Shown: in pieces, positions 1 through 64,000 of the stretch
Position numbering within the stretch: the stretch's first letter is position 1
Layout of the letters: the number at the start of each line of letters is the position of its first letter
Origin: Onchidella celtica
Lineage: Eukaryota; Mollusca; Gastropoda; Systellommatophora; Onchidiidae
Length of the DNA: 64,000 nucleotides
Assembly (NCBI GenBank): GCA_963931925.1
Contig: OZ007583.1
Span: 10,211,372-10,275,371, forward strand
Direction of reading: 5' to 3'
The notes under the pieces: generated by a model
Database searches by the model: none
Seen by the model: the letters and a program-made list of their open reading frames with translations, nothing else
What the model was told of the DNA's origin: nothing
Position numbers and translations under genes: made by a program

Positions 1-893
1 ATAACATGGTTTGCTTGCAGATTTGATTCATGCATTCCCGTTTTTAATTTCTATCTGTGACAAATATAGTTTATCATCTTGAATGTCCGCAATTGTTTAA
101 ATAAACTCTCTATCTGTCATTCTGGATAAGTTATAAACAACTTTATTAAATCTACTTGCATTTACGATTTAGGTGTTGTGATACTATTCCTCATTATATA
201 CACACCTGATTATAACTCTCTCACTCAGATCAGGGGTAGGACTTTGTCCTATGTGTCCTACTTATGAACCCAATAATCTTTCAATTTGTTGCCCCGACAG
301 AAAGCCAAAGTCAGAACAATACAGTATTTTCCCAAGTAATTCATTCTCTACATCAAGTTTTCAACTATATTACTGTTTGATATGCAAAGAAGATATGTAA
401 GTATTATCGAAGAGGGCCCTTAATCTTTTCAGCCCTGGCTGTTTGATTTTCCCTATACCATATCCCTGACCTTCTGAGCTCACAGTAACAAGTGATAGGG
501 CACTCCGCACCGGTGTACTGGTGAAAAGGGATATAACAGCCTAGCAAGTCACTGGTATTTTGGTGTACGAGGTTCATTGGGTTAAGATAGGGCATTAACT
601 TCCCTAGCGGCAGCCAATACAATACAGCCTGCGTTGTGACATTGTAAAGGTTTTCCTTGACCACTCAATTGGAAATTAAAATCCTGTGACGTTGAACCTT
701 CAAAATAGAATTCTTGGTAGAGCTTCCTTTGTCCTAGCGTGTCCAGCGATACCACGTGTGCGATAAGTGTATAGTTTGGACAGCTGTTGTGTGGTAAGTC
801 GATTTTTTTTTTTACAAAAGCACAGCACAGTTTGGCATGTAAACCCAGGAGGTGCTCCATCCAGATATGGAATGCTGGCCTGTAGGAAAAGAG
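1..893. other. non-genic sequence
   Basis: I see no gene here. Short open frames on both strands have no recognisable domain and no splice context. The only structure is the left copy of a dispersed repeat (297-387) and, at the right edge, the start of a palindrome centred on TTAA at 894-897. Confidence 0.6.
297..387 (+). repeat. dispersed repeat, left copy
   Basis: This stretch resembles 2368-2476 in the same orientation. Shared blocks in the same order are AGTATTTTCCCAAGT, CTCTACAT, TTTCAACT and TTTGATATGCAA, with small indels between them. The two copies flank the TTAA-bounded element at 894-2366. They could be two copies of a dispersed family or an old local duplication. Confidence 0.6.
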
Positions 894-2366
894 TTAACTC
901 ATTCCCTACGTTAATTTTTGCGGGTGTGGACGGGAACTCTCAACACTATCTAGTTTGAAATTTAGGCGTTAATTAGGCATGGTCCAAAGATGTTTTTTTC
1001 TTCCACTCAGTATGAACACAAGACATAACATATTGTATATTAAAGTACAGTAAAACCAATGAATCAGGACAGGATTCGATTTTTAAAGTTGGCTCAGAAA
1101 AATATTAGTGTTGGGAAATCTGTGTCTACTCGAGCCAAATATTCGGCTTTCCGTAGCGAAGGGAACACCTGCGAGCCAAGTATTCGGCTTATCTGTCACA
1201 AATCCCAGACTGGGAGATGCGATGGTTATAACAGGACAACAATCACGAACGAACAAGTATAACACTTAACAGAACAACCCATCAGACTCACACATTTATT
1301 AAACATAAATATAAAGATAAGGATAACAGTGCAATTACATACATAAATTATATTCTTCAAGTTAACTGCCGTCCACGGCCTTCTTCCGTAAGCACACTTC
1401 CTCGGGTCCACAACCCGGTAATTACTTCTAAAGACACCTCGGCCTCAGCCTCTCCACTCAGGGTCTTAATGACACACTAGTATTCTTTCACTCCACAGTC
1501 TCTCAATAGCGCCTCCCTATGGCAATACACCTTAGCCTCCTATACACTTCACGTGGCCATAACACGTTAATACTTCAATTCACATGAATATCTCATTCGC
1601 ACAGTAATACATCCATGTCACAGTAGTACATCTTAATAGCACATTCACGATCATATATACATCCCTGTCTGTGGCCAGACTGCCACGACTCATGTGCCTC
1701 TACTGTCCTGCACCGACAGCTTCACTCCTGGCCTATGTGTGGCCTTCGGCCCTATGCTGGCCTATCCCCTGTGCTCACCGTAGGCGGCGCTCTTCGGCCC
1801 GACCTCGGCACCTACAAAAATAACATTACATTGGTATAATACCATACCATTTCTAATCACTTCACCCCTCATTACAACTCATGAAGCGTACACACAATAG
1901 TTCACATTTCACTCACCAAACATCTTACGGTAACACCTCCACCGTATTACACCCTACTCACTCTCGCTACAAATCCATGAAGCTAACTTCCATCTATCGC
2001 TCATGGCGCACATTGCTATATACAGTATCAAGGACTTCCACATTCCTCACATATACTTATTTACATCATGGTCGTAGACGAATATAATACATCAATCATA
2101 ATTATCAATCATCGTTCCACCTACCAGTCATCACTGGAAAACACTGTCACAATCTCCCGACTGTTCTCACTCACGTCCGTCCCCTGGGACCTTCTAACTT
2201 GCAGTGATAGTAGTACAGCGCTCTCGCCTCATGCAGACCCCCCCACTCACAACATGCACGCTTTTCATTACCCGTGGGCCGTGGGTTAACTTTACTCTAC
2301 CCCCTTCCCCCGTAACTACTGATCCCAGCTCACCTGCTCGTGACATTATCGTAGAGAAAGAGTTAA
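894..2366. mobile_element. possible TTAA-bounded DNA transposon, non-autonomous
   Basis: The ends form an imperfect 17-bp inverted repeat: TTAACTCATTCCCTACG at 894-910 and CGTAGAGAAAGAGTTAA at 2350-2366, which match at 14 of 17 positions when one is reverse-complemented. Both ends carry TTAA, the target of piggyBac-type transposases. The interior (about 1.44 kb) is C-rich on this strand from 1360 to 2340 and holds no transposase-like frame. The assignment rests only on the termini; the C-rich block could be an unrelated insertion such as a degenerate LTR. Confidence 0.35.
1131..1190. repeat. pair of 19-bp near-palindromic direct repeats
   Basis: CGAGCCAAATATTCGGCTT (1131-1149) recurs as CGAGCCAAGTATTCGGCTT (1172-1190) with one mismatch. 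Each copy contains an AGCC...GGCT near-palindrome. The pair lies inside the TTAA-bounded segment. Confidence 0.7.
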
Positions 2367-2367
2367 G

Positions 2368-2476
2368 AAACAGCTAGACAAGCTCAAGTCAGAGCAAGGA
2401 CAAAGAAGTATTTTCCCAAGTTTTATGCCCTCTACATAAAACTTTCAACTTTGTCACCGATTTGTTTGATATGCAA
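2368..2476 (+). repeat. dispersed repeat, right copy
   Basis: Partner of 297-387, described there. It begins within two bases of the right TTAA of the putative element at 894-2366. Confidence 0.6.
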
Positions 2477-3559
2477 GTATGTCCATCTGTAAGTTTTACA
2501 GTAGAAGGCTTCTAGATAGGGCACTAAGGGCCTTGGCCGAAGCACTTAATCGCACTGAATTCTTTTTACATAGACAGGAACTTTCTAGAATAACAGACTT
2601 TGAGTGGATGGCAGTTCTGAATTGCTTGTCGGTGAACATTTCATTGTGATAAAAAATGTCAGTTCAGAGAGGTGTAACCTGGTTTGGTAAAGTGAAAGAG
2701 ATGGATCGGAATTTAATACTGAAAGTATGAAGACAAAGAGTAGTAGCATTATATGAAAGCTCTTGCAACAAGTAGGCTTCAGAAAAAGCAGTTTATTAGT
2801 TTTCCAAGCAGCGCTTGATTGGTCTTCCATGCCAAATTATTTCATATATTAATATGTTGACAAATTACATTTGCAGTTTGTATAGTATTGATCTCCCTAC
2901 TGTGAGACACTATAAAATGCATCATGTATTATTTTAAACCACACAAGTCTGTTTTTGACAACCACTACTGTTGATACCATCAAAGATACTAGATATAATG
3001 AGATGAGACACTCCATTCTTCATGCCTCTAGTAAAATTATACACATAGTTCGCACGCTGATCAGGGACGGGGCCCCTGGCGCACTGCATGAAAAGAATGC
3101 TTGATATAACGATAAATTAATGATGCAGATTTTATTATAGTGCTCTTTTGATTAAAAAAGAAAATAGAGATTTCCTACAATGATTGAACTTAAAATTACA
3201 AAATAAGATGACTTCAATCAAGGCCTACATCGACAGCTGAACAGTGAAAAAATTCAGTATTTTCCCCACTTTGGCCTTGTAAAATACAGCATTGTTCATG
3301 GCTTCCACGCATTCACCACTAGGTGGCGGTGTGAAATCTGTGCATGCTAAATCCGCTAGCTGTCTCATCATATTCTATGTAGTATCTTTGATACCACTCA
3401 TGTGGAAAGATATGTTGTGAGTTATTTGCAAAACACCCATCATAATGACAACTTTCTGAGTACCATGGTACCATCATCAGTTCATAGTTGCATTGTTTTG
3501 TCATAACACATGACATTTTCAACTCTCAGATTGTTCTCTATTGCCCAAAGCGCTTGTGT
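2477..3559. other. non-genic AT-rich sequence
   Basis: No domain, RNA gene or clear repeat recognised. The longest open frames are under 85 codons and look like chance. Confidence 0.6.
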
Positions 3560-3563
3560 TTAA

Positions 3564-3703
3564 CCTTTTCACATCGCGGGTGTCACAGCTCTTGCATGCC
3601 CATTGCAAATGGGCGTGCGTATGGCCGCACGTTACAAGTGACCAGTGTATCGACTGGTTGCAAAACAGCCTGCACCTGGAAGGTGTGAGGTGGTGTGAAA
3701 AGG
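3564..3703. mobile_element. 140-bp TTAA-type MITE
   Basis: A perfect 10-bp terminal inverted repeat, CCTTTTCACA (3564-3573) and TGTGAAAAGG (3694-3703), is flanked by TTAA on the left (3560-3563) and TTGA on the right (3704-3707), a probable decayed TTAA duplication. The interior is CG-richer than its surroundings and contains a small hairpin, GCCCAT-TGCAA-ATGGGC. Size and termini fit a piggyBac-type miniature element. Confidence 0.55.
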
Positions 3704-3707
3704 TTGA

Positions 3708-5176
3708 AGATATGTAAGTGGTTTATCTGTTCTGTCTAGACCACAAATGATGACCATAAGTGCAACCTTCAATCTGCATTTCCTGTGCATGTTTGTTATT
3801 TTCCCCAATATTCTACACTGTGCTGTTTACAAACCTGGCGAACTACTATTCATCCATATTTTCATATTTTGAACAACATAAACATTCAAATATCAGAATA
3901 TATTCCTGCTTATTGTTTATCTACCCATGAAATTTTAAGGAAGATATTGTTGTTCTTCTTATATTTATAAATATCTTTTACTCATTTTTTTGTGTGCTTT
4001 TTTCACTCTTATGACAAATTTATATTCATTATGATCAGATAAAGTTATACCCACAATATCAAGTTTATTGCTTTTGATGAAGCAACCTAGTATGGGTCCG
4101 ATATTTAATGGATGCTGCAATAGTTCCTGTAGATCTCCTAAGAATGCGGGTAGTCAGATCGTCTATTTCAAGGGTAAAAAGCAGAGAATTCAACTTCTGT
4201 TATCATTTGTGACATCATATTACAATTAATATACTACATTTGCAAAGATTTGATTCTAGGATAATTTAGTTTGTTGATTTCTTCGCTTAGAAAATTGGAG
4301 AACATTGACAGCCACATTCTAACATAATGAAGATGAAAATGTACAAGTATTACAAATCATGTTACTTTTTATTTGATATTTGTAGTGTCAGCATATGGAA
4401 ATGTGTTGTTTTGTTGTTTTTCCCCCTTTCATTTTTTTTTTCTGAAAAATTAGATAATTTTTGTCTGAAAAATGTCAGCCATGTTAATCTATTTACATAG
4501 ACAGTGGTTCATTCCCATCTGATAAAATAAGCTATGACATTTGATCATCCTTATTTGTGTCTTTACCTTATATTGGAGATATTTGAATTTCAATTATATA
4601 CAGATTATTGTACTATGCAGGATTGTACTTACTGTATGTGGAAACAGTCCTAGAGAGCTCCCTCTTTTGTATGTGTCTGCCTTGGGACACAGGGCAAAAT
4701 TAACACAATTCTATCCCAGTGGGTCTGTGAGATCCAGAGCCTTTACTTTGCAGAAAACCACGGGTTTTTTTTTTGGTTTTTTTTTTTGGACAAATTTTGG
4801 ACTTTTCACCCAGAATGATATGATGTAACTGTCAGTAATAGTATTTCTTCACAAAAGTCAGTGAGTGAATGGCCGGTAATCATCTTTTTGGCTTCTTTCC
4901 ATTATTATCACCGAACTACAATAATGGCATAAGTCAGACTTTTGCCAAATGGCAACTGACCGTTCAATGAGGGCTATTGAAAAAGAAATGTGCCAGTAGG
5001 AAAATGTAATATTCCAAGAGAATCATAATGGCATAGCCTAAGTCACTAAACAACTGGAAAAGAAAGTTTTCTTCTCAATATCTCAAAAGTGTCAAAAATG
5101 ACATATGCCATTAGCGTAGAGCAGTGATGTTATGTGCTATAATAGCATTTTACTGTTAAAACAGGGTGTGGAAGAC
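3708..5176. other. non-genic AT-rich sequence
   Basis: Nothing recognised apart from T-rich tracts near 4430 and 4765-4790. Confidence 0.6.
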
Positions 5177-5542
5177 CCACAGACTAATAAAATACCCAGA
5201 CTGGATGATCCCATTGTGTGACGTCACAAAACAGCGAAAGGTCATGAACCATCCGCCACATTAGGTTTACGTTTACGACCGACGCTTCAGCATAGCTACA
5301 ATGTTAAATGACACCATTTTGACGCGCCTACTGAACGCGGAAGTTTGTCCGCACCAAGAAATTGTATACATGTACCACCAATCTTGACAAATAAAAAGAA
5401 ATTTCTACTGCAGATAGAACTAGAATCGGAATTTCCCGAGCGGCGGCCATGTTGGTTATACGACGGCCGCTCTCGAAATTCCGTAAAAAACGACACAGCC
5501 CAAAGCTCGTGTTTCCAGTCTGGTTAATTTATTAATCTGTGG
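5177..5542. mobile_element. 366-bp MITE with internal palindrome
   Basis: Terminal inverted repeats of about 29 bp lie at 5177-5205 and 5514-5542. Both begin CCACAGA(C/T)TAATAAA and end CCAGACTGGA when read inward, with a few mismatches. The same 6-mer GAAGAC abuts both ends (5171-5176 and 5543-5548), a candidate target duplication. The centre is much more GC-rich than the flanks and holds a second inverted repeat: CGGAATTTC near 5429 against GAAATTCCG near 5476, with GGCGGCC/GGCCGC arms. No coding capacity. The superfamily cannot be assigned. Confidence 0.65.
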
Positions 5543-7549
5543 GAAGACCCCACAAACCAGTAATATTTAGTAGTTTTTTTTCCATTTGATTCTGGATCTG
5601 ACAGGCTCCATGAGGTACAAATTGGAATATTTTATGAACTGGGGAGATTAAAATTGGGTCATGTACAGTTCTTTAGCCTGAGATGCAGCCGGTTTTCATT
5701 AAGGTCATTTGTGTGAATTTATTCTTTCACAGTGTCGCATACCTGATCAGCAGCTACCAGTTTTAAGATATTGCAAAATTGTACCATTTTTATTATACCA
5801 TTTAAAACATAACATCTTAAAGAAATTTTTGACTCTTGAGATGAATTAATTTGACTCTCATGTTTGTTTAGACTAAACAAATATAATGATGATGAAAGGA
5901 TTTTTGCATAAATTCCAATTTATTAATTTTGTGAGCTAATTTTTCCATAGTTTGAACAATTGATTCATTTGTTCAGTCAAGAACCCACTGTTAGTTATTT
6001 TGAATTATATTATATATATGTGTTTTCCTTTTAAATTGCAAAATTTTATGCTTGCAACACCCATCACTTTTTTGTAGCTTGATGATGCTTTTATAGATCT
6101 AAATGGAAGGCACTGGGCTATTTCATTGCGCCTTGTGTGTTGTACAAACTAGAAAAACACAGGAGATTCTGCTTTGCTATTGTTGTGTGGAGGAGCCAGT
6201 GTTGCTAATGACAAGTCGATTTTTAGAGTCACTTGCGAAAAATGTCTAGTGAACATTGATTATCATACATGTGTGCGTTGATATAGATTCAGTTCAACTC
6301 AGTTTTGCTTCAGTTTACCAGGTGTTTAATGCACTTCGTTGGCCAGAGAGCTTTTGTTTTTTCAGATTAAAGTAGAATTAATTTCTCACTTACATTTTTG
6401 CAAGTCATGTTTCATCTTTTCAGGTCACACTCACAGGCATTGAAAATATTTCTGTGTTAAATTATAAAATTTAATTATGAAGTAGGGGAAAGATAGGGTT
6501 GAGGATTTAGTGAGACTTGATATAATAGGCTAGTAATTTTCTTGATACTTGTATATTTGGCAATACATTTGAGGCGGGATGGTTGAACAGAAAATGAGAA
6601 AAAATATCTTTGAAACAAGTTAATGGAAAGCCAGTTTGTGATGGTTTCTCTTATAGGAATCAGTAAGGGGAACATAATGTATCAGAAAATAGTACTACCT
6701 GTATTATAATGTCTTTTCCACCCCCCCCCCCCCCCCCCATGTGAAAATTTGAGTATTTTAAAACTGAAGTGTTCAGAATTAAATCATGCTTTTGAGAGGA
6801 TCTAAATATTCTTGTCAATCCCAGATTATAAAAATGTTCATTTGGATGGCCTTATGCATGTATTAACTTTCTGCTCATATTTTCTGTGCATGAAACATTT
6901 TTAACATCACTTTTGGTTATGTTTCCTGAAGTGTACAATGTACATCATTGGCAAAATCAGTATTTTCTTGGACTAATGAATAATTATTCCACAGTGTTGG
7001 CACAGTTGTGCATTTGGAAAGTATTTTGACAAATGAATGTTTTTTTGGGCCATTTAGCATTATTACTATTTACTTACCTGCACTAGATGTTTGTAAAATT
7101 TAACCCATAAGTCATATAAACTTTATAAAGTTAATATTAATGAACTTTCAGAATTTGTTGGCTAACAAATGTTGAATTCTGAAATGTCATATATTACAAA
7201 TATGTGAATGAGAAGCCCATGAAAATGTTGTATTTCGATTAACACGTGTACAAACACAGACAAATAACTCCAGAGATACGAAAGTGTTAAAATTTATAAC
7301 AATTTTTATGACCAATGAAATTTGTTGCTATGTGCAATTTATTCTTAAAAGTATATAAAAAAAGAGTGGATAACTATCATGAAAAGAGGCTGTTAACTTG
7401 TAGACCTATATGTAGTTATATTTCAAACAATAAAATTACAAGGTATGAGAATATTAAAAGTCAGGAGCTTTCGCGTTATGTGGATGATTAAGTGACCAGC
7501 ATTGGGAAAGAAATTAGGATCTTAATGGGAATTAACACATAATTTTGTC
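5543..7549. other. non-genic AT-rich sequence
   Basis: No gene, RNA or transposon end recognised, except for an 18-base poly-C tract at 6721-6738. Confidence 0.55.
6721..6738 (+). repeat. poly-C tract (18 C)
   Basis: Uninterrupted C homopolymer. Similar long C or G runs occur at 14187-14199, 48324-48337, 55950-55968 and 61915-61936. Confidence 0.9.
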
Positions 7550-7621
7550 AGGGGCATCAGAGCCGTCTTAATGCATGGACACACTGGACAGTTGCCCAGG
7601 GGCCCCATGCACGCCGACATG

Positions 7622-8056
7622 CAGGGTGTCCATAGAGTCTGGGTACATGGTAAAAAACACATACTTCTTAAAACTAAACAATTTTACTCAATTGGGATGT
7701 TGATGAATAATATTTTCAACGTGATTTCCATCATTTTCAGTGCATAACTTGATGCACTTTGCAAAATTCAGGTGAACTCGATGGAACAGGTCTGCATTGC
7801 CGTCGATTTCAGCACACTGACTGGTAATGTGTTCTCTCAAGTGGTTTAAATCTGTAATCTTCATTGAGTACACTTTCTCTTTTAGCATACCCCAGAAAAA
7901 GAAGTCAATGGGAGAAAGGTCTGGTGAACGAGGGGACCACTCCACATGACCTCTTCTTCCAATCCAATGAGGAAAAGTGTCATTCAGCCAATCTCTAACA
8001 GCTGTAGCAAAATGATAGTGAAATCCCCCATGTACCCAGACTTTGTGGACACCCTG
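7622..8056 (-). mobile_element. internally deleted mariner-type transposon
   Basis: Terminal inverted repeats of about 26 bp begin CAGGGTGTCCA at both ends and continue into AGTCTGGGTACA, with two mismatches. TA follows the right end (8057-8058). The left flank reads TG (7620-7621), probably a decayed TA target. At 435 bp it retains only the C-terminal part of the transposase. It sits inside the hAT-like element at 7558-8143. Confidence 0.75.
7688..8029 (-). pseudogene. mariner/Tc1-type transposase, C-terminal fragment
   Basis: The open frame runs from the right terminal repeat to 7688. It contains WSPRSPDLSPIDFFFWG, the segment around the third catalytic acidic residue of the DDE/D transposases of this superfamily; the aspartate in PIDFF is kept. 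Upstream in the same frame is a GGFHYHF...DWLNDTFPHWIGRRG segment typical of these elements in animals. The N-terminal DNA-binding domain and the first two catalytic residues are missing, so it cannot be active. Confidence 0.8.
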
Positions 8057-8151
8057 TACCTTGGTTTTTAAGTGATTGCATAGGGGGCGGGCTGCAGCCT
8101 ATTGCTTTGTCCAGGGGCCCATAATGATATCAAGATGGCCCTGAGGGGCAC

Positions 8152-8854
8152 GACAAGTGATTACATATCTGTGTAAATATCCAGCACAGCAGTTTTATTC
8201 TTATGAACATATCATGGTGCTAGAGAACTCAATGAGTTTCGTCACCATTATTATGACTATGCATATAGTGGTGGAGATAACCGTTCAGCATCACCAGTTT
8301 AAAGGGCATATGTGTAGGCCTACTAAATGACGATGTTGAATGCACATTACTAATAGATAATGATGTATACTGCAGTTTATGTTAACTAAATCTTCCCATC
8401 ACTGTCTCACATACAGATAGCAATCAGTCACATCTATTCCCATACTGCCGAAATGGTATAATTGTCATGTTTCACATACAGCATATGAACAATGCAGTAA
8501 TTTTTCACTTGAAAGTGAATGATTTGAGTTTGTTTAGTTCAGAAAAGAATTTGAAATACAGTGGGAAATGCTGCTGTAAGAAAAGCATGTTTTCAAAGCT
8601 ATCTAGAAAAATCTACACAGTATTACGCTATTCTGTTCTTTTTTTTTCCCTACCAAAATTAATGTTTGAATTCCCATTTGTCACTTTCAACCATGAACAG
8701 GCTTTAAAGTGATAAAACAGCATGAAAGAATAGATCAGTTTTCAAATCAGACTTTGACCAATTACTTTTCTTTGAAGGAAATAGTTCAGTTTTACCCAAT
8801 CTCAAAGAATCTTCTTTTCTCGTATTTTACCAGGTCCACTGTGATAGGTTTCTG
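8152..8854. other. non-genic sequence
   Basis: Nothing recognised. An 81-codon open frame at 8467-8712 has no domain. Confidence 0.6.
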
Positions 8855-9038
8855 TTAACCCTTTAGCTGCCAAGCACAAAGGCTTGTCCATCTTTTAGAC
8901 CACCAGAATAAAGGATTATCGGATAGAAAGACAGCAGTAGGTAGTATAAAAAATGGGAATGCTAAACGTGCCGGAACAATGTCGGTTGGGATGTTGGCTG
9001 ATATATTGTCCTCAGAGCAGTTTGTTGCATGAAATGGT

Positions 9039-9613
9039 CATCATCATTGCCTTTCTCACCCTGGATCAGGGTATAGGCCACCAACAAACACTTTCCATCC
9101 CTCTCTATCATGGGCCAGCCTCTTTACATTATTCCAAGTCTTTCCGCTTCGTTGCACATCATTTTCTCTGGCTCTTCTCCACGTTCCGCGCGGCCTTCCT
9201 CTTGATCTCTTGCCCTGGGGATTCCAATCCAATACCTTCTTCGCGATGCTGTTTCCTGGCTTCCTGAGAGTGTGGCCGATCCATCTCCATCGCCTCCTAC
9301 CAATTTCCTCTCTGACTGGGCTCTGTCTTGTTCTTTTCCAAACAATTTCATTGCTGACCTTGTCTGTCCATCTGATCTTAAGTAGCTTCCTCAAACATCT
9401 GTTGATGAAAACTTGGATTCTCTTTATGCAGGCCTGGGACGCATTCCAAGTCTCACATCCATACAACAGGACTGACTTCACGTTCGAGTTGAATATCCTC
9501 AGCTTTGTTTTTAGAGATATATCCTTGGTTCTCCAAATCTTGCTTAAGGACGTGAAAGCTGCCTGTGCCTTTCCAATTCGTGCTTTGACTTCTGCCTCTG
9601 TTCCTCCCTTATT
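9039..9613 (-). mobile_element. 5'-truncated LINE (non-LTR retrotransposon) tail
   Basis: The 11-bp sequence CATGAAATGGT flanks the insert exactly (9028-9038 and 9614-9624), as expected for target-primed reverse transcription. The minus-strand frame encodes the region after the RT domain of a LINE ORF2, including LLYGCETWN, RRWRWIGHTLRK and RSRGRPRGTWRR, and stays open to its stop near 9056. The element ends in a short (ATG)n tail. The RT catalytic core and endonuclease are absent, so it is dead on arrival. The LINE clade is not assigned. Confidence 0.85.
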
Positions 9614-9783
9614 CATGAAATGGTAGGGACGATATATACTGGCCATGCTGCAGTCTACCGCAACATATCGTCATGGTCATTCCACAGTTGCCTCAGTCAT
9701 TTCTTTTAGTGTTTTGAGATGAAATGCTCACCTTAATCAGACAATCACATAGCACTGTTCGACATTTACATTGTTTTGTTTAC

Positions 9784-10330
9784 TTGACTTTGATCACGAT
9801 CACGAATCCCTTAGACTAGATGTCCATCGGGGCACCTCTGATGACTTTTCAACAATCCCTCTCCATTCCTCTCAGTTTTCAGCTTTTCTGATCGTGTCTC
9901 CGAGTTCCATGCCCGCCCATTCTCTGATGTTGTCTTCCCATCTCTTCTTTTGTCTGCTTCTTGTTCTTCCTCCTTGGACTGTGCCATGCAAGATGGACTT
10001 GGCAAGGCCTGTTGAACAGGTGACATGTCCATACCAACTCAGTTTGCGTTTTCTGACCAGTGTCAAGAGGTCGTTTTATGGCCCAATTTCATTTTTGATT
10101 CGTCTTTTGACTTCATCATTTGTGACGTGGTCTCTGTATGATGAGATGCCCGGAAGTCTTCGAAAGCATCTCATCTCCACAGCTTTGATTCTTCTCTGAA
10201 GGTCAGCAGTTAGGGTCCAGGATTCACATGCATATAAGAACATTGACATGACCAGGGAGCCCATGAGACGAATCTTTGATCTGATGGCGATGTTCCTGTT
10301 GTTCCAGATAGTTTTGAGCTTAATTGACTT
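9784..10330 (-). mobile_element. degenerate LINE tail of a second family
   Basis: On the minus strand, broken frames between 10322 and 9800 encode an ORF2 C-terminal region: KTIWNNRNIAIRSKIRL, FLYACESWTLTADLQRRI, KRKLSWYGHVT and KKRWEDNIREW. The frame shifts at least twice. This tail differs in sequence from the neighbour at 9039-9613, so it is another family. TTGACTT occurs at both edges (9784-9790 and 10324-10330) and may be a short target duplication, but 7 bp is weak. Confidence 0.75.
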
Positions 10331-10604
10331 ATGAGTTTTTAAATGAAAACCCCCGTCTGCCTATCTCACCATTTATTCTGTTGTTAGGGGAGTGTAGCCT
10401 AATTACAAAGCCATACAGAGAAAATACTGAGCTGTGTTCACTGTTCAGCTATAGCTGATTATGTAAATACTACGCTTTCCTAACAACAACTACCACTTTA
10501 TATTCAAAGTAAAGTTTTCTTTAATTTGCTAAAAACACACTTGTGGAATGACCGTGACAGTGGGATTGGTCAATATATCGGCCCTGTGGCAGCAAGAGCA
10601 TTAA

Positions 10605-11612
10605 AATTATTCTCAAATTGGAGGAATCATATATACACTATATAAACAGTGATTATCTTGCCAGAAAGCATTCACAGGTTGTTGAACATGGATTCATATA
10701 GTTTACTGAGATCAAGCTAATATTATTATTATGTATAATCTCAGAACACATTTGAAGACCCTGGTGCTAATAGTACATAAGGCACTAAATGCCTATTTTG
10801 AAAAATATCTATCCTGAAAGTTGAAATTTCTCGTGAAATCAGCCACATTTTGTTATGAGCTTTCTGAGCATGGTTTCACATTCTGTGATGTTTGATGTGC
10901 CAACATGCCTGTGTTAAATTTATTGGTGTGGACTTTGTCACTTCTTCCTCTTGTCTATGTGACTTCAGTACTCTTTTGGGCTAATCTTTATGTTATGACC
11001 TGTGCACTTTTATTACGAATGGACATGGACATTTTTAGCATTGCCATTAAAGATTTGAGCAGTTTTGTGTGCTAAATCTGATCCAAATGAAATCTACAGT
11101 GCAACAAAAGAATACTTAGGTAGATCAACCAAAATTGTTTAAATTTGAAGTAAAATAACTGCTGAAGAATTGGCATTTCCCGGCATCTTTATAATAAACA
11201 GAAAGTTATTTAAAATGTTTGGCTTTGCCCTCAAATGTGAAAGGTAGGACTGTCCCTGCGGTGATGAAATGTCCTTCCACTGTCTGCTGTAGTGTATAAG
11301 TTTTATTAGTTTATAAATGTATCAACATATCACACCATGTGTGTTAATTACCCTTGTGTTGTCAATTTCCAGTTCATTTATTGTGTTCGTAAATTTCCAG
11401 CCGAAAGGTCTTGCAAGCTGCAGTGTTCAAGACGTAGTACAGTTTCTCATAAAATATGCAGAGTGATGAGGAAAATAATGTTCATCCCCCCAGTCTGCTG
11501 ACTGACCAAATACATGTACATTTAAGTGCAACTGGTGAACATGATACATGTCTATTGTCATGATTCCAGATATTATGTACTTGAGGTGCAAAAAATTCAA
11601 GATATGAAGAAT
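10605..11612. other. non-genic AT-rich sequence
   Basis: No coding or repeat structure recognised. Confidence 0.6.
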
Positions 11613-11808
11613 ATTCCGGTGACTTTTTTTTTGTTGTCACTGAAGTGTTTCCGAGCTTGTTAAAAAATTTTATTGCAGCCTCTATAAGTCCACCGCTGCA
11701 CACAAGTAAGCTTATTCCGGTGACTTTTTGTTTTTTTTGGTCACTGATTTTCAATCTTCTTTAAAAAAATTATTGCAGCCTTGACAAGTTCACCGCAACA
11801 CACAAGTA
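11613..11808 (+). repeat. imperfect tandem duplication, unit about 101 bp
   Basis: Two copies (11613-11708 and 11714-11808) share ATTCCGGTGACTTTTT, GTCACTGA, ATTGCAGCCT, AAGT(C/T)CACCGC and CACACAAGTA in the same order. They are about 80 percent alike by eye, so the duplication is old. Confidence 0.8.
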
Positions 11809-11812
11809 CTTG

Positions 11813-14576
11813 AACCACTTATTTTTGCACCATATATTATGGTAAATAGATGTGTTTGGGTAGACACTGCTATCAACCACTTTCCAGTTGTTCTATATTA
11901 TTTGTATGATATTTTTTGTCTGCTTTGTTTTTAGTTTACTGTTTGTATTTATTTATTTTGTTCATGAACACATTGAATGATTATGTTTATGGGTTCTTTT
12001 TTTTTTAACGAAAATTGTATCAATTTTAGAGAAACACAATTCTACCATGACTTTTGGAAAGTCCTAATAATTCATTCGGAGACTTTTTTTTTTTTTTTTT
12101 TCAGTCTTGTTGTTTCTTCTATACTGTGTAGATATGTTGTTCTTGCTTTTTACACTCCCATTTACTTGCTGCTGTTTATGAGTTTTTAAAGCCGCTGATT
12201 TTGATAATGCAAGACACAGCCATCTGAGAAGGAGCCGGTAATCCAGCATCATGCCCTCACTGCTGGCAAGTGAAGACCCGGATGGAAAAACGACTGTAGT
12301 TGCCATGAAACTAGATACTCCAAACTGATTTTTCGAATTGGAGATTCCCAGAAAAACAAGTTACTTCACTGAATAGAAGTTTTTATTCTGAACATTTTTG
12401 TACCAAATTTATGACCATATCTTCAGAATTAAAGTAGTTATGCAGATTTTTAATGCTCAGTAATTTCACCTGATTTCATGATATGCTAGGAGCCACTTTC
12501 GTAGTCTCTATACAACAAACTGAATTGTTATGGGTAGAATTCTAACGTTACAATTGAAACTGAAAAAAATCATTTTTCTTAAGTTTGAAAGTCCGCAAGT
12601 GCATTGTTATTAGTTATAAAGAAAAGCAACCTGTTTCAACAGAGGGAGGCTTTGCTTAAGTGGAAAAAACTGGACTTTGGGGCAACATAGGCATTGTAAT
12701 AATTTTTCTTTTAAAATACCCAGAAAATGTTTTTAAAATTGTTCTGTGGTCGTTCTTCCACGTGGGTCTTTAATTGCATGAGAATAGAAGTACATACATG
12801 TACTATACACGTACAGTTTCCATAAAGAAAGAACAAATGTGCAAGAGAGACATCTTTAGTCTTGAACTTAAACTGAAGATCCTACCACAGAGTTCCTTTC
12901 GTTTGATACAGCAGATCCTGAAAACCTTCAAGTTTTATTTCTACTTGTTAACAATAAAGGACCATCTGCCAGTTTGAATTTTGATGTTATATTCCAAGCA
13001 TGAACGGGAAGCAAAAAAGCCGCACCTAAATATAAATTGAAATTTTAAAATTTTTTTTTTGGATGCCCTTTGTCATAGGAAGTGTAATTTTCGCGTTTTC
13101 AAAACATAATCTCACGAAAGAAAGTTCTTTTGCGAATTCCATGCATCCTGAAAGATGACAGGTCAGGAAATCACTTGATTTGTTCAGGTAACATAGGATG
13201 TGAGTGGAAACATTGGTTGTCTTCATATTTCCACTTACAAACATGATACAGAGCTCTGTATGTGGGGGAATATTGTGAGGAGTCTGTTTTAGTTTTACAT
13301 GCTGACTGGGCTTTTCATGGAACGAACAATAAAAAGAAGCTTATGCATTTTCAGACTAGATGTTTTCTGTGTATTTTACTCGTTTGTTTGTTTGCTATAC
13401 ATGTATATTTGTTTTTCCGTTTTGGGGCATTTTACCTTTTTTCCTCCTTACATTTCTGCGTCTCCTTTTTTTCTTCTTTCTCCTATCAAGTTTGAATTGT
13501 CAGTTTTGAAATTTTCGATCTAAAGACATTATTAAGAAATTCTCTGGATCGAATTTATATCTTTTCCACTCAAAGTGTGAATTCTAACAGTTGGTACTGT
13601 CTGAAAATATACCATGAAACTCATAAGTTTTTCTCTGCCACACGTGGTAATTCCTTCAACCTTCACACAGTTATTTCATACCAATTTGCTAATCCCGTTC
13701 GTGACAATTCTTATTTTACATGTGAACAGAAAATTGTTTTGTTTAATTCCACTGGTGCATCTGCATGGGAAAGTACCTTAAGGTAGAAACGCTCTTTAAC
13801 TATTACATGAATTAAATACAGGTTAGCTAAAACTATTTTACGACCTTAGTTCTTGTTTGTTCAAACTCCTCTTTTTGCACAACTGAGAAGTGCAGTGTTA
13901 AAGGTTTGTGGCTTTAGAAGTATAGTAAGGAGTTGATTATATCGGAACTGTGAGTGTGAAACAGCTTGAAAAGTGCCATAACACATTTTAAACAAGTGTC
14001 AAAAGTGTGTATAAATATAACTCATCTACATACTAAAAGATCTCCAGATTTTTTCAGAAAAAGGAGATAGAACAAACAAGAACTAAGATGGCTGTGAAAA
14101 GCGTACACGGTGGAAGAAGGTTCTGTTCAGCATACGTGTGCTGTTCAGTTTTGATGGATTAGGGAGCGTTTTTTTTGTGTGTGTTTGGGGGGGGGGGGGT
14201 TTAAAAAAAACAACAAAATAAGATGGTTTATGGAAAAAATCGAATGAAATTTAATGAAACAAATTGTGCAAAGTGCCATTTAGAGATTGAGAGAAGCAAC
14301 GGCTTGCCACCGACATTCAACATTTTAATGGCCGCCCGCTAGTAAAAAAAAAAAGGGGGGGGGGTGTCAGGGGGATCGTCAGAATCGAGCGCACAAGCAC
14401 TTAAACGGATAGCTCCAAAACGCGGTGGTTCAATGTCTTAGGCCACTGCTGGCGTCCTGGTGAGCCCACACTCGGTGATTAATTTCTACAACGAACATCA
14501 GTAAACATTGTTCCACGCAGTGGTCTTTGGTAGCGCAATCCACTTTCATGAAAAATCTGACAATGGTGTAGCCTAT
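11813..14576. other. non-genic AT-rich sequence with homopolymers
   Basis: No gene supported. It contains long T runs (near 12085), a 13-G run (14187-14199) and A/T-rich low-complexity stretches. A very short terminal-exon-like stretch near 12192-12241 was considered and rejected. Confidence 0.5.
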
Positions 14577-14861
14577 TTAATTTCCATACGCCATACCATC
14601 TGGATGTATTCGCATTTGCCAGGAAACGATTTTGAACATGCCGATTAATGACAATCCGGTCAGCCCTCCTAGTGGTCTTCCACTCCTAGGTCTATCGCGG
14701 ATAGATCCGACGGTACGATGGCGCTGACTTTGACGCTGGATAGTTCCTCTGCGCACTCCGAAATGTCTTGCAACAGCAGAGTGTGACATCCCAGAATGCA
14801 CCACACCGAGAACACGATCACATTCAAAACTGGTTAGTTTTGCCAACTTCAGAATATGCAT
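14577..14861 (-). pseudogene. Tc1-like transposase, N-terminal DNA-binding fragment
   Basis: Residues about 12-65 match the paired-like helix-turn-helix of Tc1-type transposases: GMSHSAVARHFGVRRGTIQR followed by TVGSIRDRPRSGRP, where the GRPR-type basic hook joins the two helical subdomains. The sequence then jumps to a short unrelated-looking tail (WQMRIHPDGMAYGN), which suggests an internal deletion. There is no catalytic domain. An A-rich tract lies just beyond the start codon side. No terminal inverted repeats were found. Confidence 0.75.
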
Positions 14862-15329
14862 TGGACTGATAAAAAAAAAAAAACTAAAGAAGAAAAAAAA
14901 GAAGCCAATTTTGTGTCGACGTTGTCGGCGGTATTAAATCACCCTTGAGTAAAAAAAATAAATAAAAAACACCAAAGAGCAATGAAACTCCCTTTTTTTT
15001 TTTTTTCATCCCTCGTCTGTTCTGCTTTCCTTCTGAATCTGTTAGTTACATTCTTCTGGTCGATTTTTGTCATTCTCAAATTTACTTCTTTTAAAACACT
15101 TAAAAAAAAAAAAAAAAAAGATTTTCATGAGCTAAAGATTAATTTTCTTCTCAATGCTCATGTAAGGCTCACCAGGAAAACAGTTCACACCAGAGCCTAT
15201 AAACTACAAATAAGTCACAAAAGATTCTGCCGTTGCATTCTTCATTTTGTCTAGCGTTTCGGGGCTTGAAACGATCAAAGCAGCTGTTAATCAAAATGTC
15301 ACTAGATCTAGTTAGTTTTCAAGCATAAA
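14862..15329. other. A/T homopolymer-rich sequence
   Basis: Poly-A and poly-T tracts (14869-14900, 14992-15006, 15102-15119) and nothing else recognised. Confidence 0.6.
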
Positions 15330-15566
15330 GGTCTTGTCATGGACACTCGCCATTCTAATGGTTGTATCTTGCACGAGGAGGAAGAATCGCTCGGGCCAAG
15401 CATAATTTTATGGAAAGCGGACTTGAGAGTGGCGGAGTTAAAGAAATCGCCAAAATTGAATACGATCGAGATACCTCGCGGGTGTGTTCTACATTCATCC
15501 CGCGATCGACTGCCAAGCACTTGAAGGTCGGCCGATAGATCGCGATCGACTGGTTGAGCACCCCTG
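15330..15566. mobile_element. hAT transposon terminal fragment
   Basis: The right edge, read on the minus strand, begins CAGGGGTGCTCAACCAGTCG and runs into a CGATCGCGATC-rich subterminal region. CAGGGGTG termini followed by repeated GATCGCGATCGAC motifs are typical of animal hAT elements. The stretch is clearly more CpG-rich than its neighbours. I could not find the opposite terminus, so the left limit is approximate. Confidence 0.45.
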
Positions 15567-15725
15567 CTCTACATGATAAAAAAATACAGAGAATAATTAT
15601 GGTCTCACTGTGTGCGCACCCAATGAACGCACTATATGAATGCTTGCTTAATGAGTCTTTTGACTTCCCGAAACATTGGCTGTTTCGTCACACAGAGCTC
15701 TCTAAGAACTCTGTAGTTTGTGTCA

Positions 15726-15948
15726 TGAAAATTTGCGGACGTCTTACTTTAACCAGAGAGTATGTCTGAACAAACCATAGATACTATATGGAACAAACCT
15801 GAAAATTTGCGGACGTCTTACTTTAACCAGAGAGTATGTCTGAACAAACCATAGATACTATATGGAACAAACCTGAAAATTTGCGGACGTCTTACTTTAA
15901 CCAGAGAGTATGTCTGAACAAACCCATAGATACTTTATGGAACAAACC
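15726..15948 (+). repeat. three tandem copies of a 74-bp unit
   Basis: Units lie at 15726-15799, 15800-15873 and 15874-15948. The first two are identical. The third has one extra C and one substitution (ACTATATGG to ACTTTATGG). Each includes ATTTGCGGACGTCTTACTTT. The near identity implies recent local duplication. Confidence 0.95.
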
Positions 15949-16432
15949 ACAGTAAACAGATATGCGCATTATCTTTGGTGAAGAAGGTCTCTTTCAATTC
16001 TTCAATTTCTTGGTTACCGCAGCGGCCTACTTTCGCGATTTGGCGGAAGTGAGATCTCTCTCTGCTTTATTAACAGTTTCCATTTGACATGTGATTTTGC
16101 TAGCCTTGTTGTGTTGCCATGACAAAGTTTTTGTTTTTAAATAAGCTACGTCCCAGATAGCAACTCTTCGTCAGTCCAACGTAGATTTACGTGGGATTGA
16201 TAGAGGCGAGTTCCCTACATTAAACTGACGTCGGCACTATGTCGAAACCAGCGGATCTACATAGGAACGTGCAACCTTGACGCCAATCTGACGCTCGGAT
16301 TTCCGTAGGATTCCTGGCAAGGGTGATATTTTCCAACTTGCTTTGACAAGCGAGTTTCACTGCCTTTTCTCGTAGAATTTTGTAGAACCATGGATAATTA
16401 CATTATACATGTAATATAGGCTAAAGAACAAC
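15949..16432. other. non-genic sequence
   Basis: No gene recognised. The CpG-containing stretch 16141-16320 differs in composition from its flanks and may be a further transposon remnant, but I cannot name it. Confidence 0.5.
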
Positions 16433-16867
16433 ATGTTTGCATACATTTTTGCCACAAACTCGGGAAAACTGCAACAGACTTTCAATATAGGCTACAGTGT
16501 ACATGTACGTGAGACTTCTTTTGGGACAGGCGCAGTCAGCAGACCACGATGCTTTGAATGGTTTTCAAGGATTAAGGCAGGTAAAAGATTGTTATATGAG
16601 GTCCGGCCTGGAGGGTCCGTCCAAAGTTTTGACTGATCAAAATGTGGAGAAAGTCGGTGCAGTTATTCATGAAGATCGTTAGCAAAAGCATTCGTAGAGT
16701 AGGCCTAGTTAGTATCGTTGGGTTTTAGTAGGGTCTTACCAGCACCTTAACTGAAAAATTGGAAATGAAGAAGGTTCCAGCAAAGTTTGTTCCCCGTTTG
16801 TTATTAGACGAACAAAACAATGGCGTCGAGGTATGCCAATAATTAATGAATTATTTTGTTGTTGATA
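16433..16867 (+). pseudogene. mariner transposase, N-terminal half (left of array)
   Basis: Broken plus-strand frames encode the N-terminal part of a mariner transposase: GAVSRPRCFEWFSRIKAG, then a degraded PGGSV...DQNVEKV segment, then KKVPAKFVPRLLLDEQ before the expected catalytic domain. Stops and frameshifts interrupt it. The continuation, starting at the first catalytic aspartate, lies on the far side of the retrotransposon array (44381-45060) on the same strand, so the array split this gene. Confidence 0.75.
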
Positions 16868-16872
16868 GGCCT
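16868..16872. repeat. target-site duplication, left copy (GGCCT)
   Basis: Five bases directly before the outermost TG. The same five follow the outermost CA at 44376-44380. Removing the array and one copy leaves TAGGCCTA at the insertion site. Confidence 0.9.
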
Positions 16873-17484
16873 TGTAACAGCTGAGGTTGTTCTAGCACGT
16901 TATAGTAGGGGGGAGTTAGTTGATCTAACTACAACCCTTTAGAAAACGAAACTATTACAGCTGTAAAATAAATAAACACGAGATCCGACGATAGATTAAA
17001 TAACACTAAAGTTTAATAACTGAATACTGAACAATAAATACTAGGAAGACACCAGCGAAACTAAATATCTACGCCACACAAAAGGAAACTCACTTACTCA
17101 CCCCCCAACCACTCACACAGGATATAAACATTCCTACAGAAAGTTCCCGAAATAAACGTTACCTTTGCCCTCGCACAAACTAACCAATCACGCATCAATA
17201 CGTCATCAGGTTACATCACTCAAGGCCAAATCTGGCGTAAACATTCGTATCCACAACGTTATCGAATATTCGGGAACATACTAATATTTACTGAACGAGT
17301 CAAAACACCTGACAACAAGCGAGCGAGGAAAAAAACTACTCACTAGAAAAGAAGGTCAGGTCACGGAGTACAGTACACTCTGGCGGTTGTCAACAATAAA
17401 ATGGAAAAAGTAGTGGACACATGCTCAGCCACCAGCACAACAACATAACCGGGGGAGGGCAAGGGGTAGCCCGCAGATGCTACA
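16873..17484 (-). repeat. LTR1 (612 bp), outer 3' LTR of the array
   Basis: Begins TGTA and ends TACA, the terminal inverted repeat required for integrase processing. A minus-strand ATTAAA (17012-17017) could be the polyadenylation signal. It is the only LTR with C at 16878 (TGTAACAG); the other four have A. It is also the only one not followed by a primer binding site, since it is the downstream end in element orientation. Confidence 0.92.
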
Positions 17485-17487
17485 CAA

Positions 17488-17493
17488 CTCCCC
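17488..17493 (-). promoter_or_regulatory. probable polypurine tract core
   Basis: Reading the minus strand, GGGGAG lies three bases before the 3' LTR boundary, the position where plus-strand DNA synthesis is primed. It is short for such a tract. The same core occurs at 24210-24215, 30933-30938 and 37656-37661. Confidence 0.5.
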
Positions 17494-17694
17494 AATTTAA
17501 GTTGAACATTCTTCAACTATCTACATCATAAAGCGTCTACACTATCATAAAATACGTATCGTTTCCAATCTTACAAAGGTAGTTGCTAATTCTATTACAA
17601 TTAAAAACAATTTCAGTGTCTTCCCGAATGTCATCACAAATACAATACAATGCAGTGTACTTTGCATCACTAATACCATATCTAATACAATACC

Positions 17695-18426
17695 AGACTA
17701 CATAATTTTGGATGCAAAGTAGGCCTTCGGATTAGCCAGAAGAAGACAGAGATTATGACCCTAAATGTAGACACTCCAGCACCAGTGCAAGTAGATGACA
17801 AGAACCTCACCACGACGGACAAATTTAAATACCTTGGTAGCATTATCAGACCAGAGGGTGGCACAAAGGAGGTCATCCAAAGTAGGCTGGGAAATGCAAG
17901 GGCTGTCTTTCAAAGTATGAGCAACATCTGGAAATCGACACAATACGGCATCAACACCAAGATCAGACTGTACCAAAGCTGTGTCCTATCCACACTCCTG
18001 TATGGATCAGAGTGTTGGCGAATGACAGAAGGTGACCTCGCCAAGTTGTCTTCCTTCCACACCACATGTCTTCGTAGGATTCTCCGCATCTTTTGGCCAA
18101 ACAAGATTTCTAATCAGGAACTACTAAGGCGATGCAAGCCAGAAGAAATAGCCAACATCATCACGAAGAGACGATGGAGATGGCTTGGACACGTGCTGCG
18201 AAAGGAAGCAAATTCTATAACCAAAACAGCACTTCAGTGGACGCCGGAGGGACGGCGCAAGCGAAGCAGACCCAAGGCAACCTGGCGGAGAACAATCGAG
18301 GCAGAGATGAAATCCTTCAATCACTCATGGGGAACTCTCGCAAAGATGGCCCAGGACAGACAGGGCTGGAGATCCTTTGTTGCTGCCCTAAGCACCAGTG
18401 GGTGCAACAGGAAATAGTAGTAGTAG
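17695..18426 (+). mobile_element. LINE tail nested in unit A, antisense to the host element
   Basis: A 732-bp insert between perfect 12-bp duplications TAATACAATACC (17683-17694 and 18427-18438), ending in (TAG)n. The plus-strand frame (start codon 17755, stop 18417) encodes 220 residues from the end of the RT domain onward: GLRISQKKTEIM upstream of the first ATG, KYLGSIIRPEGG, LLYGSECWR, RRWRWLGHVLRK and QDRQGWRSFVAALS. The RT active site and endonuclease are absent (5' truncation). The frame is intact, but a product is doubtful. Unit A has T at 17873 (Val) where the others have A (Asp), and C at 18082 (Leu). Confidence 0.9.
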
Positions 18427-18438
18427 TAATACAATACC

Positions 18439-18984
18439 GTCATTGCTTCCCAATAGTAGGCCTACTGGTCAAAATAACACAACGCCACCACTGTGGTGAA
18501 ACAATGGACAATGATATTATTACAAATCATATAAGGTGAAACGATGGCCCATCGTTTACATAATGCTTCGTGCACGAATCATAGCATATAACTTGTTGTA
18601 CATAACATGGTTATCTCCAAAATGTATAACTCATACGTACAATGGCAAAAATACCAATACATACCGACCACTGATTAGGGTCTTTCTTCATCATATTAGG
18701 TCAAAACAATTTACAACATTGCAATATAACACAAACACTGCTTGCTCGCAGTCCCCATTTGGGTTACATTTTCCAAAAATTACACCAAGTTCCATTGGTA
18801 ACTAATATGACATAGCATAAAATCAAAATGTGACTAACACATCATGACTCTCTATCAGCCATCATTTCAATATTCAGTCACAGATGAACTACGTCCCCAA
18901 TTACAGTACAATACTGCCGTCCTAGAAATTCATCTAGTAGGCAAAAGTATGGGTTACAATGCATTTCACTGATAGTGTACTACT
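18439..18984 (-). other. non-coding 3' region of the retrotransposon
   Basis: Lies between the RT-RH stop and the polypurine tract. Together with 17494-17682 it gives over 700 bp with no long minus-strand frame after the LINE is discounted. I see no envelope-like gene. The same region recurs in units B, C and D. Confidence 0.7.
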
Positions 18985-20628
18985 TTAAAATACCCTGCTC
19001 AGGAAATCGGCACAGACATTTTCTCTGCCTTTTACGTAGTGAATCCTGAATCGGTAAGTCTGTAAAAATAAACTCCATCGTAATAACTTTGGACTGTCAA
19101 ACTTGGCAGAGTTCAAAAACTCTAATGACCGATGGTCAGTTTGGAGCACAAACTCCTTTCCATACAAATACAAAGTAAACTTTTTTACAGCCCAAACAAT
19201 AGCTAAACATTCGCGCTCTGAGACCGAATATTTTGTCTCACGAGGCAATAGCTTACGACTAGCATATGCCACAGGGTACAACTTTCCCTCGTGTTCCTGC
19301 ATAAGACTAGCGCCTAATCCGCGATCTGATGCATCAGTTGCTAAGACAAACTCTTTGGAAAAATCTGGCAAACATAACACGGGTTTGGAGTTAATGACAT
19401 TCTTCAAAGAGGTGTACGCTTTCTCCTGCGTTTCATCCCACTCAACTATATTGGGCTGACCCTTTCTAAGTAAATCAGACAATGGTGATGCAATCGCTGA
19501 AAAGTTAGGAATAAATTCATGGTAATATCCCACTAATCCTAAGAATGCTTTCATTTCCTTCCTAGTGGTGGGTCTGGGTGCGTCTCGTACCTTACATACA
19601 TTCTCTTCTAACAGGCCAATCATACCTTCTCCCACTAAGTGTCCAACAAAGTCTACTTCAGACGTTCCAATCAGACACTTCGATGGTCTTGCAGTTAATC
19701 CAGCTTGGTCCATCCTCTGCAGTAAGTCCTTGAGAGTCTTCACATGCTCGTCGAATGTCTCTGTATGAATCAGCAGGTCGTCCACATATGCTGTCACATT
19801 GTTCATTCCACGGATCAATGGCTTTACGATCCTGTTCAGCGTGGCTCCTGAGTTCATCATCCCAAAAGGCATCCGAATGAATTCATAGTGTTCGCCCATG
19901 GTGACGAACGCCGTCTTGGGAATGTCTTGCTCTCGAACTTTCACTTGCCAGTATCCCTTGCTCAGGTCAATCCGAGAGAATAATTTTCCTCTCGAGAGAC
20001 TCTGAAACACTTCTGATGGCGCTGCTGTCGGATGAGGGTCGAATACTGTGATCTTGTTTAACCCCCTGTAGTCGATGCAGACTCGGTTGGATCCGTCCTT
20101 CTTCTTGACGACAACAATAGGTGAAGCATAAGCTGATGAGCTCCTTCGAATGATGCCCAGCCGTTCCATGGTGCTAAGCTCCTCCTTCAATGAGTCGCGC
20201 ATAGCGTAGGGCACCGGGTATGGTCGTTGACGAACTGGTACCTCTGTCGTCAGGTCGATGCGATGTTCACCCAACTGGCAGCATCCAGGAAGATTAGTGA
20301 AGACGTGCTGGTAATTCTTCACCACATTGCAGAGTTCTTGACGTTGTTCCGATGTCAGTTGCGTTCCATACTGGACATCTCTGTAGCTTTCCTTCTGGTC
20401 CCAGCTTCCTAGGTCGGCAAGGTCCTCCGTCGTTCCACCGTTGTCGCCTTCCAGGTCGCAGTCCTCGATGACTGTCATGCCAGCTGACTCCACGGGTTGA
20501 CTCTTGTCTATCAGGTCGTCCTCTGCCAGTACAGTCTCAGCACTATCACCACCGCCGTCCTTTATGGCGTTGACATGTTCAGGCGTGGTATTTCTCCTAC
20601 TGTTGTCCATCCCACACATCTCGGTCAC
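18985..20628 (-). CDS. unit A RT-RNase H ORF of Gmr1-like Ty3/gypsy element
   Basis: Copies element RNA into DNA and removes the RNA strand. RT: PIVVVKKKDGSNRVCIDYR at about 170-188, first catalytic Asp in SRIDLSKGYW (221), MPFGMMN (253-259) and YVDD (281-284). RNase H of the gypsy type: Asp 432 (ATDAS), Glu 473 (SEREC), Asp 498 (QTDHRS) and Asp 541. Length is 547 codons counted from the codon after the upstream stop and one Ile. The first ATG is at 20619 and the frame is otherwise continuous with gag-PR-IN. Integrase does not follow, which is unusual for gypsy elements. Codon 362 is Phe (G at 19543). Residues GATLNR replace the more usual PATFQR after MPFG. The C-terminal half ends with FLSRVF. 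Confidence 0.93.
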   Translation of the reverse strand: MTEMCGMDNSRRNTTPEHVNAIKDGGGDSAETVLAEDDLIDKSQPVESAGMTVIEDCDLEGDNGGTTEDLADLGSWDQKESYRDVQYGTQLTSEQRQELCNVVKNYQHVFTNLPGCCQLGEHRIDLTTEVPVRQRPYPVPYAMRDSLKEELSTMERLGIIRRSSSAYASPIVVVKKKDGSNRVCIDYRGLNKITVFDPHPTAAPSEVFQSLSRGKLFSRIDLSKGYWQVKVREQDIPKTAFVTMGEHYEFIRMPFGMMNSGATLNRIVKPLIRGMNNVTAYVDDLLIHTETFDEHVKTLKDLLQRMDQAGLTARPSKCLIGTSEVDFVGHLVGEGMIGLLEENVCKVRDAPRPTTRKEMKAFLGLVGYYHEFIPNFSAIASPLSDLLRKGQPNIVEWDETQEKAYTSLKNVINSKPVLCLPDFSKEFVLATDASDRGLGASLMQEHEGKLYPVAYASRKLLPRETKYSVSERECLAIVWAVKKFTLYLYGKEFVLQTDHRSLEFLNSAKFDSPKLLRWSLFLQTYRFRIHYVKGRENVCADFLSRVF

Positions 20629-20631
20629 AAT

Positions 20632-23487
20632 TTATTTTATAGGTCTCGGTTCCATTGCCACTGCTGCTGTTTTTGACGTCCTTGGAATGTATCTCTTGAG
20701 GAGGTTGGCGTGCAAGGTCTTTTCTTTTGCACCCATCTTGATTCTATAGTCGTTAACACCGACAACTGAGACTACCTTATATGGTCCCTTCCATTGGACT
20801 AGGAGCTTGTTAGTGTTCGTCGGCAGTAGCACCAACACTTCATCTCCGGGGCGGAACTTCCTCTCTCGCGCCTTCCGGTCGTAGTAGGTCTTCTGTCTAC
20901 CTTGAGCCTTGGAGAGTTCTTCCGTCGCTAACTTCCATGTGTCCTCCAGCCTCTCACGTAGTTCCATGACGTACTGGTAACTGGTCTTCGTTTCCGGCTC
21001 CTCTACGTCCTTGGTCCATAGTTGTCGTAAGATGTGCATTGGTCCTCTCACAGTTCTCCCATACAGCAACTCGAATGGGGCAAACTTGGTCGACTCTTGG
21101 GGAACTTCACGATATGCGAAGAGCAGCGGGTTGATGTATCTGTGCCACTGCTTGGGTTGCTCTGCGCACAGTCGTCTCAATGTTTTCTTCAGCGTGCCGT
21201 TGAATCGCTCCACCAACCCGTTGCACATAGGGTGGTAGACTGTAGTGGTCGACTGTCGAATTCCCAGTAGTCTATTCGTTTCCTTCATGACATCTGACAT
21301 AAACTGGGTCCCTTGGTCCGACAAGATCTCTTCGGGCACACCCAAACGGCTGTAGATGTTCACTAAGGCTTCTGCTACCGTTTCTGCGTCGATCTTCTTC
21401 AAGGGTGTGGCTTCGGGGTAACGAGTAGCGTAGTCTATGTACACCAGGATATACCGATGTCCACCTTCACTTGGGGGGTCGATAGGTCCTACTAAGTCCA
21501 CGGCCACTCGCCTAAATGGTACGTCCACTACTGGCATACTCTGCAGGTGCACCTTTGGGGTCGCTCCTTTGTTCACCGTCCTCTGGCATATGTCGCATGA
21601 GCGGCAGTATCTCGCGACGTCACCTTCAATTCCAGGCCAATAAAAATTGCTCATAACTCTGTCTTTGGTTTTCTTCACGCCGAGGTGTCCTCCGACGATC
21701 GAGTCGTGGACTACACTCAGTACATACTCTCTCAGTTTCTCGGGTAGTACCACTTGCCTTATAACCGTCGCCTGTCTCAGGTCCTTGTAGATCCGGTACA
21801 GTACTCCTCCATGTTTCTCAAAATGAACAGATTTATTGCCTCTATTAGTTGGGATCTTCTTCTGCTCTAACTTCCTAATGACTTCGTCTTCTTCTTGGAG
21901 TCGGATAAGTTCCTCTCTATCCACTCCCGCGTGCCGTTCTGCCCTCGGCACCTTCAGCGACGTAGACCGGTCCTTCCTCTTCTCCTGGGCTCTCGTGGTC
22001 ACCGCTCCTACCATCACCTCAGTATCAGGGTCGTACGGATCCTTCGCTCCGTCCACGTTCCCGACTACTAGGTCGCAGATGGTCTCCGGGAGACACAGCG
22101 CCGTCACTTTGCCCGTCAGGTAAGGCGTCTTCACGTCGATAACGGCTTCCTCCGCCGCTAGCAAGGAGTTATCGATCCTCGCGATAAGTTTCTTCCCACC
22201 GGTGAGCTGTCCGTCGTCCACCAGTGCTCGCCGCACCACTACACCTTCACAGCCGGTATCTCTTAGGACATCTACCGCTCGATTTCCAATCAAGCCCTTC
22301 ATCACTGGTAACTTCAGCTTCTCCACGGTCCTTCCGTCACTGCATCCTCCGCACGTAACAGGCACCGCTAACTGTAGCTTCCCGTCCTTCATTACCGCTT
22401 GAACGTTGATGCTGGTGTCAGCCGTCGTCGCATCCTGTCTCGACGACTCGTCCGCCGCTATCACTACGGCCGCCGCCGCCTTGTTCGGCTTGCCTCGTCC
22501 CATATCCTTCTGGGCTGGACACATCCTCCGAACGTGGCCTGGCTTTCCACAAAGGTAACATTTCAACTCACCTTTGTCGTTTAACTTGGTACGACACTCC
22601 GTCGCCTTGTGTCCCGGCCTCTGGCACCTATGGCAGACCTGTGGGCTTCTGTCTCCGTTGGGCCTCTGTCGCACTGGCCGGCTCTGCAGTCTGGCGCTCC
22701 CGCTGAGCGTCCGGTTCCTCGCTACCAGGTACGCCTCCGCTGAATCTGCGATGTCCTGTAGCGTCTTTGGTTTCCTCTCCCTCACATGGGTTGCAAGGTC
22801 TGGTGGGCAGGCATCCATGAATTGCTCTCTGACGAACAGATCTCTCACTCCTTCGTAGGTCTCCTCCGTCTTCGACAGCTTTATCCACCTCTCTAGATAG
22901 GTCTTGATCCTGGTCAAAAACATTCCAACATCTTCTCCATCTTCAGGCTTACCTTGTCTGAACATGAGTCTGTATCCGTCCTCTGACAGGTTGTACCTCT
23001 TCTGCAACGCTTCCTGGACCTTGTCGTAGTCCTTGGCTTCATCGATCGGTAGTCTGCAGAAGCACTCCAAAGCTCTCCCGGTCAGCAGGGCAGACAGTGA
23101 TGTCGTCCAGGTGGATCTGGGCCATTCAGCTGTCTCGGCAAACCTCTCAAACCGCAGCAACCAGCTATCCAGATCGTCCTTCTTGTCCTGAAATGCAGGT
23201 AGCTTGGGTCTCTTAGAACTGGCGTGGTCGTCGGTCTTCTGCGCTGAGTCGTTGCCTCCACGTTGCTGGCGCATCCTCTCTATCTCCAACTCGTGGTTCA
23301 TCTTTTCCCTTTCCAGCTGTCGTTCAGCCTCCTTCTCATGAGCCTGTCGTTCAGCCTCCTTCTCCTGTCGTTGAGCCTCCAGCTGTCTTTCTCTTTCCAG
23401 GCCTTCACGGAGGTAGTCCCGTCTCTCCTGCCCAGTGAGCTCCATAGCGTCCGCTTCCTGGCTAAGCCTTCCAATAACCTCCGACAT
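20632..23487 (-). CDS. unit A gag-protease-integrase ORF of Gmr1-like Ty3/gypsy element
   Basis: A 951-residue polyprotein. Residues 20-75 are a charged Glu/Arg-rich coiled coil. 100-260 is the gag core. Two CCHC zinc knuckles lie at 285-298 and 310-323, for RNA binding. Protease has DTG at 410-412. Integrase follows: zinc-binding H594, H601, C631, C634; catalytic D664, D724, E760 with the DD35E spacing; and a GPY/F-type C-terminal module (WKGPY at 899-903). No chromodomain is seen. The start ATG is about 87 bp downstream of the primer binding site with no earlier in-frame candidate. The ORF ends in TAA (20634-20632), after which the same frame runs on into RT-RH. All catalytic residues are present, so the proteins look functional. 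Confidence 0.93.
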   Translation of the reverse strand: MSEVIGRLSQEADAMELTGQERRDYLREGLERERQLEAQRQEKEAERQAHEKEAERQLEREKMNHELEIERMRQQRGGNDSAQKTDDHASSKRPKLPAFQDKKDDLDSWLLRFERFAETAEWPRSTWTTSLSALLTGRALECFCRLPIDEAKDYDKVQEALQKRYNLSEDGYRLMFRQGKPEDGEDVGMFLTRIKTYLERWIKLSKTEETYEGVRDLFVREQFMDACPPDLATHVRERKPKTLQDIADSAEAYLVARNRTLSGSARLQSRPVRQRPNGDRSPQVCHRCQRPGHKATECRTKLNDKGELKCYLCGKPGHVRRMCPAQKDMGRGKPNKAAAAVVIAADESSRQDATTADTSINVQAVMKDGKLQLAVPVTCGGCSDGRTVEKLKLPVMKGLIGNRAVDVLRDTGCEGVVVRRALVDDGQLTGGKKLIARIDNSLLAAEEAVIDVKTPYLTGKVTALCLPETICDLVVGNVDGAKDPYDPDTEVMVGAVTTRAQEKRKDRSTSLKVPRAERHAGVDREELIRLQEEDEVIRKLEQKKIPTNRGNKSVHFEKHGGVLYRIYKDLRQATVIRQVVLPEKLREYVLSVVHDSIVGGHLGVKKTKDRVMSNFYWPGIEGDVARYCRSCDICQRTVNKGATPKVHLQSMPVVDVPFRRVAVDLVGPIDPPSEGGHRYILVYIDYATRYPEATPLKKIDAETVAEALVNIYSRLGVPEEILSDQGTQFMSDVMKETNRLLGIRQSTTTVYHPMCNGLVERFNGTLKKTLRRLCAEQPKQWHRYINPLLFAYREVPQESTKFAPFELLYGRTVRGPMHILRQLWTKDVEEPETKTSYQYVMELRERLEDTWKLATEELSKAQGRQKTYYDRKARERKFRPGDEVLVLLPTNTNKLLVQWKGPYKVVSVVGVNDYRIKMGAKEKTLHANLLKRYIPRTSKTAAVAMEPRPIK

Positions 23488-23574
23488 GTTGTAGATAGCT
23501 TGTCGATGATATTCTACAATAAACTATGTAAATAAATCTAGTAATTTTGATCTGGTCCGCTCGAATATGGTCGG

Positions 23575-23592
23575 ATCCCGGACGAGCCCCCA
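23575..23592 (-). promoter_or_regulatory. primer binding site, tRNA-Pro (unit A)
   Basis: The plus strand reads ATCCCGGACGAGCCCCCA, identical over 18 nt to the 3' end of animal tRNA-Pro including CCA, so the minus-strand RNA would pair perfectly with that tRNA. Three bases separate it from LTR2. Confidence 0.9.
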
Positions 23593-23595
23593 ATA

Positions 23596-24206
23596 TGTAA
23601 AAGCTGAGGTTGTTCTAGCACGTTATAGTAGGGGGGAGTTAGTTGATCTAACTACAACCCTTTAGAAAACGAAACTATTACAGCTGTAAAATAAATAAAC
23701 ACGAGATCCGACGATAGATTAAATAACACTAAAGTTTAATAACTGAATACTGAACAATAAATACTAGGAAGACACCAGCGAAACTAAATATCTACGCCAC
23801 ACAAAAGGAAACTCACTTACTCACCCCCCAACCACTCACACAGGATATAAACATTCCTACAGAAATTCCCGAAATAAACGTTACCTTTGCCCTCGCACAA
23901 ACTAACCAATCACGCATCAATACGTCATCAGGTTACATCACTCAAGGCCAAATCTGGCGTAAACATTCGTATCCACAACGTTATCGAATATTCGGGAACA
24001 TACTAATATTTACTGAACGAGTCAAAACACCTGACAACAAGCGAGCGAGGAAAAAAACTACTCACTAGAAAAGAAGGTCAGGTCACGGAGTACAGTACAC
24101 TCTGGCGGTTGTCAACAATAAAATGGAAAAAGTAGTGGACACATGCTCAGCCACCAGCACAACAACATAACCGGGGGAGGGCAAGGGGTAGCCCGCAGAT
24201 GCTACA
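23596..24206 (-). repeat. LTR2 (611 bp), shared by units A and B
   Basis: Identical to the other LTRs by eye except for one missing G (AGAAATTCCC instead of AGAAAGTTCCC near 23865). It serves as 5' LTR of unit A and 3' LTR of unit B. Confidence 0.92.
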
Positions 24207-24416
24207 CAACTCCCCAATTTAAGTTGAACATTCTTCAACTATCTACATCATAAAGCGTCTACACTATCATAAAATACGTATCGTTTCCAATCTTACAAAG
24301 GTAGTTGCTAATTCTATTACAATTAAAAACAATTTCAGTGTCTTCCCGAATGTCATCACAAATACAATACAATGCAGTGTACTTTGCATCACTAATACCA
24401 TATCTAATACAATACC

Positions 24417-25148
24417 AGACTACATAATTTTGGATGCAAAGTAGGCCTTCGGATTAGCCAGAAGAAGACAGAGATTATGACCCTAAATGTAGACACTCCA
24501 GCACCAGTGCAAGTAGATGACAAGAACCTCACCACGACGGACAAATTTAAATACCTTGGTAGCATTATCAGACCAGAGGGTGGCACAAAGGAGGACATCC
24601 AAAGTAGGCTGGGAAATGCAAGGGCTGTCTTTCAAAGTATGAGCAACATCTGGAAATCGACACAATACGGCATCAACACCAAGATCAGACTGTACCAAAG
24701 CTGTGTCCTATCCACACTCCTGTATGGATCAGAGTGTTGGCGAATGACAGAAGGTGACCTCGCCAAGTTGTCTTCCTTCCACACCACATGTCTTCGTAGG
24801 ATTCTCCGCATCTTTTGGCCAAACAAGATTTCTAATCAGGAACTACTAAGGCGATGCAAGCCAGAAGAAATAGCCAACATCATCACGAAGAGACGATGGA
24901 GATGGCTTGGACACGTGCTGCGAAAGGAAGCAAATTCTATAACCAAAACAGCACTTCAGTGGACGCCGGAGGGACGGCGCAAGCGAAGCAGACCCAAGGC
25001 AACCTGGCGGAGAACAATCGAGGCAGAGATGAAATCCTTCAATCACTCATGGGGAACTCTCGCAAAGATGGCCCAGGACAGACAGGGCTGGAGATCCTTT
25101 GTTGCTGCCCTAAGCACCAGTGGGTGCAACAGGAAATAGTAGTAGTAG
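24417..25148 (+). mobile_element. LINE tail nested in unit B
   Basis: Same insert and same 12-bp duplication (24405-24416 on the left) as in unit A. The 220-codon frame is 24477-25139. It has A at 24595 (Asp) and C at 24804 (Leu). Confidence 0.9.
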
Positions 25149-25706
25149 TAATACAATACCGTCATTGCTTCCCAATAGTAGGCCTACTGGTCAAAATAAC
25201 ACAACGCCACCACTGTGGTGAAACAATGGACAATGATATTATTACAAATCATATAAGGTGAAACGATGGCCCATCGTTTACATAATGCTTCGTGCACGAA
25301 TCATAGCATATAACTTGTTGTACATAACATGGTTATCTCCAAAATGTATAACTCATACGTACAATGGCAAAAATACCAATACATACCGACCACTGATTAG
25401 GGTCTTTCTTCATCATATTAGGTCAAAACAATTTACAACATTGCAATATAACACAAACACTGCTTGCTCGCAGTCCCCATTTGGGTTACATTTTCCAAAA
25501 ATTACACCAAGTTCCATTGGTAACTAATATGACATAGCATAAAATCAAAATGTGACTAACACATCATGACTCTCTATCAGCCATCATTTCAATATTCAGT
25601 CACAGATGAACTACGTCCCCAATTACAGTACAATACTGCCGTCCTAGAAATTCATCTAGTAGGCAAAAGTATGGGTTACAATGCATTTCACTGATAGTGT
25701 ACTACT

Positions 25707-27350
25707 TTAAAATACCCTGCTCAGGAAATCGGCACAGACATTTTCTCTGCCTTTTACGTAGTGAATCCTGAATCGGTAAGTCTGTAAAAATAAACTCCAT
25801 CGTAATAACTTTGGACTGTCAAACTTGGCAGAGTTCAAAAACTCTAATGACCGATGGTCAGTTTGGAGCACAAACTCCTTTCCATACAAATACAAAGTAA
25901 ACTTTTTTACAGCCCAAACAATAGCTAAACATTCGCGCTCTGAGACCGAATATTTTGTCTCACGAGGCAATAGCTTACGACTAGCATATGCCACAGGGTA
26001 CAACTTTCCCTCGTGTTCCTGCATAAGACTAGCGCCTAATCCGCGATCTGATGCATCAGTTGCTAAGACAAACTCTTTGGAAAAATCTGGCAAACATAAC
26101 ACGGGTTTGGAGTTAATGACATTCTTCAAAGAGGTGTACGCTTTCTCCTGCGTTTCATCCCACTCAACTATATTGGGCTGACCCTTTCTAAGTAAATCAG
26201 ACAATGGTGATGCAATCGCTGAAAAGTTAGGAATAAATTCATGGTAATATCCCACTAATCCTAACAATGCTTTCATTTCCTTCCTAGTGGTGGGTCTGGG
26301 TGCGTCTCGTACCTTACATACATTCTCTTCTAACAGGCCAATCATACCTTCTCCCACTAAGTGTCCAACAAAGTCTACTTCAGACGTTCCAATCAGACAC
26401 TTCGATGGTCTTGCAGTTAATCCAGCTTGGTCCATCCTCTGCAGTAAGTCCTTGAGAGTCTTCACATGCTCGTCGAATGTCTCTGTATGAATCAGCAGGT
26501 CGTCCACATATGCTGTCACATTGTTCATTCCACGGATCAATGGCTTTACGATCCTGTTCAGCGTGGCTCCTGAGTTCATCATCCCAAAAGGCATCCGAAT
26601 GAATTCATAGTGTTCGCCCATGGTGACGAACGCCGTCTTGGGAATGTCTTGCTCTCGAACTTTCACTTGCCAGTATCCCTTGCTCAGGTCAATCCGAGAG
26701 AATAATTTTCCTCTCGAGAGACTCTGAAACACTTCTGATGGCGCTGCTGTCGGATGAGGGTCGAATACTGTGATCTTGTTTAACCCCCTGTAGTCGATGC
26801 AGACTCGGTTGGATCCGTCCTTCTTCTTGACGACAACAATAGGTGAAGCATAAGCTGATGAGCTCCTTCGAATGATGCCCAGCCGTTCCATGGTGCTAAG
26901 CTCCTCCTTCAATGAGTCGCGCATAGCGTAGGGCACCGGGTATGGTCGTTGACGAACTGGTACCTCTGTCGTCAGGTCGATGCGATGTTCACCCAACTGG
27001 CAGCATCCAGGAAGATTAGTGAAGACGTGCTGGTAATTCTTCACCACATTGCAGAGTTCTTGACGTTGTTCCGATGTCAGTTGCGTTCCATACTGGACAT
27101 CTCTGTAGCTTTCCTTCTGGTCCCAGCTTCCTAGGTCGGCAAGGTCCTCCGTCGTTCCACCGTTGTCGCCTTCCAGGTCGCAGTCCTCGATGACTGTCAT
27201 GCCAGCTGACTCCACGGGTTGACTCTTGTCTATCAGGTCGTCCTCTGCCAGTACAGTCTCAGCACTATCACCACCGCCGTCCTTTATGGCGTTGACATGT
27301 TCAGGCGTGGTATTTCTCCTACTGTTGTCCATCCCACACATCTCGGTCAC
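25707..27350 (-). CDS. unit B RT-RNase H ORF
   Basis: Equivalent to the unit A ORF, with all RT and RNase H catalytic residues kept. Codon 362 is Leu (C at 26265), shared with unit D and not with A or C. It is separated from the upstream ORF by the same in-frame TAA. Confidence 0.93.
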   Translation of the reverse strand: MTEMCGMDNSRRNTTPEHVNAIKDGGGDSAETVLAEDDLIDKSQPVESAGMTVIEDCDLEGDNGGTTEDLADLGSWDQKESYRDVQYGTQLTSEQRQELCNVVKNYQHVFTNLPGCCQLGEHRIDLTTEVPVRQRPYPVPYAMRDSLKEELSTMERLGIIRRSSSAYASPIVVVKKKDGSNRVCIDYRGLNKITVFDPHPTAAPSEVFQSLSRGKLFSRIDLSKGYWQVKVREQDIPKTAFVTMGEHYEFIRMPFGMMNSGATLNRIVKPLIRGMNNVTAYVDDLLIHTETFDEHVKTLKDLLQRMDQAGLTARPSKCLIGTSEVDFVGHLVGEGMIGLLEENVCKVRDAPRPTTRKEMKALLGLVGYYHEFIPNFSAIASPLSDLLRKGQPNIVEWDETQEKAYTSLKNVINSKPVLCLPDFSKEFVLATDASDRGLGASLMQEHEGKLYPVAYASRKLLPRETKYSVSERECLAIVWAVKKFTLYLYGKEFVLQTDHRSLEFLNSAKFDSPKLLRWSLFLQTYRFRIHYVKGRENVCADFLSRVF

Positions 27351-27353
27351 AAT

Positions 27354-30209
27354 TTATTTTATAGGTCTCGGTTCCATTGCCACTGCTGCTGTTTTTGACG
27401 TCCTTGGAATGTATCTCTTGAGGAGGTTGGCGTGCAAGGTCTTTTCTTTTGCACCCATCTTGATTCTATAGTCGTTAACACCGACAACTGAGACTACCTT
27501 ATATGGTCCCTTCCATTGGACTAGGAGCTTGTTAGTGTTCGTCGGCAGTAGCACCAACACTTCATCTCCGGGGCGGAACTTCCTCTCTCGCGCCTTCCGG
27601 TCGTAGTAGGTCTTCTGTCTACCTTGAGCCTTGGAGAGTTCTTCCGTCGCTAACTTCCATGTGTCCTCCAGCCTCTCACGTAGTTCCATGACGTACTGGT
27701 AACTGGTCTTCGTTTCCGGCTCCTCTACGTCCTTGGTCCATAGTTGTCGTAAGATGTGCATTGGTCCTCTCACAGTTCTCCCATACAGCAACTCGAATGG
27801 GGCAAACTTGGTCGACTCTTGGGGAACTTCACGATATGCGAAGAGCAGCGGGTTGATGTATCTGTGCCACTGCTTGGGTTGCTCTGCGCACAGTCGTCTC
27901 AATGTTTTCTTCAGCGTGCCGTTGAATCGCTCCACCAACCCGTTGCACATAGGGTGGTAGACTGTAGTGGTCGACTGTCGAATTCCCAGTAGTCTATTCG
28001 TTTCCTTCATGACATCTGACATAAACTGGGTCCCTTGGTCCGACAAGATCTCTTCGGGCACACCCAAACGGCTGTAGATGTTCACTAAGGCTTCTGCTAC
28101 CGTTTCTGCGTCGATCTTCTTCAAGGGTGTGGCTTCGGGGTAACGAGTAGCGTAGTCTATGTACACCAGGATATACCGATGTCCACCTTCACTTGGGGGG
28201 TCGATAGGTCCTACTAAGTCCACGGCCACTCGCCTAAATGGTACGTCCACTACTGGCATACTCTGCAGGTGCACCTTTGGGGTCGCTCCTTTGTTCACCG
28301 TCCTCTGGCATATGTCGCATGAGCGGCAGTATCTCGCGACGTCACCTTCAATTCCAGGCCAATAAAAATTGCTCATAACTCTGTCTTTGGTTTTCTTCAC
28401 GCCGAGGTGTCCTCCGACGATCGAGTCGTGGACTACACTCAGTACATACTCTCTCAGTTTCTCGGGTAGTACCACTTGCCTTATAACCGTCGCCTGTCTC
28501 AGGTCCTTGTAGATCCGGTACAGTACTCCTCCATGTTTCTCAAAATGAACAGATTTATTGCCTCTATTAGTTGGGATCTTCTTCTGCTCTAACTTCCTAA
28601 TGACTTCGTCTTCTTCTTGGAGTCGGATAAGTTCCTCTCTATCCACTCCCGCGTGCCGTTCTGCCCTCGGCACCTTCAGCGACGTAGACCGGTCCTTCCT
28701 CTTCTCCTGGGCTCTCGTGGTCACCGCTCCTACCATCACCTCAGTATCAGGGTCGTACGGATCCTTCGCTCCGTCCACGTTCCCGACTACTAGGTCGCAG
28801 ATGGTCTCCGGGAGACACAGCGCCGTCACTTTGCCCGTCAGGTAAGGCGTCTTCACGTCGATAACGGCTTCCTCCGCCGCTAGCAAGGAGTTATCGATCC
28901 TCGCGATAAGTTTCTTCCCACCGGTGAGCTGTCCGTCGTCCACCAGTGCTCGCCGCACCACTACACCTTCACAGCCGGTATCTCTTAGGACATCTACCGC
29001 TCGATTTCCAATCAAGCCCTTCATCACTGGTAACTTCAGCTTCTCCACGGTCCTTCCGTCACTGCATCCTCCGCACGTAACAGGCACCGCTAACTGTAGC
29101 TTCCCGTCCTTCATTACCGCTTGAACGTTGATGCTGGTGTCAGCCGTCGTCGCATCCTGTCTCGACGACTCGTCCGCCGCTATCACTACGGCCGCCGCCG
29201 CCTTGTTCGGCTTGCCTCGTCCCATATCCTTCTGGGCTGGACACATCCTCCGAACGTGGCCTGGCTTTCCACAAAGGTAACATTTCAACTCACCTTTGTC
29301 GTTTAACTTGGTACGACACTCCGTCGCCTTGTGTCCCGGCCTCTGGCACCTATGGCAGACCTGTGGGCTTCTGTCTCCGTTGGGCCTCTGTCGCACTGGC
29401 CGGCTCTGCAGTCTGGCGCTCCCGCTGAGCGTCCGGTTCCTCGCTACCAGGTACGCCTCCGCTGAATCTGCGATGTCCTGTAGCGTCTTTGGTTTCCTCT
29501 CCCTCACATGGGTTGCAAGGTCTGGTGGGCAGGCATCCATGAATTGCTCTCTGACGAACAGATCTCTCACTCCTTCGTAGGTCTCCTCCGTCTTCGACAG
29601 CTTTATCCACCTCTCTAGATAGGTCTTGATCCTGGTCAAAAACATTCCAACATCTTCTCCATCTTCAGGCTTACCTTGTCTGAACATGAGTCTGTATCCG
29701 TCCTCTGACAGGTTGTACCTCTTCTGCAACGCTTCCTGGACCTTGTCGTAGTCCTTGGCTTCATCGATCGGTAGTCTGCAGAAGCACTCCAAAGCTCTCC
29801 CGGTCAGCAGGGCAGACAGTGATGTCGTCCAGGTGGATCTGGGCCATTCAGCTGTCTCGGCAAACCTCTCAAACCGCAGCAACCAGCTATCCAGATCGTC
29901 CTTCTTGTCCTGAAATGCAGGTAGCTTGGGTCTCTTAGAACTGGCGTGGTCGTCGGTCTTCTGCGCTGAGTCGTTGCCTCCACGTTGCTGGCGCATCCTC
30001 TCTATCTCCAACTCGTGGTTCATCTTTTCCCTTTCCAGCTGTCGTTCAGCCTCCTTCTCATGAGCCTGTCGTTCAGCCTCCTTCTCCTGTCGTTGAGCCT
30101 CCAGCTGTCTTTCTCTTTCCAGGCCTTCACGGAGGTAGTCCCGTCTCTCCTGCCCAGTGAGCTCCATAGCGTCCGCTTCCTGGCTAAGCCTTCCAATAAC
30201 CTCCGACAT
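27354..30209 (-). CDS. unit B gag-protease-integrase ORF
   Basis: The 951-residue product appears identical to unit A, including zinc knuckles, DTG and DD35E. It ends in the same TAA directly before the RT frame. Confidence 0.93.
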   Translation of the reverse strand: MSEVIGRLSQEADAMELTGQERRDYLREGLERERQLEAQRQEKEAERQAHEKEAERQLEREKMNHELEIERMRQQRGGNDSAQKTDDHASSKRPKLPAFQDKKDDLDSWLLRFERFAETAEWPRSTWTTSLSALLTGRALECFCRLPIDEAKDYDKVQEALQKRYNLSEDGYRLMFRQGKPEDGEDVGMFLTRIKTYLERWIKLSKTEETYEGVRDLFVREQFMDACPPDLATHVRERKPKTLQDIADSAEAYLVARNRTLSGSARLQSRPVRQRPNGDRSPQVCHRCQRPGHKATECRTKLNDKGELKCYLCGKPGHVRRMCPAQKDMGRGKPNKAAAAVVIAADESSRQDATTADTSINVQAVMKDGKLQLAVPVTCGGCSDGRTVEKLKLPVMKGLIGNRAVDVLRDTGCEGVVVRRALVDDGQLTGGKKLIARIDNSLLAAEEAVIDVKTPYLTGKVTALCLPETICDLVVGNVDGAKDPYDPDTEVMVGAVTTRAQEKRKDRSTSLKVPRAERHAGVDREELIRLQEEDEVIRKLEQKKIPTNRGNKSVHFEKHGGVLYRIYKDLRQATVIRQVVLPEKLREYVLSVVHDSIVGGHLGVKKTKDRVMSNFYWPGIEGDVARYCRSCDICQRTVNKGATPKVHLQSMPVVDVPFRRVAVDLVGPIDPPSEGGHRYILVYIDYATRYPEATPLKKIDAETVAEALVNIYSRLGVPEEILSDQGTQFMSDVMKETNRLLGIRQSTTTVYHPMCNGLVERFNGTLKKTLRRLCAEQPKQWHRYINPLLFAYREVPQESTKFAPFELLYGRTVRGPMHILRQLWTKDVEEPETKTSYQYVMELRERLEDTWKLATEELSKAQGRQKTYYDRKARERKFRPGDEVLVLLPTNTNKLLVQWKGPYKVVSVVGVNDYRIKMGAKEKTLHANLLKRYIPRTSKTAAVAMEPRPIK

Positions 30210-30296
30210 GTTGTAGATAGCTTGTCGATGATATTCTACAATAAACTATGTAAATAAATCTAGTAATTTTGATCTGGTCCGCTCGAATATGGTCGG

Positions 30297-30314
30297 ATCC
30301 CGGACGAGCCCCCA
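30297..30314 (-). promoter_or_regulatory. primer binding site, tRNA-Pro (unit B)
   Basis: Same 18-nt sequence as in unit A, three bases from LTR3. Confidence 0.9.
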
Positions 30315-30317
30315 ATA

Positions 30318-30929
30318 TGTAAAAGCTGAGGTTGTTCTAGCACGTTATAGTAGGGGGGAGTTAGTTGATCTAACTACAACCCTTTAGAAAACGAAACTAT
30401 TACAGCTGTAAAATAAATAAACACGAGATCCGACGATAGATTAAATAACACTAAAGTTTAATAACTGAATACTGAACAATAAATACTAGGAAGACACCAG
30501 CGAAACTAAATATCTACGCCACACAAAAGGAAACTCACTTACTCACCCCCCAACCACTCACACAGGATATAAACATTCCTACAGAAAGTTCCCGAAATAA
30601 ACGTTACCTTTGCCCTCGCACAAACTAACCAATCACGCATCAATACGTCATCAGGTTACATCACTCAAGGCCAAATCTGGCGTAAACATTCGTATCCACA
30701 ACGTTATCGAATATTCGGGAACATACTAATATTTACTGAACGAGTCAAAACACCTGACAACAAGCGAGCGAGGAAAAAAACTACTCACTAGAAAAGAAGG
30801 TCAGGTCACGGAGTACAGTACACTCTGGCGGTTGTCAACAATAAAATGGAAAAAGTAGTGGACACATGCTCAGCCACCAGCACAACAACATAACCGGGGG
30901 AGGGCAAGGGGTAGCCCGCAGATGCTACA
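30318..30929 (-). repeat. LTR3 (612 bp), shared by units B and C
   Basis: Full-length LTR with the TGTAAAAG tip. It has no deletion at the site altered in LTR2. Confidence 0.92.
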
Positions 30930-31139
30930 CAACTCCCCAATTTAAGTTGAACATTCTTCAACTATCTACATCATAAAGCGTCTACACTATCATAAAATAC
31001 GTATCGTTTCCAATCTTACAAAGGTAGTTGCTAATTCTATTACAATTAAAAACAATTTCAGTGTCTTCCCGAATGTCATCACAAATACAATACAATGCAG
31101 TGTACTTTGCATCACTAATACCATATCTAATACAATACC

Positions 31140-31871
31140 AGACTACATAATTTTGGATGCAAAGTAGGCCTTCGGATTAGCCAGAAGAAGACAGAGATTA
31201 TGACCCTAAATGTAGACACTCCAGCACCAGTGCAAGTAGATGACAAGAACCTCACCACGACGGACAAATTTAAATACCTTGGTAGCATTATCAGACCAGA
31301 GGGTGGCACAAAGGAGGACATCCAAAGTAGGCTGGGAAATGCAAGGGCTGTCTTTCAAAGTATGAGCAACATCTGGAAATCGACACAATACGGCATCAAC
31401 ACCAAGATCAGACTGTACCAAAGCTGTGTCCTATCCACACTCCTGTATGGATCAGAGTGTTGGCGAATGACAGAAGGTGACCTCGCCAAGTTGTCTTCCT
31501 TCCACACCACATGTCTTCGTAGGATTTTCCGCATCTTTTGGCCAAACAAGATTTCTAATCAGGAACTACTAAGGCGATGCAAGCCAGAAGAAATAGCCAA
31601 CATCATCACGAAGAGACGATGGAGATGGCTTGGACACGTGCTGCGAAAGGAAGCAAATTCTATAACCAAAACAGCACTTCAGTGGACGCCGGAGGGACGG
31701 CGCAAGCGAAGCAGACCCAAGGCAACCTGGCGGAGAACAATCGAGGCAGAGATGAAATCCTTCAATCACTCATGGGGAACTCTCGCAAAGATGGCCCAGG
31801 ACAGACAGGGCTGGAGATCCTTTGTTGCTGCCCTAAGCACCAGTGGGTGCAACAGGAAATAGTAGTAGTAG
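31140..31871 (+). mobile_element. LINE tail nested in unit C
   Basis: Same insert. The 220-codon frame is 31200-31862. It has T at 31527, which changes Leu to Phe (RRIFRIF), shared only with unit D. Confidence 0.9.
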
Positions 31872-32429
31872 TAATACAATACCGTCATTGCTTCCCAATA
31901 GTAGGCCTACTGGTCAAAATAACACAACGCCACCACTGTGGTGAAACAATGGACAATGATATTATTACAAATCATATAAGGTGAAACGATGGCCCATCGT
32001 TTACATAATGCTTCGTGCACGAATCATAGCATATAACTTGTTGTACATAACATGGTTATCTCCAAAATGTATAACTCATACGTACAATGGCAAAAATACC
32101 AATACATACCGACCACTGATTAGGGTCTTTCTTCATCATATTAGGTCAAAACAATTTACAACATTGCAATATAACACAAACACTGCTTGCTCGCAGTCCC
32201 CATTTGGGTTACATTTTCCAAAAATTACACCAAGTTCCATTGGTAACTAATATGACATAGCATAAAATCAAAATGTGACTAACACATCATGACTCTCTAT
32301 CAGCCATCATTTCAATATTCAGTCACAGATGAACTACGTCCCCAATTACAGTACAATACTGCCGTCCTAGAAATTCATCTAGTAGGCAAAAGTATGGGTT
32401 ACAATGCATTTCACTGATAGTGTACTACT

Positions 32430-34073
32430 TTAAAATACCCTGCTCAGGAAATCGGCACAGACATTTTCTCTGCCTTTTACGTAGTGAATCCTGAATCGGT
32501 AAGTCTGTAAAAATAAACTCCATCGTAATAACTTTGGACTGTCAAACTTGGCAGAGTTCAAAAACTCTAATGACCGATGGTCAGTTTGGAGCACAAACTC
32601 CTTTCCATACAAATACAAAGTAAACTTTTTTACAGCCCAAACAATAGCTAAACATTCGCGCTCTGAGACCGAATATTTTGTCTCACGAGGCAATAGCTTA
32701 CGACTAGCATATGCCACAGGGTACAACTTTCCCTCGTGTTCCTGCATAAGACTAGCGCCTAATCCGCGATCTGATGCATCAGTTGCTAAGACAAACTCTT
32801 TGGAAAAATCTGGCAAACATAACACGGGTTTGGAGTTAATGACATTCTTCAAAGAGGTGTACGCTTTCTCCTGCGTTTCATCCCACTCAACTATATTGGG
32901 CTGACCCTTTCTAAGTAAATCAGACAATGGTGATGCAATCGCTGAAAAGTTAGGAATAAATTCATGGTAATATCCCACTAATCCTAAGAATGCTTTCATT
33001 TCCTTCCTAGTGGTGGGTCTGGGTGCGTCTCGTACCTTACATACATTCTCTTCTAACAGGCCAATCATACCTTCTCCCACTAAGTGTCCAACAAAGTCTA
33101 CTTCAGACGTTCCAATCAGACACTTCGATGGTCTTGCAGTTAATCCAGCTTGGTCCATCCTCTGCAGTAAGTCCTTGAGAGTCTTCACATGCTCGTCGAA
33201 TGTCTCTGTATGAATCAGCAGGTCGTCCACATATGCTGTCACATTGTTCATTCCACGGATCAATGGCTTTACGATCCTGTTCAGCGTGGCTCCTGAGTTC
33301 ATCATCCCAAAAGGCATCCGAATGAATTCATAGTGTTCGCCCATGGTGACGAACGCCGTCTTGGGAATGTCTTGCTCTCGAACTTTCACTTGCCAGTATC
33401 CCTTGCTCAGGTCAATCCGAGAGAATAATTTTCCTCTCGAGAGACTCTGAAACACTTCTGATGGCGCTGCTGTCGGATGAGGGTCGAATACTGTGATCTT
33501 GTTTAACCCCCTGTAGTCGATGCAGACTCGGTTGGATCCGTCCTTCTTCTTGACGACAACAATAGGTGAAGCATAAGCTGATGAGCTCCTTCGAATGATG
33601 CCCAGCCGTTCCATGGTGCTAAGCTCCTCCTTCAATGAGTCGCGCATAGCGTAGGGCACCGGGTATGGTCGTTGACGAACTGGTACCTCTGTCGTCAGGT
33701 CGATGCGATGTTCACCCAACTGGCAGCATCCAGGAAGATTAGTGAAGACGTGCTGGTAATTCTTCACCACATTGCAGAGTTCTTGACGTTGTTCCGATGT
33801 CAGTTGCGTTCCATACTGGACATCTCTGTAGCTTTCCTTCTGGTCCCAGCTTCCTAGGTCGGCAAGGTCCTCCGTCGTTCCACCGTTGTCGCCTTCCAGG
33901 TCGCAGTCCTCGATGACTGTCATGCCAGCTGACTCCACGGGTTGACTCTTGTCTATCAGGTCGTCCTCTGCCAGTACAGTCTCAGCACTATCACCACCGC
34001 CGTCCTTTATGGCGTTGACATGTTCAGGCGTGGTATTTCTCCTACTGTTGTCCATCCCACACATCTCGGTCAC
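32430..34073 (-). CDS. unit C RT-RNase H ORF
   Basis: As unit A. Codon 362 is Phe (G at 32988). All catalytic residues present. Confidence 0.93.
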   Translation of the reverse strand: MTEMCGMDNSRRNTTPEHVNAIKDGGGDSAETVLAEDDLIDKSQPVESAGMTVIEDCDLEGDNGGTTEDLADLGSWDQKESYRDVQYGTQLTSEQRQELCNVVKNYQHVFTNLPGCCQLGEHRIDLTTEVPVRQRPYPVPYAMRDSLKEELSTMERLGIIRRSSSAYASPIVVVKKKDGSNRVCIDYRGLNKITVFDPHPTAAPSEVFQSLSRGKLFSRIDLSKGYWQVKVREQDIPKTAFVTMGEHYEFIRMPFGMMNSGATLNRIVKPLIRGMNNVTAYVDDLLIHTETFDEHVKTLKDLLQRMDQAGLTARPSKCLIGTSEVDFVGHLVGEGMIGLLEENVCKVRDAPRPTTRKEMKAFLGLVGYYHEFIPNFSAIASPLSDLLRKGQPNIVEWDETQEKAYTSLKNVINSKPVLCLPDFSKEFVLATDASDRGLGASLMQEHEGKLYPVAYASRKLLPRETKYSVSERECLAIVWAVKKFTLYLYGKEFVLQTDHRSLEFLNSAKFDSPKLLRWSLFLQTYRFRIHYVKGRENVCADFLSRVF

Positions 34074-34076
34074 AAT

Positions 34077-36932
34077 TTATTTTATAGGTCTCGGTTCCAT
34101 TGCCACTGCTGCTGTTTTTGACGTCCTTGGAATGTATCTCTTGAGGAGGTTGGCGTGCAAGGTCTTTTCTTTTGCACCCATCTTGATTCTATAGTCGTTA
34201 ACACCGACAACTGAGACTACCTTATATGGTCCCTTCCATTGGACTAGGAGCTTGTTAGTGTTCGTCGGCAGTAGCACCAACACTTCATCTCCGGGGCGGA
34301 ACTTCCTCTCTCGCGCCTTCCGGTCGTAGTAGGTCTTCTGTCTACCTTGAGCCTTGGAGAGTTCTTCCGTCGCTAACTTCCATGTGTCCTCCAGCCTCTC
34401 ACGTAGTTCCATGACGTACTGGTAACTGGTCTTCGTTTCCGGCTCCTCTACGTCCTTGGTCCATAGTTGTCGTAAGATGTGCATTGGTCCTCTCACAGTT
34501 CTCCCATACAGCAACTCGAATGGGGCAAACTTGGTCGACTCTTGGGGAACTTCACGATATGCGAAGAGCAGCGGGTTGATGTATCTGTGCCACTGCTTGG
34601 GTTGCTCTGCGCACAGTCGTCTCAATGTTTTCTTCAGCGTGCCGTTGAATCGCTCCACCAACCCGTTGCACATAGGGTGGTAGACTGTAGTGGTCGACTG
34701 TCGAATTCCCAGTAGTCTATTCGTTTCCTTCATGACATCTGACATAAACTGGGTCCCTTGGTCCGACAAGATCTCTTCGGGCACACCCAAACGGCTGTAG
34801 ATGTTCACTAAGGCTTCTGCTACCGTTTCTGCGTCGATCTTCTTCAAGGGTGTGGCTTCGGGGTAACGAGTAGCGTAGTCTATGTACACCAGGATATACC
34901 GATGTCCACCTTCACTTGGGGGGTCGATAGGTCCTACTAAGTCCACGGCCACTCGCCTAAATGGTACGTCCACTACTGGCATACTCTGCAGGTGCACCTT
35001 TGGGGTCGCTCCTTTGTTCACCGTCCTCTGGCATATGTCGCATGAGCGGCAGTATCTCGCGACGTCACCTTCAATTCCAGGCCAATAAAAATTGCTCATA
35101 ACTCTGTCTTTGGTTTTCTTCACGCCGAGGTGTCCTCCGACGATCGAGTCGTGGACTACACTCAGTACATACTCTCTCAGTTTCTCGGGTAGTACCACTT
35201 GCCTTATAACCGTCGCCTGTCTCAGGTCCTTGTAGATCCGGTACAGTACTCCTCCATGTTTCTCAAAATGAACAGATTTATTGCCTCTATTAGTTGGGAT
35301 CTTCTTCTGCTCTAACTTCCTAATGACTTCGTCTTCTTCTTGGAGTCGGATAAGTTCCTCTCTATCCACTCCCGCGTGCCGTTCTGCCCTCGGCACCTTC
35401 AGCGACGTAGACCGGTCCTTCCTCTTCTCCTGGGCTCTCGTGGTCACCGCTCCTACCATCACCTCAGTATCAGGGTCGTACGGATCCTTCGCTCCGTCCA
35501 CGTTCCCGACTACTAGGTCGCAGATGGTCTCCGGGAGACACAGCGCCGTCACTTTGCCCGTCAGGTAAGGCGTCTTCACGTCGATAACGGCTTCCTCCGC
35601 CGCTAGCAAGGAGTTATCGATCCTCGCGATAAGTTTCTTCCCACCGGTGAGCTGTCCGTCGTCCACCAGTGCTCGCCGCACCACTACACCTTCACAGCCG
35701 GTATCTCTTAGGACATCTACCGCTCGATTTCCAATCAAGCCCTTCATCACTGGTAACTTCAGCTTCTCCACGGTCCTTCCGTCACTGCATCCTCCGCACG
35801 TAACAGGCACCGCTAACTGTAGCTTCCCGTCCTTCATTACCGCTTGAACGTTGATGCTGGTGTCAGCCGTCGTCGCATCCTGTCTCGACGACTCGTCCGC
35901 CGCTATCACTACGGCCGCCGCCGCCTTGTTCGGCTTGCCTCGTCCCATATCCTTCTGGGCTGGACACATCCTCCGAACGTGGCCTGGCTTTCCACAAAGG
36001 TAACATTTCAACTCACCTTTGTCGTTTAACTTGGTACGACACTCCGTCGCCTTGTGTCCCGGCCTCTGGCACCTATGGCAGACCTGTGGGCTTCTGTCTC
36101 CGTTGGGCCTCTGTCGCACTGGCCGGCTCTGCAGTCTGGCGCTCCCGCTGAGCGTCCGGTTCCTCGCTACCAGGTACGCCTCCGCTGAATCTGCGATGTC
36201 CTGTAGCGTCTTTGGTTTCCTCTCCCTCACATGGGTTGCAAGGTCTGGTGGGCAGGCATCCATGAATTGCTCTCTGACGAACAGATCTCTCACTCCTTCG
36301 TAGGTCTCCTCCGTCTTCGACAGCTTTATCCACCTCTCTAGATAGGTCTTGATCCTGGTCAAAAACATTCCAACATCTTCTCCATCTTCAGGCTTACCTT
36401 GTCTGAACATGAGTCTGTATCCGTCCTCTGACAGGTTGTACCTCTTCTGCAACGCTTCCTGGACCTTGTCGTAGTCCTTGGCTTCATCGATCGGTAGTCT
36501 GCAGAAGCACTCCAAAGCTCTCCCGGTCAGCAGGGCAGACAGTGATGTCGTCCAGGTGGATCTGGGCCATTCAGCTGTCTCGGCAAACCTCTCAAACCGC
36601 AGCAACCAGCTATCCAGATCGTCCTTCTTGTCCTGAAATGCAGGTAGCTTGGGTCTCTTAGAACTGGCGTGGTCGTCGGTCTTCTGCGCTGAGTCGTTGC
36701 CTCCACGTTGCTGGCGCATCCTCTCTATCTCCAACTCGTGGTTCATCTTTTCCCTTTCCAGCTGTCGTTCAGCCTCCTTCTCATGAGCCTGTCGTTCAGC
36801 CTCCTTCTCCTGTCGTTGAGCCTCCAGCTGTCTTTCTCTTTCCAGGCCTTCACGGAGGTAGTCCCGTCTCTCCTGCCCAGTGAGCTCCATAGCGTCCGCT
36901 TCCTGGCTAAGCCTTCCAATAACCTCCGACAT
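34077..36932 (-). CDS. unit C gag-protease-integrase ORF
   Basis: The product appears identical to unit A, with the same terminal TAA in frame with RT-RH. Confidence 0.93.
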   Translation of the reverse strand: MSEVIGRLSQEADAMELTGQERRDYLREGLERERQLEAQRQEKEAERQAHEKEAERQLEREKMNHELEIERMRQQRGGNDSAQKTDDHASSKRPKLPAFQDKKDDLDSWLLRFERFAETAEWPRSTWTTSLSALLTGRALECFCRLPIDEAKDYDKVQEALQKRYNLSEDGYRLMFRQGKPEDGEDVGMFLTRIKTYLERWIKLSKTEETYEGVRDLFVREQFMDACPPDLATHVRERKPKTLQDIADSAEAYLVARNRTLSGSARLQSRPVRQRPNGDRSPQVCHRCQRPGHKATECRTKLNDKGELKCYLCGKPGHVRRMCPAQKDMGRGKPNKAAAAVVIAADESSRQDATTADTSINVQAVMKDGKLQLAVPVTCGGCSDGRTVEKLKLPVMKGLIGNRAVDVLRDTGCEGVVVRRALVDDGQLTGGKKLIARIDNSLLAAEEAVIDVKTPYLTGKVTALCLPETICDLVVGNVDGAKDPYDPDTEVMVGAVTTRAQEKRKDRSTSLKVPRAERHAGVDREELIRLQEEDEVIRKLEQKKIPTNRGNKSVHFEKHGGVLYRIYKDLRQATVIRQVVLPEKLREYVLSVVHDSIVGGHLGVKKTKDRVMSNFYWPGIEGDVARYCRSCDICQRTVNKGATPKVHLQSMPVVDVPFRRVAVDLVGPIDPPSEGGHRYILVYIDYATRYPEATPLKKIDAETVAEALVNIYSRLGVPEEILSDQGTQFMSDVMKETNRLLGIRQSTTTVYHPMCNGLVERFNGTLKKTLRRLCAEQPKQWHRYINPLLFAYREVPQESTKFAPFELLYGRTVRGPMHILRQLWTKDVEEPETKTSYQYVMELRERLEDTWKLATEELSKAQGRQKTYYDRKARERKFRPGDEVLVLLPTNTNKLLVQWKGPYKVVSVVGVNDYRIKMGAKEKTLHANLLKRYIPRTSKTAAVAMEPRPIK

Positions 36933-37019
36933 GTTGTAGATAGCTTGTCGATGATATTCTACAATAAACTATGTAAATAAATCTAGTAATTTTGATCTGG
37001 TCCGCTCGAATATGGTCGG

Positions 37020-37037
37020 ATCCCGGACGAGCCCCCA
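37020..37037 (-). promoter_or_regulatory. primer binding site, tRNA-Pro (unit C)
   Basis: Same 18-nt sequence, three bases from LTR4. Confidence 0.9.
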
Positions 37038-37040
37038 ATA

Positions 37041-37652
37041 TGTAAAAGCTGAGGTTGTTCTAGCACGTTATAGTAGGGGGGAGTTAGTTGATCTAACTAC
37101 AACCCTTTAGAAAACGAAACTATTACAGCTGTAAAATAAATAAACACGAGATCCGACGATAGATTAAATAACACTAAAGTTTAATAACTGAATACTGAAC
37201 AATAAATACTAGGAAGACACCAGCGAAACTAAATATCTACGCCACACAAAAGGAAACTCACTTACTCACCCCCCAACCACTCACACAGGATATAAACATT
37301 CCTACAGAAAGTTCCCGAAATAAACGTTACCTTTGCCCTCGCACAAACTAACCAATCACGCATCAATACGTCATCAGGTTACATCACTCAAGGCCAAATC
37401 TGGCGTAAACATTCGTATCCACAACGTTATCGAATATTCGGGAACATACTAATATTTACTGAACGAGTCAAAACACCTGACAACAAGCGAGCGAGGAAAA
37501 AAACTACTCACTAGAAAAGAAGGTCAGGTCACGGAGTACAGTACACTCTGGCGGTTGTCAACAATAAAATGGAAAAAGTAGTGGACACATGCTCAGCCAC
37601 CAGCACAACAACATAACCGGGGGAGGGCAAGGGGTAGCCCGCAGATGCTACA
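37041..37652 (-). repeat. LTR4 (612 bp), shared by units C and D
   Basis: Full-length LTR with the TGTAAAAG tip. By eye it does not differ from LTR3 or LTR5. Confidence 0.92.
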
Positions 37653-37862
37653 CAACTCCCCAATTTAAGTTGAACATTCTTCAACTATCTACATCATAAA
37701 GCGTCTACACTATCATAAAATACGTATCGTTTCCAATCTTACAAAGGTAGTTGCTAATTCTATTACAATTAAAAACAATTTCAGTGTCTTCCCGAATGTC
37801 ATCACAAATACAATACAATGCAGTGTACTTTGCATCACTAATACCATATCTAATACAATACC

Positions 37863-38594
37863 AGACTACATAATTTTGGATGCAAAGTAGGCCTTCGGAT
37901 TAGCCAGAAGAAGACAGAGATTATGACCCTAAATGTAGACACTCCAGCACCAGTGCAAGTAGATGACAAGAACCTCACCACGACGGACAAATTTAAATAC
38001 CTTGGTAGCATTATCAGACCAGAGGGTGGCACAAAGGAGGACATCCAAAGTAGGCTGGGAAATGCAAGGGCTGTCTTTCAAAGTATGAGCAACATCTGGA
38101 AATCGACACAATACGGCATCAACACCAAGATCAGACTGTACCAAAGCTGTGTCCTATCCACACTCCTGTATGGATCAGAGTGTTGGCGAATGACAGAAGG
38201 TGACCTCGCCAAGTTGTCTTCCTTCCACACCACATGTCTTCGTAGGATTTTCCGCATCTTTTGGCCAAACAAGATTTCTAATCAGGAACTACTAAGGCGA
38301 TGCAAGCCAGAAGAAATAGCCAACATCATCACGAAGAGACGATGGAGATGGCTTGGACACGTGCTGCGAAAGGAAGCAAATTCTATAACCAAAACAGCAC
38401 TTCAGTGGACGCCGGAGGGACGGCGCAAGCGAAGCAGACCCAAGGCAACCTGGCGGAGAACAATCGAGGCAGAGATGAAATCCTTCAATCACTCATGGGG
38501 AACTCTCGCAAAGATGGCCCAGGACAGACAGGGCTGGAGATCCTTTGTTGCTGCCCTAAGCACCAGTGGGTGCAACAGGAAATAGTAGTAGTAG
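37863..38594 (+). mobile_element. LINE tail nested in unit D
   Basis: Same insert. The 220-codon frame is 37923-38585. It carries the Phe variant (T at 38250) seen in unit C. Confidence 0.9.
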
Positions 38595-39152
38595 TAATAC
38601 AATACCGTCATTGCTTCCCAATAGTAGGCCTACTGGTCAAAATAACACAACGCCACCACTGTGGTGAAACAATGGACAATGATATTATTACAAATCATAT
38701 AAGGTGAAACGATGGCCCATCGTTTACATAATGCTTCGTGCACGAATCATAGCATATAACTTGTTGTACATAACATGGTTATCTCCAAAATGTATAACTC
38801 ATACGTACAATGGCAAAAATACCAATACATACCGACCACTGATTAGGGTCTTTCTTCATCATATTAGGTCAAAACAATTTACAACATTGCAATATAACAC
38901 AAACACTGCTTGCTCGCAGTCCCCATTTGGGTTACATTTTCCAAAAATTACACCAAGTTCCATTGGTAACTAATATGACATAGCATAAAATCAAAATGTG
39001 ACTAACACATCATGACTCTCTATCAGCCATCATTTCAATATTCAGTCACAGATGAACTACGTCCCCAATTACAGTACAATACTGCCGTCCTAGAAATTCA
39101 TCTAGTAGGCAAAAGTATGGGTTACAATGCATTTCACTGATAGTGTACTACT

Positions 39153-40796
39153 TTAAAATACCCTGCTCAGGAAATCGGCACAGACATTTTCTCTGCCTTT
39201 TACGTAGTGAATCCTGAATCGGTAAGTCTGTAAAAATAAACTCCATCGTAATAACTTTGGACTGTCAAACTTGGCAGAGTTCAAAAACTCTAATGACCGA
39301 TGGTCAGTTTGGAGCACAAACTCCTTTCCATACAAATACAAAGTAAACTTTTTTACAGCCCAAACAATAGCTAAACATTCGCGCTCTGAGACCGAATATT
39401 TTGTCTCACGAGGCAATAGCTTACGACTAGCATATGCCACAGGGTACAACTTTCCCTCGTGTTCCTGCATAAGACTAGCGCCTAATCCGCGATCTGATGC
39501 ATCAGTTGCTAAGACAAACTCTTTGGAAAAATCTGGCAAACATAACACGGGTTTGGAGTTAATGACATTCTTCAAAGAGGTGTACGCTTTCTCCTGCGTT
39601 TCATCCCACTCAACTATATTGGGCTGACCCTTTCTAAGTAAATCAGACAATGGTGATGCAATCGCTGAAAAGTTAGGAATAAATTCATGGTAATATCCCA
39701 CTAATCCTAACAATGCTTTCATTTCCTTCCTAGTGGTGGGTCTGGGTGCGTCTCGTACCTTACATACATTCTCTTCTAACAGGCCAATCATACCTTCTCC
39801 CACTAAGTGTCCAACAAAGTCTACTTCAGACGTTCCAATCAGACACTTCGATGGTCTTGCAGTTAATCCAGCTTGGTCCATCCTCTGCAGTAAGTCCTTG
39901 AGAGTCTTCACATGCTCGTCGAATGTCTCTGTATGAATCAGCAGGTCGTCCACATATGCTGTCACATTGTTCATTCCACGGATCAATGGCTTTACGATCC
40001 TGTTCAGCGTGGCTCCTGAGTTCATCATCCCAAAAGGCATCCGAATGAATTCATAGTGTTCGCCCATGGTGACGAACGCCGTCTTGGGAATGTCTTGCTC
40101 TCGAACTTTCACTTGCCAGTATCCCTTGCTCAGGTCAATCCGAGAGAATAATTTTCCTCTCGAGAGACTCTGAAACACTTCTGATGGCGCTGCTGTCGGA
40201 TGAGGGTCGAATACTGTGATCTTGTTTAACCCCCTGTAGTCGATGCAGACTCGGTTGGATCCGTCCTTCTTCTTGACGACAACAATAGGTGAAGCATAAG
40301 CTGATGAGCTCCTTCGAATGATGCCCAGCCGTTCCATGGTGCTAAGCTCCTCCTTCAATGAGTCGCGCATAGCGTAGGGCACCGGGTATGGTCGTTGACG
40401 AACTGGTACCTCTGTCGTCAGGTCGATGCGATGTTCACCCAACTGGCAGCATCCAGGAAGATTAGTGAAGACGTGCTGGTAATTCTTCACCACATTGCAG
40501 AGTTCTTGACGTTGTTCCGATGTCAGTTGCGTTCCATACTGGACATCTCTGTAGCTTTCCTTCTGGTCCCAGCTTCCTAGGTCGGCAAGGTCCTCCGTCG
40601 TTCCACCGTTGTCGCCTTCCAGGTCGCAGTCCTCGATGACTGTCATGCCAGCTGACTCCACGGGTTGACTCTTGTCTATCAGGTCGTCCTCTGCCAGTAC
40701 AGTCTCAGCACTATCACCACCGCCGTCCTTTATGGCGTTGACATGTTCAGGCGTGGTATTTCTCCTACTGTTGTCCATCCCACACATCTCGGTCAC
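39153..40796 (-). CDS. unit D RT-RNase H ORF
   Basis: As unit A but codon 362 is Leu (C at 39711), as in unit B. All catalytic residues present. Confidence 0.93.
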   Translation of the reverse strand: MTEMCGMDNSRRNTTPEHVNAIKDGGGDSAETVLAEDDLIDKSQPVESAGMTVIEDCDLEGDNGGTTEDLADLGSWDQKESYRDVQYGTQLTSEQRQELCNVVKNYQHVFTNLPGCCQLGEHRIDLTTEVPVRQRPYPVPYAMRDSLKEELSTMERLGIIRRSSSAYASPIVVVKKKDGSNRVCIDYRGLNKITVFDPHPTAAPSEVFQSLSRGKLFSRIDLSKGYWQVKVREQDIPKTAFVTMGEHYEFIRMPFGMMNSGATLNRIVKPLIRGMNNVTAYVDDLLIHTETFDEHVKTLKDLLQRMDQAGLTARPSKCLIGTSEVDFVGHLVGEGMIGLLEENVCKVRDAPRPTTRKEMKALLGLVGYYHEFIPNFSAIASPLSDLLRKGQPNIVEWDETQEKAYTSLKNVINSKPVLCLPDFSKEFVLATDASDRGLGASLMQEHEGKLYPVAYASRKLLPRETKYSVSERECLAIVWAVKKFTLYLYGKEFVLQTDHRSLEFLNSAKFDSPKLLRWSLFLQTYRFRIHYVKGRENVCADFLSRVF

Positions 40797-40799
40797 AAT

Positions 40800-43655
40800 T
40801 TATTTTATAGGTCTCGGTTCCATTGCCACTGCTGCTGTTTTTGACGTCCTTGGAATGTATCTCTTGAGGAGGTTGGCGTGCAAGGTCTTTTCTTTTGCAC
40901 CCATCTTGATTCTATAGTCGTTAACACCGACAACTGAGACTACCTTATATGGTCCCTTCCATTGGACTAGGAGCTTGTTAGTGTTCGTCGGCAGTAGCAC
41001 CAACACTTCATCTCCGGGGCGGAACTTCCTCTCTCGCGCCTTCCGGTCGTAGTAGGTCTTCTGTCTACCTTGAGCCTTGGAGAGTTCTTCCGTCGCTAAC
41101 TTCCATGTGTCCTCCAGCCTCTCACGTAGTTCCATGACGTACTGGTAACTGGTCTTCGTTTCCGGCTCCTCTACGTCCTTGGTCCATAGTTGTCGTAAGA
41201 TGTGCATTGGTCCTCTCACAGTTCTCCCATACAGCAACTCGAATGGGGCAAACTTGGTCGACTCTTGGGGAACTTCACGATATGCGAAGAGCAGCGGGTT
41301 GATGTATCTGTGCCACTGCTTGGGTTGCTCTGCGCACAGTCGTCTCAATGTTTTCTTCAGCGTGCCGTTGAATCGCTCCACCAACCCGTTGCACATAGGG
41401 TGGTAGACTGTAGTGGTCGACTGTCGAATTCCCAGTAGTCTATTCGTTTCCTTCATGACATCTGACATAAACTGGGTCCCTTGGTCCGACAAGATCTCTT
41501 CGGGCACACCCAAACGGCTGTAGATGTTCACTAAGGCTTCTGCTACCGTTTCTGCGTCGATCTTCTTCAAGGGTGTGGCTTCGGGGTAACGAGTAGCGTA
41601 GTCTATGTACACCAGGATATACCGATGTCCACCTTCACTTGGGGGGTCGATAGGTCCTACTAAGTCCACGGCCACTCGCCTAAATGGTACGTCCACTACT
41701 GGCATACTCTGCAGGTGCACCTTTGGGGTCGCTCCTTTGTTCACCGTCCTCTGGCATATGTCGCATGAGCGGCAGTATCTCGCGACGTCACCTTCAATTC
41801 CAGGCCAATAAAAATTGCTCATAACTCTGTCTTTGGTTTTCTTCACGCCGAGGTGTCCTCCGACGATCGAGTCGTGGACTACACTCAGTACATACTCTCT
41901 CAGTTTCTCGGGTAGTACCACTTGCCTTATAACCGTCGCCTGTCTCAGGTCCTTGTAGATCCGGTACAGTACTCCTCCATGTTTCTCAAAATGAACAGAT
42001 TTATTGCCTCTATTAGTTGGGATCTTCTTCTGCTCTAACTTCCTAATGACTTCGTCTTCTTCTTGGAGTCGGATAAGTTCCTCTCTATCCACTCCCGCGT
42101 GCCGTTCTGCCCTCGGCACCTTCAGCGACGTAGACCGGTCCTTCCTCTTCTCCTGGGCTCTCGTGGTCACCGCTCCTACCATCACCTCAGTATCAGGGTC
42201 GTACGGATCCTTCGCTCCGTCCACGTTCCCGACTACTAGGTCGCAGATGGTCTCCGGGAGACACAGCGCCGTCACTTTGCCCGTCAGGTAAGGCGTCTTC
42301 ACGTCGATAACGGCTTCCTCCGCCGCTAGCAAGGAGTTATCGATCCTCGCGATAAGTTTCTTCCCACCGGTGAGCTGTCCGTCGTCCACCAGTGCTCGCC
42401 GCACCACTACACCTTCACAGCCGGTATCTCTTAGGACATCTACCGCTCGATTTCCAATCAAGCCCTTCATCACTGGTAACTTCAGCTTCTCCACGGTCCT
42501 TCCGTCACTGCATCCTCCGCACGTAACAGGCACCGCTAACTGTAGCTTCCCGTCCTTCATTACCGCTTGAACGTTGATGCTGGTGTCAGCCGTCGTCGCA
42601 TCCTGTCTCGACGACTCGTCCGCCGCTATCACTACGGCCGCCGCCGCCTTGTTCGGCTTGCCTCGTCCCATATCCTTCTGGGCTGGACACATCCTCCGAA
42701 CGTGGCCTGGCTTTCCACAAAGGTAACATTTCAACTCACCTTTGTCGTTTAACTTGGTACGACACTCCGTCGCCTTGTGTCCCGGCCTCTGGCACCTATG
42801 GCAGACCTGTGGGCTTCTGTCTCCGTTGGGCCTCTGTCGCACTGGCCGGCTCTGCAGTCTGGCGCTCCCGCTGAGCGTCCGGTTCCTCGCTACCAGGTAC
42901 GCCTCCGCTGAATCTGCGATGTCCTGTAGCGTCTTTGGTTTCCTCTCCCTCACATGGGTTGCAAGGTCTGGTGGGCAGGCATCCATGAATTGCTCTCTGA
43001 CGAACAGATCTCTCACTCCTTCGTAGGTCTCCTCCGTCTTCGACAGCTTTATCCACCTCTCTAGATAGGTCTTGATCCTGGTCAAAAACATTCCAACATC
43101 TTCTCCATCTTCAGGCTTACCTTGTCTGAACATGAGTCTGTATCCGTCCTCTGACAGGTTGTACCTCTTCTGCAACGCTTCCTGGACCTTGTCGTAGTCC
43201 TTGGCTTCATCGATCGGTAGTCTGCAGAAGCACTCCAAAGCTCTCCCGGTCAGCAGGGCAGACAGTGATGTCGTCCAGGTGGATCTGGGCCATTCAGCTG
43301 TCTCGGCAAACCTCTCAAACCGCAGCAACCAGCTATCCAGATCGTCCTTCTTGTCCTGAAATGCAGGTAGCTTGGGTCTCTTAGAACTGGCGTGGTCGTC
43401 GGTCTTCTGCGCTGAGTCGTTGCCTCCACGTTGCTGGCGCATCCTCTCTATCTCCAACTCGTGGTTCATCTTTTCCCTTTCCAGCTGTCGTTCAGCCTCC
43501 TTCTCATGAGCCTGTCGTTCAGCCTCCTTCTCCTGTCGTTGAGCCTCCAGCTGTCTTTCTCTTTCCAGGCCTTCACGGAGGTAGTCCCGTCTCTCCTGCC
43601 CAGTGAGCTCCATAGCGTCCGCTTCCTGGCTAAGCCTTCCAATAACCTCCGACAT
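40800..43655 (-). CDS. unit D gag-protease-integrase ORF
   Basis: The product appears identical to unit A. This is the first unit in transcription order from LTR5, so it is the one most directly driven by the outer 5' LTR. Confidence 0.93.
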   Translation of the reverse strand: MSEVIGRLSQEADAMELTGQERRDYLREGLERERQLEAQRQEKEAERQAHEKEAERQLEREKMNHELEIERMRQQRGGNDSAQKTDDHASSKRPKLPAFQDKKDDLDSWLLRFERFAETAEWPRSTWTTSLSALLTGRALECFCRLPIDEAKDYDKVQEALQKRYNLSEDGYRLMFRQGKPEDGEDVGMFLTRIKTYLERWIKLSKTEETYEGVRDLFVREQFMDACPPDLATHVRERKPKTLQDIADSAEAYLVARNRTLSGSARLQSRPVRQRPNGDRSPQVCHRCQRPGHKATECRTKLNDKGELKCYLCGKPGHVRRMCPAQKDMGRGKPNKAAAAVVIAADESSRQDATTADTSINVQAVMKDGKLQLAVPVTCGGCSDGRTVEKLKLPVMKGLIGNRAVDVLRDTGCEGVVVRRALVDDGQLTGGKKLIARIDNSLLAAEEAVIDVKTPYLTGKVTALCLPETICDLVVGNVDGAKDPYDPDTEVMVGAVTTRAQEKRKDRSTSLKVPRAERHAGVDREELIRLQEEDEVIRKLEQKKIPTNRGNKSVHFEKHGGVLYRIYKDLRQATVIRQVVLPEKLREYVLSVVHDSIVGGHLGVKKTKDRVMSNFYWPGIEGDVARYCRSCDICQRTVNKGATPKVHLQSMPVVDVPFRRVAVDLVGPIDPPSEGGHRYILVYIDYATRYPEATPLKKIDAETVAEALVNIYSRLGVPEEILSDQGTQFMSDVMKETNRLLGIRQSTTTVYHPMCNGLVERFNGTLKKTLRRLCAEQPKQWHRYINPLLFAYREVPQESTKFAPFELLYGRTVRGPMHILRQLWTKDVEEPETKTSYQYVMELRERLEDTWKLATEELSKAQGRQKTYYDRKARERKFRPGDEVLVLLPTNTNKLLVQWKGPYKVVSVVGVNDYRIKMGAKEKTLHANLLKRYIPRTSKTAAVAMEPRPIK

Positions 43656-43742
43656 GTTGTAGATAGCTTGTCGATGATATTCTACAATAAACTATGTAAA
43701 TAAATCTAGTAATTTTGATCTGGTCCGCTCGAATATGGTCGG

Positions 43743-43760
43743 ATCCCGGACGAGCCCCCA
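43743..43760 (-). promoter_or_regulatory. primer binding site, tRNA-Pro (unit D)
   Basis: Same 18-nt sequence, three bases from LTR5. Confidence 0.9.
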
Positions 43761-43763
43761 ATA

Positions 43764-44375
43764 TGTAAAAGCTGAGGTTGTTCTAGCACGTTATAGTAGG
43801 GGGGAGTTAGTTGATCTAACTACAACCCTTTAGAAAACGAAACTATTACAGCTGTAAAATAAATAAACACGAGATCCGACGATAGATTAAATAACACTAA
43901 AGTTTAATAACTGAATACTGAACAATAAATACTAGGAAGACACCAGCGAAACTAAATATCTACGCCACACAAAAGGAAACTCACTTACTCACCCCCCAAC
44001 CACTCACACAGGATATAAACATTCCTACAGAAAGTTCCCGAAATAAACGTTACCTTTGCCCTCGCACAAACTAACCAATCACGCATCAATACGTCATCAG
44101 GTTACATCACTCAAGGCCAAATCTGGCGTAAACATTCGTATCCACAACGTTATCGAATATTCGGGAACATACTAATATTTACTGAACGAGTCAAAACACC
44201 TGACAACAAGCGAGCGAGGAAAAAAACTACTCACTAGAAAAGAAGGTCAGGTCACGGAGTACAGTACACTCTGGCGGTTGTCAACAATAAAATGGAAAAA
44301 GTAGTGGACACATGCTCAGCCACCAGCACAACAACATAACCGGGGGAGGGCAAGGGGTAGCCCGCAGATGCTACA
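43764..44375 (-). repeat. LTR5 (612 bp), outer 5' LTR of the array
   Basis: Outermost LTR in element orientation, directly abutting the right GGCCT. It would supply the promoter for unit D. Its outer tip reads TGTAGCATCTG on the minus strand. Confidence 0.92.
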
Positions 44376-44380
44376 GGCCT
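44376..44380. repeat. target-site duplication, right copy (GGCCT)
   Basis: Right partner of 16868-16872. It directly follows the CA of LTR5. Confidence 0.9.
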
Positions 44381-45060
44381 ATAGATTCTTTAAAAAAAAC
44401 ATACGCACAAAAAAAAAAAACACACACCTGCAAACAAGTGATGAAACTTGGGTTTATGCATGCGACCCAGAAACAATTTGAGCAGTAGCGGCCGGGTCTT
44501 CTGAATGGAGATGAGGTCCTCATACCGAACGACCAAAGAAGCCACAAGTAATACACAGCCATGATTTTCTTTGACTGGCAAGGTATCACTATAAGTAAAA
44601 AAAAAATATGTGCCACACGGTCAAAATGTGAACCATGAATATTATTCCAGTTTCAAAGCGACCAAGAGAACGAGTGCGTCGAAAGCGACCAAAGCTGTGG
44701 GCGTCAGGTTCCTCTTGCACGAGACAGCAACCGCTCATACAGCTCTACGTGTGCAGCAATACCTTACCAAAGAGTATCTATCTTTGACCTTGTTTCAAAC
44801 AGTTATTCCCCCCTCCCCCTTATTCCCTGACTTGGCACCCTGTGAATATTTCTTGTTCTCAAAGTTTAAAATGTTACTGAAAGGGCAGCGCTTCCACGAC
44901 ATTGAGGAGACCCAAAGAAGCATCGACAAGGTCCCTCGACAGAATCCCAAAGAATGATCGAGATACGGGGGTGTTTCCAACCAAAGCCTTCACACCCGCT
45001 GGGATCGATGTGTAAAGGCAGGAGAGGAGTACAGGCTACTTGGAGGGATTCGATGAGGAA
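44381..45060 (+). pseudogene. mariner transposase, catalytic half (right of array)
   Basis: Continues the gene broken at 16867. DETWVYACDPET holds the first catalytic Asp (codon 44440-44442). A frame at 44610-44957 holds HTALRVQQYLTKEYLSL, PDLAPCEYF and KMLLKGQRFHDIEE. The second catalytic position is Glu in HETA (44721-44723) where mariners have HDNA, and the third is Glu in APCEYF (44844-44846) where mariners have Asp. The reading frame is also broken by stops and indels, and A-rich expansions lie near 44390-44425. It is a dead copy, inactive before or after the retrotransposon arrived. Confidence 0.8.
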
Positions 45061-45780
45061 TAATAATTAAGTAAGTTGAATCCTTTTCGAGAAATCAGAC
45101 CAGTTTCGTTGTGTTGTTATCGCAGTACATGTATTAAAACAGGGCGGGAAAAAGAGAAAAAACAACAACAACTAAACAAAACACAAACCGGCCGGGCACG
45201 CGAAGATGCTCGTCATTACGCTCTCGCAGACCCCGTTTCGTCGGATATTTCCCGTGTTCTTGTGTGTGCATTTTTGACTTTTCGAGAAAATGAGAATTGG
45301 AAGTTTGAAGAGGTGCAAAATCAGGGTTTAAACAGGCTTCAAAATTGAAACTCGCATAAAATGCCGACGCAAAATACACCCATATGACACTTACCAGTAC
45401 CTAATAAAATTAGGAGTGAGAGAACCACCTCCGTGAAAAAAACCTCAAAATCGGCAAAAATTCGCATACTATACAACAACATGGATAATACCCCACGAAA
45501 ATGGTGAAGAAACTCTTCTAAACCCACATCTGCGATAGACCAATAGGCCCTAGGCCGAAAGCTCGATTTGTCTTCCCTTTTCCTTTGTACCGTTCTGTAT
45601 TATTTGTTACGCGTGGCTTTGCGACATACAACTCGTCCTTCTTTGCCATAATATATTTGTTTTTTCTGCAAAAAAGGACCACAATCTTATTCGCAGGATG
45701 TGTGCGAATAATCACTTCGATTTGAAACTATCAAAGTAAACAAAGGATCTAGATCTAGCTAGCATGACCCATGAACCCTA
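45061..45780. other. intergenic sequence upstream of the DAP-like gene
   Basis: No gene recognised. It separates the mariner remnant from the first exon of the host gene. Confidence 0.6.
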
Positions 45781-45905
45781 TGTAAACAGCAACACATTTT
45801 CGTGACGTAGTACACAAGTTATTGTGTTGGCAAAAACAGAAGCCCACGACACCACTTCAGTTGCAGGAAGATTTTGTTTCGTGCCAGGTGTTTTCTTGAA
45901 AAACC
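45781..45905 (+). promoter_or_regulatory. 5' flank/5'UTR of the DAP-like gene
   Basis: Directly precedes the start codon. A CRE-like TGACGTA lies within 45801-45810, about 100 bp before the ATG. No TATA box is evident. The start context has A at -3. CpG content rises through exon 1 and the start of intron 1, as at many animal promoters. The transcription start site cannot be placed from sequence. Confidence 0.4.
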
Positions 45906-48900
45906 ATGTCGGAGGACGGTGCATCTGCTGACCTTAAAGCTGGGCATCCCCCTGCAGGTAAACATTTTGAAGATCCTGATGTTCAGTCGTTAGGAGCTGC
46001 TCGATCTGCAGATGTAGGTCTAACTGTGATGCACGAGGACGCCTGCCGCTCCTTCATCTTGGCTTTTGCAATTTGGCTCGTCCCTTCGGAGTTGTCTGTT
46101 GAAGCAAACGTTTGTTGCAATATTTTTACCAGGACATAACGATATCCGTATCATCACGATGCCGCGTTCTCGAATGTCCACTGCGGTCATGGTGAAAGTA
46201 CGAGTGGTCAACCCGAACAACGGGAGGCGTAGAGTAGACTGTGATTTCGCGATTCAGGTCACTGCCCTCTTTGAGCTGTAGCCTAGATCAAGGCTACTTT
46301 CGGACTTTCAGTCTTATTCATTCTCTCATTATCCCATCTATTAGCCTAATCAAAAGCACTGTGACAAAAACATGTCAACCAGTGAACCGCTCGTCAGAAT
46401 CACGAAGATTAAGCTTTCAAAGGCCCTCCCCCCCCCCCCTACTCTCAAAAGGTGAGGCATGGACATGAGAATTGACAATTGTTACTCCATAAATTTGTAA
46501 AATGCAGTAGACTCTAGGCCTACAGTGAAACCTGCGTAATACGAAAACGGATGATAAATTTCTTTTTATCAGAAAGATTTCCAGGGTAGGCCCTACCGCC
46601 ATTATCCTTCTTTATTCTTTGTAAACTAAGTAAAAAATTATGTAAGTTGATGTCTCTCTACATGTAAAGATAATCATGAATCATGTCACTGCCTTTTTAA
46701 CCAAAAGATTCTCTTTCATTTAGGCTACTTGGTAAAAAGAGAGTGCAGTCTTGAAATTGAATTGCCTTTGAAGTGAAAGAAAAAAGTCAGCCATGTCAAT
46801 TTCATGCCCATCTAGTTGATCTGATGGGTTTGCAGGAGCATCAGGCCCAGGGGAGACGATGATTGAACTAGTCCGTGAGGTTACCAGACAGAAAGATACT
46901 GCCCGCAGAGAGCAGCATAGCCTACCTTTTTTTTTTTCTGTTTCCTAGTCACCCTCTTGTGTTTACAGGCTTGCCTTTCTAGTTTCTGGGGGCTGTAACG
47001 AATGTGTCTTCCCCCCACATCAACTACAGTATATTCACTAGCAGTACTTGTGGAGCAATTCAGATTCATAATAGGCCACCCGATACGATGGGTCGATCAC
47101 CACCCAGTTTTAGCGAATTTTTCCGGCAACCTACATAAGGGCGCATCTTGTTGACACACATATAATATATATATGTATATATGATATGCACACACACAAA
47201 AAAACAACAACTTTGATTTCAGTTGTTGGATCCAGTACATCAAGGATGGTAATAATAATTAAAAATAAAATTACCAAGACTTGTAGAACTTTGCTTCTCA
47301 TGAAAATTGTGATTTTTAGCCATTGGCTCTTTATCTAAAATACTTTTATTAGTTTTAATACTAGGACAGTTGTTGGTCCCCTGAAATGGCTGAATTTTGG
47401 CTTTTAAAAGTATGTCTCACTGTATTTCTTTTTTCTCCTAAACTAAAAAATCTGTCTCAACCAATGAGAAACAAGCTCTGAAATTATGTATGCCCCAAAT
47501 ACCCATAGTGGCTCCTTAGTATACGTGCCAGTCTGGACAAAATTATTTGTTTGGGGGGAAATGGCTAGTTTTCACTCTTCTTCTCAAGAAAATTGAGCTG
47601 TCAGTTTGGTATCATAAGTCAGATCATTGGTTAGAAACAAAGGTTTCATTGTTTATAATCGGTGTGATGGGATTTTTAAACAATATTTTCAAATTGAGAG
47701 TCCCATATGCCTGCCAAAACAAATCATGTACTTTGGCAAGGATCGCTGATCTAGATAGGTTTCCTGTGAATGAGATCACTCGCCCGGGCAGTGGGCTTTA
47801 CCCTGTGCCTGGGAGTTAAGATATTGTGCAGCTTAGTCAGAGTTGGGAAGTGGTTCCTTTTGGGACACACAGACCACATTAAAGATATTCTAAAAGCGGT
47901 TTGAGGGATTGTAATTTTCTGTAAAGTGGAAAAAAAAAAAGGATATTTTGTGGGGTATTCTGTCCAAAGAATGATATTGTGTATACATCAGGTTTTGAAG
48001 AATGACGGTTTTGAGTATATTTAAGCTCAAAATATTATTAGAAAATGTCACATTTGTGTGGCTCTCCACGAATACCCGTCAGATGACGCACAGGCTGCTT
48101 TTGAGATACAGGCCTGGAAGGTAATTTTTCTCTGGTTACTACACCTGACACTTTAAACGGCCATATGTCAAAAACTATTTGAGATATTGACTTCAAATAA
48201 AAAGCCAAATACACAGAAAATGGCTCTCTTTCATAATAGTTGTATCTCAAAATGTGAAATTTGACCCATGTGATGGGTTTTCTAAAGCACCACACATTTT
48301 ACGCAAAACCCAGCTAACCTAAAGGGGGGGGGGGGGGCGCTATTCATAAAGTGTACAATGCCAGCTGGATTTTTGGGGGGATTTTTGAACCCCCTACTCC
48401 TTTGTATGCTTTTATGCTTGGGCTTGTGTCGTTCTCTGTCTGGCCCCCCTCCCCAGCTATCAGAGTGGTGATTGTCCACAATAAAGCCTTGATTTTTGGA
48501 AACTTTCAGTAAATGGCAATTTGCATGGGCTGTTTGACTTGTGTCATTAGAAAAATGCTTTTCATATAAACTAACAGTTTCATTTTTGGGACATGTTGCT
48601 CTAGAGGCGAGGTACTTGCCTGTCATGCCAAAGGTACTGGGTTCAATTCCCGGTTGGCGCAGGCATGTTGGAATTTTTGGGGAAAAAATTCTTGTCCCTG
48701 ATCCTATGGTACTTGGTTTTGGTAGGTAAGATCAAGCACCTAGTCTTTTCGGACAAGTACAAAAATTCAGACGGCCTGTGTGCACATTGTGCCAGTTTTC
48801 ACCTATGTGCGAGACCATTCACTGCTCAGCATTTAAAAATTTTTCACGAAAAATGTTGACGTTCGTAAATTACATCTGTTGCATTGATGTCATGATCAAA

Positions 48901-51629
48901 TGGCAATATTATTCATGTGATGATAATAATAATCTCAAAATTGTGTGAATTGCAACGGAGAGGGAGAAATTATGAATAGGAGTATTACGAGTGATTGATT
49001 AGGAGATTGATCAAATGTTTTAAAAAGAAATATTAATAAAATGATATGTACACTGTACAAGCATGCACGTATCTGGAATGAGCATGTAGAAAATTAGAAA
49101 TACATGCACCATGTGTGAGTTTAGAGACAATGCCCATGTAGAATAAAGTGATGCCCTCATTTTGTAGCTGAATTTTCATTAAAGTGCTGAATATAAAGTT
49201 TTTTTCTTTTTCTTTTTTTTATTTAGAAAAGCTGTCTGGGCGTTAATTTTTGTCTTTTCTTCTTTGACAGTGAAGGTAGGGGGCATGCGGGTGGTTCAGC
49301 ACAAAAAGGAAGGAGAAAAAACTGAGCCTGCTCCTATGACAGCAGAAGAAGAGGCTGAGTTTGGATCAAGGTAATATAAGAGTTCTATACCAGTTAATGT
49401 TTTTTGTTCAGCGTAGTGACAGACCTAGTATTAGTAAGTTGGCCTCATGTTGTGACCACAGCTGCTGCCCTAATGAATGTATGATAATTGTTATAGTGCT
49501 CAGATAGTAATCATCATAGGCTAAGCTGGAGTGCCAACACGTTTTTTTGATAGCATTTATGGCCATGGGAGGACGTCTTTGTAGGGATAAGAGGTGAGAA
49601 GCATGCAATTCAGTTTGAAGTATTCAGCTAATTTGTGTACTTGGTGTTACACAAACTGATATCAGAGCTCTCACACGCGGGGAAAGATGTTAATTGACAT
49701 TGATATTTATGTGGGAAGAGCACAGGTACAAGGCAGCTCAAGATAACAGGTTACATGACAAATAATGGACAATTTCTTGGCTTACGTAGAGTGGAAACAG
49801 CACAAGATAAGCCAGCTCAAGATCACAGGTTACATTACATGGATGTAGTCATATTCGTGGCCTACATACTTTTGTTATGGTGTTACATAAGCCCACCAGT
49901 GAGTCACTATGAAATCAGTATAGTTGGGCATCAGGTGGCAACTTGTTTATATACTTTGGTCAGTAAGGATGACAGGATTTGACTGCATGTAGTGGAATGG
50001 GTCTGTGGGAGTCAGAAGCATGATGTATCAGATCAAATTCAGTTTTCTAGTGGTTGCCTGTTCACTGTGGAAAGGCAACAAAGGGCAGAAAGTGACAGGA
50101 GAGCATTGCTCAAACTTTGAAGCCACAGAATGTGTGGGCACAATACATACTTTTAGCACAGAAATAATCTAGCTTTGTTTTTCTCATCCTTCTTTTTCAG
50201 TTTTGCTCCTTGCAGATTCTGCTTTGTGTAGAAATACATGCAGTTGCTAATTTTGGGCTGATAAATTTTTTTATTTATTTTTGTTTGGTTTTGAAAAGCT
50301 AATAGAACTTACCAAAAATACTACAACCATTGCAATATATATAAAGTTGATACATGTATGATGTATTATAAAGCACTTGCGTCATTCAGTGACATAATTT
50401 TCCTTTAAAAAAAGTTTGTTACTGGAATGGAATGAAAGAGAGGGAGAGAAAGGAAAGGGTAACATTGCCAGAAGGTGTAATTCATAAAGTTGTATGTAAA
50501 TTGCAATGATATTAACCCAAAGCAATGCCAGTTAGTAGTGACACAAAGTCAGGGCCCAAATCCTCCACCACTATCATCACACTCGCTGGGGAATGTGCCA
50601 CTAAGTCATGATGCATGTATTTCTAATTACCCTAATTTTCTACTACAATATAATGCAGAAACTGAAAACTGTGTCAAGAAAAATACTTGAAGCATAAAGG
50701 CAGCAGTTCATGTCTCTGATTTTAACTAAGCCCAGTAATTATTTTTGTGATCACTGGTGATGTAGAGTTGTTTATTTTGTCACTGCTGCATAGTTGGATT
50801 ACTTTGGTGACAAAACAGTAGAGATTTATAATAGTGAAGAATTACATGTCAGTATGAGTAAGAAAAGGCTTTTATGGCTGGTGGATTGTGTATTCAGTTC
50901 TGACTTCCATCTTACATTTCATGATGGTTTACTACAAAGGTACATGCATGAGTATGAACATATTCTTTTTTTTTTTTTTCTTGCAGCCCCCCAAAGACAG
51001 ATAAGCATCATCAGTCCTTGCTTGTATCTGGCGCTGTTACAAAGGTTAGTTGTTAAGTATAAACTTGCAGAACAGAATTATGTTCTAAAGTTTATGGGAG
51101 GTTAATTTTGGTCTTGAATGTTAGTGTCGGTCCTATAGATCAATGAAATAGATATAAAGACACTTGTAATTTTCATTTGAAACTCAAAAACCCACAAGTT
51201 ATGGTTAGAAATTTTGAAAAGAAATGCAAGAAGAATCTGGTAGTGTGTTGCCTGTTTTCTTTTATGGTTTGAAAGTTTTAAGTCTTTGTCTTCTATGTCA
51301 CATGAACAGCTTGTTAGAGAAATTGATTTTGCAGATTTTGACTCATAATGTTGTGATGGCTATGCATTCCATTATGGAGAGTAGCAAATGCATTATAAGA
51401 AGAAATTTTTTCTCCTTCATTCAAATTCTCTGGCATTAGGAAGGGAAAGAGGCACATGTGAAGCTCATAGTTTTTTTTTTTTTTTGTAATCCCTCTGCTT
51501 TCATGGCATCAGGGGGACAAAGACTTCACAACACAAGCAGTGAAAAGCTTTCATGAAAAGCCTCTCCCAACGCATGATGTCAAACCTCGTCCCGCCCAGC
51601 ACACCCAGCACATTCACCAGCCCAGGTAG
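45906..51629 (+). CDS. DAP: death-associated protein 1 ortholog (4 exons, 108 aa)
   Basis: Exons are 45906-45957, 49271-49370, 50987-51044 and 51513-51629. Splice sites are CAG|gtaaac, ttgacag|TG, AAG|gtaata, cttgcag|CC, AAG|gttagt and catcag|GG, and all phases agree. The 108-residue product carries KAGHPPAVKVGGMRVVQ (11-27), the DAP family signature. It also has SPPK (51-54), SGAV (65-68), GDKDF (71-75) and a QHIHQPR end, in the same order as the 102-residue human protein. In mammals this small Pro-rich cytoplasmic protein restrains autophagy and is an mTOR substrate at Ser3 and Ser51; Ser51 aligns here at the same number. The exon 1 ATG has no upstream competitor in frame. A paralog of the DAPL1 type is less likely given the match to DAP. 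The product prediction is strong; function in this animal is inferred. Confidence 0.92.
45958..49270 (+). other. intron 1 of the DAP-like gene
   Basis: 3313 bp between a CAG|gtaaac donor and a pyrimidine-rich ttgacag acceptor. It contains an AT microsatellite near 47160-47185, a 14-G run (48324-48337) and a tRNA-like SINE head (48590-48665). No independent gene seen. Confidence 0.85.
48590..48665 (+). repeat. tRNA-like SINE head or tRNA pseudogene
   Basis: GGTTCAATTCC (48640-48650) matches the Pol III box B consensus at 10 of 11 positions. It sits in a 5-bp T-arm stem (CTGGG/CCCGG). Upstream is a weak box A-like GCTCTAGAGGCG and an anticodon-arm-like CCTGTCATGCC resembling tRNA-Asp or tRNA-Gly. 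The acceptor stem does not close, so it is not a working tRNA. Confidence 0.4.
49371..50986 (+). other. intron 2 of the DAP-like gene
   Basis: 1616 bp, ending in a long T tract before cttgcag. No gene or transposon recognised inside. Confidence 0.85.
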
Positions 51630-54600
51630 TGAGCAAGTCATCCCCGTTTTTGTCATCCTCGATTTATTCTGACATGCGGCTTGGCTTCTTTCTGAAGGAT
51701 TAATGGTATCGGAGTGCAACGTGCTCTGGCGAGATTTTGCAATTATATATAAAAAAAGATAAATTCAATAATCTCTGAGGAGATTACCCAAAGATTATTT
51801 GTCATGTTATGGATGATTGTGAACTAATCATATATCATGTGGTCTTGGTGTATTTTGCTGCTTTCTTCCCTATCGTGTTTCAAATCCAAGTGGTCTTCTT
51901 GAATTTAATCCTTTCATTTTGCCTCAAGGGACAGACTTACTGTCATGACTCAGCGGAGCTTCCTTTTCTCCTATGAAAATTTCACTCAAAGAGTCGTGGA
52001 GGATTTTATTTTGCCAGCAATTTTTGTTATTTTAAACCATTTGCACTATTTTTTTTTGGCAAACAGAAGTTGGTAAACTTCAGATTGTAAGAATTTCACA
52101 AAGTTAATATTCTGTTTGACACTCTTTCAGATGAGATCTGCTCATTACTAATCATAGCAAAAACGCAGTCAAATACAACATGCAGATTTTAACATATTTT
52201 TATTTGTGGAGAGAATTCCGTGCACCAAAATTCATCATATGGTATTAATTATGGAAGGTGTAACATGTCAGGAAATATTTTTTCTTTGTGAATTATTGCT
52301 AACCATTTGTTTGTTGCTTTGAAGTGTTTATGGCAATATTTGTCTGTTTCTGCTGCCTTGTCATATTTTCATATGTTGAAAAACTTCTTTCTTGTACATG
52401 TATCTGTTTATGTATTAGAGATTTTGAAATCTGGATGAATGGAAACTTGCCATGAAATTGTGAACAAGAAATATGACTGAACTTTTTTATTTTTATTTTT
52501 TTCCCCAAGAAATTGAGAGAAAAGCAAGAAAATGCGAAACAACTTATTAACATTTATAAAAGAAAATGAAGGAATCGTCGTCGTGAGCAAGGTTTAGTTT
52601 AATGACATGAAAAAACTTGTAAATTTTATGACATCCAAGAATATTTGATTGAAGGGAAACTGAAGAACCCTTTTCTCTTCTTTTTTCAACACATGATTTT
52701 ATATATCACTAGGATGGGGCCTCTAAGACAGCTCAGGATAAATTCTGCAAAGGGATGTTCTGCAGTTTCTGTAGCTTGTGTTGATTGTTGAATGTGCAGT
52801 GTGGTTTTGTGAATCAGCATGTGAATGCAACGTATGATTTTATGTCACCTTATCCATATCCTGACCTTGTGTCAAATACTTCAGGTCTTGTGCCATTCTG
52901 GTGCCATTGATTATAGGGAGGATTTTGGACCATTTTATTGTTTAGCTTCACTTCCAAGTGTCACAAAATTAACAATATGAAACTGCCATTCATATGTGTT
53001 CTCAATAATTCAGAAATATTTAGCTTTCACAACACTGTCACAGCCAATATGTTTGACCATTTCTGTTTTATTATTTGTGTCATAGGTAATTTCTGAAAAT
53101 GAAATTCCTGTTATCACAGAGTAGATAATTTTCACTTTTCTTTTATGTGGTTTGGTGATGGTCTGTAACAATCACAGAGGTGGAAGGGAGATGAGTTGTC
53201 ATTTACTGTAGCAATTTTATGAAATTTGAAATTTTAATCATGTTTACTAATATTGTAGTGGGTTCATGGGTATTCGTGATCAGTCATTTTAATTATTTCA
53301 TAATCATAAATTGAAAAAGCAGCTACTATAATTTCCTTACTACAGACCAGCATTAGAACTGCCTTCCTTCGAAACTTGAGTCATAGAGTCTGGTATTTTC
53401 TGTTTTGAGAGTAAAGTTAGAGCAGGGAACAACTTTTAGTTGAATTGCAATTTTTTTAGTGAGATGTGAAATTGTGGGATTTGTTGCCTAGAAACTCTTA
53501 AATTCATGTACTACATGTGTGTTTAACAGTATTTCCCATGCCAAAACTATTGAAGTAATTAAATGAGAACACTCAGTGAGTGAAAACATTGTCGAAATGC
53601 ATCGGATTGAAGTCAAACAAACAAACAAAAAAAAACCCACATTATTTTATAGCCTTCAAAGGACAGATTGTTGAAATCTGATAATTGAGTTGGTATCTTC
53701 AATCTCAGTATTTGGCTACCTGTATTTTCATGGGATTGTCCCTTAATACAAAAGCTGTAGATATCATGGCTAGACTAGCTGAAGACGTCCACTCATGGAC
53801 AGCAGTTATATTGGCCGGTAATACTGGTTATACATTAGACCTGAGCTTGTACTGCTCTGAGTACTGTTTTATTTCACACTGGAGTCAGGCAGTCCAGTTG
53901 ATGTTCTTTCTATGTGCCTTTTATTCAGATAAACACACATTTCATTTTGGATATTAAGAGGAGATCAACAGATCAGTGTCTCATATTTCATGATTATTTG
54001 GGAGCTACTGCAAACTTTAGAACCAGTCATGGAATTTTGTCATCTCACATCACCTTTTTTTTTTTTTAATGTTCAGAGGCACGGTTTGGAAAGTAAATCC
54101 CTTTTGTAAGTGATGAAATTTACTCGCAAGGGTTCTTGAAGTCAGCTATAAAGAATATCAGATCTTAGGGAATTTGCAACTAAAAAGTGGGTTATTTTTT
54201 CATGAATTTAAGTCCATTAGTTGCATATGGTCATTGACTTTATGAGATAATCATTTATCAGTTAAGTTTTGTCTGTGTTGTGGAAAATTTGAGAGAGTTA
54301 GGGTTTCCAAAATCGTATTTTGGTGTAAGAAAGATGATTTCTGAATTAACATGAATTAGGTTTGGCTTTAGAATTATAAGTACTGTTTGAAATGGGCGGG
54401 TGTTTCTCATGATGTTGTTGCTGACACTTCACAGTCACAGTTAATATTACCAGCAATAATGGTAATCCAATTCTTTGGTTGAAACAGTTTCTATGGCTGA
54501 AATACGACAGCTGTTTCCTACAGCACTTTGGTGATCCATGAACTTTCTTGTTCAGCTTTTTGTCAATGGCAATGGAGTTTGAAATGTTTACTGTACTGTC

Positions 54601-56126
54601 ATAATTTGGCATACTATTTTATGGATTTACTCTTGCAACCAACTTTACTTCACAAATTTATGACTGCATTTTTGTACTATGACTAGATCTACCTCTTTTA
54701 AGGCTTTTGTATGTGGACTGTTTATTATCCTTACAAAATATGTCAGTCGCAATAGCATTTTGGAATTTATGACATCTGATGGGGGAAAAATAGGCATATA
54801 TATTATTCTAGCAAGGAACAATTTGTAGAGTGCATGTGAAAACTTAAATTTTAATCATCCAATCCTCTCAAATTTTTCTCCAAAGTACATTATTGAAATA
54901 GCATAACAGGTTATCAAAAGACCAATTTTACATCACAGATTATGTCAGATTTGTGCTGCAATAAATCATTTAGTCAAATGATGGTCATTTCTGGTGTTTT
55001 TCTCTTCTGCCATTGTTATTGTTGTCTAGCTATGAAAAAAGCTATTCATATTTTTTAGGTTATAAGGCTGAAAACATCAGGAGAATATATGAAAATTGCA
55101 TCTTTGGCTCAGCCGCCTCAAAAAACTTCTCTTACCTTCCACAATGAGGAGAAAATTTTATTCATGAAAAAAAAAATTGTAACACTAACAGTAGTTAATA
55201 TAAAATGGACACTAAAATTTGCAGGAAATGTTTAATTTTTAATTTATTTGTAGAAGATAAAAGTGTTGATGGGCATGGGAGCAAAGAGTGTGATAGAGGA
55301 AGAAAACAAAAACAATCCTGAAAACAGCAAAATGTGAACATACATATTATAAACAATGATATATAATATTAATATAAAGGAAAAAAAACAACACTAAACT
55401 CAGCTGTCTGTGTCAATTGGCTCATTCCACATTTTTCATCTACATTTTTTGTTTGTTTGTGTTCTGGCTGTAAGGCTAAACTTTTTAGACCTAGGCAGCT
55501 TATGCCTGAGACCATCAGTAGAACTACACCTGTATACTGAATTTTCATTCAATACCCAGTACATTAAAATTTTGTATTCCTCAGGTGAAGTTTGCAGTCA
55601 CACTACTCTCCATAGCACTATCAAAATTTCAAAGCTCAACACACATTTTACAAAGTAATAACTTGCATTGATATATAAAAATGATTCCAAGAATAGTTTT
55701 ATTTCATTTGTACAAGCTTGTTGAAAGACAACACAGACATGTACATGTATGTCCAGTACATGAAATTCACTTAAGATGGACTTTTTAAAGGAAATTGTGA
55801 CTTACACAACTTATACAAAACGTGAATCACATACTTGCTTTCAGGCGTCCCTCACAAATAATAAATGGCAACACATTTTTAAAAAAGCACTCATCAAAGC
55901 ACTTATCTTTCTATACCACTCATTCATCATTACCAGTGACGTGGAAACACCCCCCCCCCCCCCCCCCCAGTTTTATTTCAACAACCTGCCGGTGTTCTAA
56001 ACGAAAAAGAACCCAGTTTTCTTCCATATGCTTGGAATGAAGTAGAATGAATGGCCACATCCGAATTGGATCCGTGTCATCACACTTTGTCCGTTTCTAC
56101 AGGTGACTCAGTAACTGACTGACCAG
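51630..56126. other. 3' flank of the DAP-like gene and intergenic AT-rich DNA
   Basis: The first part should contain the 3'UTR of the DAP-like gene, but I cannot fix the polyadenylation site. No other gene is supported. A 19-C run lies at 55950-55968. Confidence 0.55.
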
Positions 56127-56480
56127 AGCTGGTTGCTTTATTATGTTGGTTGGTTGGCAGACTGGTTGTTTATGTCACTGGCTGGTTGGTGGATGGCAGA
56201 CTGGTCGCTCGTCTGGCTGGTTAGTTGTTTTAATACACAGTATGTTATTGTTACTGGCTGGCTGAAAGAATTCCGACTGATTGGTTGCCTGATAGACTGG
56301 TTGGTTGTTTATGTCACTGGTTGGCTGGGGGTGGGGGGGGGGGGGGGCACACTGATTGGTTGTCTTTCAGGCAGGTTGTTTGAGTGTATTACTTAGCTGG
56401 TGGGTTGGGTTGGCATTTTGAACAGCAGGCTCACCAACTGGCCAGGTTGCTGTCTAAATTTTGACAGGGTGATTGGTTGT
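56127..56480 (+). repeat. degenerate GGTTG/CTGG minisatellite
   Basis: Dense imperfect repeats of GGTTG and GGCTGG. The phrase TTTATGTCACTGG followed by (C/T)TGG occurs twice, near 56168 and 56309, so a higher-order unit of about 140 bp may exist. A G run lies near 56329-56347. The Trp-rich open frame through it is a by-product of the repeat. Confidence 0.75.
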
Positions 56481-57790
56481 TTGCTTGCCAGGGAGTCTTC
56501 AGGAATTGCCATTTGACCTAATTATATAATACATTTGATCTCCACACCATCTCTACTTTTGCTGTGCCTCAAAATCACATATATGGCTTTCAAATGCTGT
56601 ACCCATGAATAATTAATGAGTGCGTCTACCTATGAGGAAGTTAGATTCACACAGTCTTCTACTGTCAGCTATCACTATTCAGTCATTTGTACAGTGCGAA
56701 GTCTATGACCATTCTGAGCTGTCTGTGTCTGCCAGAGAAGATGTCTCACTGTTGGAATTCTGTGTGGCCAGTTTTCGATCATAAAATTTCCACTTTTGTT
56801 TGCTACTGGAAATTTCAAGGTCCAGCTGATCAATGTCCCACCTGTTGGATACAACAAAAAAATATGTCAGTTCCTTTTATTGTTTTTTTTTGTTCAGGTT
56901 AATATGTGCACATGCAGATCCAATGTCCTGGTTACAGTCAAGCCCTTTACAACAGGAAAACAACAAAGAATATAAATAAAAATGCACCAAAGGCAAAACT
57001 ATGCTTGCACATTATCATCATTGTTTTTTGTTTTTTTTTGGCTGAGATTCTACAGGAAAACAAAACAGGTATTATTCAAAGTGAATCACACAAACAAAAC
57101 ACGGAAATAATTTGGATAATTGTAGGTGCAGTGTCAAAGTAACACTGATTCAGAATTTCTTTAAGAAACTGGTAGGAAACCCATTCATATACATGTAAAT
57201 AGGGGTTAAAATGGTTTGGTGGAGTGAAAAATAGAATTTACAAAGCAGAGCAGAATGCAAAGATAATAATTCCAAGATGAACATTAACAATAACATGGCA
57301 AGGTTCATTGGGCACCAAGAAGTTCGTTCAGTTGGTAACATATCACCCAAACTCTCTTATGAGTTCACAGTTCAATTATTTGTCCATGCTGAGAAATTAT
57401 TTCTCAGTGGAACCTAACTGTATGCTCTAGTCTATGTAGCCTATTTGGTCCCCAACTATATTTCACTTCTTGATGCCAGTGGTTTATTATTACATGTACA
57501 TATTAGATATATTATAAGCATAAGGTGTGTTATCCCTCTGACATGTAGATCTTTAATAATAGTTGCTGGACCTATAAAGACACCATGTAAGCCAAACTCA
57601 GATGACGAGATAGAGTATGACATGATTAAATATTAATCTAAAATTAATAATTTTTAAGTATATTTGAACTGTTTTATTGGACATTTATAATGTAAAATGA
57701 TGTGGCAAATCAACAGTGCATCTGGATTCTGGACTGATTTTCTTGCACTCTTAATGCAGCTGTGTCACTGATGTGTGAGTAATGTCATAC
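56481..57790. other. intergenic sequence with one weak exon candidate
   Basis: Nothing firm. A plus-strand stretch at 56695-56784 follows an acceptor-like gtacag and reads 29 codons to a stop in a protein-like composition (CEVYDHSELSVSAREDVSLL). No partner exon was found. Confidence 0.35.
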
Positions 57791-57867
57791 CTGTCTCCCA
57801 TTTTTTCCCTGCTGGCTAAAACATGTAGGGTACCATTGTCTTTTGAACCTTTGATAGGGATGCTCAA
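57791..57867 (-). CDS. probable internal exon of an unidentified minus-strand gene
   Basis: A 77-nt stretch bounded on the minus strand by ttttcag and GACAG|gtatga. In phase 0, the phase left by the exon at 59362, it is fully open and reads LSIPIKGSKDNGTLHVLA followed by SREKMGD. The family is not recognised. Both splice sites and the matching phase support it; the lack of homology keeps confidence low. Confidence 0.4.
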
Positions 57868-59361
57868 CTGAAAATGAATAATTGAACAAACGTCTGATGC
57901 TTCAAAGAAATCTCAGTGAGCAAATAAAAAAACTGTTACTTTCTTTTTTGCAATATTCTCAAGATAAAACGAGACAAACAAACATGTGCCCTGCCATCTA
58001 ATATGACACGTCATAAACTATCGGCTAAAAAATAAATAAATACAATGATGTGCAGGTGCAATCTGAAAATCACAGAATACTTCTTCATCTTCAAGAAAGT
58101 TTCTTACTTTCAGATCTGTAAAAGTAAAGAAAAATTGCACGAAAGATATTGAGAACAATATATTTTGTGAAATTTCTAATCAAATGTGATTTATATATTA
58201 CTCAAACGATTTAGAATAAAATTTAGGTTTCTGCAAAATTTAACAATGTTGTGGCCTCTAATTTTGATGTAATTTAACAATATATGCCAAAAATGCCCAG
58301 TTTTTCTTTTCAAGCTATGGTGGCCCTTTATTGGTCTGTAACTTTCTGAGCAATATGATCAGCATTATCCATTCATAGTAAAATGAAGTTCAATTTTTCT
58401 CTTTTTGCAAGTGTCTTATCAGGTCTGCGAATATTTTGATGAAATTTCCATATGGAACTTATTATGTTTTTTAGGAAATGCTCAATACACCTTCAAATAA
58501 GAAAGAGCTGTTGATGAGGGAGGAGTTTCATATGAGTAAAACAAGGACAATTGAAGGATGCGATTCAAGGAGCAGGGGTTGCGATTAGCTCTCTGGATGG
58601 ATGTTTTTACAGTAAATGTGCGGCTCAATGATTAACACTCAGAACATGAAATATGTACCCGACTAAAATTGTAGAACTGGAAGGAACTTTTAGTATCCTG
58701 CCAAAAAAAAAACATGCCCCCTGCTTATATAATTCCATCAATCATAAATTTAAACCTATTTATCATTTTGATTCAAATAAATTTTCTTGCACGTACCTGC
58801 AATACAGAAAGAGTTCCATACGCCCTGACCACCAAGTCGCTTAGTCAGGATACTCTGAAACTATCTCTAACCCTACGCTTATTCCTAATTTTGGATTCTC
58901 TGGACACTGTTTAAAAAATATGAGTTTTGTTCCTTCTGAATGATTTTCAAGGTTCATTCCTCCTTTGAAAATTTCGTGATCTTTTTTTGAAAGATAAATC
59001 GTCTTCCTAACACTTGCCATAATCATACTGATTTCTCTCACAATTTTGAGATGATTTTGCAAAGGGAAAAAAGACAACAATAATCAAGATCACTCTTTAT
59101 GGTAGCTTTGAAGCAATAAAAACTTATGCTCAATTTACAGAGCGAATACCTGAGCATTAGAATTTTACATTCCTATTTGGTCTGTTCATTTTAAACACAA
59201 AGATCGAACAATACAAAACACTATAACAGGATGTGATGAGAAGCAAATTCCAATTTACATGTGTACAATTTTTTTTTCAATTAATAAAAAGATTTTAACA
59301 ATACTTAAATCATACATTTTTCCAAGAAACATTTCCAAGTTGTTACTTATCTGTTTCTTAC
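57868..59361 (-). other. presumed intron of the unidentified minus-strand gene
   Basis: AT-rich, about 1.5 kb, with no recognisable coding or repeat content. Confidence 0.35.
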
Positions 59362-59513
59362 CTTTGCGACAACTCCATCTACCTTTAATTTACTTTCATC
59401 TGCTAAATTGACTCTGCCTGAATACATTGGGCGTCCAAGGATTTGGGCTCCCGGCTCATACTTATGCAACATAAGAACTGGTTTTACATAATAGTCCTGT
59501 TGTCTGAAATTAG
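59362..59513 (-). CDS. probable internal exon of an unidentified minus-strand gene
   Basis: The acceptor is ctttcag at 59514 (an alternative ten bases further in at 59504). The donor, GTCGCAAAG|gtaagaaac, is close to consensus. About 50 open codons read NFRQQDYYVKPVLMLHKY, GRPMYSGRVNL and KVDGVVAK. The alternation of hydrophobic and polar residues suggests a beta-sandwich such as an Ig-like or macroglobulin-like domain, but I cannot name a family. The phase is compatible with the exon at 57791-57867. Confidence 0.5.
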
Positions 59514-62500
59514 CTGAAAGATACAAAGTGGAAACATTTGCATGATTTGCTGGCCACTGAGTAATGCATTTTTTATGGACACTCATGCAAGGGAACCTAC
59601 TAAAACCAAATTCAGGGTGATCAACCAGGTATAATGTACTTGAACTGCTGGACAGATATTACTAGTGAATATTTGGCAGTCAATAGGACACCAGTGACAG
59701 ATTCATAATGGCCCAAGGAAAGGTGTGAAGACGAGAGGGTGACTGGTTAGAGAAAATATCGCTGCTCATGGCAGCAGCGTCTTTCTGTCTGGTAGCCTCA
59801 AGGGCCGGTTCAAAGACACTACGCGATGTATTAATAATTATACATCTCCTCCCCTACAACCCCATTATACATGCCTGCACAGTATGGCATAAAAGTAATG
59901 TGCTGGGGTTGTTATATTATTATATTAAATGCAAGCTTAAAAGCTGCACCCCGCTCAGACTCCACAACTACTACTCTGCCTGTCACTTTCTACCCTCTCT
60001 ACACAGTATTCCCCCGAGACATTCCTGTGTTCTAATTTTAGCACCGAGCACGGTGAACAGTTTAAATCAGCTGACAGCAGTGATTTACATTCGACAGGAA
60101 GTGTTCACATCACGGGTCATTTGCTCACGAAAAAAAGGGATTGGAGGCGAGCAGCCATCGACACATACTCAAAAAAAAAAGGAAAACAAAAGCAATTTAT
60201 AAAAAATACAAATTTCGGTGCACCCTCCATAGTATTTGAAACCTACATGCAATATAGGTGGCCTAATAAAAAAGCCTTTTGCGTTCAAGGGTCTAGAATT
60301 TGTGAATTATATAATAGAATTGCATGGCACTTTGAGACTGCACCCTCGCTTGTCTGAATAAGTGAAAGAGAATCTTTTGATTAAAATTAATGAATTTATA
60401 TAATATGATTTTCTTTGCATAAAGAGGCATTTAATAAATAGGCCTAAAATAAAAGGATTGTGGCAGGACCATAAATATCTTTCTGATAAAAGGAAATTTT
60501 CATGTTATTCGCTTTCCGGTCTTAGCTAGTTCCACTGTGTTAACTAACTTAAGCCCGAGCTATTTTTAGCCCAACAATCCCCGCAGCCCAGTATTTTTGG
60601 CGTTCAGTAAAAAACAAACCTAATCAAGCAATCAAATTGAAACTAAGTCACAAAACAAACAAATAAATGTTGTATCAGATAAAACAAACAGAAATTCAGT
60701 TAATTTGACAGTTTTCATTTTATGAGTATTTGAAAATGGACAATATTCAGGGTTGTGCCAAATTTTTTTCAGCAAATGTGTGTGAAAAAAACAACAACAG
60801 AAGAGTTCAATTTGTGCTTATTTGTGTTGTTTTTGTGGGTATGAATTTTGTTTACCAGCCATCGTTTGATCAATACAAGTATGTAGTTCTGAATAATTTT
60901 ATCAGCTGTCACAAGTTTCTGGAGTGACTTCCTTTAGTCGGAAATACCTAAAAAATTTCCATTTAAAACTCGACCAAACTAAATGAAACGAAAGAGTCTC
61001 TCTGAGACCTGTAGCTCGCACAGGAGTTATGGATCGATCATCTTAATCCCATGTATGTGCGGGATCTTGCCATGGTGCTTGTAGGCTAGTACTGCAAATA
61101 CACGGAAAGCAGTTCAAGTGAGTTTACTGATCTAAACCTTTGGTTACTGCATTTTTCATATTCTTGTCTTGCCTCTGAAACAATAAATTGATGTTCAATA
61201 TAGTTCAATTTTTTTGTGGCTTTTTGAATATTTCTAGATCCAAACAGACCCTATTATATTACAACAGCACACGGAAAACTAGAATTCTTCGGGGTGGCTT
61301 CATCTAGTTTGAGTTGCCGAATTTTGAGGAACAGGTGAAGCATTAATCATGAAATATTATTATTGTCAAGGAAAATAATACAGGTGACATCAATGTACCA
61401 TAAATTACCTCCCTTAATGCACCGCGGGCCCCCCACTCCCCCCTACTTCCCTTGGTCAGTTGAAAGAGAAGCAAATATTAAACTAACGCCAAAATCATGG
61501 TCGCTTGGTGACAGTTATGTGAGGCTGATAGCATGCACCCAGGAGCAAGCAACCTTTTCTTCTCTTCTGGAAGTGCTTCAGTAAGGACAGTTTCCAACAG
61601 TCCAAGTCAAGCCGAAAAGAGACAATAAATAAATAGCTGAATGTGAACATAATTCACCATTTTTCTCAGTTTGGCTTGACTACCGCGCGTACCCCAGTGC
61701 TTCCTTTCTTTTTTTATATCACTGTATGAGTGTATGAGCGCAGGACAAACAAGAAGGAAAAACAATGATTATTTTCGGCCTGAATCAGTCATCTCAGTTG
61801 TTTAAATCACTGTTTTTATCGTGGGAGGGAGGCAGGTAAGGTGACCCACTATCGTGCAACCACAAGGCTATGCAGACTGAGTGGCTTGACTAAGTTTTTG
61901 GTTTATTTTTTCTTCCCCCCCCCCCCCCCCCCCCCCTTCTACTAGTACTAGTCTACTTGGATCACAAAAAACTGGTTCGACAAATCCGTGTAACAGTTCG
62001 AGGTTTGTGTGAATTAACTACAAAGAACACTGAGAAATAAATTCGGGACTTAAGTCTTTTCGTGGGATCCATAATTTCGATTTACGTGTGTTCGAATTTC
62101 GTGTGCTCGACTGTATCATATTGTTGTTGCTTCAGATGGTAGCTTCAACCTGTTCTCCCTTAGGCCTAGATCTAGATCTAGATAGATAATTTCAAGTCAG
62201 ATCAAGTTCAGACAATTTACACTTTGTACCTAATCATATGTTGCAGAATAGTTTACAGCTTTGACTAGACTCTCTGCCATGCCTTACAATTAACTAGATC
62301 TAGATCTAAATTATTATTTTGCAATTTCTCAATGACCACCTCTTCCTCTCTGCATTCAGTCTTATCCAAGAATATCAAAGAGTTAGACCTGACGACCTTC
62401 AGTGCTACCTACTCTGGATGCTTTTTTCCATCCATATTGCTGCACCTAATACACCCACTCCTCCAAAAAGTGCAACCTTCGTGAGCGTGGAGGTCGGCAT

Positions 62501-64000
62501 AATCTACCAGACAAATAAGCTGTAGGCTACAAATTAAAACGTCATACTCTACATTCTTCCAGGTGGACGAAATATTTCTGCACAGTGAAACAGGACTCGG
62601 ATGAGTCGTGTGCACCGCAGATAGACCTGACTGAGGACTGTCGTTGAGTAGTCGGATTTTGTCCAACCAAAGATCTTTGGTTAGGCTAACACTACAGCTA
62701 AATTAATGTTGAGTCCCCGACTCTGTCGGCAAAATAAACTTCAAACTGGAGTCCTTTCCCTTAGTGTCGTACCAATTTAATTTCGAATTGTTTCAGTGAG
62801 CAAGCCACCCTGTACAAATATTATTTAAGTTTCAGTCTTAGCCGAACGAAATAATAGGCCTATAATACATAAGGGAAACGCACCGACAACGACCCATACT
62901 GCATAATCACAATTATTTCAAGTTATGTTTTTATGTTATTACGAACACCCCTCCCCCTCTCTTTTTCCGCAAGCGGACGCACCTAAAGTCGAGCATTTTG
63001 AGTCGCCTTTTTTCTTCTTTACTTGACTGTTTCCTTTTATTCAATAGTGTCGCCGCTAACGTATGTTTATCTATCTATTTTACTATTTAGTGAATTTCAG
63101 TCACTAAAATCTGTATAATCGTCCTAAATTGACCCAGCAATGTACATTTGTGTAAACATGGGCTACAACTCTATGTTTCGTGTTATTTCGTTATCATGGT
63201 TATGTCCCCTGAATAGCTTTTATGGAAACAAGGGTTAAGCTGACCTTGCGGAATGATTGATATCCAGGTCAAATTCTTATATAACTTTTTTATGGCGCAG
63301 TCTGTTTTTTAGAAGTCAAAAGTACAATCAACAATGACATCCAAATAAGTACTATTTGGATTATGGAACGAAAAAATACGTTGTTTTTATTGCTTTATAA
63401 TTTTCCTTGTTTAAAATCAGAAGCTAGAACGCACTACTTTTTGTGAAGCAGACGGCTTGCGGAAGAAGAAATGCGGAACATCCCCTTAACCTGGCCTTGA
63501 ACAAAAATAGAACCGAACCGTAACATTTTTATGAGGTTCCATTCACGATAGTGGTCGTCATTCAAATCTTTCGCTGTTGTTTGTAGCTTGTAGTTTATGT
63601 GAGAGTTTCATGATGGAGCGGTAAATGTCTGCAAGTGAAAGACTGGGAACAGAACTTTCAATACGCTTCATAGGCAAACATTGTGTTTTGTGCTGAAATG
63701 TACTGACTATCCTTTCGAATCAAAACGTGCCACGGCGAATGAAAGAAAGGATTCCCCCTGCCTGGAACGACTATGAGGTCATTACGCTGTGGAAATCACC
63801 TTCGGTGCGCTAGTCAGCTGTGACGTAATGAGATGTAACTCCTTGCTCAGGTGGGTAGAGCTCTAATTTTCTCACTTGTTTTGGGTTGTGATAGCCTGGT
63901 GCTGACAAAAGCAGGTCAAGTCGGGACAGACTGCTTCGTGATCAATTAGGTCAAACCACGATGGCTCTGCCTAGACACAGAGTCAACCTATTCAGTGCAA
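59514..64000. other. non-genic or intronic sequence
   Basis: No gene or RNA supported. A 144-codon plus-strand frame (59768-60202) lacks any domain and ends in an A-rich tract. It contains a 22-C run (61915-61936) and short (AGATCT)n stretches near 62164 and 62293. Earlier or later exons of the minus-strand gene could lie here but were not found. Confidence 0.45.

Follow-up and report, generated by a model that had tools for sequence, protein, structure and literature searches.

A trapped LINE suggests in-place copying of a tandem LTR retrotransposon after its insertion in Onchidella celtica

Tandem LTR elements are turning up in long-read genomes, and the available part of PMC11899658 leaves open whether such tandems form before or after integration. 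The same question is raised by a tandem in Onchidella celtica, where a LINE insertion and a directional LTR variant make it testable at one site. The window is the whole stretch of DNA that was analysed (64,000 nucleotides), and coordinates refer to it unless stated otherwise. Sequence comparison within the window revealed five LTRs alternating with four internal regions at 16873-44375, with LTRs at both ends and the element oriented on the minus strand.

16868..16872, no strand: outer target-site duplication GGCCT, left copy
16873..17484, minus strand: LTR1, the outer 3' LTR in element orientation, with the family state kept at the sixth base (16878)
17485..23595, minus strand: internal region 1
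23596..24206, minus strand: LTR2, shared, with a private 1-bp deletion at 23866
24207..30317, minus strand: internal region 2
30318..30929, minus strand: LTR3, shared
30930..37040, minus strand: internal region 3
37041..37652, minus strand: LTR4, shared
37653..43763, minus strand: internal region 4
43764..44375, minus strand: LTR5, the outer 5' LTR
44376..44380, no strand: outer target-site duplication GGCCT, right copy

The LTRs are 612 bp long, except for LTR2 (611 bp), and all four internal regions measure 6111 bp. The GGCCT duplication is present at both outer borders of the array only; the inner LTR borders carry no duplication and adjoin CAACTCCC on the putative PPT side and CCCCAATA on the PBS side. 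These results bear out the sequence-only reading, which had described five LTRs and four internal regions over 27.5 kb with GGCCT at the outer edges alone, and the single outer duplication supports its view of the tetramer as one integration in one target-site duplication. An origin by nested or adjacent independent insertions has a negligible probability: no support for it was found, the inner target-site duplications are absent, and an identical LINE junction occurs in every unit. The nested-insertion reading, being contradicted by the inner junctions, was rejected.

The units share 99.94-99.985% identity, with one to four substitutions and at most one gap in pairwise comparisons over 6722-6723 bp, and four near-exact 6.7-kb repeats are far beyond chance expectation. 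The window is free of N. Moreover, the internal regions are mutually distinct, differing at sites 17873, 18082 and 19543 (unit-1 coordinates), indicating that the array is not a single unit pasted four times. The array structure is confirmed as real, with its count subject to long-read confirmation; the number four is given as assembled, the assembly being its sole basis.

The coding content of the element was assigned from the following features, in which the Pfam domain matches are those of the unit-4 frames and the frames of units 1-3 were matched to them by length.

43743..43760, minus strand: putative primer-binding site of unit 4, after the 5' LTR, from the sequence
40800..43691, minus strand: 963-aa open frame of unit 4, with SCAN-like Gag, zinc knuckle and integrase (H2C2, rve), from Pfam
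20632-23523, 27354-30245 and 34077-36968, minus strand: frames of 963-aa length in units 1-3, from the open reading frame list
39153..40799, minus strand: 548-aa open frame of unit 4, with reverse transcriptase (RT) and RNase H, downstream of the integrase, from Pfam
18985-20631, 25707-27353 and 32430-34076, minus strand: frames of 548-aa length in units 1-3, from the open reading frame list

The putative primer-binding site is presumably of a type resembling tRNA-Pro. Pfam matches to RVT_1, RT_RNaseH and RT_RNaseH_2 in the unit-4 548-aa frame identified a Ty3/gypsy-type RT and RNase H, and we take these profiles to fit a gypsy-type RT. In addition, the integrase lies upstream of RT-RNase H, which is the Gmr1 order, and the array element is, as its predicted domains indicate, of the Ty3/gypsy type and Gmr1-like by domain order. 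A single in-frame stop separates the integrase-bearing from the RT-bearing frame in all four units (40800-40802 in unit 4). At this same frame boundary, position counts showed a short length difference between the dispersed copies and the array. The Gag region of the 40800-43691 frame (minus strand) matches the Pfam SCAN domain. The intact env that would mark an endogenous retrovirus was not seen among frames of at least 200 aa between pol and the 3' LTR, since the sole frame of this size in that interval is a plus-strand LINE piece. This 243-aa plus-strand frame was considered as an env or accessory gene and rejected, as it is a LINE tail. A search of the window against Rfam gave no match at gathering scores.

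The integrase-before-RT order is shared with Gmr1 elements, in which the integrase is described as lying upstream of the reverse transcriptase (PMC8220671, available part); compared with that description, the present array is distinguished by the in-frame stop that divides the integrase frame from the RT frame and by the LINE piece close to the 3' LTR.

The same 732-bp, 5'-truncated LINE piece is present in all four units, on the plus strand, between the RT-RNase H frame and the 3' LTR. It carries a DUF6451 frame (Pfam), a (GTA)n 3' end and a 12-bp target duplication.

17695..18426, plus strand: LINE-tail insert of unit 1, ends by offset
24417..25148, plus strand: LINE-tail insert of unit 2, ends by offset
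31140..31871, plus strand: LINE-tail insert of unit 3, ends by offset
37863..38594, plus strand: LINE-tail insert of unit 4, with the 12-bp target-site duplication at 37851-37862 and 38595-38606

The target-site duplication, the 5' truncation, the simple 3' tail and the longer relatives elsewhere identified a 5'-truncated LINE insertion. Neither the insert nor the minus-strand orientation had been mentioned in the sequence-only reading. Thirty LINE loci were fetched, comprising the four array units and 26 copies elsewhere, whose alignments span 728-743 bp with 99.1-99.6% identity; the LINE family is, by the look of these copies, young and numerous. The 30 bp upstream of the insert start are common to 24 of the 26 other copies, and the remaining two share less. 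The fetched flanks of 25 of these 26 copies lack other element sequence when compared with window 36400-40000, and one copy (L036) has a diverged relative of the element (81-85%) beside its LINE.

The two junctions between element and LINE were then used as queries against the 1.14-Gb genome, and the best 40 matches were scored out of 2109 and 1124 loose first-look candidates. Full matches to the left-junction query (106 bp) were restricted to four of the 40 listed, all of them array units, and the other 36 matched the element side only; the right-junction query (121 bp) gave the same result (4 of 40, with 36 on the element side only). Furthermore, L012-L018, seven copies of the LTR element elsewhere in the genome, all have an uninterrupted LINE target. 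A full-length junction relative should outrank partial ones, although this is no guarantee. On these best-40 lists, a LINE-bearing element copy outside the array is unlikely; one may also have disappeared since, or have escaped assembly. As far as the lists show, the LINE-bearing element appears confined to the array locus. LINE positions 38308 and 38411 (unit 4) differ from all 26 LINE relatives, and their absence from the list of unit differences indicates that their states are identical across the units. These changes may postdate the LINE insertion and predate amplification, or may come from the LINE's own source.

The junctions bear directly on the idea that a ready-made concatemer, arising from read-through RNA, template switching or a one-LTR circle, was integrated in one event. 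Routes of this kind have been proposed in the available parts of PMC11899658 and PMC7215508, and they likewise predict a single outer target-site duplication and shared LTRs. However, a concatemer requires a LINE-bearing source element, which was found among none of the 40 listed matches for either junction, and array-private changes in subsets of units would still require later exchange between units. We consider this origin highly unlikely.

All seven dispersed two-LTR copies examined (L012-L018) have their own 5-bp target-site duplication. No dispersed internal site, out of the 36 and 36 listed, lies within 12 kb of another entry in either list. Outside the window, the 35 listed LTR matches fall into 17 single, seven double and one quadruple cluster, the last being on C5. 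The sequence-only reading had suggested a search for other multi-unit arrays of the family; no second LTR-sharing array was found among the matches listed, for which the best 40 per query were scored, and the one tandem recovered, on C5, has a different make-up. The array thus looks exceptional within its family, as a statement about this sample rather than a genome count. The C5 array (~12.799-12.836 Mb) was considered as a second LTR-sharing tandem and rejected on its unit make-up, each unit consisting of one LTR, an internal region lacking its last bases by the 5' LTR, and ~1.48 kb of other sequence. Adjacent C5 units are ~98% identical, more diverged than those of the 16873-44375 array, and C5 units 15 kb apart are 99.0-99.7% identical. 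In the fetched interval C5:12796000-12835999 (G000; L009, L010, L011 and L019), the first four LTRs are alternately 620 and 591 bp long, and there is a higher-order period of 15 kb.

Five positions vary within the array. At LTR base 6, LTR2-5 have A and LTR1 has C, the family state, which is also found in all 21 distinct other LTRs. The T at the 17873-type site occurs in unit 1 only and the T at the 18082-type site in units 3 and 4; at these two sites, the 26 LINE copies elsewhere all carry A and C, respectively. The C at the 19543-type site occurs in units 2 and 4; of the 13 distinct element copies elsewhere, G is present in 12 and A in a single distant one, and C is absent from all of them. 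The fifth is the 1-bp deletion private to LTR2. Array members and twice-fetched loci were removed from these comparison sets, to which the C5 tandem contributes five of the 13 element copies and six of the 21 LTRs. Three derived changes, present in no relative examined, are common to subsets of units or LTRs, indicating that the units were copied or traded sequence after these changes arose at the array locus. In addition, all three inner LTRs have the left edge of the 5' LTR, which is the polarity expected from unequal LTR-LTR exchange.

Sites 18082 and 19543 are in conflict, with all four combinations present. Stepwise LTR-only duplication is therefore insufficient, and internal exchange, conversion or repeated mutation is required. 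In a small exchange search that let each of the three markers mutate once, capped intermediates at three units and excluded gene conversion, the observed pattern was out of reach with one or two exchanges and attainable with three; the search tests consistency and does not yield a likelihood. Since the variable positions number just five, the history is thinly supported.

The same variants were weighed against a fault of assembly, in which fewer true units would exist per haplotype, as when two allelic dimers are joined end to end. Two joined dimers would be expected to show the observed patterns CC/TT and GC/GC, and 6.7-kb units at 99.94-99.985% identity are hard for reads little longer than two units. 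Against this stand the four distinct internal regions, the lack of any run of N, and a 1000-bp right-flank query that matched in full at the window only (one of 45 listed matches), so that no second haplotype copy was seen among them. We regard such inflation as rather unlikely. It is also compatible with in-place exchange, since the dimers themselves would still have had that origin: if the base calls are right, four distinct LINE-bearing units in a diploid mean that at least one haplotype has at least two units.

Another route, described for yeast elements, would be homologous recombination, independent of integrase, by which cDNA or circular DNA made by the element returns to its locus; it is cited for yeast in the available part of PMC11899658. 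It would yield an identical structure, and the element has long open frames with the LINE insert outside them. However, no LINE-bearing daughter was found elsewhere among the matches listed, although one would be expected if cDNA were made in quantity, the integrase and RT frames are split by an in-frame stop in every unit, and the difference between LTR1 and LTR2-5 fits simple LTR exchange. This route is accordingly judged very improbable; if true, it would be a non-yeast counterpart, with a retroelement growing in place instead of spreading.

The reading that we favour, with a probability of roughly 0.8, is one insertion that received a LINE copy and was subsequently multiplied in place from one unit to four by unequal homologous exchange. 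A single Gmr1-like Ty3/gypsy element would have integrated once in minus-strand orientation, generating the 5-bp GGCCT duplication. Its 5' LTR would then have mutated six bases in from its edge; before or after this change, a 5'-truncated LINE copy would have inserted into the stretch that runs from the RT-RNase H frame to the 3' LTR. Subsequently, misaligned LTRs of sister or homologous chromosomes may have exchanged unequally, raising the count from one to four within the same target duplication, with at least one exchange probably lying within an internal region. We infer both this order of events and the recombination pathway, whether crossover, break-induced copying or gene conversion. 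In-place exchange is favoured because the outer target-site duplication is single, the LINE junctions are full only at the array among the matches listed, and private variants are shared; the reading rests on one assembly. Taken together, the trapped LINE suggests copying in place after insertion. Between the two causes proposed from the sequence alone, unequal LTR-LTR exchange is upheld by the LINE insert, found only here among the matches listed, and by the private variants, and concatemer integration is disfavoured.

The comparisons with known systems rest on the available parts of the sources. In plants, LTR-sharing tandems with one target-site duplication are reported as common, with the mechanism left open (PMC11899658, 2025). 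These rice and other plant structures resemble the present array in their alternating LTRs and internal regions, shared inner LTRs and single outer duplication, and they are mostly gypsy-type with highly identical units. The two rice loci detailed there have two units each, whereas the present array has four, and the present element differs from the plant elements in having its integrase before RT. The authors were unable to separate recombination from complex insertion; here the internal LINE favours recombination. Longer arrays are known from miniature elements: biv-TRIM arrays in bivalves reach TDR58_I57 in a clam (PMC6934838), and Cassandra arrays in plants have at least 12 repeated LTRs (PMC7215508). 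Both follow the same LTR(n)/internal(n-1) pattern, biv-TRIM doing so in animals, but both are short and non-autonomous, unlike the present 6.7-kb unit with its long coding frames. The rarity claimed for such an array in the sequence-only reading was therefore overstated. The array is of a kind already known, and the new value lies in the internal LINE marker rather than in the array itself; the use of a trapped LINE to order tandem events was not found in the open-licence papers listed, as covered by titles and the beginnings of abstracts. The element/LINE junction is also usable as a copy-number assay.

Several repeats flank the array. Directly to its right, window 44433-45139 is an old repeat with 44 other listed matches at 69-82% identity, one of which sits further right in the query than this interval. 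Within it, frame 44595-44957 gave no Pfam match; we take it to resemble a piece of a mariner transposase. In the left flank, another DUF6451-bearing frame (9056-9670, minus strand) is the LINE tail of a different copy, and a 74-bp tandem repeat in three near-identical copies occupies 15726-15948, ~0.9 kb left of the array.
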